Assembly: GCA_921293015.1 (NCBI GenBank)
Contig: OV121085.1
Location: forward strand, 20,845,911 to 20,909,910
Source: Phorcus lineatus
Lineage: Eukaryota; Mollusca; Gastropoda; Trochida; Trochidae
DNA length: 64,000 bases
Direction: 5' to 3'
Shown here: in pieces, positions 1 to 64,000 of the stretch
Layout of the letters: every line of letters starts with the position of its first letter
Numbering within the stretch: position 1 is the stretch's first letter
Notes under the pieces: generated by a model
Told to the model about the DNA's origin: nothing
What the model saw: the letters and a program-made list of their open reading frames with translations, nothing else
The model's database searches: none
Translations under genes and position numbers: made by a program

Positions 1-72
1 GAGCTTTGAATCCGGCACGAGACCCTGAATTTTGTACGCTGTTCTTTCAACAGTAGATTTTATCCATGGAAT

Positions 73-130
73 AATGTTTGAAAAGCACTGCAGTGCTGGT
101 TGCTGTTGACGTTTGCAGTTTTCAAACATT
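73..130. repeat. Short perfect inverted repeat (12-bp arms)
   Basis: AATGTTTGAAAA at 73-84 is matched by its exact reverse complement at 119-130, around a 34-base loop that itself contains GCACTGCAGTGC. It could form a small hairpin; no function is assigned. Confidence 0.5.
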
Positions 131-362
131 ACATTGCCACCGTAGTTTTGCTGCACCCGTCCTTGCACAGATGATGAAGGTGAAATGCTTTTGAAATGGC
201 GTCACCTCACTTCTAGAATGTTTTTTTCACGAACGGTATTTTTTTTCTTCATTTGCAAATGTGAAAATTTGATGATTGTAATAATTAATTCTGTGTGAAG
301 AATATACATTAAATTATTCTTAGTTTTAAGTACACTTCAATTAAATAAACTGCCAGGCAAAA

Positions 363-432
363 GAGTGAGTGAGTTATTGTTTAACGCCGCTTGAGCAATA
401 TTTCAGCCATTAGCGGCGTGCCCCGGCAAAAG
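363..432. mobile_element. SINE 3'-end fragment
   Basis: The stretch has a GTGAGTGAG start, then TTGTTTAACGCCGC, then an imperfect AGCAATATTTCAGC motif. This is the tail pattern seen, with changes, in the fuller SINE at 32139-32392 and in the fragment at 35205-35292. The tRNA-like head is absent. It resembles tails of short interspersed elements that I recall from gastropod genomes; that attribution is from memory. Confidence 0.45.
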
Positions 433-1631
433 AAAGGTGTAACATAAAAACAAACGCAGATATATATGAGTATTCTGACGTTTGGTTAATAAACAGAAAT
501 CATTTTCCAATATTCTCTTTAAAAAGCATCAAAATATCAGCATTTAATTTGCGCCAATACACAAGGATTAAATTAAAGATTACACAAAAGTGGAGTTAAA
601 TGACAGAAACTCTCACTAGTCACAGTTATCACGGAGTCTGTCATCTGTAGCGAGTGTGACCACCCTGGGCATTAATGCAAGCAAGTCAATTTCAAATCCT
701 GTTCAATTCACTTAAATTTTGATGAAGTTTCTAGAACAATATGGACATCAACTATTTCCCAAACTGTCAGAAGAGCACGGACTCTTAAAGTTCAAACACT
801 TTAAGTATTACTCAGAGTACATCCGTATGAATCCATTTGCAGATGATATAAGCATTCTCCAAAACAATCATCATTATTTACAGAAATTTAACATTTTAAC
901 AGTTTAACATGCCCATACCAACACTCAAATGGCTTTTCTAGCCCTCAAAATGAATTTTCCCTTTTCAAAGTTCGTTCTCAAACTTAAAGATATTAATCTT
1001 GCAATGTTTGTGAAATTATTTTTGACATGTTTTAATGGTGTCAGGCGAGAGAACGAAGCTAAGAAAGAGACGTATGTTGTATGCGTTGTGCTTAATAAGG
1101 CAGAATTTCCTTATGTAGTCAACCCATTGCCAAAACCTACAGGTTTGAGAACTTGTAACAAGTATTATTTTTAGTAGTAGCGTGGTTTGTATTGAAACTA
1201 ATATAATATAATATATTAATGTTAATCATATTGAGATTATGTAACTTATGTAAAGTTGGCCTGATCTATATTTACTTCTCTGTCGTAATGGTCCATATTA
1301 GCGATGGTTTCATGTTTTTATAATCTAACAATGAAAGAAATAAGAAATCCAAGGTTGACAGAAATGTAAGATTTAGAATTTTTTCTGTAGTGAATGATTT
1401 GATACTAACATTGAAACAGTTTGTGGTCATCATGGTGTTTTCGAAATTGTTAATCTAAGATTACACACATGCTCATGTGCTATGTCATGATCAATTTGAT
1501 TGTACAATTTCTTTGTCAATATTTGTAAAACCTGTAACACATGCATTTCCATTAGCTGTTGCTTACGAATCGTACGGTGGCTATTTGAAATATCACTGCT
1601 ACCTGTTGTACCTGATGCTTTTACCTATAAG

Positions 1632-1647
1632 ACATACATACATACAA

Positions 1648-1678
<31 letters not shown>

Positions 1679-1683
1679 TATAT
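1632..1683. repeat. (TACA)n/(TA)n microsatellite
   Basis: Imperfect tetranucleotide TACA repeats run into a short TA dinucleotide tract. Confidence 0.9.
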
Positions 1684-4207
1684 CGCAAATATCATAATTT
1701 AAGAACAAATATGTATTTCTATACACAATGATGCGATATTAGGACCGCATTGTACGGCAACGAATACATGAACGGCTCAACTAACAGAAACTAACAGTTT
1801 CTTTGAAACTAAAATCACTCAATTATTTATATATTTCCAAACCACACCTAATATCATTTGACTTTAAGCTGGAGCTAATCATTAGGTATCCCAAACAATA
1901 TTATGACAACTTCCAATTACAATGCATTTGATTACAGAGATAGTGTTTTCATTAGTTATATTTTCTGTTTTTGTGTCCAGTCTTTTGTTGTTTTCAAGGA
2001 GTGGTGTTCAAATAAACTTATGGCTTATAAACTAATCCTTATTTTATTTTAAGAAATGAAAATATATTCAAACCAATTGCACAACTGACATCTCTTGTAC
2101 ACATGTCATATATGTAGGTATATGGATTTTTTACTCGTATTGTCAAATAGTTTCCATAAATAATTCTGCCTTAAATGATGCAGTAAAAGATGTCACATTA
2201 GTGTGTTTATAATAGTACATGTATGCCAATGTTATCTATAACGTCTTTAAGAAGATGATGTGAGACAAATGCGTCTTTTGTCTGACAGTTACTGGATCAA
2301 CTTATATATTTTATGGCGTCATTGTGGTAGTGTTAAGCGTAGGAATCAAAAGGACAATAACAAATTATTTCATTCTAAATAATGTTTTGTATTTCTTACT
2401 TCAGAATCGCTTTAGCAGTGATCTAGTCAATTCAAATTTTCTCTTATATCATCTGAATCATACTTTAAAAAAGTGCACGAATATTTTTAGAATAGACTAT
2501 ATAAATTAACAGATTATAACACATTTTCAACAATGGATTGTTTTGGGAAAGAGTGCAAAACATTTTATCAAACTTCAAGAGGTTGACCTATCGGCATCCA
2601 GTCCGCAACTTTGTTTTGAGGAAAATGACATACAGTATTCGCTGTACATTCACTAATTTTTCAACATTTTATAAATGAACTATATGAATGGTTAAAATAT
2701 CCACACATGATTTATGATAAGAATAATCAACAATGCCTTGTAATGCAGTAGCAAGGCGTTTCACTCTCGTCGAAGTGCCGAAGAATGGCTTCACTTCTCA
2801 TACTTCACCGATTGTGCATTCTCATTTGTCTAATTGTCAAATCTAAACAACCAAAATTTTATCCTCGTAGCATATTCCATTGGGTTATGTAATAATAATG
2901 TACCAATAACATACATGAATTAACTATAATGTCCCCTTGGATTTAGTTTTAACCAAAAGTAACCCCGATTGGGCTGTTCTTTAAAATGAGAATGGATGGT
3001 ATCATAAACTCATGCATATCAATTTATGATATTCTAAAATTAGTAAAAGTATTACTGTTGAATATCATGCCATTATTGAATGGTTTAGCCATAATACAGT
3101 ATATAACTCTAAGGATAAGTACCACTATCATTACTGTTTTTGGAATAACCATGTTAATCTTTATGAGTAAGAATTAAACATATACTCGTTTCGGTTTTTT
3201 ATACGTGAAAAACGACCGTAGGTACAAACTGTGTGTGGAGATATACTTGTAGCTTTGAATTTATACGTACAAGGGCATATTGAGATAAGATATTGATTGT
3301 TGTGATTGAAAATGGTTTTAATGCGCTAAAACCGTTTGTCGTCGCTTACGACTATATTTTTTTTCTGTCACTGTTTATATGCAAGATGCCATTTTCAATC
3401 AACAACCATGCGAAACCGAAATAAACACGTCATGATGTTCACTGAACGGGATACAAAGTACTGGGCACTTTATTTGTTGTTAATGATATATAACATGGTC
3501 GTGTAGGTTTTGCATAAGGTCTTACTACCTCTCCAAACAGCCACTAAGTGATGACATATTCGATTTTTGGAATAATAATCCAAATAAGTTTTGATTTGGA
3601 ATACTCCTTTTCCTAAAGCTCAAGCGGTTTCCTTCAGGAAGATAGAAATAAGCTTCACACATATCTCTTTTGGAACAGTCGGTATAAATTCGGTTGAAAT
3701 GATATGAGCTTTCGTTAAACTGCTTTATAGGTAATGGCTTCTCCTTTTACTATCTAATTATTCTTTTGGACTCAGGAAGCCTTCATTTTTAATTGCTTCA
3801 GCATCACAAGTGTAAGTTGAAATCTTAATCTATTTATGGATTGTATGTTGACACACACACAGTGACGTCTTCTCAATTATGTTGAAACATTTGTGCTGAT
3901 CATAGATTTCATTCATTAAATAAAAATCTTCAATTAAAATGTTGGGTTTTATAACTGCTAGCGGTTGTGTACTACCTGGAAACTGTAAAGATGTAATAGG
4001 CATTAAGGATCGACTGGTCTGAACAATTATTATTGAGAACAAAACAGCCACAAGCAATTAGTTTTGCGAAACTTGATCAGTTAATGGCATCCTTCGCTTG
4101 AGATTAAATGTTCACCATTTTCATTCAGAAAAAAACCCATTACAGTATCTCGTTAAACAACCGGTCAATGATAGTCAGAAATCTAGGTTAGATGATGAAA
4201 ACAGATG

Positions 4208-4300
4208 CCATTTACTTAGATGTACTTACCAGGACGGCTTTGTCATCTATAACCTTTTACAATGACACCGTGGTATACGGAGACGACTAGTGTAAATCTG
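4208..4300 (-). repeat. Conserved block with a splice-donor-like end, copy in unit A
   Basis: This stretch resembles 15905-16000 and 36963-37050, and more weakly 4610-4690. On the minus strand it ends in CTG followed by GTAAGTA, a good donor sequence in this copy; the other copies have GTAC at that point. All three minus-strand frames contain stops, so it is not an intact coding exon here. It may be an untranslated exon, a decayed exon or a dispersed repeat. Confidence 0.35.
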
Positions 4301-5254
4301 ATTTATTCCAACGCCGTGGAAGTCTTCTCTGAAAATCAAGAAAAACATGATAAACTACTATAATTATATACTATAAATGCCAGAATGTTATATATATCAA
4401 AACATATATCGACACTTAATCTTCATATTTTTAAAACAACATATGTTGATGAAAATTAAACATTTCAGAAACATATTTACAGATATCTTGTAAGTGACAT
4501 TCTTTTCTTAAAATGAAAACTTTTGATTCATTGTTATCAACAATAATTCTTAAAAGTAATAATAACTGATAACCAGAAATCTTGTGAAAACTGACACAAT
4601 GAGCTTTGATGGTCTTACGATGCTGGTTTTGTTATTTAAAACCGTTTATAAAGACACAGTGGTAAAGTTACACGTCTTAAATATCGAAATCGTTCCTACA
4701 CTATTTAAGTATCAGTTGAGAATCTAATGGGAAATGAATAGAGATTGACGATTTAGTAATCGGACTGTGTTACTATCAAGTCAAAAAATGACCAAGTGTA
4801 GAATATTATTTACTTTGATCACGTTACTGACTCTTGGATATCATATCGAAAAGAGAATAATTGGTTCCTGAAAACAAGTTGGAAAAACGAACTCTCTCTT
4901 CCTATCACTTGAAACTTTTCGTATATATTTCTGATTTTCATAGTTAAAATATACCATTCCAGTAACCTATAATAGTTCCATTGAAAGACTTTAAAAAACA
5001 CCACGAGGTTAAAATTAAATATAGTTGAATATACGGAAAACCAATATTGTTAAAGGTATATAAACTCATTTGATTATGATAAGTTTTTGGGTTTCTGATG
5101 TAATTTCAAATTTTGTCAGTTTCCCTACATTCTTTTCAATTAATGATAATCCTGACAACAATTTCAAATGATTTCTATATTGATGAATGACGTTTTCATT
5201 AAACTTTGGTTCAGTCTGGTTCATTTCCCTTACTATGAATAAAAATGATAATAT

Positions 5255-5710
5255 TTAAGGGCCACAGAGTATGTTGTTGGTGCCAATTATGTCTAACTTC
5301 AGTGGTTCAATATGAGAATCCGTATCTTAGTTCTTATTAGTTCAGAATAGTGACAATCAACAGGTTAAAGTCGTGATTTATAATCAAAAACCGGACAACG
5401 GCGTGCGCCAATGACTCCAACGTAATTTTGGAAATTAATTTACGGCAGACGCAAAGACAAATATTGAATAGTAATATTTGGTAAGTCATTCAACTAATAC
5501 ACATGTATATTTGAGACATAATTTCGTCTTTCTAACATCTATATGGTTCTTTTTCATTTATCACTGAAAAGAAGAAAATATCATAATTTTGACATTTTAG
5601 AGATAAAGATGCAAATTTTGAGGGGCGATTTGACCGTAACTCAGGACAAATGGTAATTTGACTCTAATTTAGCCACATAAAAACCATAAAACATACTCTG
5701 TGTCACTTTG
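5255..5710. mobile_element. MITE-like element, family 1
   Basis: The ends form imperfect inverted repeats: GCCACAGAGTATGTT near 5261 and its near reverse complement AACATACTCTGTGTCAC ending at 5706. A TTAA sits at the left end (5255-5258). The interior shares a stretch with 20350-20530 (a GGTTAAAGTC/GGTTGAAGTT segment, then ACCGGAC, then an ATTTTGGAAA-like segment), so the two appear to be members of one non-coding family. No transposase is present. Confidence 0.4.
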
Positions 5711-5859
5711 ATAATAATGATGAACCTATATAGAGCCTTCCTTCCAACTAATGCTGCTCAAATGCGCTTAAGAGTTCGATAAGGTGGGACTTTTAATATA
5801 CACAGTTGTAGGCATCAAAAACAGTTTTCAGGAGACTACAAAAAGCAGAGAAGGCTATT

Positions 5860-6010
5860 CCTGATTTGAACGGTCGTGGCAGCTCATTCCACAAGGTAGG
5901 AGCCTCTATCAACCATTTTGCTGGTCGTATGTCGGAGTTCGAGGAGATCATCATCGGCTAATCACAGGGATCGTATTTTTGAGGAGGAAATTCAAGTACG
6001 GAGGTGCTGT
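5860..6010 (+). repeat. Possible fragment of a dispersed repeat
   Basis: A segment containing GGCAGCTCATTCCACAAGG is more GC-rich than its surroundings and has the look of a fragment of an interspersed element. I cannot assign a family and see no intact reading frame of note. Confidence 0.2.
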
Positions 6011-6124
6011 GTCACTGTGTCACTGTGCAATGCTCTGTACGTCAATATACTATCTATAAATCATCGATAAAATATCAAATATAAACACTTTTACGGAGGT
6101 AGCTTGATACACTGTCATAAAAAA

Positions 6125-6870
6125 GAGACATTAGCTCTCCAGCGCATCAAACTGTAAAATGTATTATTAGGCTGTGACCATAGTACTCCAATTCAACTCA
6201 GCTATGTAGCATATACACATATAAGATTTTTAACATTTTGATTACTAGGTCCAATGATAAAATATCAAAATTAGCTAGTATCTGTACACAACGTTTCAGC
6301 TGATTAGACAAGTTTCTTCTGGTAAAAAGATGATAATAACTTTTTAGGGTATTGTCCCTAAGGCCTTTTTTTGCGACAGGGTCACAAAATCTATAATGAT
6401 GACCCTCACTAATGAAGGAGTCTGTATACGTGATTTTAAACTTTCTAAAACAGTTTGCTTCTGAAATAAAAAAAAAGATGAAAATAGATGTTTAGGGTGT
6501 GACCCATGGCGATCTTATTTAGGGCCACATGGTCACGAAATCTACATTTTTATAATCCTCACTTATCATGGAGTTTGCATATAAGATTTCTGCTTTTTAA
6601 ACCTTTGGCTTTTACGGAGAAAGATGAAAGTAAACTTTTTGGACACGGCCTCTGTGGCCGTTATTAGAGGCCCAAAGGTCATCAGATCTATAAATCATAA
6701 TCCTCACTTGTCAAGGAATCTGTTATCGACATGTCAGTTTCCTAGAGACACTGCTTTCAAAGAAGAGGTCGAAAGGGAAAAACGGACCGACGGACGGATG
6801 GGCGAACGGGGCACCATACCTTGCTATGCCATAAACCCATAGGGCTGTTAAGGCCTGATGAGCTAAATAC
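6125..6870. mobile_element. Dispersed element with about 145-bp internal sub-repeats (copy 1)
   Basis: Four diverged sub-repeats begin near 6281, 6420, 6571 and 6718 with a TCTGTATAC-like motif. Each continues with a TTTTGCTTCTG-like segment, a GATGAAAATAG-like segment and a TCACAAAATCTATAA-like segment. The end is a GACGGACGGATGG tract followed by GCCTGATGAGCTAA and an A-rich run. The same architecture and the same end occur at 23845-24505. The start carries a degenerate inverse of the end motif. The short open frames inside are not genes. Confidence 0.55.
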
Positions 6871-6894
6871 AAAAAAAATTGAAAGAGCACATTT

Positions 6895-7140
6895 ATTAGA
6901 GGATCCAACGAGATTATATTTCCAGTTCATTTCCCCTTCAGTCAAGTGTTCAAATGTTCTCTGATAATGAGACGTTTTCTTTGATACAGAAATTATTCAA
7001 TATATAGGGGGCTCATTTATTTCTTGTTTGTGTCAGACTCGCGTCAAGCTTATCTTGCATTGAAGGCGTGTGGATTGAATCGAAGATAAACATAATTGTA
7101 TTCTGTATTGGGTTTTTTTTCGCAGAAACTGCTATAAAAC
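6895..7140 (-). repeat. Most decayed copy of the exon-like block 'FEQL'
   Basis: This stretch aligns with 16655-17090 and 37910-38340. Read on the minus strand, one frame gives RTFEHLTEGEMNWK, matching FEQLTEGVMYWK of the second copy and FEQLIEVVMSWK of the third. Frameshifts separate the surrounding segments, so it is a decayed member. Confidence 0.4.
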
Positions 7141-8500
7141 TGTTCCTTTTGAAAATTAATCTTTCAGAATTATACATGAGTGGATTACATATATACACTG
7201 CATTTCTGTACAGTTCATTTACTAGTTAATCACATCAAGGACCGGCAGAAGACAACTGGACATCTTAGTTTCATGATTATGGACCTCGTGTGTATTAAAG
7301 ATCTTTCGCACATTTTGACTTTTTATGAACTTTTTATATATTTCTCGTGGCCTGATGCAAAATTCTTTAACAGATATTTAATAAAAGAAAATATAATATG
7401 AAATACTTTAACCCGATCAGTTCCGATTCGCACATTTCATCGTCATACATAGTCCCAACTACAAAGACAGGAGAGTCATTATCCATATAATATTTAACTT
7501 TTGATAGTGATTATTCTGAAGTTCTATTCTGTTTGATGATTTGCCTATATTTATTGAATAAAATAACATAAATATTTCACATCTTCACATCATGCACATG
7601 TTAAATTATCATTATCATATTTTAGCCCCATTTTATTAGTTATTTCTTTTTTTCGTATACATATTGAGAAATAATGGAATATGAAAAAGTGGTATCGATA
7701 CCAAGACTCAACAACAAAGTATTAGAAAAAAGGCAATGGCATCCTTAACGCGTTTTCAAAGCCACCAGGTCTTTTTTTGTGTCGAACATTGCTTCTTAAC
7801 TTGGTAACTCAATGACAGGAAATTTATCTATTTACTAGAATAGTTTTTGTCATATGTTTCATAATTGATGTTGAATTGTAGCAAATGACATAATATGTAC
7901 AAAATGATCAGATACTTTAACAACATACATTAATATATGGAGGAAAATGTACATTGATATAGTGAACTTTTTATTCTCTTTAGTGCAATTCAGCAACCAT
8001 AAATTCGATATTCACACCATTATTTTGGTAAATCCACCCTCTGTTTGTTAAAATCTTTCACCAATGTCTACAGTATAATTCTTATCAAGAAGGATCAAAT
8101 GATGAACTAATTCATCAAATGCAAAATGCAACAAATTACCTTTTAAGAAACAATAAAAACGTATGGACATAATATCTTGGTTACTCGATTGATCATGTTC
8201 ATGCATTTTTGTGGTTAAATTCCATTTTGTTTCTCAAAGCGTATACGAGTTCAGTGTATTCCATGTCAAAAAAAGTATTGTCTGTCACCTTCACTATGCC
8301 CATTTCTTATCTTGTCACAATTGGTAAGTAACTATATGTCATTTTATTCTTCCAATCTCTCAGTTTCACTATGCTCCGATGGTCAAATAAGAGGAGAGCT
8401 CATATATGAGTTCAATATCACAATGTGCTCATAATTCACGCTGCCTGGTAGCTTCAAATGGAATTGTAAAAAATGTATGTCATCAAACAAATATTTAAAG
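7141..8500. other. Intergenic, no gene seen
   Basis: AT-rich sequence with only short unsupported frames. The last part (about 8300-8500) lies just downstream of the copy A last exon and shares a short motif (ATCACAATGTGCTCA) with the same position in copies B and C. Confidence 0.5.
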
Positions 8501-8504
8501 TTCA

Positions 8505-10560
8505 TCATGTAATATTTTTGTAATATTCAAAGCCTGTTCCCTTCATGATTCTCGTCTCGAGATGTAACTGTTTTTCTGCTGATATCTCACAGCGATGTAA
8601 TTTCCTCGGACTGGGACTGAGCTGATAGTTGAACGATTCACACCGAGGATGTTTGGCACAGAAGATAGCACACTCCACGGCACTGTGCACCTGCGGAGGG
8701 AGACAAAATTGTCATTAAAAGACAAAGAGCAAATATAAAAAAAACACCAACTTTTATAATCCCGTCTATGTAAAAAATTATTTAACATTTTCTGATATCC
8801 AAATATGACATCTCGTCATGAAATATTAAGAGCTACCGCCAAGTTTAACTTAAGTAATTAAGAGAACAACTGGTAAGAGAGCCACATGTGGATACCTCAT
8901 GAAATATCAGTCACTTCTTTAAGTGCTTTTGATTTATGAGAAAGGGCAATTCGAAAACATGTATTTTTTTCATCTTAGACCAATACCTATCCATCAGAAA
9001 TAACATTGTATCAATAAAGCGAGATTATTCGTCGACGTTTTATCTTGAATTAACAAGCATTAGTTAGTTTCCTATAAAACGATCGTTTGAATTTTTCGAA
9101 CCAGGTACAACACGATACCGGCCGTTCAGCTCACCTGTCAGATACAGATGTATTCTGTTTTAGAAAAGTAACATACCCAAAGAAATAATTATAAAAACAA
9201 AATGTGATATTTCACTTTATCTTACACTATGGTACTTTTTTAAAACTTTGCAAAGTAATGTGATTGATATAGAGACTATCATTTAACTGTGTTGCAGAGG
9301 ACATGCTATATTTGACTTTTCTTTAGGGTTTGCTTCTCCATGTGAGACATGTTTCTTCAAGAATGTTAAAAAGAAAAAAATATTTTGTCATTGTTTAATG
9401 TTTAGTGGGACAATGACTGAAGAAATTGGTACCATATCTTCTCTTGCGATAAGCTGTTTGTGCTTCGATGGGTTGGTTTTTGAAAAAATCCGTAAAGTTG
9501 ATACCCAAAGCACTGCAGGATCACATCTGGCATAAATGGGGGTTTAAAATTCAAAAACCTCAAATATCTTCATTATCTTATAAAATTGTTATTATGCATT
9601 AATTATGAAAAAGAATCAAGATATATCATAATGTTAACCAATGTTGTCTACATTCACCAAAAATTTATCGAAATGTGTTCAAATAATATTTTTAGCAGAA
9701 ATAAGAAATTCTCATCTTTTATTTTGACTCCTTGCCTGTTTTGGTTAATGTCAAATTTTGTCCTGGTATGAAACATATTTGTCACCTATATATACACCGT
9801 GAAACACACTTTTGTTCAGAAGCTGTACATTATGTATGTTAGCATGCTAATTCAGTTGGATGTTTAAAGGGATGGTAGAACGGTTTTTAGGTAAACGTAG
9901 TGAACCAAAACATGTATAAATGTTACTTAGTGCAAGACATTCAAAAGAATCAGTTCTCGAGCAAAACATAATAAGCTCGGTTAAACTACGCGAATCCATC
10001 TCTAACTCAAATGATTAAAGGTGTTCACACTAAAATGACTGGTATCAATCTTCGCTTTATACTTGACACCTTCTTTGAAGACTAAGGATAATCGGTTTGA
10101 GTAACTAGGTGTCACTCTGAAGATAATGCAAATGGCACACAAATAAATTTATTGTGGGAATTTTGAATGAAATTAATTTACCGGAAAACGTACTACTTCC
10201 CCTTTCAGATAAATATAGTTAATACATAAAATTTCTCTCCAGTATCAAGGAAACATTTTGTTTAATTAACAATTAAAGTCATCAATAAAGTGTGAATACG
10301 ATCAGGACTATACAAATCTATCATAATGTGACTGATACTTTGGGACTGTACCAAACAATTTAGCTACGTTACTAAAGCCGAAGAAAATACAGTGACACAA
10401 ACGTACCTAATACTTGCAGTGTAAGAAGTGCGAGATGACCAAGAACTCCAGCCGGCTCCTGTATGTATCATACTTTCCAGGGTTAGGGCTTGAGCAGACT
10501 GGATAACTGGAGCATCTCTATACCATACATCGATTAGCTTCGTTGGAACATTGTGCGTGC
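8505..10560 (-). pseudogene. Copy A of the secreted PAN-like gene family (broken)
   Basis: Remnants of all three exons are present in order. Exon 3 (8505-8690) is intact, with acceptor CTCCGCAG before it. It encodes the CAKHPRCESFNY core, the LHRCE segment and the terminal YYKNIT, then a stop. Exon 2 is reduced to 35 bases (9100-9134): the acceptor TGACAG and residues ELNGRYRVVPG remain, but the rest, including both cysteine codons and the donor, is replaced by unrelated sequence. Exon 1 (about 10407-10560) matches the 5' leader and signal-peptide exon of copies B and C. It lacks about 60 bases including the start codon and ends in TAG just before a GTACGT donor. Two independent lesions indicate that this copy cannot make the family protein. 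Exon 3 probably looks intact because decay is recent. Confidence 0.75.
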
Positions 10561-10608
10561 TGTAGCTGGGGGGCTTGACAATACTCCACTTCTCTTGTCA
10601 TTTAGAGG

Positions 10609-10703
10609 TTATATTATATTATATTATATTATATTATATTATATTATATTATATTATATTATATTATATTATATTATATTATATTATATTATATTATATT
10701 ATA
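10609..10703. repeat. (ATATT)n pentanucleotide microsatellite, about 19 units
   Basis: An almost perfect ATATT array. It starts immediately upstream (on the minus strand) of the leader of pseudogene copy A, where copies B and C carry a TTATA motif. Confidence 0.95.
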
Positions 10704-11987
10704 ATGTAAGACTAGTTAAAGGACATCTAAGAATAGATATTCATTAACATCCTGGTTTCCACTTAGTTATAGTTTCTGAATGTTTTGCAGTTAAGGATGA
10801 ACGCTTGGATGACAGTTACAGGCAGTTTAAACATACCACAACGGTTTTATCTACTGAGAGTTTCGATGCTTGTGGTCAATGTGTATTTTTGAGAAGTATG
10901 AATAAGGACAAAAGACATTTCAGCTAATAGAAACAAAATGGATCATGTAAACATAAAGTTCAACAAAGATAGCATTAATATGGTGCAGGGAATCTGATTA
11001 AGTCTTTAACAAGCTCCAAAGTTTTTATCTTGAGAAGTAACCACCTTGGTCTTGCATTCGATTTTTGATGTATGTTGATGATTTTTAGAAACCCATGATT
11101 GAAGAAACTAGTTGGTACTATAGGTATTTTGTTTCTTCTCATTATCTGATGAGATAAGTTCAAAGAATAACAGTTTCCTGTGTTTTCTTATCTTGTCTAA
11201 ATGGTTTACGAAAATGAAGTGTCTCTATTTAAGGCAAAGCACATATGTTCATGTGGTAACGAAGAAAGTTGAAATTGTATTTCTATAGGTACAATTATGT
11301 ATGTTACTTTACTTGTAATCACTGGTTGACGTTTTGGTAAATTCTTCAGTGAAAAATACAATGCGTAAGTTTCAAGGTAATTTAACAATTGATTAAACAA
11401 ATGAAAATGTCTTTGGGTAACCCAAAATACTATAAACTACCAGGCAAACGAGATTTATCACGAACTTGAAACAGCAAAAACATGTATGATTATGACTTAA
11501 GGTTCTCCACGACCCTGAAGGACTAAAATGACACTATGGAATAACACGTTTTCCACTCCAGGGGTTTTCTATTCACTCAGGTGTGTAAGTTTGTCAGAAT
11601 TAATTACGTTTCCGTGAGTACTTTAATACTTGATAAAAGCTCTTTCCGCCAAAATCTACGTGTGTATAGCGTCAATGTTGGAGAAGGTGCTATAATCACA
11701 ATTGAAATCACATCAATAGATCAGACTATTTATGACATTCCATGCCTTTAAAATTATTTCAAAGCCACCCGTCTGACTCTGTGTGATATATCTTTTTTTA
11801 TATTCATAAATGTATGAAGATTATCGACGTTTCCTATTTAATATGATGATATTCGAGTCTTCTTACATATGACTTCAATGAAAATGATATACAATTTTTC
11901 TCACGCAAAAATACCCTTAAAACATAATAAATAATAACATATGTAAGGATTTTTCATTCTCTGAAACCATAAACTGTTTTAATGTAC

Positions 11988-12024
<37 letters not shown>

Positions 12025-12924
12025 GAAGTATGAGTAAAGAGTTCACACTCATATCATAAAGCTTTGAACTTTACTTAATATCTTTATTTCTTTTGCTTTT
12101 GTCGTTTATATCACAACACATGCAGGTCATGAAGCAGATAATAAAATTTTACAGAACAGTCACATAAGTAAATATTGCTTAATCCTTTCTCATTGGGAAA
12201 ATTGGCCGTTGAATTTCTGTTCTTGGTACGTCAAACCATCGCCAAAACCATTGGTATAAATAATGTTTCCTTTACTTTTGGCATGGAGTTCCTTGTGACT
12301 TTGGATGAAAAAGAGGCACGCAGATTTTTTTAATGGTAGTTCGACATGGCTCGAAAGCGATGTTTATGCCTGATCCATTATATTATGTGCAACCCCTTAA
12401 TAATCTCACATGTTAATCCAATTTCAATGCCAGGTTTGATAGAAAACACACTTCAAACCAAATGGTCCATTTTAATGCAACATTCATAGTTATACATCCA
12501 GCTACATCTTGTATAGTTGAGGGCAGTAGCAGTCAATCTTAATAATATTTAGAAATGTTCACAAATCAGGTCTGCTAGAATGATATTAAGAGACATGCGA
12601 AATCAGTTGTTTATAACATAGGAAGAATGTGTGGGCTGGAACTAAACATGCTGTCAGTTATATTTCAGATATTTAACACGTTGCCATCGAAAGGAGAGTA
12701 GACATATCACTTAATGTGAAGATCATGGAAAGAAAAGGATCGAAAGAAATATATAGAAGAGAAAGACAGGAGTTCTTTAAACTTTTCTTTGTCATTTGAT
12801 TATTTTTGGTTTTCGTACTTTCTATATCTAATAGAAAGAAATGAATTGAAATAGCAGATATATCGTGCATGTTCCCACATTTCTATGATAAACGTCAATG
12901 TCAAATAGTCCTGAAGTTAAGCTC
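10704..12924. other. Intergenic, no gene seen
   Basis: AT-rich sequence with short frames that lack any domain or coding character. A TA dinucleotide tract is the only repeat noted. Confidence 0.5.
11993..12022. repeat. (TA)n microsatellite
   Basis: An uninterrupted TA dinucleotide tract of about 15 units. Confidence 0.9.
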
Positions 12925-13194
12925 TGAAGCAAAGTGCTCCTCTTATTCGTTCTGCTAACGCCTCTAAGGAAGTTCCTTGTGTGGTTCATTTAGAACCGGA
13001 TAGCAGGTGACAGACTCATTACTCGTGCTGAAATAACCTCTTGGTTTTTACTTAACAATGTTGTTTGTTCCTTAAAAAGCCTTTCAGTTAAAACACATAA
13101 TCAATCAGAAAACAGAAAAACAGATTTTGTAATCAATACATTTATCTAGGGTAAATACGGTAGCTTAAGCCGGTTACCGCGCATGCATGTTTTG

Positions 13195-13224
13195 CACGTG
13201 AACTTGTGCATGTTTAGTCACGTG
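13195..13224. promoter_or_regulatory. Two CACGTG motifs (E-box type) 24 bp apart
   Basis: CACGTG at 13195-13200 and again at 13219-13224 lie about 100 bases before the ATG that opens the minisatellite frame. CACGTG is the palindromic site of bHLH-type factors. A regulatory role is inference only. Confidence 0.3.
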
Positions 13225-13315
13225 GTAGAATGTTATAAGGTGGGGTTGAAGTGAAAGTTTCGTCACTCGTGATCTACGCGTTACTCAGGCGAGTAGCTTT
13301 TGCCTTGTTTTTTTA

Positions 13316-14638
13316 ATGTCAGCGAAGTTGTTGCCGTTTGGCAACGTGAAAGCCGCTGGGCTTTACGTAGTAGACGACTGGGAGTGTTGTAGGCCACTGG
13401 GCGTTAGTAGTAGGCCACTGGGCGTTAGTAGTAGGCCACTGGGCGTTAGTTATAGGCCACTGGGCATTAGTAGTAGGCCACTGGGCGTTAGTAGTAGGCC
13501 ACTGGGCGTTAGTAGTAGGCCACTGGGCGTTAGTTATAGGCCACTGGGCATTAGTAGTAGGCCACTGGGCGTTAGTTATAGGCCACTGGGCGTTAGTTAT
13601 AGGCCACTGGGCGTTAGTTATAGGCCACTGGGCGTTAGTAGTAGGCTACTGGGCGTTAGTTATAGGCCACTGGGCGTTAGTTATAGGCCACTGGGCGTTA
13701 GTTATAGGCCACTGTGCATTAGAAGTAGGCCACTGGGCGTTAGTAGTAGGCCACTGGGTGTTAGTAGTAGGCCACTGGGCGTTAGTTATAGGCCACTGGG
13801 CATTAGTAGTAGGCCACTGGGCGTTAGTAGTAGACCACTGGGCGTTAGTTATAGGCCACTGGGCGTTAGTTATAGGCCACTGGGCGTTAGTTATAGGCCA
13901 CTGGGCGTTAGTTATAGGCCACTGGGCGTTAGTTATAGGCCACTGGGCGTTAGTAGTAGGCCACTGGGCGTTAGTTATAGGCCACTGGGCGTTAGTTATA
14001 GGCCACTGGGCGTTAGTTATAGGCCACTGGGCATTAGTAATAGGCCATTGGGCGTTAGTTATAGGCCACTGGGCGTTAGTTATAGGCCACTGGGCATTAG
14101 TAGTAGGCCACTGGGCGTTAGTTATAGGCCACTGGGCGTTAGTTGTAGGCCACTGGGCGTTAGTTATAGGCCACTGGGCGTTAGTAGTAGGCCACTGGGC
14201 GTTAGTTGTAGGCCACTGGGCGTTAGTTATAGGCCACTGGGCGTTAGTTATAGGCCACTGGGCATTAGTAGTAGGCCACTGGGCGTTAGTTATAGGCCAC
14301 TGGGCGTTAGTTATAGGCCACTGGGCATTAGTAATAGGCCATTGGGCGTTAGTTATAGGCCACTGGGCGTTAGTTATAGGCCACTGGGCATTAGTAGTAG
14401 GCCACTGGGCGTTAGTTATAGGCCACTGGGCATTAGTAGTAGGCCACTGGGCGTTAGTTATAGGCCACTGGGCGTTAGTTATAGGCCACTGGGCGTTAGT
14501 TATAGGCCACTGGGCGTTAGTAGTAGGCCACTGGGCTTGTGCTACATTTATGTGATATGTGCAGTTGTGCTAACAACGATCAGCAGGTTATCAGACTACC
14601 TCTCGCCGCTGGATATTCACCCAGGGAGCAGACAGTGA
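13316..14638 (+). CDS. Open frame across the 21-bp minisatellite (coding status doubtful)
   Basis: A 440-codon frame opens with ATG after a T-rich stretch. It has about 25 non-repetitive residues, then 54 to 55 heptapeptides of the form RPLG-V/I-S-S/Y, then about 30 non-repetitive residues before the stop. The repeat length is a multiple of three, so any frame without a stop in the unit stays open across the array. A second frame (ALVIGHW repeats, 13758-14555) is also open, which weakens the case for selection on the protein. No signal peptide or known domain is visible. The amino-acid variation follows unit-to-unit base variants (SS/SY/SC/SN, V/I). A repetitive protein is possible, but a plain non-coding minisatellite is the simpler reading. 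Confidence 0.25.
   Translation: MSAKLLPFGNVKAAGLYVVDDWECCRPLGVSSRPLGVSSRPLGVSYRPLGISSRPLGVSSRPLGVSSRPLGVSYRPLGISSRPLGVSYRPLGVSYRPLGVSYRPLGVSSRLLGVSYRPLGVSYRPLGVSYRPLCIRSRPLGVSSRPLGVSSRPLGVSYRPLGISSRPLGVSSRPLGVSYRPLGVSYRPLGVSYRPLGVSYRPLGVSYRPLGVSSRPLGVSYRPLGVSYRPLGVSYRPLGISNRPLGVSYRPLGVSYRPLGISSRPLGVSYRPLGVSCRPLGVSYRPLGVSSRPLGVSCRPLGVSYRPLGVSYRPLGISSRPLGVSYRPLGVSYRPLGISNRPLGVSYRPLGVSYRPLGISSRPLGVSYRPLGISSRPLGVSYRPLGVSYRPLGVSYRPLGVSSRPLGLCYIYVICAVVLTTISRLSDYLSPLDIHPGSRQ
13391..14536. repeat. 21-bp minisatellite, about 54.5 units
   Basis: The consensus unit is AGGCCACTGGGCGTTAGT followed by AGT or TAT. Variants include GGGCATTAG, a rare GGCCATTGGG, GGCTACTGGG and TGTGCATTAGAAG. Units carry higher-order structure: a four-unit pattern (SS, SS, SY, ISS in translation) occurs at units 1-4, 5-8 and 17-20. 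A seven-unit block marked by GTAATAGGCCATTGGG occurs twice, exactly 294 bases (14 units) apart, near 14037 and 14331. Confidence 0.95.
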
Positions 14639-14847
14639 TTGACGCCACTTCAACAATGGTTCTTTAGATCGACGGGAATGGATCAAATTCCTAAGTTAAG
14701 TGTTCTTTATGTTCAGTCAGTAAAACATGGCGGGGTGGTGTTTTTGTTTTCCTATTGATCTAACGATTCATATAAAAATCTATATAATGATAATCAGGGT
14801 CATTAAAACTAAAGATGTTTACAGCCCGTCTGATGACAAATGCAATT

Positions 14848-15183
14848 TCAACGAGAATGTACTGTGTTCTTGTGCCCCCTTGGGTATTGTTTCAGAGGAA
14901 GCTTGCAGTTACACCGGATGGATCGGTCTAGTATATAAAATGGATACTTTGAAGTCGGTCTTTGCCCACGAGTCTCATCCCTCCTCTCCCCGAGGAGTAT
15001 ACACCTGCGACAGGGCTGTGAGGCATTGCAGCCAAGGTTCATGTTGCCAGTGCCAGGTTGTTGGCATGGTGGATCAAGATCGAGCAAGCTTGCATGCTCG
15101 CGTTCGTCTTCATGATCAAAATCTTGCATTGTATCTATTGAATAAGCTGCTCTCATTGAGGCGCGGTAGACGGCACCCATCAT
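14848..15183 (-). CDS. Unrecognised candidate frame next to the minisatellite
   Basis: A 111-codon frame with fairly balanced, non-repetitive composition lies in the GC-richer block. It contains DFDHEDEREHASLLDLDPP, a cysteine-bearing segment (QPCRRCILLGERRDETRG) and a basic end. It shows no signal peptide and no domain I recognise. The opposite strand is also open (14727-15203, 158 codons, cysteine-rich end), so at most one of the two is likely real. No convincing splice sites define an exon. Its restriction to the unit-B-specific block means it has no paralogue in the window to test conservation. Confidence 0.25.
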   Translation of the reverse strand: MMGAVYRASMRAAYSIDTMQDFDHEDEREHASLLDLDPPCQQPGTGNMNLGCNASQPCRRCILLGERRDETRGQRPTSKYPFYILDRSIRCNCKLPLKQYPRGHKNTVHSR

Positions 15184-15429
15184 TATGTGTATGTTGTACT
15201 TAGTAAATAATTTATGTTCGTTTGAGCGTAGCGAATTAGAACATAATTTAACTTACATTTTTTCTTGTTGATCACATTTTAGAATTACTGTGAAATTGAC
15301 GATTTTTATAGAAAATAAACTTTTAATCTCAAGCTAAGGAATTTTTACTTTCACACTATTTTTTAAACTATCTGCGATACAAGCTCGTATTCCTAAATAT
15401 TCAAGGAAATCATATTCCATGATTTCGAA

Positions 15430-15570
15430 TTAAAATCCATTATAGAAAACAGGATGTTATCAGTTGTCGGGAGTAAGCCACTGTTAAGGGAGATTGTAAA
15501 CCTCCTGACATCTCTGTAATGAGGTTAACTGATTGACTCCTGAGATGTGTTTGGTATTGATAATAACGTA
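15430..15570. repeat. Conserved duplicated block (three copies)
   Basis: The best-conserved part, from GGTTAACTGATTG to TCCTGAGATGTGTTT, recurs nearly unchanged at 36360-36500 and as a more diverged copy at about 55500-55620. All are in the same orientation. No coding frame is shared, so it is either a non-coding duplicon part or a regulatory or untranslated segment. Confidence 0.5.
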
Positions 15571-15764
15571 ACTATGGTTATTGTGTTGACAATGTATCAA
15601 TACGAGAATGTATGATAGAATCATAATCTAGCTATTTAAGACTGATTATCATTCAGATAACATTTCGTATTTTGGGGTATTCTTATTTTCAAAATGGTAT
15701 TTTTTGAAGGAGAACATGTTCATTTACACTGAGAAATGTAATGTAAAGCAAAGATAAGTGTAGC

Positions 15765-15888
15765 ATTGCACCCAAACCTCACTGCGTGTAGAACAGTTCT
15801 CTCCTGCAGACAAGTTGCCAAACCTCCTGGTTGGATTAGAATCACGAACCTCTTGATCCGAAGCCAACCGCTGCGCTATCCCACACCG
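15765..15888 (-). mobile_element. tRNA-derived SINE, head and middle part
   Basis: Read on the minus strand, the element begins with an A-box-like TAGCGCAGCGGTTGG. It continues through CGGATCAAGAGGTTC to a degenerate B-box (GATTCTAATCC in place of GGTTCGAATCC). It then shares with the SINE at 32139-32392 the segment TTGTCTGCAG followed by AACTGTTCTAC. The 3' tail is absent. The degenerate B-box implies an old copy, not a functional tRNA gene. Confidence 0.6.
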
Positions 15889-15904
15889 AAAAGTAGTTTA
15901 GATG

Positions 15905-16060
15905 TTGATTTAAACGCCATTTACTTAAATGTACTTAGATGTACCAGTATATCTCTGTCATTTATAAGCTTTTAAAACGATACAGAGGTAACGTGAGAAG
16001 TTGAGTTGTTAATCCGTCAAATCATGCCACTGCCGTTAAAGTGTTCCCTGAAACCCTAAA
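15905..16060 (-). repeat. Conserved block, unit B copy
   Basis: It matches 4208-4300 (unit A) and 36963-37090 (unit C), including GCCATTTACTT and the TCTGTCATTTATAA-like segment. Stops occur in every frame on the minus strand. Confidence 0.45.
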
Positions 16061-16654
16061 GGAACATTTTAATAAATAAAGATACAGTAATGGTTGTGAT
16101 TAGTTTTGACATTTCGAAAAGACTCGAGAAGTTTTGATTACAAACAAATGAAATATTTTCTCCGCCCTAGTGACCGGAAAACTGATCGCGAGCGGTTTAT
16201 TAGATAAACCATAAAGACCGCAGTTATGCCTGACTCCCATGCAAAAATCAACATTGGATAGTTGTTTTTTATCTATCTGGCTTGAAGTCGACCTTTTTTA
16301 AAAACCGTGTAATGTCTCATGAATTCGCAAATTCCGTTATCTAGTTAACAGATAATGCTTTAATTAGCTGGATAATAAATTAGTAACAGCTCCTGTAGTA
16401 ATTTGAAAGATATGAAACTTCAAATGAACATTAGTGCAAACATCCAAAATGGCGCCGAAACCACGTGACCTACGAGCCTGTCATGTTATAGTCTCTCCAG
16501 TTTCTATCTAACCTTTTAAATTTTAGCTGATTGTGACAGCAACTCAAAATGGCTCGTATCAGTTCAAGATTACAAAATCCATCTTTAACATTTACCTTCT
16601 GTTGGATTCGTCAATCACATTAAAGAGAATTGGTTCAACAAATGTGTTTCTTAT

Positions 16655-17090
16655 TTAACAGAGTAAACTAAAGTAAATTAAAGTAAATATGCATATACGA
16701 CGTTGTAATTTTATATTCTCGTCCCCTAATACAAACATGGCATATACAAAATGTATTAATTCAACAGTAAAATAACAATTATGAACACCTTTTCCGACGA
16801 GATAGTTTATGATATCAACAATAGAATGACAGTAAATTTTTCCTTTCTTCAGAAATATATTTGTAGAAATGTAAGAGCGCAGGAACCTATCCATCAGAGA
16901 GTCTTCGCGGGTTCCTTTCCAGTACATTACCCCTTCAGTCAACTGTTCAAATTCCGTCTGGCACTGAGACATTTTCTTCGATGTAGAACTAAATCCTTTG
17001 TATCAGAGCCTGCAGTAATGGTATCTGTATTGAATCGCAGAAAAAGCCGCAAAGAAAGGTTGTCAAGAATTTAAAGTCTTGATTGATTCG
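16655..17090 (-). repeat. Exon-like block 'FEQL', unit B copy
   Basis: The block is shared with 37910-38340 and, decayed, with 6895-7140. On the minus strand a 105-codon frame starts at 16972 and contains TEFEQLTEGVMYWK and a DSLMDRFLRSYI segment. The unit C copy reads SLMDGFLGSNI at the same place. An acceptor-like CATTACTGCAG precedes the block in both units. A 2-base length difference between the copies (near CTCAG) shifts frame upstream of FEQL. The block may therefore be a decayed exon or a non-coding duplicon. No known domain recognised. Confidence 0.35.
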
Positions 17091-17414
17091 TGAAATATGC
17101 GTTGAAAATGTATGTAAAGTTAACACAAAGGGCATTTTGTATTGTGTTAGAAATTGAAAGTTATTTGGTTTATCATTGTGAAGGAATCGAAAAACTGTTT
17201 CAAAATTCAAACTTTAAATACCTTACACATTATCTATGGTGTACGATTTTGGCAAATAATAATATATATTTTGTAAAAAAATTCGCAGATCCAGAGGTGA
17301 TAATCAACACTGTTTGAAGAATAATTTCGAACAGCCTAGTGCTTATAGACAAGGTTTTAAATTCCAGCAAGACTTTCCTATGTTTGCATAACTAAGACCT
17401 CTCAGAATTTTATG

Positions 17415-18020
17415 TTAAAGGCACTAGTGCACGCTTTTACGGTTTAAATTGGCTATTTTAAGGTTTAAGTGGACTTATGCATTCACTTAAGCTTTCTATC
17501 GATGCAATGAAATATTTAAAATTCTTTACAGTTGACCAGCAAACACCAATGAAAAAGTTTAGACAGCCGCTGTCGGCTTGGACATATTAAAAAATCTATG
17601 GTTAGCTGTGCACAAAACGGATAATTTATGGACAGTTGAACGCGGCTAAACTAGTATTATGTGCAACTATTGAATTTACCTAAAGTCTGAACTGATAGCA
17701 AAGAATGAAATACGTTTTTTGAAAGCAATGTTGTAAATAAACCGATTTAATAACACAACATAAGCATTGTTGTTAGATTGACCAAAGCGGCTGCCGTGTC
17801 CGCTTTTCTGGTTATAAGCAAAATCTTATTATTTCCGATAGATATCGTAGTTCATGCGGATTTAATGTTACGTTACATTAAATATTTCCGGCCTTTTAAA
17901 ATCAACTTTACTACCTGAATACGTAAATATATGTTAAATAACTAACGAGGTAGAATACTATATGCAGTATCTGTTCATTCGTTGTGTTTACGAAATATTG
18001 GTGTGCACTAGTGCGTTTAA
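17415..18020. mobile_element. TTAA-bounded MITE-like element
   Basis: TTAA at 17415-17418 and at 18017-18020 flank inverted ends: left AGGCACTAGTGCAC, right GTGCACTAGTGCGT, differing at one position. TTAA target duplication is the hallmark of piggyBac-type insertion. The interior (about 598 bases) has no transposase frame. The core GCACTAGTGC is itself palindromic, so part of the match is trivial. Confidence 0.45.
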
Positions 18021-19556
18021 TAAAAAACTAATATACTAAATATCTGTATGGTCCTTTTAACTCCTCCCATCTAAAAATGCTGGATCTGCTTATCTGTAAG
18101 GAAAAAATATATACCTTTGAACAGGGTAATAAAAAGAAGTAGACTAATTAATTCCTACTTATCGAATGTATTGAAATATACTCTGTAAAAGGTTCATATG
18201 CTCTGAATGCTCTATAAAAATATTCATTATGGATTAAACCACAATTAAAACAATTTGAATTTTATTCTTAATTATCACCCTGTTGTTGAAAATTCTTACT
18301 AATTGGTGAAAGAAATATCAATCAAAGAGGGCATTTCAGATATTGCTCAAAATCTTTGAAGTACATGTATATTTCACTTTCATAATTTACAAATGTATAG
18401 TAAGAACAGCAATATTTTCTGGTAAACAACTTCTTTAACGTGAAGTATGTTCTTCTTCATCAGGTGGAATGAAGGGTGTAACTAAATATGTGTTACATAT
18501 ACTATCCCATGGCAAATCAACAGGTTTTCTGATTTCCAGGGAAACAAGTTTAACTAAGTGCCTTGGAACTAAGTGCCATGCGGAGTAGGCACCATTCTGT
18601 ATCTAATAATCTTTTCAGTATTATAAGTTATGAGACTTGGTATGGGGTTAGAACTGGTGGTTGAGGGGTGACTTTTTCTACTTAAGTCAATGTGATTTTT
18701 CTGATGTATGGAGCATATTTTGAAAATAAGGGTAAGATGATTAGATTGAATTGAAAGTTAGAGCGGGGGACATCACAGAGAATCACAGTCGCATATTTCC
18801 AGTTCACGAAAATAACCATTGACAGAAAATCTGACAGTTTATGGTAAGTAAATGCCTGGGGCCCAGTGAATCCATATTATGAGGTTATTGATTAATAACA
18901 ACAGACTTATAAATAACTAGATGATAGAGTTTCAAGTAATCATATAAGTAATTTGACCGCCAACAAAGTCAAGGACATTCTGTCTTTGTGATGATTGTGG
19001 TTACTATTTCATTGACATCTTCACATCAGGTACTCTTTACATTCCATTACACTAATGATTTATTAGTTTCCTGTTGCAAACCATTAATTCTTACATATCA
19101 AAGTATGTACATAGTATGTTGTGTTTTCTGTTTCGATTAACCTTGACGGGTTCATCAGATCAAGATAAAACTATGAGCACGTCATTATACATAGTGAAAG
19201 TGGGTTTAACCTGAGCAGTACAATCATTTATGTACAGAGATTTGATTAAAGGGTTTATCAGTGAGATAAAAATACTACATTAATGTAACAATATTATTTT
19301 TTAAACATTTTTCTAATTTCTCATTCAAGAATATTTCAGTTATTAAACACGTGGATGATAATCATCCAAAGAGACTGGGTATATCAGGAAAAGGAAAGGG
19401 ATCGACAGGTTGAGGAAAAAGACGGAAAGAAAAGTATAATGAGGGAAAGAAGGCAGGCTTTAGAACGGCTCAAAGTTGGTCTGGCTTCTATCCGTCGAGC
19501 TGTCCAGCTTTGGTACCCGCAATAAAAGCATGTGACCTTCTTAGCCGGGATAGTAC
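18021..19556. other. Gene-free part of unit B with one conserved block
   Basis: Sequence from about 18760 to 19120 matches 38610-38960 in unit C, including TGCCTGGGG, ATATGAGGTTATTG and TTAGTTTCCTGTTGCAAACC. No shared coding frame is visible. Confidence 0.45.
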
Positions 19557-19560
19557 TCGG

Positions 19561-20135
19561 GTTCTCGGGAAGCACGCAAACAACCCACCGCTGGCATAGC
19601 TCTCAAGGTCTGGGGAAGCACAAAAACAACCCACCAGTGGCATAGCTCTCACGGTCTCGGGAAGCACGCAAACCACCCACCGCTGGCATAGCTCTCAAGG
19701 TCTGGGGAAGCACAAAAACAACCCACCAGTGGCATAACTCTCAAGGTCTCGGGAAGCACGCAAACCACCCACCGCTGACATAGCTCTCAAGGTCTCGGGA
19801 AGCATGCAAATCACCCACCGCTGGCATAGCTCTCAGGGTCTCGGGAAGCACGCAAATCACCCACCGCTGGCATAGTTCAAAGTCTCGGGAAGCACGCAAA
19901 ATACCCACTGCTGCAAAGCTTTCAGGGTCTCGGGAAGCACGCAAACCAGCCACCGCTGGCATATCTTTCATGGTATCGGGAAGCACGCAAACCACCCACC
20001 GCTGGCATAACTTTCAGGGTCTCGGGAAGCACGCAAACCAGCCACCGCTGGCATAACTCTCATGGTGTCGGGAAGCACGCAAACCACCCACCGCTGGCAT
20101 AGCTCTAATTGTCTCGGGAAGCACGCAAACCACCC
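19561..20135. repeat. 46-bp tandem array, about 12.5 units
   Basis: The unit reads CTCGGGAAGCACGCAAACC, then ACCCACCGCTGGCATAGCT, then CTCAAGGT. The first four units alternate between a CTCGGG...CCGCTGG form and a CTGGGG...CCAGTGG form, which suggests an early 92-bp step. One unit near 19870 is about two bases short. The unit is not a multiple of three, so the short minus-strand frames across it are by-products. Confidence 0.95.
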
Positions 20136-20349
20136 TCTGTGTCAAGGTACAGTATTGAATAAAGTGGTGGACTTTTTTCATTGCCATACGGATGTTCATA
20201 ATGCCGTTTCTGCCTCGGAAGAAGCAAAACACTAACATGTGAAGCGCACTGTAACAAAGAAATATACTTTAAAAACTTAATTAATTATGATTATACTATA
20301 TTGTACTTTTTGTGTGAGCATGGTTCTTTCAGATATGTATGTGTACTTC

Positions 20350-20530
20350 TTAAAAGGCCACAGAATATTTTTTGGAGTCAAAATGGTGTCATATCAAAAA
20401 GTAGTAGTTGACGGTTGTTTCTGGGGAAAAAAAATAGGTTGAAGTTCACCGGACTAAAACATAAATTTGGAAACTTATCTACAACCGACACAAAGACTGT
20501 TAAATCATAAAACATTCTTTAAGGCCTTAA
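20350..20530. mobile_element. MITE-like element, family 1, short copy with TTAA at both ends
   Basis: TTAA at 20350-20353 and 20527-20530 flank imperfect inverted ends (AAGGCCACAGAATATT and the near reverse complement AACATTCTTTAAGGCC). The interior shares ACCGGAC, ATTTGGAAA and ACACAAAGAC-like segments with the longer element at 5255-5710. Confidence 0.45.
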
Positions 20531-23152
20531 ATGTCTGCTCTTATTAATGCAAATGGATAATAGTTTCGGGTTTTGAACTACCCGTTTGTAAACCAGGTTT
20601 GATATCACGTTACATAGAATTGGTTATCGCAGATTAACCTAACGGGGCATGTCCGTGTGACTGTTAGATATTATTGATTGATTTTGAAATGTTTTCCTGC
20701 AATCGATGACATTTGCATTTCCTTTTCTTCGTGAGATGTGTTATGTCCTTTAGAAAACGGACTACAATGCCTTTATGTATGACTTTACACTGAATACACT
20801 GTACCAGGCTCGAATTTGGGTAGTGACTGGTAACTAGGATTTAAAAGATAAATTTTTTCTTTCATAAATGTAACTATATCTGATTTTGTGAGACATGTAT
20901 TCGTGCCTTTTAAAAATTTATTCAATATCTTCGAGTAGCTTTAACACCAAGTCTTGTTATAACAATTTTGAATTGGTTGTTCAAGCAAACCTATATTTGT
21001 TATACCATCAATATGACCTTCCGAACAGAAGCCCACGGCTAAAGTTGATCATCAAGCAGATAACCAGAACGATGGATTGCTCTAACAAGGCTCTACATTA
21101 GCTCAATTAGGAGACACGTGTAGTTCAAGGTCTTATTGGTTGCTTTTCATTTACCCGCACGGGAGTGTTCCATTAATGATATATTAGTTTCATGTTTCAA
21201 TCCACAGTGCTAATGTGTGATATTCATGAATAGAAACAAGCCCGTTTTAATTCGGTATTCATTAGGGGACATCTTTGTGCATTCATTTTTCTTGGTCTCA
21301 TTTACAAATGGTTTATTCATTTTGATGGTGGTGGTTTTGTGGGTTTAATTGTTATGATGAATGAAATGAACATCAACTCGAAATTTTTAGGCGTTTTATA
21401 CATTTACTTGGAACTCAAACTTACATCACTCTAAAGTATGCTCAGGATTTGTATTCATTATCAAGTGTCAGTAGGGTTGCGTCAAAGTGCAGTTGATCTT
21501 ACGGAAACAGTTACATTTTGGAAACAAGTTTACTGAAATTTTTGTATCTTTATTTTCAGTAATCATTTTGAAAGTTTATTCAAAACCACTCAAACTGATA
21601 TATTTGAAATGTCTTTTCAGGTGCTGTTAATAGTTTTGCTTGAATTAGATAATATTCTGTTTCAAAAGAAATTTATATTTTGAATTTTAAATTGCAAGTG
21701 GATAATTTGATCTCTTTTCCGATGATTTAAATTTATAGTTTACATTTTACACACTATTCAAAATCTTATAGCAATTATCCATCAAAGAATGTTATTCTTT
21801 ATCTATGCAAGTGATGTATGTGACACTATGTATACAATACATCATGGCTGCCATTAAGGGGGAAAACGAACAATTACTACTACTACTTACTTTTTTATAA
21901 TTACTTTTATAGTCATTTTACAAAAAGAGCTATTCGTTCATTTCTGTCAATGACTTCCATGGTCATATTCAGAAATGATAACAATTCCGTGATTGGCATA
22001 ATCAATGTAATTCTCTTCCCTCAGAGAAAAGTCATAAAACCCTATGCCAACAAACCTGAAATATGTGAAAATGATGACGCAAAATATGAACATCGAATTT
22101 GTAGAACAAAATTGTCAAATACTAAAATTAGGTTATATCAAATAGCCATCGTCCAATATTCAGTCATAAATCACACCTAAACGCTGTTGTCACCAAATCC
22201 TCAAATATTAACAAATCACGCCTCTGCTGCTTGCGTTTTCATGTGCATTAGGTGTGAATTAACAAGAATAAATATATCATTTAGTATGCATAAGTGATGA
22301 CAAGAAGGAAATCAATGTGTTATTCATCCTCTCCAACTATAATGTGCTGTCTGTTCCTTCCGAAGAAATTCGTATTGCAAATCGTGATCTTCGTCTTTGT
22401 CAACACGATTTATACTGAACATTTGTGCGGTTTAAAATCAGTCACAAATTTGTAGTTACTTCAACAACCATATGGTCTAAGACGTTGTTGACATCAATCA
22501 GAAACTGTCGATAAGTAGATATCCAGAAAATTGATTTCGTTTAATGTTCTGATTTTGATTCATTTCGTGTGAATATGGTACAGTGAGAAGATAAGTCCAG
22601 TAGTGTGAGTGTCTATTCCTTAACTTTAATAGGCTATGTTGTTTAAAATCTTCCGTTGTCACATTTTGTTTGTTGTTGGTGATATTATGAGATGATGAAA
22701 TCCCACACGAATAGATTCCAATTAACACTATAGTAAACTGTAGCTTGTAATCTCACAGAGTCACTATCCTTCGGAGTTCTTTTATCTGTTAGTGTTACTA
22801 GTCGTTAGACAGCTAGTAAGATATGAAATTCTGGATCATACGAATGTAATAATTCATACTATATGGATTGTTTCTCATTGTCCGGTCTCATTACAAATGA
22901 CTAAATTTCTTTGTTGTACTGCAAAATGAAGAAATTCTAGATCCTAAGGATGTCAAAGTTTACACTGTAAGGGCACAAAGCTTCCATTCCTCAGACTCAT
23001 ATCTTCTGTTCTGTGACAAAATATGAATTTGATCTCTCTGGTTTCGGTATCACAGTGTGCTCAGTTCAAAATAATGATTCCTCGATTCCTAATATAAAGT
23101 TGTTTTTCCAAGGAAATATTGATCTATTTTCAGAAAAATATTCATCTCGTCA
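20531..23152. other. Gene-free; 3' flank of copy B within the duplication
   Basis: Two stretches, 20640-20810 and 22100-23150, are recognisably paralogous to 45005-45170 and 47770-48826. The flank immediately downstream of the gene is diverged well beyond the exons. No open frame is conserved between the two units here. Confidence 0.5.
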
Positions 23153-26100
23153 TCATGTTATATTTTTGTAATATTCAAAGCCTGTTCCCTTCTTGATTCT
23201 GGTCTCAAGATGTAACTGTTTTTCTGAGGCCATCTCACAGCGATGTAGTTTCCTTGGACTGGGACTGAGCTGATAGTTGAAAGATCCACACCGAGGATGT
23301 TTAGCACAGAAGATAGCACACTCCACGACACTGTGCACCTGTGGAGGGAGACCAAAGAATAATTTATGGTATCAAATCAATTATTTTAATCAGTTCTAGA
23401 GTTTGATAAATCTTCAAACACTGTTCATAGCAACGTTTATCTTTCGGTAAATGAACTTACTTAATATGAACGTTAACCTTTTTAACGATCACGATAAACC
23501 GCTAGTCATACATACATACATACATACATACATACATACAAACAATATACAAAACTATTGGATCATAGCAGTAGCTGTCTGATTCATATCATATTCACTA
23601 TATTTTCGTAATAATTCACAGGACACATTCTATATTTACAGTATATGTATATCCCATAGTCCATTCATTTATACTTATCATATTGAAAACACATGTCAAA
23701 TATTTTTACTTAGATGTTGAGATAATTCAATAACAGACTCGTGGCAAAATAAAATTGATATTGTTTGGTGATAAAATATTATAACAGCTGTAAGGCTTAC
23801 ATTTGTTATTGAATTTTATACACTATAATATACTGTTTAATGTTTTAGAGCCTTTGGCTCTGTAGCTCATCAGGCTATATATAGTGTATTCTATAAATGG
23901 CCACAGGATCACCATATGAGCTGACGCATGAACATCCATTCATTGTAATCGTCATCAGCTTAGGACTCTGTACACAAAGTTTCCGCTTTCTAGGTCTCTT
24001 GCTTCTGGAGAAGACGATGAAAATAGGTTATTAGGGCGTGGCCCCTATGACCCTTAGTGGGAGTCACTGAGTCACCAAATCTATAAATTTGAATCTCCAC
24101 TAGCTAAGGAGTCTGTTCAAAATGTTTCTAGGCCTTTTGCTTTTGGAGAAAAAGAAGAAAATAGGTTTTTAAGGTCCCTGTGGCCCTTTTTACGGACTAC
24201 CAAATCTATTAATTAGAATTCCAATCAGCTAAATAGTCTGTACACACAGCTTCGGCTTTCCAAGATCTTATGTTTTTAAAGAAGCTGAAAATAGGTTTTG
24301 AGGGTGTGGCCCCTGTGAACCTTATTAGGCTTAGTTAAGAAATATATAAATAAGAAACCTCATATTAGTCTAGGGATTTATACACATAGATTTCCTGAGT
24401 AAATGGTTCTTGAGAAGATGAAATAGTTCAAAGTTTACAGACGGATGGATGGCAGACATGCCAAGCCATAAGTCCATGGTGTCTTTCAGACCAATATGAG
24501 CTAAAAAAATTGTATATTCCAATCACATGTACACATACAACTTATCAAACTACTACCAGCCCAAAGAATTTTTTTTCTGGTGAAGAAAAGTTCCCAAAAA
24601 TTCATTTGACATATTGACGCATGTTAATTCCTATTCATTGTCTGTTATTCGATCAAAAATCTTACTTAATCTGTTTTATTCTCACTATACTGAACCGAGA
24701 GCATGAACATTTTAATTCTAAGCAACAGCCAATATTGTATGATAAAGTAACTACATTGAGGTGTTAAATATTTTAATTCAACAACGTATTCTTCTACATT
24801 TCAATCAGTAAACAACCGTTGGTGGGGAAAAACATGGGGAAATTTGCATAATCAAGGAGCGAGGTTATTGCTGACTTTGTGAGGATTAATTTATCAATGT
24901 CATCAATGGCGGGCCCACAATTATCTAACGCATTGATTTTGATTTTTTGCTGGTGCTAAGATAGTTTACTGTAGGTACCCTTGATGGGCGTTGCATATTT
25001 TAGTACAGAGATCTCTCCGAAAATTGAACTCGGGGTAAAGTTCATATGTCAGAATTCTTTATAACTGGTGTCAATAAATGCTTACAGGTACAACGGGAAT
25101 CTTTTTCCGACAAGTGTCTCTGTTCCAGGTTCTGCACAGACTGCCCACCTGACCAGGTACAACACGATACCTGGCGTTCAGCTCACCTGTCAAGTACAAA
25201 TATTCACTTTTATAGAATGAAAACTGACCCAAGCTCAATTTTACAAAATTAAGATAAGTTGGAAGATAAGTTTGAAGGGATTAGTATTTGCAACTCACTT
25301 TTAATCTTTTCAATTTTTACACAAAATAAAAGCATAACTAATTCAATGTTCTGAAAAACTGCTATGATGTAATTACTGCTGCTGAAAAAAATCTGTTTCA
25401 CATTGAGGTTTTCTTATTTCTACAATTAGATATTATTTGAACACATTTTCGAACACATTTCGGTCAAAATGGACATCATGAGTTAATACTTTTATAAATC
25501 TTTTGTTTGTTTAAGTTTTATAAGATAATCAAGAAATTGAGCTTTTACCCTTTAGACGCCATATACCCCTGTGCTGTAGTAGTACAACGAGTATCGTCTT
25601 TAATATGTGATAGGAAAATGGCTGTTCTTCATCTCTTAAAAATCTTAACTTTGGATGAATGATGCTTGAACAAGTCGATGGCAAGTGAACACCATTTGCC
25701 CTATTTGAAAGTCACTCGATTTGACAGTAATGAAACAACCCTACTTAAAACATATGTGTGAACCTCAACCATCATAATCAATAAACTGGACATTTTCATT
25801 CTGTTTTTCAGACTATTACTTTTGGAAACCTTTTAATGTTATTTGATGTATATTTGAAATGACAGTACACAGTCAGTCGGCTGTGTTTCGAATGTCCATA
25901 TCATAATTGACCCTTTACTAGGCTTTGCTATTTCATTTGAGACATTTATGAAAGTTTCTCTTATAAAGATATAAGTTTTATATAGCTTTACAATTGCACA
26001 TATAAAAATGGTATCGTGATAATTGCAGTAATACAATTTATATATGGGGATAAATGCATCTTCATTAATATTCCCTCGTATAGAAAGAAACTAATCATAA

Positions 26101-26844
26101 TTCCTTCAAACATTGGTATTTCATGTAAGGTGCTGAAAAAAATCATTGATTTATATACATTTTAATCAAGAGATTTCTTATTTCATAAAAAGTGAACATT
26201 AATGTAGCAACTTGTCTCTACCAACTACAACATATTTTCTTGTTCATCTGTTTGAAAACTTCCTTTATGACAAAAATATTGTTTTGTATAATAGTTATTC
26301 AACAAAATAAAACAAATGAAAAAATTCATAATAATCAAATTTTCGCGCGTTTTAAAAGAAAACCTACTTTGACAAAAAGTATGAAATATTTCAAATAAAA
26401 AAATAGGGATGTTGCTATGTTGAGACAAAATTGTAATATGTATCGTTGAACGAACAATGAAAAAGGAGACTAAAACAATTTAAAACAAAGCAATTGGTTG
26501 TTTTAATGACACTTTTAGTTCACAAACGGAGAATATTTTGTCTTTAGTATCATGAAAATAGATTTCACTTTTGAAACACACTTAATACATATTGTGTGAA
26601 TTTTACATATTCTTTCAAGTTTAATAATACATTTGATATATTCAGAATGTTCAAAACGCGAATGGAGCATGGGTAGAATTTAAATAAACAAAAATGTACC
26701 TAAATACATTTTCAGAATATACAAAATATCGAATTCAACGAAAAACATTTTGTAGATTTGTATTAACATAAACGTACCTGAAACTTGCGATAAAAGGAGT
26801 CCAAGCAGACCAAGAACTACGACCAGGATGTTGTCTCTAGCCAT
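23153..26844 (-). CDS. Secreted small PAN/apple-like protein, copy B
   Basis: Three exons join to 117 codons. Exon 1, 26778-26844, ends in GTTTCAG before donor GTACGT (phase 1). Exon 2, 25086-25186, has acceptor TTGACAG and donor GTAAGC. Exon 3, 23153-23338, has acceptor CTCCACAG and ends in TGA. Exon 1 encodes a signal peptide: MARD, then a hydrophobic run ILVVVLGLLGLLLSQVSG. The mature part begins ELNARYRVV and has six cysteines. Exon 3 has C-x3-C-x5-C followed by SFNY and a later LHRCE, the spacing typical of PAN/apple domains, which bind proteins or carbohydrates outside cells. The chain ends KNIT, an N-x-T sequon in the last three residues. Between copies B and C exon 3 differs at 13 of 186 bases (6 amino-acid changing). 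This suggests an expressed, constrained secreted protein. Its ligand is unknown, and a divergent cysteine-rich peptide family is the main alternative. Confidence 0.8.
23507..23540. repeat. (CATA)n microsatellite
   Basis: About eight perfect CATA units within intron 2 of copy B. Confidence 0.9.
23845..24505. mobile_element. Dispersed element with internal sub-repeats (copy 2), in intron 2 of copy B
   Basis: Four diverged sub-repeats start near 23968, 24112, 24236 and 24365 with GTCTGTACACA-like motifs. They are followed by a TTCTAGG/CTTGCTTCTGGAG-like segment, GAAAATAGGTT, GTGGCCC and CACCAAATCTATAA-like segments. The left end has TAGCTCATCAGGC, the inverse of GCCTGATGAGCTA at the end of copy 1 (6125-6870). 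The right end has ACGGATGGATGG and then ATGAGCTAAAA. The corresponding introns of copies A and C lack it. Confidence 0.55.
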
Positions 26845-27056
26845 TTCCAACCTCCAGTGTGCTGATACAACCCTGTACACTTCCTAACAGCTCTCCTGTA
26901 TCCAACATTACAGCGTGAAGCCTGTGAGGAGACTGAACAACTGGAGCAGTCTACCAGAGCATCTGTCTCCCACACATCGATTTGCTCGGTCTCGGATCCA
27001 TACGAGCAGTGAGTTATAGTTGAGGGGCTTGATAACACTCTGCTGTCTCGGAGCAG

Positions 27057-27062
27057 TTATAA
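27057..27062 (-). promoter_or_regulatory. Putative TATA box of copy B
   Basis: On the minus strand GAGATGTCTTATAAC lies about 210 bases before the start codon. The same context, GAGATGTCTTATAC, is kept at 52733-52738 before copy C, although neighbouring bases have diverged. Conservation and position support a core promoter with a leader of roughly 180 bases; the transcription start is not determined. Confidence 0.45.
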
Positions 27063-27069
27063 GACATCT

Positions 27070-28300
27070 CTTATGAGCAAGGAGTGTTCATGTCATCATT
27101 AAGACAATGTTCTATTGTCTCTACCAGTTATTGGGCATCTCAGGATGGTTCAAAGTGATTAATGAGCTTTCTCCATGTTCCTGTTCAGAATGATCTCTAC
27201 TTTACTTTCGATCTTATTAAAGACTTGATAGATGTAGTCTTATAGCTCTATTTATGCTTAAAAAAGGACATTTCATTCAAATGAAACATCTTTGATTATC
27301 AAAGATCTGAGCCGATGAAACTTGGTTAATTAGAAAAAAACATTATGAAAACCAAATGTACTCAAAACAGTGTATACTTAAATAGGTTTCAATAAAATGA
27401 AATATGTGTTCAAAACAGAACAGTTTCAAATTGATCTTATAAGGTAGGAAAAGTAATACTGCAGTTCTAAACAATCGATTCATTAAAGACATTTCATTTC
27501 ATATGGTTTTTCATACTCCGCTTATATCTAATTCAATTCACATACAAAACAGACATTGTATAACAGTTAATGAATTTTCAACTACCTAGTCCTGAAAATT
27601 GTACAAAGAGACTATATGTGCGAATCTATTTATTGCATGAAAACAGGCTAGAGGAGTCGCATGAATCTTCGAGAACATGTATGGTTGGGTAAAAAATAAT
27701 TCAGTTAGAGTTTCCATCTAGTTCTGTAAATCTGTACTTCTCTGTAATGTTATATTGCGTATCTAAGCATCAATCTTATCTTATGACATTTCATTGGGTT
27801 TAAGACTACAGTTTTGCACTTCATTTTTCCTTCTGGTGATAAACGAGATCTTTTCGAAATTTAAATGAGATGTCAACCGGAAAATATATATTTTCTAACA
27901 GTTTGAGGTTAATCCTTGGTTTGTTAACACCAATGCTAAGTGTGCAGATGTGCGTTCCCCACTTGAGGTCCTAAGAATTTCCTCAACTTAAATCTAAATT
28001 TTGTTTTGATTAAATTCAAACACAACCATGAAATATAAAAAAGCCGCTCCAGGCTTTCATCAATTTTTAGTCTGGCGCTTTATCTTTCAAATGATTTTCT
28101 GAAAGTGATCTTTGTCGGCGAATATTAGTGAAGGCGAATGTTAGTGAAACCGGTAGCTTATGACATGCTTCCAAAGGTTACAGACACCCTTGTTTTCAGT
28201 TACCGAGAACCATATCTAAACCCAATTTTTTTATTTCAAATGCTACATTCTGTCATAAAAATCATATGCAAAATTAAATACTGGTGGTCAACATACCTGA
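27070..28300. other. Upstream flank of copy B, no gene seen
   Basis: The first kilobase aligns with 52745-53500 upstream of copy C (shared AAAGATCTGA, GGTTAATTAGA and ACCAAAT-TACTCAAA segments). It may contain regulatory sequence. No conserved coding frame. Confidence 0.45.
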
Positions 28301-31240
28301 AATCACCTTATATGTCGTTTCCACTGGAGATAATCAATGTCTCTTCATTAAATTTGACATTGACATGCATGTTTCCTTTATGCATCTATAATCTTGTCTG
28401 ATGATCTTTATATACACACACTACAGTGAGATTAGTGTCTTTTATATACAACTGAAACATACGTCAATGGAATCAAATTGATGATGGAGTAAATGGATTG
28501 TTAAGGTTGATGCTCCAAAGACACGATGATTGAGCTTCCATTATCATTTCACCTTGAACCTTTGACAGCCACAATAATGGATACTATAACGTTTGTAGAA
28601 TATGATTTGTTTATTGTTTATTTGAAACATACCATTACAAAATGAAAATAGAATTCCTATTTCCAAACAAGTATAGAGGCTTAATGTCTATACTTTGAAA
28701 ATATATTTCCTAACTGATACAATTTGGTAGAACTACAAGCCAGGGAATTGGACAAGTTGCGGTTCTTGATCTTATGTAAACACATATTCAAGACTCATAC
28801 TCATAATCCAAACCATCAGACTCATCTACTGCCAACTTATCTGAGTCTTTGAATGGAAATAAAACTTTATCGTGTCTTTGAACAAAATAGTTGGTTATGA
28901 ATATGTGATATTTCATATATGTGATACTTCAATTATTACTTCACACAAGAAAATAGAATAACACTTGAAATAAAAAAAATTATTGCGGATATCTCTGTGA
29001 AAAATATGCTAGAAAAATAATTTAACGATCACTTCGCAGTCACCCTTAATTCATATATCCTTAATGTATTTCAAGAAACAAAGGCGGGTAAACCAAATCA
29101 ATGTAAACAATCAGAAAAAGTAAAACAGACTTCACAGCTGAAGTGAAATTAGCAAAATAGGATATAATGATATTGCAATGCAATATTCTTGATTGTCCAC
29201 TGCTACCAGATTAATGTTGAATTTCAACCAAAAATGTATCCAGTACGATTTTTCGACTTTGTTACTTTCTAATTTGTATACTGTTATAAATTAGTTAGAG
29301 TACATCAATAAAAACCTCAGTCTTATTCTTTGTTTGCATACATCATACTTCGATATTACTTGTCTTTTTTTCATATGAAGACCGAAGGCACAAAAATACA
29401 TATGCTCAACCGGATCCCTGCTTAGCCTTGTTTGTACGAATGTAACCATTGAAAAAAATCTGATAACTCTAATTCTTTCACTTGTCACTTTCATTGTCAA
29501 CGTGATGGACAGTAAGTGCCTGTAGACACGGGGAAACACAATGTGAATGTGAGTTAATGTAGGGCCAAAGTTCGTATTTGTCAAAGGACTGCCTGGATTA
29601 GGTTCAAGCGGTTATGCCTATGCCGTACAGTGTAAAGTAAAAGTTGAAAGCTACAAAGGCAGACAGTTTTGAAATACATACATTTCATTCTTATTTGGTT
29701 TGAAATGAATATTTTCACAGTGACAAATACCTATATCTGATATACACGATAATTTTGTAAACATTGAAGAGAAAGACTTTTAATTGTACTTTCATTACCA
29801 AAGAAAGGTTGAAAGTCCATAAATTACTTTAATAATAAAATCATAATGTGAGGATGTTATGTATCGTAGTAATGTCTTTCTCTTGCAAATAAAAATTCTT
29901 TTTGTCATTGATGATACTTTTTAATTGATATACTGTTATAGACTAGACAACAATTCAGAATTTAACCTTTTAACATACAATGTACAATAAAGTTTGAAAT
30001 AAAAGTTTAAATGATCATTCACTTTTGATACTCGATTCTAGCTGGGATATCTATATATTTCAGGAATCATTAAAACATCATTAAAACCTTTTTCATTCAA
30101 GTGCACATTATATTTGATATAACAGATACAAAAACGTTATATTTAGGTAGCGATATTTTGGTAATGGTTAAGAAATCTCACAAGTTAATTAACTTGATTG
30201 TACATTGCAAAGTTGCTACGTCAACATACGTGCAGATTCAAATGCTCCCTGTCTAATCTCAAGCCTTGTTTTTGTTCTGGTGCATCAACTATTAGACACA
30301 CCTGGCTTTTTAAAAATGTGTTTATGTCTCACTGTTATTGTTTCACATGCAAATAATACACCCAATTCTATTGATTTAGCACTAAGCCGATTGAGAAATG
30401 TCCTTTTTCGTGTATCGTTGGTAATTCAATAAGTTATCTTTTGGATTTGTTTGGTCGGTTTGCTCAATTTACAAATAAAAAATAATCATTTAAAAAGTTT
30501 TTGTTATATCAAACTCTGATAATGAACCTTTGAAACATCTAATTACTTTTATTTTGAGAATCAACAATGAGAAGCGAGAGATACCTTTAAGTATGAAATA
30601 ATGGATTATTTGATTGATAGACACAAAAGGAGATAGATGTTAGAGAAACGCTTTTGATCAAATGATTGAGACTGTATAAATGTATATGAGTCATCTTAAA
30701 AACCAAACATGTACTGTATATTGTACTCAATGTTGTAGATTGTACATAAAGCAACGATGAAGTTTTTATTAGCAAACACTAACCAATGGTAACCATCTCA
30801 ACAATTATCCAGTTAACCTCATCAGGATTCTTCCAGGAAGGTTGTTTTCTTCTTTACATTAATTTATTTCCAACAAATTCCTTATAAACGCCCTGATTTC
30901 ATGCAAATTATAAAAGGATCTATCGGTGGTCGAAATCTCTGTTAGGGTAAAATGAACAAACACGGTACACCCATAGACTATCTAACAATATGAGATAAAA
31001 TCAGAACATGATTAGTTGATAGAATAAAGTATAGGCTGAGGAAAACACTGAGATGATTTCATGAACATGGTGTACCCAGTAGAAACTGATCATTCGAGTT
31101 GATCAGTAACCAACATGTTTATATGTAGTACACAATTATCCCTCACAAGATTAAAGATGGACACTCTTCACGGATTTCCGTTACTTCCGTTGCAAGTTGC
31201 CATGACAGACCACCTTTCAGGGGATCAGTGAAAGCACGTT
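28300..31240. repeat. Inverted duplication, arm 1
   Basis: Reverse-complement matches run in consistent order to 55860-60980. Pairs are 28355-28380 with 60912-60940; 28430-28540 with 60780-60885; 29470-29545 with 59990-60060; 30205-30290 with 59290-59355; 30560-30590 with 58868-58900; 31176-31240 with 55861-55925. No conserved gene is evident; frames such as 28138-28401 and 29291-29584 are not kept in the partner. Confidence 0.65.
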
Positions 31241-32126
31241 TGTTAAAGCAGATGAAAGTTAAAGATGAAGAGTATTATCTGAATGCTTACCCAAATAAAT
31301 GGACAGGTGAAGAGACATCGTATTGGCGCCGTTTGACTCATTCTTTCAAAATTGAACCCAGGAAATGAATAGGTGTATGGTTGTATTTTGTGACGGCATT
31401 TCGAAGCAGTGAATCTTAAAGGCAATACAACAGCTGATCTCATCAATATAGATTGACTGGTATTGCCAAGATTAATTCCAATATATCTCTTCAAACCTTT
31501 GAAAACTTGAACGATGTTTTATTGAAGTTTTTATTAGGTCTGTTGACAAATAAATCCATAAGGTGTCTGTTATTTAGCTGTATTATAATGTTTTGTATAG
31601 AGCAAATAAACTCGCGTTGTATTTTTAAATGAAATTAAGTCGTTTTTTCTAAAATAGGAAAAAAGTAACCATTGATTTTAAGATCTGTATTTACAAGATC
31701 ATTCTAAAAACCTTTAAAGGCACTGCAGCACGTTTTGAAGAAAATTAATTTCTTCAAATTATCTCCATTAGATTGGATTTATGCAATGTATATTTTCCTC
31801 ACATTGATCTAATTACTAAACCACATTATCCAAAGTCGAAGAAATACATGTGTCGCATACAGTGAAAATTGTATGTGATGGAAAGTGATTCGCTTATAGC
31901 TTTACCAAAAAGTATGTGTTCCTTACAGAACTCTTTCTGTTCTTGCACTTGGCAGCAATTGTTTTTCTTGTTATGTGATCACTTTTTGTCCAACGATGGC
32001 ATACAACAGTGCCTTTACTATCACAGATACCGGTTGAGGAAAATATACGGTTTAATCAAAAGAATCGGCCGAGATGATGAAGACATGATGATGTCACTGA
32101 CAATATAATGATTAGTAAAAAGAGGT
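31241..32126. other. Intergenic, no gene seen
   Basis: AT-rich with short unsupported frames. A TTTAAAGGCACTGCAGCACG motif at about 31712 recalls the end of the TTAA-bounded element at 17415, but no matching second end was found. Confidence 0.4.
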
Positions 32127-32404
32127 TTCTTGTAAGAGGTGGGGTGAGGTGATTTGGGGGTTAACGGCGCTTTCACTTATGTTCTGCTAGTAATGTTTCC
32201 CGCAACACTATTGTGGCTATGCCGTGAAAGCTGCTACAATCATCTGGAGCTAGCGAATAATGGGAGGTAATGCACTGAAATTTAGTATAGCCTTAAAAGG
32301 CCTTACACCAAAACCTTATTGCAGGTAGAACAGTTTTTCACTGCAGACAAAGTTGCTGAGTAGGATTCGAACCCCGGACCTCTTGATCCGAGTTCTTGTA
32401 AGAG
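32127..32404 (-). mobile_element. tRNA-derived SINE with 12-bp target-site duplication
   Basis: TTCTTGTAAGAG occurs at 32127-32138 and again at 32393-32404, directly flanking an element of about 254 bp. Read on the minus strand the head carries CGGATCAAGAGGTCC and a perfect B-box (GGTTCGAATCC). Then come TTGTCTGCAG and AACTGTTCTAC, a variable middle, and a tail with GTTAACCCCCAAATCACC. The promoter-proximal tRNA part (A-box) is missing, so the copy is 5' truncated. The identical duplication suggests a relatively young insertion. Confidence 0.75.
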
Positions 32405-35204
32405 ATAGATATCGATGGTGGATATTTCTTATCCACATATGAATGTTTCTTGCTAAACCTGACCAAATCATAGAAAGGGTTTTGGCTTTGTTGACGGTAT
32501 AACTATTCGATGCAGATATATTTTTAGAATTATTACAGTTCAGAAAACTGGGGATTTGAGTTTCCTGTTTTACTTACAATAACAGATTCAACATTTGTTT
32601 TATCGAACGTTAACATGTATAAAACAGCTATTCATATTAAGCATAAAAGACAATTACCAATTTATTCAATTGATAAATATATTTTGTATCGATTTCAATT
32701 AAATCTTATGTTAATCTAAGTTAGCAAAATTGAATTTAAAAAATTCATAATTCACAAAATCAACCTATGATATGACCATGTTTACGTACAACTGTTTCGA
32801 GGACTTTTTCTGTAATGGTTTTTTTAAAAAAAAAAGGTTGATAACCCACACGTCTTGTCAACGCAATACAACGATTTTAGGCAGTTCAGACAGAGTATTA
32901 GATTAGAAATGTCCTAGTGAGATGTTTTCATAACATCACATTCCAAAGTAGGGCATTTGGTACAAACCAGTGAAATCACATAAGTTTCCAACCATATAAT
33001 TTCTCAAGCCCTGTAACGCTCTAGATTTACTGCTTTGCCCTTGGGTCATTGTCAGGACACACTGATTTCTTTCATTAGATTCTCTATAATTGTCCTAGCT
33101 TCACTGATAAACAAGTTAGAGAGAGTCCCAACCTAAGTTAATCAATGTGAAGGATGGTCTAGGATGCTTCCACTCCATTCACATTGATGTCCTCTTTACG
33201 CTTCTCTATTATAAGTGTTGAGCTATAAACATCATCTATAAATGTATTTTGTTTGCTTATTTACAAGTATACAATGTACATAATTTTTACTTTTCACCTG
33301 GCTGTTTTGTAAAATTTAAATTCAAAGAGGAAACCCTTTATATTGAACAAATATTCTCATCTTCAAAGGAACAATTCTAACATGAAACTTTGACTTTTGT
33401 TGTTCAAATATGGCGAAAATGGAATCTGTTGACAGTTTGGAAGAACTAGTGTAAAGAAGTTTCTTTTAACCGATGAGCATGTTGTTGCAGAAACCCTTAA
33501 CTATTGATCTAATGACATTGTTAAGAATAACACGAGCATGTAGCCTTCATTAAAAGCACTGTCACGCGTCCTATTTAGATTCGAATTCCTGACTAAGGTT
33601 AATTTATTTTGTAAATTTTAAAGAAAATACACCTGAGTATATGAACCAATTTGAGAAAATAGTCCCTTTTTTATAATATTTTTACTACTTGACTCAATAC
33701 CTGATCTTAGCATTGAAAACATTTGGGAACTACTTTGAACTCCTCATTTAATAAAATTGAGGAGCGCACGTTAAACGTTTAACAATGTGGCTGTTGCTTT
33801 TGAGCTGGAAATGAACTTAACTCATTGACCATTTCGCTACCTCCCGCAGTAGAAAGGGTCTATTCACCAGTGAAGGATAAACGTTTGTAAAATCAAGGGT
33901 TTGCAACTATAAGCATATTCGTCAGTGAAGGTACTTCACATGATCACATGATCATTATATATACCCGGTTGAAGTAAAATTTATGTACAAAAGAGTGAAT
34001 GAAAAGAAATGCTCTTGTACTTCTTTACGTGTTTTACGTGATAAACATTATTCAAACAAACCTGACAGATAACAACATATGTGTCTACAGATTAAAAAAA
34101 GTCAAATCATTTATCACTGTATTCCTTGAAACTCTTATTAGTTTCTCACGATTAATACGAGTATACCTTCATTCCATAAGACACTTTAGTACGATACACA
34201 CTTAAGGTTGACATCGCATAGACAACCAATCCGTGTAGATTTTCACATAATATAGAAACCTCTCAGGGTCCATGTACTTTCCGCCCCTTCATCATCTTTT
34301 CCTGAAGTAAAGGTGAACAAAACCAATGTACATACACAGTCAAATGGTCCTTCCAACACCTTCTAGAACCAAGAGCTGGCATAGTCCTAATTAGAGCTCT
34401 CTGGTTTTCTCTGGTTCATTATTCTCTTTGATGTGACTAACACCTTTGTAGGGACATCAATAAAAACTACAGGAGGAAGCATCTACTTCTCGGGACATCT
34501 TGTAGATTGCACCCTTTTGAGTGATACATGTGATCCACCTTTGCTAATTTGTTATTTGTTATTCATACACAGTGTTACATGTAAATTTATAATAGGAAAA
34601 TGTCCACAGTCAAACCAGCAAAATACAATAAATAATTGAATGTACAATGTAATCAATCATTAACAAAAAGTGTAAAGTTACAATATATACTAATAGGTAA
34701 AACAATATCAAACAAGAATATTAGTGAGCACGGCTCAGTCATACTCTACTTACGCTTCAGATACAAATATTGCATTAGATAAAAATGCGTCCAAAGGGCA
34801 ATGACAATTATTTATATAAAAGTTTAATCTAACGTTAAAGCAAACTGTATCTAGTTTTGCGGTGGTAATTATAAATGGTTTCTTGATTGAGTCATGCTTT
34901 TAGTTTTGTTTCGTCGAAAACAATATAGAAATGGAGGTTTAGTCAGTACAAGCACACTCGAGGATCATATATTGCAATTGGCTAATAGTCAAAGGTAAAT
35001 TCTTAAATAATGGAAACTGTTCATTTATTATTCAATTCAGGGACAGAAGAATACGAAAGGTGAATATGCATTAGATATTAAATGTGTCAAGCTATCTTTC
35101 ATTTCAACATTAAAAATTCGAGCAAAGCTAAATGTGACAGAAACATTATCTTCCATATTGGAATATTTGCATAGATAATGCAAATCAGGGATTGACACAT
35201 AGCT
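32405..35204. other. Intergenic, no gene seen
   Basis: AT-rich sequence. One small hairpin (ATCAATGTGAA at 33141-33151 with TTCACATTGAT at 33178-33188) was noted. No domain-bearing frame or splice-flanked exon. Confidence 0.5.
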
Positions 35205-35292
35205 TTCTCCCTGCAATAATACTAGCAGCCGCGATATAAGTGAACTATTGTTGAAAGTGGCGTTAAACCCCAAATCACCTCACCTCACCTGA
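35205..35292 (-). mobile_element. SINE 3'-tail fragment
   Basis: The reverse complement reads AGGTGAGGTGAGGTGATTTG, then GGGTTTAACGCCACTTTC and a GCTAGTATTATTGCAGG end. This matches the tail region of the SINE at 32139-32392 (GAGGTGATTTGGGGGTTAACG). Head absent. Confidence 0.55.
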
Positions 35293-37909
35293 ACAAATAT
35301 TGTCAGTCATTATATGTATGTAGGTGATGGTGTGCGTGTACATCGTCACCAATGTAGGATGAATCCTGTGAGAAATGAAATTCAGCGGAAAGACGTGGAA
35401 TCATTGAACCAAGTGCCTGCAGTCCATGGAGTTCACCTTGTGTTTTTGTGCAAAACATCATTGTAGTTGGTTGTCGCTGCTGTGCAGACATATACAATGT
35501 CAATGCACTTTCCTGAATTAATGCCTATCCGATTCCAAGATTTGATGATGTTATTGGTCAAGCAAAATTTAACCTTCTGAAGTAAAAGCACCGAAGCTAC
35601 TAGCTTTCCAACATTTGAAGTTACTTGTCAAGTTGAAGTCTTACTGACCACAATCCTCTGACCTGAATGAAACTGAAGGCTGGTAATGAGGTGGAGTTCA
35701 AGTTTGCAAGGGTTGAATCTTGTAATAATATATAAATAAAGATAAAGACAACCAGGAGTGTAAAATACGCCTTATGATGTTGTATGTTTGTTATTTGGAT
35801 TAATATTTTCGAGATAATTTTACAAAATAAGTTTAAATCAAGTTAATTATTTCCTTAAAACTACAAAAGAAAGGAAATAAAATGAAATATTATGGAATTT
35901 CATGCAGACATTTTACATTTCTGTGAAAAATAGTCTTGTAGTTTTTAAATGAACCAAAATCAATTACTTCTCCTGCTAACGTTTTTAAGGAAGTTCTTTT
36001 GTGTTTCAGTTGAAACCAGGAGACAGTATCATAACTCATGCGGATATATCATCGTGCTTTTTACATTCTCGAATTGTCTAATCTGTTTTTATGTGAGTCA
36101 AGCCACTATAATCAATGAGAATGCAGAAAAAAAACATTTATGTGATCATTTAACTCAAAGTGTTTATATTGTTGATCAGACTATTTTTATCAATCTAAAA
36201 ATGACGATTTTAATGAAAAATAAGCTTTTCATCTGAAGCTGTGACATATAATTGGCTTTCACGCTATTTGTTAAACCATGTATGCACATATTTCAAAACA
36301 TTAAAGGAACTCATAATCCAATTGCATGATATTTTAATTCCACTTATATCCTTCATTCCATTATAGTGAACATAATATCATCCGTGGTCGGAAGTAAGCC
36401 ACTTTAAAGGAAGAGGTTAACCTCCTGGCATCTCTGTAATGAGGTTAACTGATTGTCTCCTGAGATGTGTTTCGTGTTGATAAGAACGTAACCATGGTAC
36501 GTGCAAAACCAATAACAAAACTTTATTTATCAGTAATGTATTATAGCTGAATATCTTTAGAATGTTTAATAGAGGTAAAAGGAAAAATCTGAAATTAAAG
36601 ATAACATAATTAATAGTGACTTCTTGAAAATGTTGTCTACAAAAGGCTAGAATCCTTACTACTTGTATAGATTTGCTCGTCGGTAAAACTTAAAAATATC
36701 TATAAATGTCAAATAGGTGTGTACAAGAGTGCATAGTGTTAAATAAAGCCTGGCAGTTTCTATTTTGAAATAAGCTATTCGTAGTAATTTGGATAACTAG
36801 TTAGAACAGTAATGTTGAAATATAGTTTTAATGAAGGTAGGACTTTCTATGGTGATGACAACCTTTGGTGGTGTGAGATGCGATACTAACCAGTTTGATT
36901 TCGATTATAAACACTATAATATTTGTATAAACGAATCGCTATTGGGTACCATAATTGTAGATTAAAACCTAATGCCATTTACTTCCACGTACCCAGTGTG
37001 GCTCTGTCATTAACGATGCAGAGGTAAAGTGAGATGTAGAGACCATAATCTATCAAATTATTTCAATGCTGTTTTAAATAAAGGTTGGCCTATGGAATCT
37101 GAATGACATTCTTAATGAAGGACACTATGTTATCAGACTTACTATTTAATAAAAAGGGACAACATGACTGTATATGATAAATGTTTAAAATTACACTGCC
37201 ATTTCAGCATCATATTTTCGTATTTTGTAAACCAGAATTGTGTGTTACTGAAAAATATATTTATTAGATTCATATCTAATAATAGAATTATTGGTTGTCA
37301 AAATTAGATATAGTCCGAAGCAACCACAAAAGCATTCGGTGCTAAAATTAATGAAATAGGACAGAAATCTAATATTGCCAATCCTGACCTTGGGAGAAAA
37401 TATCTGCAGTCATTTCAATAACAAGATTTGATTGTACTATGAATAGTCAGTGTTTTTACCTGGCTTTTGTAACCGACCTTATTACAAATTGTTATTCAGC
37501 ATATGTACAAATGCTTGTTAGACATATAAAGAGTTTGTCAGGTTTTGCCAATGGCTACTCTATAGCTATTCGAACAAAAACTTTATTCATCACTCTTTAA
37601 CTAAACATGAAATTAGGGGTGAATCTTAAAAAGGTACATAAGTTATATGATAAGAGTTTATGAAATAGGGAAGAAATGAAGAATATACAGAAACGTAGCC
37701 TAAGAGTCTATAATGATTTACATTTGTATTCATTTGAATTCTAGATAAACAGACAGCAAAAAAAATTCATGTATCAGTTAATGAATAAGAACTATTTTTA
37801 TAATAATATTTTCTTGAGTTCGTCAACCACATGTAGAGAGATTCAACAAATATTTTTCTATTTTATCAGATTAAAATAAAACTCATAAATATTCACATTC
37901 AGAGGTTTC

Positions 37910-38340
37910 AACTTAAATTCTCGTCCCCTAAAAATTTCCCTAATGGCATATACAATATTCATGAACATATCAGTAAAATACCGACGATAAACACCTCTCA
38001 CCATGAGGTTTCTTATTATGTCATCAACAAAATAGGGGAAATTATTTTCACTTCTATAAAAATATATTCATACAAATATTAGATCCCAGGAATCCATCCA
38101 TCAGAGAGTATTCACAGATTTCCTTCCAGGACATTACCACTTCGATCAACTGTTCAAATTCCGTAATAATGAGACGTTTTCTTCGATGCAGAACTAATTC
38201 ATTTGTAGGGTGATGAGTTCTTTCTCCACTATATTTCAAGCGCATACCTGCAGTAATGGCATGTGTGGTGAATCGTAGATAAACCTGAACTGAAAGGTTG
38301 TCAAGAATTCGAAGTCCTGAAAGAATCGAGTCATGGGATA
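37910..38340 (-). repeat. Exon-like block 'FEQL', unit C copy
   Basis: After an acceptor-like CATTACTGCAG, a minus-strand frame (38054-38245, 63 codons) runs from MRLKYSGERTHH through NELVLHRRKR and TEFEQLIEVVMSWK to SLMDGFLGSNICMNIFL and a stop. It is the most coherent of the three copies. Partial reading-frame conservation with 16655-17090 hints at a former terminal exon. No known domain recognised. Confidence 0.35.
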
Positions 38341-38350
38341 TGCGAATGAA

Positions 38351-39464
38351 ACGAATAAAGTAACCATAAAAGGTTTTCTGTCTTATGTTATAAAATCAAA
38401 GTAGTTTGATTTATATTTGGGAAGAAATGGCAAACTGTTTCTCAATGTAAACTTTAAAAAACGCACACAGTTTCAATAAGCAATAAATGAAGAACAATTT
38501 GGAACAAGCAAGTGGTTACAATGAAGGAAGGCTTTTCAAATATCGCTCTTCACTTTTTTATAGGTTTTGGTGAAGAAGTGCCAAATATGGGTAAGATGAA
38601 TTAGTCCGACTAGAAGTTAGGGCCTGGGACAACACAGTGCATCACATGCACATATTCACAGTTGTATACGGAAATATCAACTGAAGGAAACTCTGACTGT
38701 CTTTGAAACTTTCATGTTGACATGGTGGTATGTAAGTGCCTGGGGACTAGGAATTCCGTAATATGAGGTTATTGGTGATGAAAGAGCAAGTAATGATATG
38801 AGTTACTTGACCGCCAACAAAAGGTCAAGGACACTCTGCACTCAGTGATCATTGTGGTTACTATTACATTGTCATAGTAGTCCTATTTACATTCCATTAC
38901 ACTAGTGAGTCATTAGTTTCCTGTTGCAAACCGTTACTATAAAGCTATCAAAAGTATTTACACAGGATGTTGATCATTTTGTGTGGAGTCATCTCGACCT
39001 ATTCACCCAAGATCAAGGTATATTCTAAAAAGAGAAGTTATTGCACATGATGAAAGTGGTTTTAATTTGAGCTGTACAGTAATATATACTCAGAACAATA
39101 AGTTAAGCGCCACTTATTTCAATTGAGTATATCTTTTCAACAAGTTGTTGAAAAAGATACGAATATGTTTTCATGGCATAAACAACTCCCCATACATTGA
39201 TGAAGACAATCACAAATACTCGTGAAACTCCGACTTTACTCGTGCAACAAGTTTAAAGATTGAGCTCGTGTAGTTGGAGAAATCAACTTTTTAGGTGACA
39301 ACAATATCGTATGTTATCTCGAACAATTGATTCTTTATTACTTTTATCTTTACAGATAATCAGTACATAATAAAGACGGGGATTGGGACAGGTGGATAAT
39401 GACTAAACAATGATAATAATAGGTTTTGTTGGGGAGAATGTACAGAAATCACGAAACGCTAACA
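38351..39464. other. Gene-free part of unit C
   Basis: It contains the block paralogous to 18760-19120 (38610-38960). Nothing else recognisable. Confidence 0.45.
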
Positions 39465-41172
39465 ATCAATTTATTCCTTAAACAACTGGCTTTATACAAA
39501 TATTTCACTAGGTTACAGAGTTCTTTAACATTTTTAACACTTAATAATTAGATAAGCTTAAATACGGAAGGACGTCGATAATACTAAGGTTTAATATAAA
39601 CTTGTCTAAAATCAATATAACCTGATACGCCTAATTATTCAAGCCACAAACCTCCGCTTCCTCATATAAACCTTCATAACAACCTCGAAGAACGGAGTTG
39701 TTTATGCTTAACAGCTTGCGCCAGTATTTTATCATATTAAACTGTCTCAGATACAAAAGGGGGAATCGATCCAATTCTGGGTAAACCATAGCATTACAAG
39801 TACATTTCTTTACTCCGAATAATCTTTTACAAAAATCTAAATGTAGCTTCTCAATGTTTACTCCTTTATGGTAACCACACACCTCTGACGCGTATCCTAA
39901 TATACTGCCGACATAGCAATCAAAAACGGACAACAAAGATTCAGGATTTAGAGAAAGTGACCGTATATTATTTGAAAGTGGCTTCTTGCCTTGATCTGCA
40001 AGCTGTAATTGAGCCTTTGTAAACTTGTTATTATAATTAAAGACCACTCCCAAATATGTAAAACTGCAAACAACCTCAATTGCACAATTATTATAACATC
40101 AATTTTCCGATAATCTACAATTACCACCTTTTCTGAAACAAATTACTTTAGTCTTAGCAATATTAACCTCTAGTCCCCGATTAGAATAACTAGACAACAA
40201 ATCTAAAAGCGACTGCAATCCTTCGACTGATTCTGAGATTAAAACTAAGTCATCTGCATACATCAACAAAAACATACTGAGAGCTTCATACTTATAGGGC
40301 TTACAATTATCTTCCCAAACCGAGACCTCAACATCACTGAGATAAAATGAAAATAAAATTGGAGATAGAACTTCACCTTGAAGTAAGCCAATACTATTCT
40401 TGAAATATTCACTATCGAAACCTCCAACACTTACACATGATCTAACATTCAAATACAACGAATAAATAACTGACATCAACTTCCCATTTATACCAAGATT
40501 CGACATCTTAAACCACAACTTCGACCGATCTATAGCATCAAATTCGCGCTTAAAGTCCACAAAGGCACCATACATACGTTTATTGTTAATAAGACCGAGG
40601 CTAACCATGGAGTGGAGCGAAAATATGACATCATCAGTACTAAGCTTCGGGCAAAAACCAAACTGAAAATCCGGTATGCTATCATAAGCCGAGGACCAGT
40701 CCAAAAGTCTTTGATTAAAGATTCTCGTTAAGAGCTTTCCATATCAACTAATGAGACTTATACCACGATAATTTCCTGGAATCCTGCTATCTCCTTTCTT
40801 GAAAAGTAGTGTTATGACCGCAGATGACCAACTTGAAGGGGAAAAACTGTTCATAAAATTAAGTTTAAAATTCTGTGTATAACAGGCGTTAAATATGCAT
40901 CAAATTCAATGAAATATTCATTTATCATACAGTCAGGACCATGCGATATATTACGCTTTAAACAACGAATAGATTGCTTAATCTCAGCTGTGGTAATCTC
41001 ATTATCCGGTTCGGGTACAACAATGTCCTCAAACAAACCAGCTTTATTTTGTTGGGTCAGAGTCTCCAGCAAGCTCTTTAGAATAGGCATGAAAATCAGC
41101 CAATGGCGCATCAATATTTGTCTTTTTACGTCTGTTAAATTTAGCTTAATTATCCACAGAAGGGTTTCCATA
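39465..41172 (-). mobile_element. Truncated non-LTR retrotransposon (LINE 1), RT with YADD
   Basis: Minus-strand reading gives, in order, a pre-RT linker (EITTAEIKQSIRCLKRN, then HGPDCMINEYF) and RT motif PGNYRGISL near 40770. A KLSTDDVIFSLHSMV segment, VDFKREFDAIDR and a LLQGEVLSPILFSFYL segment follow. The catalytic LLMYADDLVLIS has YADD at 40249-40260, and a C-terminal NYNNKFTKAQLQLADQGKK part runs to 39631. The frame is interrupted by a shift near 40860, an in-frame stop just upstream of 40704 and another near 40098. The endonuclease region is missing, so the copy is 5' truncated and dead. The 3' end is placed near 39465 by an AATAAATTGATTG motif. The clade (Jockey/I/CR1-like) cannot be decided by eye. 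Confidence 0.8.
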
Positions 41173-41184
41173 TCAATCTTTTTT

Positions 41185-43135
41185 TCAATCCTTATTTCAT
41201 ACTGAAAAGGCCACAGGCCTATAGTACATAAATAGATGATAATTGTATACATACATAAATTCATACTTAAGCGATATAACATTACTTCCAAACAACATTG
41301 CATAATGGATGAACATGACAAGATTTTGTAACATCATCTGATTGGTGCGTCTAACGAGAGTCGAGAATTTTCTAATACATGGATGGGTATAGTAATATCT
41401 TTTAATATATTTGTCTCGCAGTGAATGATAAGATGGAAATGATATTCATCTTCGATTTCATTTAAATTACAAAGCTTACATATTCTCTCATCTTTTTAAA
41501 CAATTTTATATAGGCCACTTTCAATCAACACATGTGTTAAGTATACTTCTTTACGTAAATCAGTTTTGAACTTAGAATAATAAATACATTTACTCGACAA
41601 AGACATTTTTTCGCACCATGTTTGCAGATACATATCTTTGAGCCTTGTAGTTATTGACTGTATGAATGAAGTGCGGAACTCTACACATTGTTCATTCCAA
41701 ACGTTTCCAAAACCTATTGAGTATAAGAAATCTTAACGTTTGTTGTTAATATCTCCAAGGGGACTTAATGTTTTTAGGATACCAATCAGTGCTTTTTGCG
41801 CTTGGAGCGAGGCATATTTGACATGTTTGCTCCATGACAATACATTTGTGAAATAAAAGCCCAGATATTTGTAATGACTAACACAATAAATGTATATACC
41901 CTTATAATAATTAAAGAGTACTATTTTTGTTTTATTTCTATTTACTGTCAATTGCCATGTATCACAGTAATGTTCATATAATTGATTTTGGAGACCACTG
42001 ACGGTGCTCGAAAACATGACAATGTCATCCGCGAATAAGAGCAGAAAAATTTGGACTATTTCAGGATGTTGTTGAATCCCGCTCGAACAGTTAGTTTGAG
42101 TGGCAAGCTCATTTATGAAAAATGAAAACAAAAATTACTTAAAATACACGTACCCTTGTCTTACACCAAGTTGTAATCGAACGTTTTCGAGAATTTGTGA
42201 TTGTTTTTAACACACCCCTTTACATTCTCATACATATTTGACAAAAGTTTACCCATTTTGTTACTGAAACCATGACATTGAAATAAGGACCAAAGTTTGT
42301 TTCTCTGTACAGAATCGAATACAGAAACGGCATAGAACTTTCCTCCTTTTGTATTTAAATACCTTTGGACAATACTTTGTAAAATAAACATATTGTCAGT
42401 GGTATATCCGTGTCTAAATCAGCTTGTGTTTCATTGATCTTATCCATTGTATCACCCGAATTCACAAGTCTTCTATTAATAACATAGGTGAAAATCTTAT
42501 TAAAAATACTTAATAATGTTATTCCTCTGAAATTATTTGGGTCGATAACGTCTCCATATTTATGAACTGGAATAATTATACCAATCGTCCATGAATGTGG
42601 GAAGGTACCATATTCTAGTATGGTATGGTACAATGAGATATGCTGATTTTTTAAAAAGAATTCTGATATCATGCCATCTATCCCTGGTGATTTGTTTGTT
42701 TTAAGATTTCTGATACTGTCTTGTTTCTCTTCTCTAGTTATTGGCGATTCTAGTATCGCTTCTGTAAGCTCGGAATTATTTTGGTAAATATTTGTCTGCT
42801 CTGGATCTCCGTGATTATTAATGACATTACTCTCATCCCCTTTATCAGAGCTAGAAAAGATTTGTCTGAAATGTAAAAACCAATCATCTATATTGATGTT
42901 GTTTTGCCCCATCTCTGCTATTTAACGTTTCAGACCAGATTTTTTTCGAGTTAGTTATGCTATTTTCTATGGATGTTTGCTTTTCTTTGAACTACGCGAG
43001 TCGTTTTTTCGACGGAGGGAATTATACTGGTTCCTTGCGATGCAGTACTGGTCAAATGATCTTTTATATTTACGAAACTTATTGAAAAGTCTGCTTCTTT
43101 CAGATTTCATTTTTCGCAATCCGAGTTATACCAAC
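41185..43135 (-). mobile_element. Truncated non-LTR retrotransposon (LINE 2), RT with FADD
   Basis: A second, different LINE begins with KFRKYKRSFDQYC near 43080. It continues through ITREEKQDSIRNLKTNKSPG and IDGMISEFFLKN to the RT motif DPNNFRGITLLS and an RR-like segment. A VFDSVQRNKLW segment and the catalytic LLLFADDIVMFS (FADD at 42024-42035) follow, then NRNKTKIVLFNY and KYLGFYF. Further downstream is a C-terminal cysteine segment, ICKLCNLNEIEDEYHF, near 41475. The 3' end has GGCCTGTGGCC followed by ATGAAATAAGG (about 41190-41219) and an A/GATT-rich tail. Several frameshifts and stops, for example near 42390 and 42145, make it a relic. Its tail directly abuts the truncated 5' end of LINE 1. 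Confidence 0.8.
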
Positions 43136-43343
43136 TTTTAGAATATCTTTTGGATTAATTTACCTTTTTTGTCATACATGAAGCTGTAGTACAGATTGCT
43201 TCTGTCATATAGGATATACTATATCAACCGTTGGGAATCGCCTTCGAGTGGCGGGTTGTATAGGGAACGTAGACCTCTCAATCGTGTGAAATTAACATTA
43301 TAACATTACGGCACTTTATAAGGTGGTGTAGAGCGAGGGTGGG

Positions 43344-43894
43344 TTGGAATTTGACATCATGTGTCGGATCGATTGGTTTGATGAGTGTAGGATGCTATTG
43401 CATATTGTGGATGGTCGAATTCGTGTTTGGCGACAAGCTAACACCCGTTTCGCACCAAGACATGTCCAACCAACCTATCAGTGTGGTGGTGGCTCTGTGA
43501 TGATTTTGGGTTATGTCTCCTACGGTTGTAAACTCAACCTTGTGACAGTTCCAGGTACACTCAATGCTCAGAAATATCGAGATAACATCCTTCTCCCTGT
43601 GGTTATTCCACATTTCGACAAGCATCCACTTCGTACAAGACCAGTTTACATGTATGACAATGCTAGACCCCACAGAGCCAGAGTGGTAACACAAATTCTA
43701 CAGCAGGTAGCCATAACAATGCAACCGTGGCATGCTTGCGTGTACATAGGAGATACCCTCCTGTTTAAACTGTGGCAGAGTTTAATGCAGCACTGCATCA
43801 GGAGTGGCAGCAGATATATCAGAGACTGATACGTACCATGTCGAGGAGGGTCAATCAAGTCATCAATGCAAAAGGGTCATACACTCGCTCTTGA
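43344..43894 (+). mobile_element. Tc1-like transposase relic
   Basis: The frame from about 43370 shows WFDECRMLL (position of the first catalytic Asp), then DGRIRVWRQ, GGGSVMILG and YDNARPHRARVV (second catalytic Asp), all hallmarks of Tc1/mariner DDE transposases. The expected third catalytic segment (SPDLNPIEHVWD type) is lost in a short deletion or frameshift near 43740. In another frame the normal C-terminus follows (EFNAALHQEWQQI, then MSRRVNQVINAKGSYTRS), ending at 43894. The N-terminal DNA-binding half is missing and no terminal inverted repeats were found. It cannot encode an active enzyme. Confidence 0.8.
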
Positions 43895-44348
43895 CTCAAC
43901 ACTGGTTTACACTATTCTTTAGGCCGCAATGTTACCTTTTGTCTCATTTTGTTTTATCGACCGATATAACAGCTTGGGCAATAGTTGTTTTCACTGCAGA
44001 ACTGCTGAAAAACACACTGTTTGGAATTTAGTCTACAGGGTCAGTAAAATGCAAAGCAATCCACTTATTGTTTTCAGTTTTTTCAAGTCGATACAGTCTT
44101 ATTACCATTGGATACCAATTTATACATCTATAATCAGGAATACACTTAAGTTACGTGTATTTGGTAAACTTTAGTTTAAATTCTTGTGGCGCTTACGTTG
44201 TTGTTCTTAGTATATGTACTGAGAAGTTATGCAAATTTGAAAAAAGGAGTAAAGGAAATAGAATATCCCATTCATATTTCATTGTCATGATTTATCATCC
44301 GTAAATGTGTATATTCCATGATAAAATATTTTTTATCTGATAAAATAC

Positions 44349-45576
44349 TCAAACACCATTGAAGGCGATTACGCACTTGGATATTGGTGGTCTTGGTCGA
44401 TTAATCTCTTCACGAGAACGATTCCAGTAAATCAAGTAATTTTTTCCTAACAAGAGGAATATGTTGTAAAGTCTTCGTGGCTTTGACAACACGTTGACGT
44501 AAGTGATTGACTCGGATGTAGAGACACATCTGAAGTTCTTGTCTTAAACATCTCGTTATCAGTCACTACCCTCCAATCAAGCTTCATAGAATACATTCAT
44601 TCGTAACCTTCCAAAAATTTCTTTAATTCATCCTTTAGACATCTCAAATTATGTTTTGAATTGAATTGAATGTCAGTTTTTTTAAAGTCAACAATATTAA
44701 AATATATATTTTGAAGCTGGCAGTTCGTTTCAAGCAAACTACTGATTGAGTTAAAATCTACGAAAAATAGAAACAAACTTTTAAAACTGAAGTTTGATAA
44801 TTGTTTCATTGTACTTTTTGTGTAAAACATGTTTTTCTGAATATGCATGCATATTTCTTAAGGCACTTGTACGTTCGTATTCAATGATACATTCTGTCCA
44901 ATTTTAAAATAAATCCATCACAAAAACTAATCACCTTTATCAAATTGTGAAGGGAATAAGAAAAATTTCTGCTTGTAAACCGTTTCAGATATGACAATAC
45001 ATGTGTCACGTAGCTTAACCGAACGTGTCATGGCCATGTCCTTTTCTTGTTTTGATTTACAACAATATTGTGTTATGGGTAACAATTACACTTCCTCCAT
45101 CATGATATCCATTTTTTACTCCAGAAAGCGGGCTACAATGCCTTCAAGTATGCTTTTACATTGAATCAATCAAACAATCAATCAATCATTTATTTCAGTA
45201 GAAAAGCCTTTGGTCCACGTACAAATTCAACTTAAAGATGAATTGCATAGGGTCAATCAAGGCATCTTTAACATAATTTGAGATGTCTAAAGGATGAATT
45301 AAAGAAATTTTTGGAAGGTTACGAATGAATATATTCTATGAAGCTTGATTGGAGGGTAGTGACTGATAACGAGATGTTAAAGACAAGAATTTCAGATGTG
45401 TCTCTACATCCGAGTCAATCACTTACGTCAACGTGTTGTCAAAACCACGAAGACTTTACAACATATTCCTCTTGTTAGGAAAAAATTACTTGATTTACTG
45501 GAATTGTTCTCGTGAAGAGGTTAATCGACCAAGACGACCAATATCCAAGTGCGTAATCGCCTTCAATGGTGTTTGA
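44349..45576. repeat. Near-perfect inverted repeat, 306-bp arms
   Basis: Left arm 44349-44654 and right arm 45271-45576 are reverse complements without gaps; I count about six mismatches. They enclose a 616-bp spacer. A transcript through both arms would form a long double-stranded stem. No transposase is inside; the spacer contains a LINE 3' tail (45162-45222) and a stretch paralogous to 20640-20810 of unit B. Confidence 0.9.
45162..45222 (-). mobile_element. LINE 3'-end fragment with ATTG repeats
   Basis: The reverse complement reads CCAAAGGC, then TTCTACTGAAATAAATGATTG and further ATTG units. This form resembles the 3' ends of LINE 2 (41190-41219) and the fragment at 56862-56914. Confidence 0.5.
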
Positions 45577-47760
45577 AACAAAGAATCTTGAACTGAAATT
45601 CTGGTCCAGTTGTTATAACTTGTTCACAGACCATCCCTAATCAACTGTGCTGTTCATGTTTAGTGACAATGCTAAAATGTACGAAAGAAATGATTTATTG
45701 CGAATGAATTATATGACTTGCTGTACTTCCAAAACAAATGGAATTAAAAAAATATGAAAAGAAAAAACATGAACCTTAGAAACTTTTGGAAAGTTTGGTT
45801 CAGTGATTAATCACAAATTTATCTGCTATTGGGAGATGACCAAAACGGTCGACAGATTCACTGACACATTGTGAAGTCAAGAAGTGCAATTCAAGCACAA
45901 AAGATCTGATATAGTGATGGTTCGGGGGAATCAAGCAGAAAACTAGTTCATCAACAACTTCTTCAGACTGCACATGCCTCCGATTATTGACCATATTCCA
46001 GCATGATTACGCTAATTCACAAGCAGCATGCGTCATGTTCCGGATCCATTACCAAAGCAATTTGAACCTCAGAATCTTTCAGTGGCCTTTCAAAACCTTA
46101 AATATCGAATAAGCGTGATCGATGTGTAGGTGAGTGGTGTAACGTTATTATATATTATTCGGTAAACGTTCAAAACATTTATCAAGTCGTACTAAGGTTC
46201 TTGCTGTTGGTTCCCCATTTTGCGTTTGTGTTGTAGTCAACTTTACGCACCAAAATGCATGTAAGTTTATCTGTTGTTGGGTTTAATGTATAATAGACAA
46301 ATTGAATTCAGAAAAATTATAAAAGCAACTTTTTTCAACATATTGCTGGTTTTAGGTTATGTAAAATTTACTTAAACCTATGGGACACTCATGCCCGAGT
46401 ACTTTGTTTAACGTTTTTAGAAATACCTTTCGCAAGTGGATGAGTGCAAATTAATTAGGTTTGTTCTATGTTTTCAAAACCTTTGTATTTTGTTTGCCAA
46501 TACGTATACGTGTACATGTTTTATCATAATCATAATCACAATATTTCAATTCAAACATTTCAAACAACAATAAATAAACATGAAGAGTGTGTGTCATTAA
46601 ACGGCACGTGTTCTGATCGTCTCAGAATTTACCCGACCTTTGACTCGGACGATGTAGATTGTTCTGTTTGGTTACTTGAACCTTAGTTGCGTCACTGTCC
46701 TTAACTTATTAGGATTAAAATATCTTCCAGTCCCCGTTAGCACTACTCGATAAGAAATTACACAATAGACAATACTTGACATATACTACTCGACAAAAGT
46801 TTAGAAATGAGTTTTCATGTTTCTAAAACTGAACTATACTTGTTTAGAAGCTGTATTAATACCCATTGTCAAGCATTTCAGAATTATGGGTCTTGAAAAA
46901 CTAGGCATCATGAATCACTACTGGCAAATGCTAAGAAGAAAAAGAAGTGTCTAACGGGGAAAGTGTTACATTACTGGGGACAAATGTAATGTTTTAGGTT
47001 TTCTTTCATCATGGTAACTGCATTCATTCTCAAACATTCAACTTTTGTTCAGTGGTATATTTGACTACAACAACATACCCTATGCCGCTTTTAACTAAAC
47101 GACTCAATCTCTTTGATTTATGTTCAATTTCTTTTACAAAAAATCAAGTATTCTTGTGTTAGGGGATTTCAAACATTGATTAAAAATAGGTAGCTTACGG
47201 AAATGAATTCATTTGCTTAGATTTTCATGACGGATTAAGTTAAGATATAACAAATGTGAATGTGATGTAACAAATTAGATAACAGTAAGATTGAATATGA
47301 GCAGATATCCATTCACATTTAGATGAAACGATTTTTATACAAAAAGGAAAATAAAGGATTTTCGTACATAGAAATGTAATCTTTTACTTATAATTTATTA
47401 CCCATCTTCTCCAGTTATAATAAGTGTGAACCGGATAAAAGCGTTTATCTGAGGTATAACTCCTCTCGTTTTGATGTGAAGAAAAACTAAATATTTGACA
47501 AAGGAAATAATAAAAATGTTATATTATAGTTTTATTTTTAATTTAAAAGGCATGAGTTGTAAGGGGAAAATAACAAACTAATATACAAATAATCTGGATT
47601 GAAAAATTACTGTAATAAAAACGGGTGTACATGTATACAAAAAACTTGGGGGAGATCTAGCTGTTGATAACTATAAAGATCCGAGATATGTGATATTGAT
47701 TCTTGTCTAATACTTTTAAAGTCAAAAATATTATCACAAAAAATTAATATCAAATTTGTG
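45577..47760. other. Intergenic, no gene seen
   Basis: AT-rich, short unsupported frames only; nothing repetitive noted. Paralogy with unit B resumes near 47760. Confidence 0.5.
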
Positions 47761-48826
47761 AAACAAAATTGTCAAATACTTCAAGTACCCATAAGAATAA
47801 TCTTCTAATATTCAGCAATAAATTACACGACAACGCAAATGTCACCCAAGTGTTCAATTTTAAACACATCTTACTTCTGCTGCTAAATCAAAGTTGTGTA
47901 TTTACAATACAAAGATTTGATAAAGAAGAATATTTGCAAAGAGGAACTACGTCACTCTTTCATTCTTCCTCTCCAACTATTATGTTCTGTCACTTTCGTG
48001 ATAATAATATCAATGGCGCTCTTACTCAGAACGAACTATATTGTATATGTGTACGGTTTGAAAAGAGTCACATACTTGCAGTTAGTGAACAACTCTATGG
48101 TTTTAGACGTCACGTTTTGGACATCAGTCAGTAAAGATCGAAACAGTAGACATCTAGAAAAAAAAATCATCTGGTTTTATGGAATGTGTTTTGTACCTTT
48201 TGTGTGAATATAGTACTGTAAGAAGATAAGTTCAGTAGTGCGAGAGTCTCTATTCTTTAATAGGCTATGCTGTATAAAATCTTCCCTTGTCACATTTTAT
48301 CAGTCGTTGTTGATGTTATGAGATGATGATATCCCACGTGATTACGATGTTCCAGTTACACTGTAATTTCTAATCTTCCATAGTCACCATTCATCGGAGC
48401 TTATTATCTGGTAGTGTCACATGTGGTTTGTCAGCTGGTAAGATAGGAAATTCTTTATCATACTAATGTAACAGTTTATAGTATATGGAAACAATAGAAA
48501 TATTTCACGGTCCTTTTCGAAAGGTTCTGATGATCCGGTTTAATCACAATTGTCTCAATAGATCGGTCATTTGTCTGTTGTACTGCAAGATAGAGAACTT
48601 CTTGATCCTGAGGAAGTGACAGTTTACATTGTAATGACTCACAGCTTCCTATCTCTCAGATTAAATTTTGGCCTTGTGAAAAAAAATCAATTGGGCCCCT
48701 CTAATTTCAATATCCAATATCACAGTGTGCTCAATTTAAAATAATGACTCCTCGAGACATCATATGTAGTTGTAATTTCAAAGAAATATCGATCTATTAT
48801 CACAAAAATATTCATACGGTCATCAT

Positions 48827-51800
48827 TCATGTTACATTTTTGTAATATTCAAAGCCTGTTCCCTTCTTGATTCTGGTCTCAAGATGTAACTGTTTTTCTG
48901 TTGCCATCTCACAGCGATGTAATTTCCTCGGACTAGGACTGAGCTGATAGTTGAACGATTCACATCGATGATGTTTGGCACAGAAGACAGCACACTCCAC
49001 GGCACTGTGCACCTGTGGAGGGCGACACAAAATATGATTAAAAGACCAAGAACAAATATGAAATAAGGTTATGTCTATTGACTTAAATCAAATCTTTTAA
49101 ATCAGTTCCGTAAGTTAAAATCTCATTTTAAAAAAGTTGATAGAAATGTTTTTGTTTCAATAACTCCGAACTTACTGATATGGATTTCAATATTCAACGA
49201 GCTATTTATACCACTATCTAATATATGAAAAGAAAACAATATTGATTAAAATAGTAGGATCTGTCATATTTGTATCATGTTAACAACAGTTCACGTAATA
49301 ATTCACAGGGACATTCTATATTTATACTTATACTCGATTCATTTATTGCTATCATAATGTTGACTCAGATCACATCTTTTTACTAACATGTATACGTTGA
49401 GATAAATTAAGGACACACATGAAAAAACAGTTTTTATGTTATCTGGGGATTAAATTTTAGGAGGGCCAAAGGCTTACATTTTCTTACAAATTATTTGTAC
49501 CTTATCAAATACTGTCAGTAAATTTCATGTTGAAGGTGATTTGAAAATTGTCTTTAAAGTGCCACAAAATATCTTTATCTAATTTCATTGAGCTTCGATA
49601 CGTGCCATATATACCTGTCATTATCTAAATTCAAATCAACTTCATCATCGCCAAATATAAGACATTTATTTGATTTCATTGATTACCATGAACATCCTTA
49701 ATATAGTATTCTACCATGAAAGTGCTGGATACTCGATTCTGATTGGCAGTTTTGTCCGACTCAGAGGGTATCAATTCACGATTGAAGTTGCTCTGTTTAC
49801 CCGAAATCAGTTTACAATGTATTAATACATACATTGACTTCCGACTATCCGATTGGTAACTTCAGAGTCGATATTCCGCTTGCAAGTAGGATTAATCTCT
49901 TTCCAAAAGTAATTGATCGTATTTGTTATCGTGTGTTTACACGGAGAGAGAAAACTGTTTTAATTTTATGTCGTATTTTGTACAAAATAAGAAGTTTGAG
50001 TGAAAAAATATCGTAAACTAAGCTTTCCGCTACTGGGCATGCAGCAGCATTCCTTCGAATACGGCAACAAAACAATGACGTCATTTCGCGAGCGCTTCTG
50101 ACGTCATAAACCCTATTACGACGTCATAGTGGTCTACTGTTAGAGTCATACATTTGCGTCATGAAGGGGTGGCGCGGCCTTTGTTTGCTATCAAAACAAG
50201 AAAAACAGACTTTTTAAGCGATTCTATATTTACATTTGTACCTCATACTAGTACGAAACCATTTCGTGGACACACAGTATTAGGTTTACCTTTCTTAACT
50301 GTTAAATTTAAGTTCAATACTAAGACACAAAATCCCCGATGCTGACGAGTTCATGTTTGTCTCCAGAAGTCGCACCATTTTACACTGTGCATTTCGCTAT
50401 GAAAAAGAGTTCAGCATGAAAATCGTCATGGTAGAATGGAGATAAACCTAGTGTGTTTGAAAATCAGAGACATGTTATACTGGATTGATAGCGAGTAAAT
50501 TTTAAATTGAAACCGAACGCGCAAACACACTAGGTTTATCTCCTAATTGAAAAGCTATTTTGCGTTCCAATCACATGAACACAAATGGCCTATCCAACAC
50601 TTCTAACGAGTACTTTTTTCTTTCTTTTTGTTTCCAAAAATTTTTTTTTTCAAATTTCTTATTATTCTGTTTAAAGCATTAGAAATGATTGAAGATACAC
50701 TTTTTGAGGATTTGAGGATTGATTGGTCATTATATCAATGTAATCAATAATAATCAACAGTTATCTAATGCAATGATTTCGATTTTCTCCTCGTGCTAAG
50801 ATGCTTATGCTGTACGTAGGTACCATTGATGGAAGTTTACTATCTTAGTACAGCGATATCTCCGAAAATTGAATTTAGGGTAAAGTTTATATTTTAGAGT
50901 TTTTTATAACTGGTGTCAATAAATGCTTACAGGTACAACAGGAATCTTTTTCCGACAGTTGTCTCTGTTCCAGGTTCTGCACAGACTGCCCACCTGACCA
51001 GGTACAACATGATACCGGGCGTTCAGCTCACCTTAAAGGTTGAAGTATGGACTTTTATATAATAAAACAACATTAAAAATTTCTTATTTCCGCAATAAGA
51101 TATTCCAACATCTTCGAACAGTTTTTAGTCAAAATAGGCAACATCTCCTAAAAATTTGAAATGTTGTACAAATAATAATTTATTTCTGCAAAGCAATTGG
51201 AGGTTTGTATAAATAAGTCAATCTTAAGTGAACATCATTTGACATGATATTTGCATTCTCTTTGAAAGTACTGAACAAACAACTTTGTTGAGCAACTAGT
51301 TGCATGTGTGAATCCCAGCCGTCATTGTTTAAAAAGGGGAATGTTTGCACTTTGTTTTTCAGAATATTACTTTTGAAAGCTGATTACTTGATGTATAGAT
51401 GATAAGACAGTATACAGTCAGTCGGCTGTGTTTGCCCATGATATATTGAAGCTTTTTTTTTTGTGTGTGTGTGATGTAAGTTTTATAAATCTATACATTT
51501 CGGTAAAATTATTCTGGTGATTTATACAGTGCTAGAAAGTATCCTGATTCTGTTAATAAGAGAGAACGTCGATCCACATATAAAAATGGTATCGTGATAA
51601 CTGCGGTAGTACAATAAATATATGGTACAAAAATACATTTTCACTAATACTCTCCCGTATAGAAAGAAACTAAGCAAAATACCATCGAACATTTGTATTT
51701 CACGTAAGGCACTGGAACTTACTGTTAATTCAGATATTCAGGAGATTTCTTATTTCATAAAAACGTGAACATCCATGTAGAAACTTGTCTCAATCCACGA

Positions 51801-52514
51801 CAACATATTTTCTTCACCCGTTTGAAAGCTTAATTTACGACTAAAATATTATTTTTTGTATTTTATCACTTTAAAAAAATAGACGAATAAAAACAATTCA
51901 TATCATTTTAAAAGTTTTGTTAAGACATACAATCCAAAATAAAAAAATCCACCTCTCTCGACTAGTTCGAAAATCAAATGACATCTAAAGAAGACTCAAA
52001 TACTTTATTTGACTTAAATTTCGGTACTTGATTTTGTCAAATCATACATTTTCGCCTTAAACTTGGTTGCAGTGAATTAAATAGAGATATATTTAATCGT
52101 TTTGTCTTAGACAGTCCTTCCTGTTTTTGTTTTTCACTACTGTTTTAAATGTCCTAGATATGATCACGTTCGCCATGGCTGTTATTATTTTGTTCTAGGA
52201 TTTTCACGAAACGTGCTTACTATAAAATCATACGTGTTTATGTCTTATGTGAACATCTCCATGTATATAGGGGCGGCGTTAACATAAGCCTTCTTTACCT
52301 ATCCTTTTCTCTCGTTGAATAAACTATGTTTAAACCATAATTTGTGAATTTGGTCAAGCTAAGATAGCCATTCAAGTAAACTAAAAACAGAATTTACAAA
52401 ACAATTAACGAAAAACATATGTAGAATTTATATCAACACGAACTTACCTGAAACTTGCGCTAAAAGGAGTCCAAGCAGACCAAGAACTACGACCAGGATG
52501 TTTTCTCTATCCAT
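48827..52514 (-). CDS. Secreted small PAN/apple-like protein, copy C
   Basis: Three exons give 117 codons, with the same splice phases as copy B. Exon 1 is 52448-52514 (donor GTAAGT), exon 2 is 50931-51031 (acceptor TTTAAG, donor GTAAGC), and exon 3 is 48827-49012 (acceptor CTCCACAG). The signal peptide is MDREN followed by ILVVVLGLLGLLLAQVSG. Mature protein: ELNARYHVVPGQVG, two cysteines in exon 2 (LCRTWNRDNC), then C-x3-C-x5-C with ESFNY, LHRCEM and a C-terminal YYKNVT. All six cysteines and the terminal N-x-T sequon match copy B. Substitutions in exon 3 are V/A, I/V, P/H, G/E, S/T and I/V. Both flanks and introns are paralogous to copy B but more diverged, and intron 2 has its own insertion (about 49.4-50.55 kb). 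Role inferred: extracellular binding protein; ligand unknown. Confidence 0.8.
49708..50437. mobile_element. Possible MITE in intron 2 of copy C
   Basis: ATTCTACCATGA (49708-49719) and its exact reverse complement TCATGGTAGAAT (50426-50437) bound a less AT-rich stretch. That stretch is absent from the corresponding introns of copies A and B. Arms are only 12 bp and no target-site duplication was seen, so boundaries are tentative. Confidence 0.35.
50076..50126. promoter_or_regulatory. Cluster of TGACGTCA (CRE-type) sites
   Basis: Perfect TGACGTCA occurs at 50076-50083 and 50099-50106, with CGACGTCA at 50119-50126, all within 51 bases. TGACGTCA is the binding palindrome of CREB/ATF bZIP factors. 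The sites lie inside the putative MITE, so they could simply belong to the element. Confidence 0.45.
50438..50543. repeat. Perfect 22-bp inverted repeat (hairpin)
   Basis: The left arm at 50438-50459 begins GGAGATAAACC and ends GTGTGTTTG. The right arm at 50522-50543 is its exact reverse complement, separated by 62 bases. It abuts the right end of the putative MITE, so the two may be parts of one nested insertion. Confidence 0.75.
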
Positions 52515-52732
52515 TTCCAACCTCCAGTGTGCTGATATCACCCTGTCCGCTCCCTAACAGCTCTCCTGTATCCAACATTCCAGGGTGAAGCCTGTAGGAG
52601 ACTGAACAACTGGAGCAGTCTACCAGAGCATCTGTCTCCTACACATCGATTAGCTCGGTTGGAACTGTCGCTCCATACAAGCAGTTAGTTATATTTGAGG
52701 GGCTTGACAATGCTCCGCTATCGCGCTGCAAG

Positions 52733-52738
52733 TATAAG
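52733..52738 (-). promoter_or_regulatory. Putative TATA box of copy C
   Basis: The minus strand reads GAGATGTCTTATACTTG about 220 bases before the start codon, matching the copy B context. The leader between it and the ATG is recognisably paralogous to that of copy B. Confidence 0.4.
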
Positions 52739-52739
52739 A

Positions 52740-54438
52740 CATCTCAAATCAGGAGTTCACATTTAATCATAAGGACAATGATCTATTGTCTCCAGCAGTT
52801 ATTGGGCATCGTAGGATGGTTATCCATTACTTGTCCTTTTCAAAGTGAATAATGAGCTTCCTGCATGTTTCTGTTTAGAATGATCTCTACTTTTCTTTCG
52901 ATCTTAACAAAGATAAATATAGTATAGATCTATTTCGTTGTTGGAGAAGGAAATTTATTCCAAATGAAACAGCTTTGATAATCAAAGATCTGATCTGAAG
53001 AAATTCGGTTAATTAGAGAAAAAAATAATAAAACCAAATTTACTCAAAGTAGAATATGTCGAAATAAGGCTTCGTCAAATGAAAGTTGTGTTCAAAATTG
53101 CCAAACATGCTTTTCAGCTTTACATTGCTTTTTAAAACATTTGAAAAAGCAGTTAACAATAGATTCATCACAGACATTTCATGAATTCATATGGTTGTTC
53201 ATAGATTGATACTATTTAATTCTATTGTAATACACATAGACCATGTGCTATAATTTTCATCAATTTCAAAGGCGGAGTCTTGAAAATGTCCAAGAAGTGA
53301 TAATAAGTATATAATGAGTATATATTTCCCAGTCTAGCCAAAGCTGCAAATTATAAATCTGAAAGGTTACATTTGATTAACCCCAAACCCTTTTGTACAT
53401 GTAGTGCTGTGTTAACACCTGCATGTTTTGAGTTCAGTCTCAATCTCTTTTCAACTTTTTATTCTGTTTATGGTGTAAAAGGACCAATGAATCCAAAGTT
53501 CAACACGCAAATACTTCCACAATTCTTTCAAATACTCTCCACTTGCCATTGAAAAATCTGAATTTGTTTCCTTTACAGATTGAACAAACATGGAAAGTTG
53601 GAAAATATTCTGATTTGTGTTTCAGGCAAGAGGCTTTGAACTGTGACAGAAACATCAAGAACATATAGGGTTGGAAGCGAGTTTTCATCTAAATGTAATC
53701 ATGACTTATCTTGTGCGTCTCGAAAAACATTCTCTCCCAAAAGCGGTAGCTCCGTCATAAAGTCCTATACAACTTCTGTCTTAATACGAAGGTTTCTTGG
53801 TCTTGAAACGTAGAACGCTGATTGGATGCAATCAAAGTTAGTTGTGCAAACAGCGACGCCGTTTTAAAAGTTATCATTCAAATCGCCTAAGTTAAGTCAA
53901 CATGTTTGTTAAAACGCTTAAATATGTTAGCCGTAAAAATCGAAATTTTGCTAAGATTAGTAGTCTGTTAAAATTTGTCAACGCTGTTTAAGATTCCTTT
54001 AATGATAATCATTCTATAACTTGGATTGATGCATAATAACCTTCAATGTTATATTCAGACTGTAAATAATCCTGTGATAAAATGAAGGTAAATTACAACT
54101 GTAACTGCTCAATATTTTAGTTGAATAACAACATGTATTTAACTTCTTATTTTACAAAAAAACATTCTGATATTATTTCAATTCATCAAAATATACCTTG
54201 AATGCTATTGATACATGATACATATGTTTCGTTAATATAACACTGAATTGACATGTGTGCATGTAGAATAAATTGTTTGGTTCAAATTTGTCAAACATTG
54301 TCAATGATATTTTTTATAGGTTGCTGAAACTTTACTCATTTAATTCATCTAAATGAACTGGAATTCAATGACGTTAGAGACTCAAACCAAAGTAACACAA
54401 AATATAAAAATCATGACTTATAATCATTGGATACCTTG
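52740..54438. other. Upstream flank of copy C, no gene seen
   Basis: Paralogous to the copy B upstream flank as far as about 53500. After that it is unmatched AT-rich sequence. Confidence 0.45.
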
Positions 54439-54921
54439 GTACGGAAGCATCCTAGTGCCACAGTCAAAAAATTTTTATCCCCTAATTAGGATATACCATC
54501 ACCTAATTAGGACTTAAGTATCGCCTAATTAGGACATAACTATCGCCTAATAAAGTATCGAAAGTATCAACTAATTAGGAAATAGCTATGTCCTAATTAG
54601 GACTTAATTATCACCTAATAAGGAGTTACTATCTGCTAATTAGGAGTTGCTTTCCCCTAATTAGGTGATAGTGTCAACTAATTAGGAGATAGTATCTCAT
54701 AATTAGGTGATATATCTCCTAATTAGGCGATAATTAAGTGCTAATTAGGAAATAGCTATGTCCTAAGTAGGACTTAGTTATCTCCTAATTAGGTGTTAAT
54801 TAAGTCCTAATTAGGGGTTACTTATCGCCTAATTAGGCGTTAATATTTCCTAATTAGGTGATAGTATCTCCTAATTAGGAGATAAAAAAATTTTGACTGT
54901 GGCACTAGGGTGCTTCCGTAC
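54439..54921. mobile_element. Foldback-type element built of CCTAATTAGG palindromes
   Basis: The ends are inverted repeats of about 40 bases: GTACGGAAGCATCCTAGTGC at the left, and at the right GCACTAGGGTGCTTCCGTAC. Inward of these, both arms continue with CACAGTCAAAA and an A/T run. The interior has about 19 units of 20-24 bases, each starting with CCTAATTAGG or a close variant and followed by a variable spacer such as AGATAGTATCT. Because each unit is itself palindromic, the whole element can fold at many scales. CATTGGA occurs just outside both ends (about 54425 and 54921), but the left copy is separated by eight bases, so the target duplication is uncertain. No coding frame. Confidence 0.8.
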
Positions 54922-55859
54922 ATTGGAGTAATGTTATGATAACACAATATGTTTATCTTCGATGTGATACTTTGCCTTGTCATTTTATTTTTATTGTTTT
55001 AGGTGTCAATATCCCTCAAAGGCATGAGCTTTACGATCCATTTCTTTTATTTCATAATTTGTTGATTTAATTAAATATCAATATTAAAGACTGAGATGCC
55101 CATTTATTATAATAAATCATTGATACGGTTCAATATTACATGTACGTATCGAAATGAAAATACTAAACATTAGGGTGATCTTTTGTTAGAGTACAGTCAA
55201 ACTAGTTTATTTCAGATGATTAAAAATTTCCTTTACATTTGTGCTATGTGCACAACCTCAGCCAACCATATTTATCGTTTATTATCATAAACAATACTTC
55301 AGATGCGATTGAAAATTGTTTAATGTTAAAATTTTAAAAACTAAAGAACAATTATAAATCGTTTCCGTTGTAACTTTTTTCTAGTTTTCCTTTATATAAA
55401 AAAACCCAATACTTTTTTATTTCAATCAGGATAATCGTGAATCTTTTGCAAGGATTTTTTGCATGTTTCATTTCGTCCTTCCATTGAAAAGCCAGACGGA
55501 GTTTTATACTCAAAGGTTCGTTGCTGAAAGTAGGTCACTTGTATAGGAGATAACAACCTCCTGTAAGCTTCCTAATGGGATAAACTGATTGACTTTTCAG
55601 ATGGTTAACATCGATTTCGTCATGCTTACAAGACCTTTATGGAGACTAGTTGTAAAACAAAAACAAAGCTTTTCTTGAGTGTTTGAGACCAAAGCATAAA
55701 TTCTTTTGAAAAGATTAACCAAACTGTTTCATGACATCAGTTTAATTTGCAAAAGGAAAAAGGTCTAATTGTTTATAAAAGTTTTTTTAATATTATTTGA
55801 GTCAGAATTTGAGTATTGTTATTGATCCTAACCTTCATCCGATCGAATAAGCAGTGCTT
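54922..55859. other. Gene-free, with one duplicated block
   Basis: About 55500-55620 is a diverged copy of 15430-15570 and 36360-36500 (AACCTCCTG, then TAAACTGATTGAC). Otherwise featureless AT-rich sequence. Confidence 0.4.
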
Positions 55860-56861
55860 TTATTGATCCCCTAAAAGGTGGTGGTCCTTGACAATTCATT
55901 GCGGAAGTAACGGAAATCCGTTAATAATGTCCATCTTTAACCCTCTTATGAATAATTGCGTACCACATGTAAACATGTTGGTTACAAGTTCACCAACTCT
56001 TAACGAGTAATCTGTTTCTAATGATAAAACCATGTTAACGAGATCACCTCGGTGTTTTTACCAGTTTCTACTGACTCAAAATGTAACCAGTACGTTAACC
56101 AAATTATGATGTTATCTAAGATTTAAACATAACAATAGTCTACGGGGTGTACCACAGAGTTGACCACAAATGCTGAATTCCAATATGAAGTGCATTTTCA
56201 TGTGTACCACAAATTTTCAGATGATGTCCAAATCCTGATCTTAATGATACATTCTGGATAAGAAAAGGTAATTCTAGGGTAAACATGATATGATGACGAT
56301 AAGATTAATAACATAATTGCTTTCAGAAAGTAAATGGTGTCTGTCTCACAAGTCTGTTTGTCTTCACAAACAACTCTCGTTACAAAGCCTTGCTCAGAAA
56401 AAACCTGATTGTACTATGTCATAACGCTGTTATTACTTTTGATGATGTTGACCTAATTGAAAGGTTACTAGAGTGTTAACAACACCTTCAAGCGACTAAT
56501 AATCAATTAGTTTCATGTCCTAGTGATTTTGTGAACCAGTTGACCCTGTTGCACTGTATGTTCCGTATTTTCCTGCTGCATTCAATGATTAAACACTGTG
56601 GGTACTATATATGTTTGGGATTGGAGTAACAATCCTAATTGAATTTGCGTTTAACGCTTTGGAAACGATTCTACCATGACAGTAAATGTTTTGAAAGTGC
56701 AATTTTCTATTTCATGCTGTTTAGATAAATGAAATGGTTTGATAAAAGTCTTAACAATATTATCGAGATAATTATCAAATGGTTGCATGATCATTTCAAA
56801 CATTTTCTTTTTGTAGTATGATAAGAATATATATTTCTATGACCTAATGTATACATGATTA

Positions 56862-56914
56862 TTGTACTTTAGGCCATGAGGCCGTGATTACAAATAAACA
56901 TTCATTCATTCATA
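56862..56914 (+). mobile_element. LINE 3'-end fragment with CATT repeats
   Basis: GGCCATGAGGCC is followed by GTGATTACAAATAAA and (CATT)n. This parallels the 3' end of LINE 2 (GGCCTGTGGCC, ATGAAATAA). The upstream coding part is absent. Confidence 0.55.
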
Positions 56915-57225
56915 TATTTCTATTATTTTTGCATAAAAATTGTCAGAATGTGTCGAATCTACCTACAAAAAATTAACACATAGTCTTTGCACTCTATCCA
57001 AAGAACTGATACAAACGTTTGATTGTTAGCTGTTAGTCAAACTAGAACTCAGTTTTAGATTTGGCAAAAATGCCTTTATAAAAACTCCCAAGACATCTAT
57101 GGACTAATTAAGCCTTTTAAAAATCCTTCAAAGACATTTTTCTTGATTTAGCAAGAATAAAAATTCATATGAATAACTACTCTCTGATTTTGTTTCTCAA
57201 ATATGTTTCTCTTGCCCTCCTTCAG

Positions 57226-57393
57226 GTAACTGAGATATTGGTGAAGAAGGGACAAGAAGTGATCGAACAAAGTGAGAATTTGAATAAAGAAGCTTTTATC
57301 CTGTTTGTCTTGCAGTTACACACCAACTCCCACACATCTTTTAATGATTTTAACAACGCCTTTTACCAGACATATCTTACAATTTATTCTAAG
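57226..57393 (+). CDS. Candidate internal exon of an unidentified gene
   Basis: A 168-base open stretch is preceded by a strong pyrimidine tract and acceptor (CTTGCCCTCCTTCAG) and followed by donor GTAATA after AAG. It would be an in-phase exon of 56 residues: VTEILVKKGQEVIEQSENLN, a hydrophobic middle (FILFVLQLHTNSH), and FNDFNNAFYQTYLTIYSK. Composition looks protein-like, not low-complexity. No neighbouring exon is recognised within the window on this strand and no domain is recognised, so it may be a stray or decayed exon carried by the extra segment of the inverted duplication arm. Confidence 0.3.
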
Positions 57394-59726
57394 GTAATAA
57401 CTCTTCAAATAATGTTGCCCGTAATATTTCAACATGAGGGTTAATTGATTAAATCAGATCATCGTATTTAGAATAGTATGTTATTAGAATTTGACAATAG
57501 GTTAGATTTCTGATCATAAGTTGTCCTTTTATCTCATGAATGTTATTAAACATAACGCTTTATACAAATGTGACGTTTAAGGAACGTGATTGGTTGCATT
57601 CCTTCAGTGATGTTGCTTCACAATTATCACACAGTAGATTACTTTATTACTCTGGATGAGTATTTTCAATCTTAAACACATGAAATATAACTTTAAAGAA
57701 TTCAAATCCATTTACTTTAAATCAAATATACGATATACGTAATAATGATAAAGTGAGGTTATTTTAATTGTTAAATGGATTTTCACAACCATAGTATTGG
57801 TGAGTTTCAATGGAGGTTATGAGAACAAAACAAACACTAGAAGAGATTCCTGATTTTGATGTATCGTTTTAACACTGTATAAGATAAAAAAAAGTAATAA
57901 ATGACAAAACCATAATAGAAATTACATCAAAGTAAATAGTAAACTTTTATGTATCAACCTACATTTCTCGTCTGTATATAGATTTTAAAGTGTTAACAAT
58001 GTTAATAGAAACGCCGAACATTTCAACATATCAAATGTAGTCATCAAAAGATCAACTTTCAATTTTTTATTGACAGTTGCTCTTCCTGCTCTCAATCATA
58101 AACGTTGAACTTTAATGGCTGTTTTTCTTTAACGTATAAGGAGGGATGGGCTTTTCATGTTCCAGTCTTTGTAGACTACATACTTCAATGAATAGAAACG
58201 TGAACCTTCTTGGGTTAAAGTACAATGTACACTTCAAACTTAGATCATTAGAATGAATGACTGCAATGACACATAAGTTCGGCTGAACAAAGCTCTCTAA
58301 TGGCATGGAAAAGACAAAATGTTGCCAAGTGGTTCGTTACTTACTGAATTAATATCATACCACTATTTGATGGTATGATGCAATTGCGCTTTTGAGTCAC
58401 AATCAGCTAATGTTGAGAGTAATGACCCTTATATTTGCCACCACATATTGATTTAACTTTATCTGATTAATGCGCTTTATTACACTTATAATTTCAGTAC
58501 CTCATTTTGATTCCTCAGAAATAATTGTTTTTAATTGAAACGAGTTTTGTATAAGTACATAAGTATATAATCTACATTTTGCATAAGTAAAGAAAATAAC
58601 GTAAAAGATCACTGAAATGCGTTAAGATTAAAAGTATCATACATTCTTTACATGGATATCAGATAAGACAGTGATTGTTTTGTTTGTGAAATAAACAATG
58701 TACGATTTAATTAGCGTGCTTTGGCAGAATACAATGTTTATTCCTAATGCAGCATATGAACTATTCAAAACACTTTATAACTATACTTCGTTCTCCTCAT
58801 TCTATGAATATTTTATAATAATTCTAATACATATAAAGGTAAACAAATAACCCATTCTTTCATACTGAAAAGTGTCTCTCGCTTCTCATTGTAATTCTCA
58901 AAAAAAAGTCAATTTCAAAGTAAATTTTAAAATTCGAGCTTTGATTTATTGAATTTATATTTTACAACTCACACATGGTTTTATGCTACATCATTACAGA
59001 ATTTAGTTATTATTCATTCCTGGCCTTCATTTATAAAATAAAAATTAAAGGTTCATGATCAATATTTGATATACAAAAACATATTTGAAATGTTGTCTTT
59101 TTGTAAATTGAGCAAATATTTGCTACCGACCAAACAAATCCAACCTATGAACTTTTGGTTAATAAACGAAAGGACATTCCTCCATCGGCATAGTGCTAAA
59201 TCAATAAAAAGGGGTGTATAACTGTGACACGGAAACACATTTTCACAAAGACATTTGCCTCTAATTGACGATGAAAGAGAGGAAATACAGGCACTGAAGA
59301 TTAGACAGGTAGCATTTGAATCTGCATGTACGTTGATTTAACAACTTTGCAACGGACAATCGAAGCCATGAATTAGCTCATGAGGTTTCGTAAACATTAC
59401 CAAAATATCGCTACCTTAATATCAGTTTTATGTATTTTTTGTATAAAAAATAATGTGAATAGAACGAAAAATGTTAAACGATTTGTTTTCATAAATCCGT
59501 AGATAAATATATCCTAGGTTGAATCGAGTTTTAAAGGTGAATGATTATTTAATCTTTCATTAGATTTTAATTGTACTTTGTATTTCAAATACGAAATAAA
59601 AAGGTTTAATTCATTTTCATTTTCATGTATGATTATGATTAATGACAATCAGAATTCTGGTTTGCAAGACATAGACATAAGTAATGTTTATACTTCTGAA
59701 CTGAAGTGAGATACTTAACATCTTCA

Positions 59727-59997
59727 CATTATGGTTTTCTAAAGCACCTTAATATGGTCTTTACTTTACTCTTTGCTAATGAAAGTACATTTAGAAGTCT
59801 TTCAATGGTTATAAAAGTATAATGTATAAAAGATGTAGTTTTTTGTTATTGACAATATATTCATTTGAAACCAAATAAGGTTAATGTATGTATTTCAAAA
59901 CCTTCTGGCGTTGTACGTTTTAACATTCATTTTACACTTTGACAAATAAGAAACCTTGGTCATACATTACTCAATCAGTCACATAGTGTTTTCCCGT
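59727..59997. repeat. Source block X of a local rearrangement
   Basis: A near-identical copy of this 271-base block lies at 61206-61471, with a 3-base and a 2-base deletion and two substitutions. Confidence 0.9.
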
Positions 59998-61020
59998 GTC
60001 TACAGGCACTTACTGTCCATCACGTTGACAATGAAAGTGACAAGTGAAAGAATTAGAGTTTGTCAGATTTTTGTTTCAATTATATTTTTAAAGACACAAA
60101 GAACATAGAAGGCTAAACAAAGATCCGGTAGACCATGTGTAGTTTTTGTCTTTGGTATGAACTCCTCATTCAAAACAAGTCAAGAAAATGAAGACAAAGA
60201 ATAATGTACGCATACACAGAATAAGAGTGAATTTCAATGTGTAATCTTTTTAAAAAATTATAGAAATTGGTTGCAGAAGCGAAAATATAAATCACATAAT
60301 AAAATCATAGCCAAAAATCTTGTTTAAAGACATATAGTTTATAGTCAATTTCGATACATACATTCAGTCAATATAAAGCACATACATTTTATTTTCATAA
60401 AACCAACAAAATAAAAAGATTGACATAATAATAACATAAGGGATGAGCTTTTATTAGATGAGTTTTTCAAGTAAAACTATTTGAAGTATCATGTCAGTCA
60501 TGATTATTCGTTTTCATAAAAATAATAACCTCAATATCTAATATTCACTTGCTTGTAGTACCACCAAATTGTATCAGATGTAAACTATATTTTCAAAATA
60601 TTAAAAAATATCTCTTTCTACTCCTTTAGTGAAAAAATGTATTCTATTTTCATCTTATAATCGTATGTTTCATTGGTATGTACGTAATGAACTAAGCAAA
60701 TTTTACACACGTGATAGTAATCATTAATATGGCTGTCAAAAGTTCAAGGCGAAATGAAAAAGGAGGTTAAATCATCGTATCTTTGAAGCATCAACAACCC
60801 ATTTGCTCCATCATCAATTTGATTCCATTGACGTATGTTTCAGCTGTATTTAAAAGGCACTAATTTCACTATAGTGTGTGGAAAAGGAATATCAGATATG
60901 ATTTTCATTAGGAAAACATGCATGTTAATGTCAAATACAAGTGAAGCATTCATTATCGTTTGACAAATAGTTACCAAGACGACAACGAAGGGAGATTTAG
61001 GGATGTTGACCACCAATCAT

Positions 61021-61658
61021 TTTGAGAGGCTCCAAGCCTAGTATGGATCACTATGACGTTTCTATGATGCTTGAGAACAACGATTTGGTTATGTAACAGA
61101 ACATATATTAAGAATGTTATAACATGTTAGAAATTATATTCCAACATGTAGCATGCTAGTAGTGATGGGTGAGCGTCTGTATATGCGATTCTGTATGGTT
61201 AAAATCATTATGGTTTTCTAAAGCACCTTATGGTCTTTACTTCTCTTTGCTAATGAAAGTACATTTAAAAGTCTTTCAATGGTTATAAAAGTATAATGTA
61301 TAAAAGATGTAGTTTTTTGTTATTGACAATATATTCATTTGAAACCAAATAAGGTTAATGTATGTATTTCAAAACCTTCTGGCGTTGTACGTTTTAACAT
61401 TCATTTTACACTTTGACAAATAAGAAACCTTGGTCATACATTACTCAATCAGTCACTTAGTGTTTTCCCGTTTGAGAGGCTCCAAGCCTAGTATGGATCA
61501 CTATGACGTTTCTATGATGCTTGAGAACAACGATTTGGTTATGTAACAGAACATATATTAAGAATGTTATAACATGTTAGAAATTATATTCCAACATGTA
61601 GCATGCTAGTAGTGATGGGTGAGCGTCTGTATATGCGATTCTGTATGGTTAAAATCAT
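61021..61658. repeat. Y-X'-Y' duplication array
   Basis: Block Y (61021-61208) and Y' (61471-61658) are 188 bases with no difference. Between them sits X' (61206-61471), a copy of 59727-59997. Junctions show short microhomology (CAT at the Y/X' join, T at the X'/Y' join). No coding content. Confidence 0.92.
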
Positions 61659-62250
61659 AGAAAACAAATTCACGATTTATTCATTATGTTACCTGTTATT
61701 CAATGAGGTTATTTAGTGAAGGTTTTGTAAATGGTTTTGAGCAACCTATCAATTGAGCTTAAATTGATAAAGTGAAAATTTCTGTGACTTCGTTTTTGAC
61801 ATTATTTTAAAAGGGGCAGTAGTCAGTGTTTTTGTCAATTCGATTTCTTCAAATTTTCCGCAAAAAACTTTCGGAGAGAACACTTCATCTACTTGAAAAC
61901 GTACTACTGCTACTTTTAATATCAAAAATAAAATTAGGATTTTTCTTATTGTACTTTTTTTAGTTAAGCATATTTGTAATTGGAAATATGAAAATAAAAA
62001 AAATAAAAAATTGAAATTTCAAGAAGGGTGGCAAAACATTAATATCCTTAATTACTCACTATATATATAGTAAATATAAAATATTGAATTTGTTCGAAGT
62101 ATTTCTGAAAAAAAAATAATCCAAAACATTTTACAGATTTCTATAATTTGCGGTCTACTTATTTCGGGTCAGGAATTTTGAAAGATTACAGAATTTTTTT
62201 TTTCTTTAAATATTGCATTATTCATTTATTCTATTAGGAGAGGTGAATTG
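61659..62250. other. Intergenic, no gene seen
   Basis: Very AT-rich sequence with A-runs and a short TA tract near 62060. Confidence 0.5.
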
Positions 62251-62740
62251 TTTGAGCCCAACTCACACTACGTACGATCGAGTACGATCGCTGTGCGAAA
62301 GTGTCGTGTAGTCATCGTGTTGTTATTGTGCTGTTATTGTGTGATTACCGTACAGTTATTGGACTGATAGTGCTATTTGTCCAACACAATTCGTTCGCAA
62401 TCGCAAACACGTTCCTGATTTAAGAAAATCGTGTTGTTGACGTGTCGATCGTGTAGTAATTGTGTGGTGATTGTGTAGTGCATGTGTTGTGATTTTGTGA
62501 TCGTGCTTCTGTCTTAGGACACGATAAGAGCACAACCACAACACAACCACAACACGATCGATAAATTGTCCATCTTGCAATCGTACTATTATCGTACTCG
62601 TGTTAAACTAACCCTTATGGTGCTCAACTTTAAGACCACGATGACAGCTCGTACAGAACACGGAGTCACACGATTACTGTACGATCAGGATACAATAGTT
62701 ACACGATATAGGATTGAACTTGCACCAATAAGAGCGTTTC
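62251..62740. repeat. Imperfect foldback region, TG-rich left half and AC-rich right half
   Basis: From about 62275 to 62510 the plus strand repeats GTGT-, TCGTGT- and TTATTGTG-like motifs. From 62517 to 62600 it carries the inverse (CACGATAAGAG, CACAACCACAACACAACC, ACACGATCGAT), and further ACACGA-type motifs continue to about 62720. TACGATCG motifs lie near the left end and TACGATC near 62682. This looks like a decayed palindromic transposable element or hairpin. Boundaries and terminal repeats could not be fixed, and the short frames across it are by-products. Confidence 0.4.
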
Positions 62741-62766
62741 CCATAAAACATTTCAAACGATGGTAA

Positions 62767-64000
62767 GGTGTTGATGGTAAGCGCGGGAGACGAGCCGTGC
62801 TGTATTGTCCAGTTGTAGCTCCGTGATTAATTCATACACAACCAATTTTCTAATACAAGCTTTTCTTGGGCTTCCAGCAGACTTCAATGCAATATTTCAG
62901 CTGCATGCATGTCGTCACACAAGCCTATGACAGATGTTTTGCTATGAAAAGAAGACTCAAAGTGTAGAGTGCATATTTGATAAAATATATTTCTGTACTT
63001 TTGAGTTTATTAGATATTCGAAATTATATTTTGTGCATAATGCGAAATAATTTTGATACAATGTATTCTAAAATGCAACAAGAATTCATCACAAGCAAAA
63101 TTATGTGGTAGCCCATCAAAGATATGGTAGACCTATAAACTGGATACTGCAAAAGTCGAATTTCAGAAAAATGAGTGTTTAAGGTTTTTATGCTATTCTG
63201 AAGATTACGTGCATAGGACTTACCAGTTTATGTATAATTTTCATACGCAATCGTACGAAAATTCAAATACTAAATAGTAATTAACTAGAAATCAACTCCC
63301 GAACAATTCAGACAAATACATACTGATTTCAATGGAATATAATTTTTGCTTTGGTTTGTCAGAATGAATCGCAGATGTTCTTGTTATCAATAAGAAATAA
63401 AATTGAATCATATTGCACAAAGCAAGTAATAATAATAACATATTACGCTGCACTCACACAACATTGCTCTCCCAGGCCAATTGCAAAGTATTAACCACAG
63501 AGTCATGTTTTTGGACTGATAACAATTAATGACCTAGAATTCGAAAATGGTGATTTTGGAGCGCAATATTCATATGAACAGGGGAAAGTGAAGATCAGCT
63601 TATAGAAATGCGGATGTTTCATAACTTGCTAGGAAGCGAATTATGATGTGTTCAATTATCTATCGACTTGGCAAGTTTCTCAATGTCAAGATGTTAACTT
63701 CCTTACGTTGCTGGAAATTCGACTGCTTTGAATCACCATCGGTAGTTAATTGCATAAAGCCAGAAAATGAGAGAAAACCTCAGGAAGATAATCCGAAGAT
63801 AATGTTAGAATTATTAATATATGCCCTCAGGTCTTTATCGCAATGACATTGTATTTCATAGCTGCAATGCATCACAGGATCAATAACAATTATTAATAGA
63901 TCATTGAAAGAAATGGTTAAAACAAATTGCACAAATTATCTTAAATCGTGCATTATCCTTGCACCATTCTTGATTGCATCGTGAAAGCGTTGTGTCAAGT
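62767..64000. other. Intergenic, no gene seen
   Basis: AT-rich sequence. The 67-codon frame at 63643-63846 has ordinary composition but no domain or splice context. Confidence 0.45.

Follow-up and report, generated by a model that had tools for sequence, protein, structure and literature searches.

The question raised by this locus is whether a set of related sequences on one strand of a Phorcus lineatus contig encodes a family of small secreted PAN-domain proteins, and whether these genes are still maintained. In the window (the whole stretch of 64,000 nucleotides analyzed here), an initial annotation had described three copies on the same strand with the same exon order, and all three, named A, B and C below, are indeed found on the minus strand. 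The span from 8505 to 52514 is bordered by the end of the last exon of copy A and by the ATG of copy C. Gene models of copies B and C were rebuilt from the sequence. They extend over 23153-26844 and 48827-52514, respectively, with three exons each:

52448..52514, minus strand: coding part of copy C exon 1, for the leader peptide; ends in phase 1
50931..51031, minus strand: copy C exon 2; N-terminal stretch of the mature product, including two cysteines; AAG acceptor
48827..49012, minus strand: copy C exon 3; encodes the four-cysteine PAN_1 core and ends with the stop codon
26778..26844, minus strand: coding part of copy B exon 1, for the leader peptide
25086..25186, minus strand: copy B exon 2
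23153..23338, minus strand: copy B exon 3; encodes the four-cysteine PAN_1 core and ends with the stop codon

Once joined, the exons give 117 amino acids for each of the two copies. Each product has six cysteines, four of which form the core C63-x3-C67-x5-C73-x16-C90, the other two being C40 and C48. The four introns (1591 and 1747 nt in B, 1416 and 1918 nt in C) all start with GT and end with AG, and the splice phases, 1 then 0, are the same in both genes. The two intact copies with six cysteines and a C-x3-C-x5-C...C core that had been reported are thus recovered as open frames, as is the compact three-exon organization with 117 residues, including a hydrophobic leader. The identity of splice phases, which had been claimed for three copies, holds for B and C; copy A is too incomplete for this comparison. 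An extension of the protein at its N-terminal side, beyond the ATG, is ruled out by an in-frame stop upstream in both genes.

The family had been called PAN-like, and profile searches bear this out. The gathering cut-off of Pfam PAN_1 (PF00024), 21.4 bits, is passed by the joined products (32.8 bits, E 6.4e-8, for B and 31.8 bits for C) and also by each last exon alone (31.9, 31.9, and 32.3 bits). The match begins only at profile position 14 or 18, and C40 and C48 are outside the matched stretch. The PAN_4 profile (PF14295), which had also been named, has to be abandoned, since the joined products score 19 and 18.2 bits for a cut-off of 27 bits. Side matches to the Pfam families Herpes_U5 and RNA_pol_A_bac were far under their cut-offs and were taken as chance; Rfam gave no match at gathering score. 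When PDB chains were searched with phmmer, nine of the 12 matches up to E 10 were chains with the apple domains of factor XI or plasma kallikrein. The best match is weak (E 0.0063 for the whole chain, with an i-Evalue of 2.7 for its best single stretch), and the other three are unrelated proteins with E-values of 1.4 or worse. The PAN fold is made up of a helix packed on a multi-stranded sheet. An AlphaFold2 model of the last exon only, calculated with three close rows, is of low confidence (mean pLDDT 48.4, pTM 0.28); its helix (residues 4-13) and strands (47-50 and 53-56) are compatible with a PAN domain and prove nothing. According to passages of PMC9249922, the PAN core contains four to six conserved cysteines, and the number of core cysteines in B and C is within this range. 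With B and C, the known PAN domain family gains a compact new member.

Are these genes maintained? Copies B and C can be aligned over approximately 5.5 kb (22080-27546 with 47737-53234). Identity is 94.1% in the coding part (333/354 columns, a count in which four gap columns beside the stop codon of exon 3 could equally well be placed after the stop) vs. 64.8% in the other aligned columns (3022/4665). By exon, it amounts to 95.5, 95.0, and 93.0% for exons 1, 2, and 3, respectively. Intron 1 is 62.6% identical; intron 2 is 82.4% identical over its first 120 nt and 53.8% over the remainder. The 3' flank is 73.2%, then 72.7% identical, that is, it differs by about 27%. Along a sliding profile, identity drops steeply at the 3' edge of exon 1 and at the 5' edges of exons 2 and 3, declines slowly past exons 2 and 3, and does not drop upstream of the ATG. 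Ks is 0.137 and Ka 0.042, giving a Ka/Ks ratio of 0.305 (0.201 for the mature part), with 10 synonymous changes for 80.0 sites and 11 non-synonymous changes for 271.0 sites (Fisher P 0.012). Because of this ratio and of the identity of coding vs. other columns, the exons can be considered as real and constrained. Copies B and C are kept under purifying selection. Within the part encoding the leader peptide, three non-synonymous and no synonymous changes are counted, so that no constraint is visible there by this measure.

These data bear on the idea that all the copies are decayed or untranscribed leftovers. Copy A is broken, the acceptor of exon 2 ends with AAG in C where A and B have CAG, and AATAAA is absent up to 900 nt past the stop codons of B and C, the first ATTAAA being 523 nt (B) and 283 nt (C) away. 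However, B and C are open, their splice sites match, and their Ka/Ks ratio is 0.305. Moreover, neutral decay seldom keeps such a frame open: when the B coding sequence was evolved neutrally to 27% divergence by substitutions only, 172 of 5000 runs were devoid of internal stops. Hence, the leftover idea is most improbable.

The conserved region is not limited to the coding exons. Over 145 aligned bases upstream of the ATG, B and C are 93.8% identical vs. 74.9% further up. This stretch is as conserved as the coding exons, yet in both copies a stop interrupts the main frame within it. It contains upstream ORFs:

26845..26990, minus strand: copy B, conserved stretch before the ATG, presumed 5' leader, with an in-frame stop; 93.8% identical to C over 145 aligned bases
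52515..52659, minus strand: copy C, counterpart of this conserved stretch
26837..26908, minus strand: copy B, upstream ORF of 23 codons that runs over the main start codon in a different frame
52507..52578, minus strand: copy C, 23-codon upstream ORF at the same position and in the same frame as in B

In both genes, the 23-codon ORF opens 64 nt upstream of the main ATG and closes just beyond it, and a shorter ORF of eight codons is present further upstream. Between B and C, the 23-codon ORF differs at 6 of 72 nt, which affect five codons, two of them with a change of residue. These differences are too few for translation of this ORF to be claimed. If it is part of the mRNA, the ORF would presumably make translation of the main frame less efficient.

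Another possibility is that the three exons belong to a larger multi-domain gene with missed exons, so that the product would not be a single-domain protein. Well-known PAN proteins are multi-domain. In a snail FREP, PAN/Apple is joined with immunoglobulin and fibrinogen domains (passages of PMC7588048), and a patch of intron 1 is conserved (78% over 25997-26330). Against a larger gene stand the main-frame stop that both copies have a short way upstream of the ATG and the stop codon that ends all three last exons. Furthermore, outside the leader and the three exons, no 60-column window of the B-C alignment exceeds 90% identity. A larger gene is therefore quite unlikely.

Copy A, in contrast with the two kept copies, has decayed. 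What is left of it is as follows:

8505..8690, minus strand: copy A exon 3, open, PAN_1-positive
9100..9134, minus strand: what remains of copy A exon 2, its first 35 nt out of 101
10395..10549, minus strand: copy A remnants of exon 1 and leader (matches 10395-10447 and 10464-10549), without ATG

The similarity to exon 1 is limited to 10395-10447, which includes some intron. The start codon has been lost, as have roughly two thirds of exon 2, the remaining part of which has two differences with B and two with C. The last exon shows 14 site differences between A and B, 12 between A and C, and 13 between B and C; despite the broken gene, amino-acid changes in the last exon of A are as few as in the other copies.

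This observation raises the possibility that exchange of sequence between the copies, beyond selection alone, maintains part of the exonic similarity. Such exchange would be compatible with the explanation preferred here. It would account for the few amino-acid changes in the last exon of a broken copy, for the 93.8% identity before the ATG, and for synonymous sites having diverged less (10/80) than the 3' flank (27%; Fisher P 0.003). However, exchanged tracts are expected to extend into introns, and at three exon boundaries the identity drops abruptly. Part of the data would also be covered if the leader is constrained and A was lost recently, and the numbers are small. Exchange can thus be regarded as possible, though rather unlikely. 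A constrained leader, partial exchange, or recent decay of A would separately account for part of these features: the good preservation of the last exon of A, the likeness of the leaders, and the low synonymous difference.

The family had also been described as locally expanding. Within the window, this description is not borne out. The duplication that separates B and C is not fresh, because of the difference of about 27% in the 3' flank and of the Ks of 0.137, and one of the three copies is broken. A profile of the three last exons, compared with 2097 six-frame ORFs of at least 20 amino acids, revealed no fourth copy in the window (next E 1.2), and tblastn found no further copy within the window. 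Relatives of the 117-residue product were also looked for in prokaryote contigs (45 pattern stretches) and viral contigs (one pattern stretch); none was confirmed by tblastn, and these collections say little for an animal gene.

The DNA has a low GC content (0.31-0.37) and contains several repeats. A 21-bp minisatellite (13250-14638, 54.8 copies, 92% matches) is open over 462, 393, and 307 codons in frames on the two strands. Since the 21-bp unit holds a whole number of codons, such frames are expected from the repeat itself and do not point to a gene. At 19563-20135, a unit of 46 bp is repeated in tandem 12.5 times. On the minus strand, 39631-42921 contains broken LINE pieces, two of which match reverse transcriptase PF00078 (70.1 and 30.7 bits); the LINE proteins resemble some from bivalves, which, like the low GC content, gives no more than a hint of a molluscan source. 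A transposase-like remnant is located at 43332-43829 (DDE_3, 17.1 bits, below the cut-off of 28.6). At 44349-45576, two inverted arms of 307 bp, 98% complementary and 614 bp apart, are perhaps a young foldback or inverted-repeat element. Upstream of B and C, the segments 28329-30475 and 59100-60957 are related in inverted orientation (69-76% identity for the main pieces) and may derive from a dispersed repeat. Finally, a 22-bp tandem array at 54476-54885 is built around the palindrome CCTAATTAGG, hence it is also rich in inverted repeats.

How does the B/C product compare with known PAN proteins? Leech anti-platelet protein (LAPP) is a single small domain, and leeches are grouped with the lophotrochozoan animals; the chains of factor XI and plasma kallikrein have four apple domains and a serine protease. 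The apple domains of the latter two are the best PDB matches, and the first apple of factor XI shares C-x3-C-x5-C. They differ from the B/C product, which is one domain, and the match is weak, as described above. In the N-terminal PAN of HGF, the four core cysteines also start from C-x3-C (positions 70, 74, 84, and 96), but HGF is multi-domain (passages of PMC9249922) and the spacing here is C-x3-C-x5-C-x16-C. As far as passages of PMC7588048 go, mollusc PAN/Apple proteins include the snail FREP, four Crassostrea gigas genes, and some Lottia FReDs. The snail FREP differs from B/C by its additional immunoglobulin and fibrinogen parts (same source), and the C. gigas and Lottia PAN genes could be closer relatives of B/C. 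Among the open-access papers listed, going by titles and abstract openings, none dealt with a stand-alone mollusc PAN protein. Like the putatively secreted B/C product, LAPP and the leech salivary PAN proteins come from lophotrochozoans. They are secreted PAN-domain proteins, and LAPP binds collagens (passages of PMC7191736); it also blocks platelet adhesion. The likeness of B/C to LAPP is one of predicted layout, and none of the 12 PDB matches is named LAPP. Judging from its predicted organization, the best reading of the B/C product is a small, putatively secreted PAN-domain binder laid out like LAPP.

The leader, ILVVVLGLLGLLL, has a hydrophobic core and precedes V-S-G, which by rule resembles a cleavage site. 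From this core, it is probably a signal peptide, which would send the protein into the secretory pathway. The mature part of 94 residues is basic, with calculated isoelectric points of 9.69 and 9.44 (range 9.4-9.7), the two products having 17 and 16 lysines plus arginines and 7 and 8 aspartates plus glutamates. It has one N-glycosylation-type site close to its C-terminus. The layout read from the sequence would be a signal peptide and one PAN domain only, similar to that of LAPP. The mature part would fold as a single PAN/apple module. If the usual PAN pattern applies, the helix cysteines C63 and C67 would pair with C90 and C73, respectively, with an extra N-terminal pair, C40-C48. In passages of PMC7191736, PAN/apple modules are described as binding proteins, heparin, and collagen, the apple domains of factor XI binding heparin among others; in PMC3269628, the PAN module appears in a legend on lectin-type proteins. 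By analogy with such modules, the B/C protein would be a monovalent binder working extracellularly, with an anionic glycan or a matrix protein as its probable ligand, other protein ligands being conceivable. The description as an effector or recognition family, given in the initial annotation, is not supported by these analyses.

Altogether, the locus probably corresponds to a small gene family duplicated in place, encoding a secreted basic single-PAN binder, of which two copies have been kept and one has decayed. A more elaborate proposal would be that of lineage-specific, stand-alone secreted basic PAN proteins blocking glycans or proteins in the animal's own fluids or mucus, with translation restrained by the upstream ORFs and with exon-limited exchange keeping the copies alike, even the broken one; as a whole, we consider it very unlikely. 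Otherwise, this is an ordinary case of tandem gene duplication with one broken copy. As a compact gene pair for a PAN-only, putatively secreted protein, B and C would nevertheless make a handy minimal system for questions on binding by a lone PAN domain.
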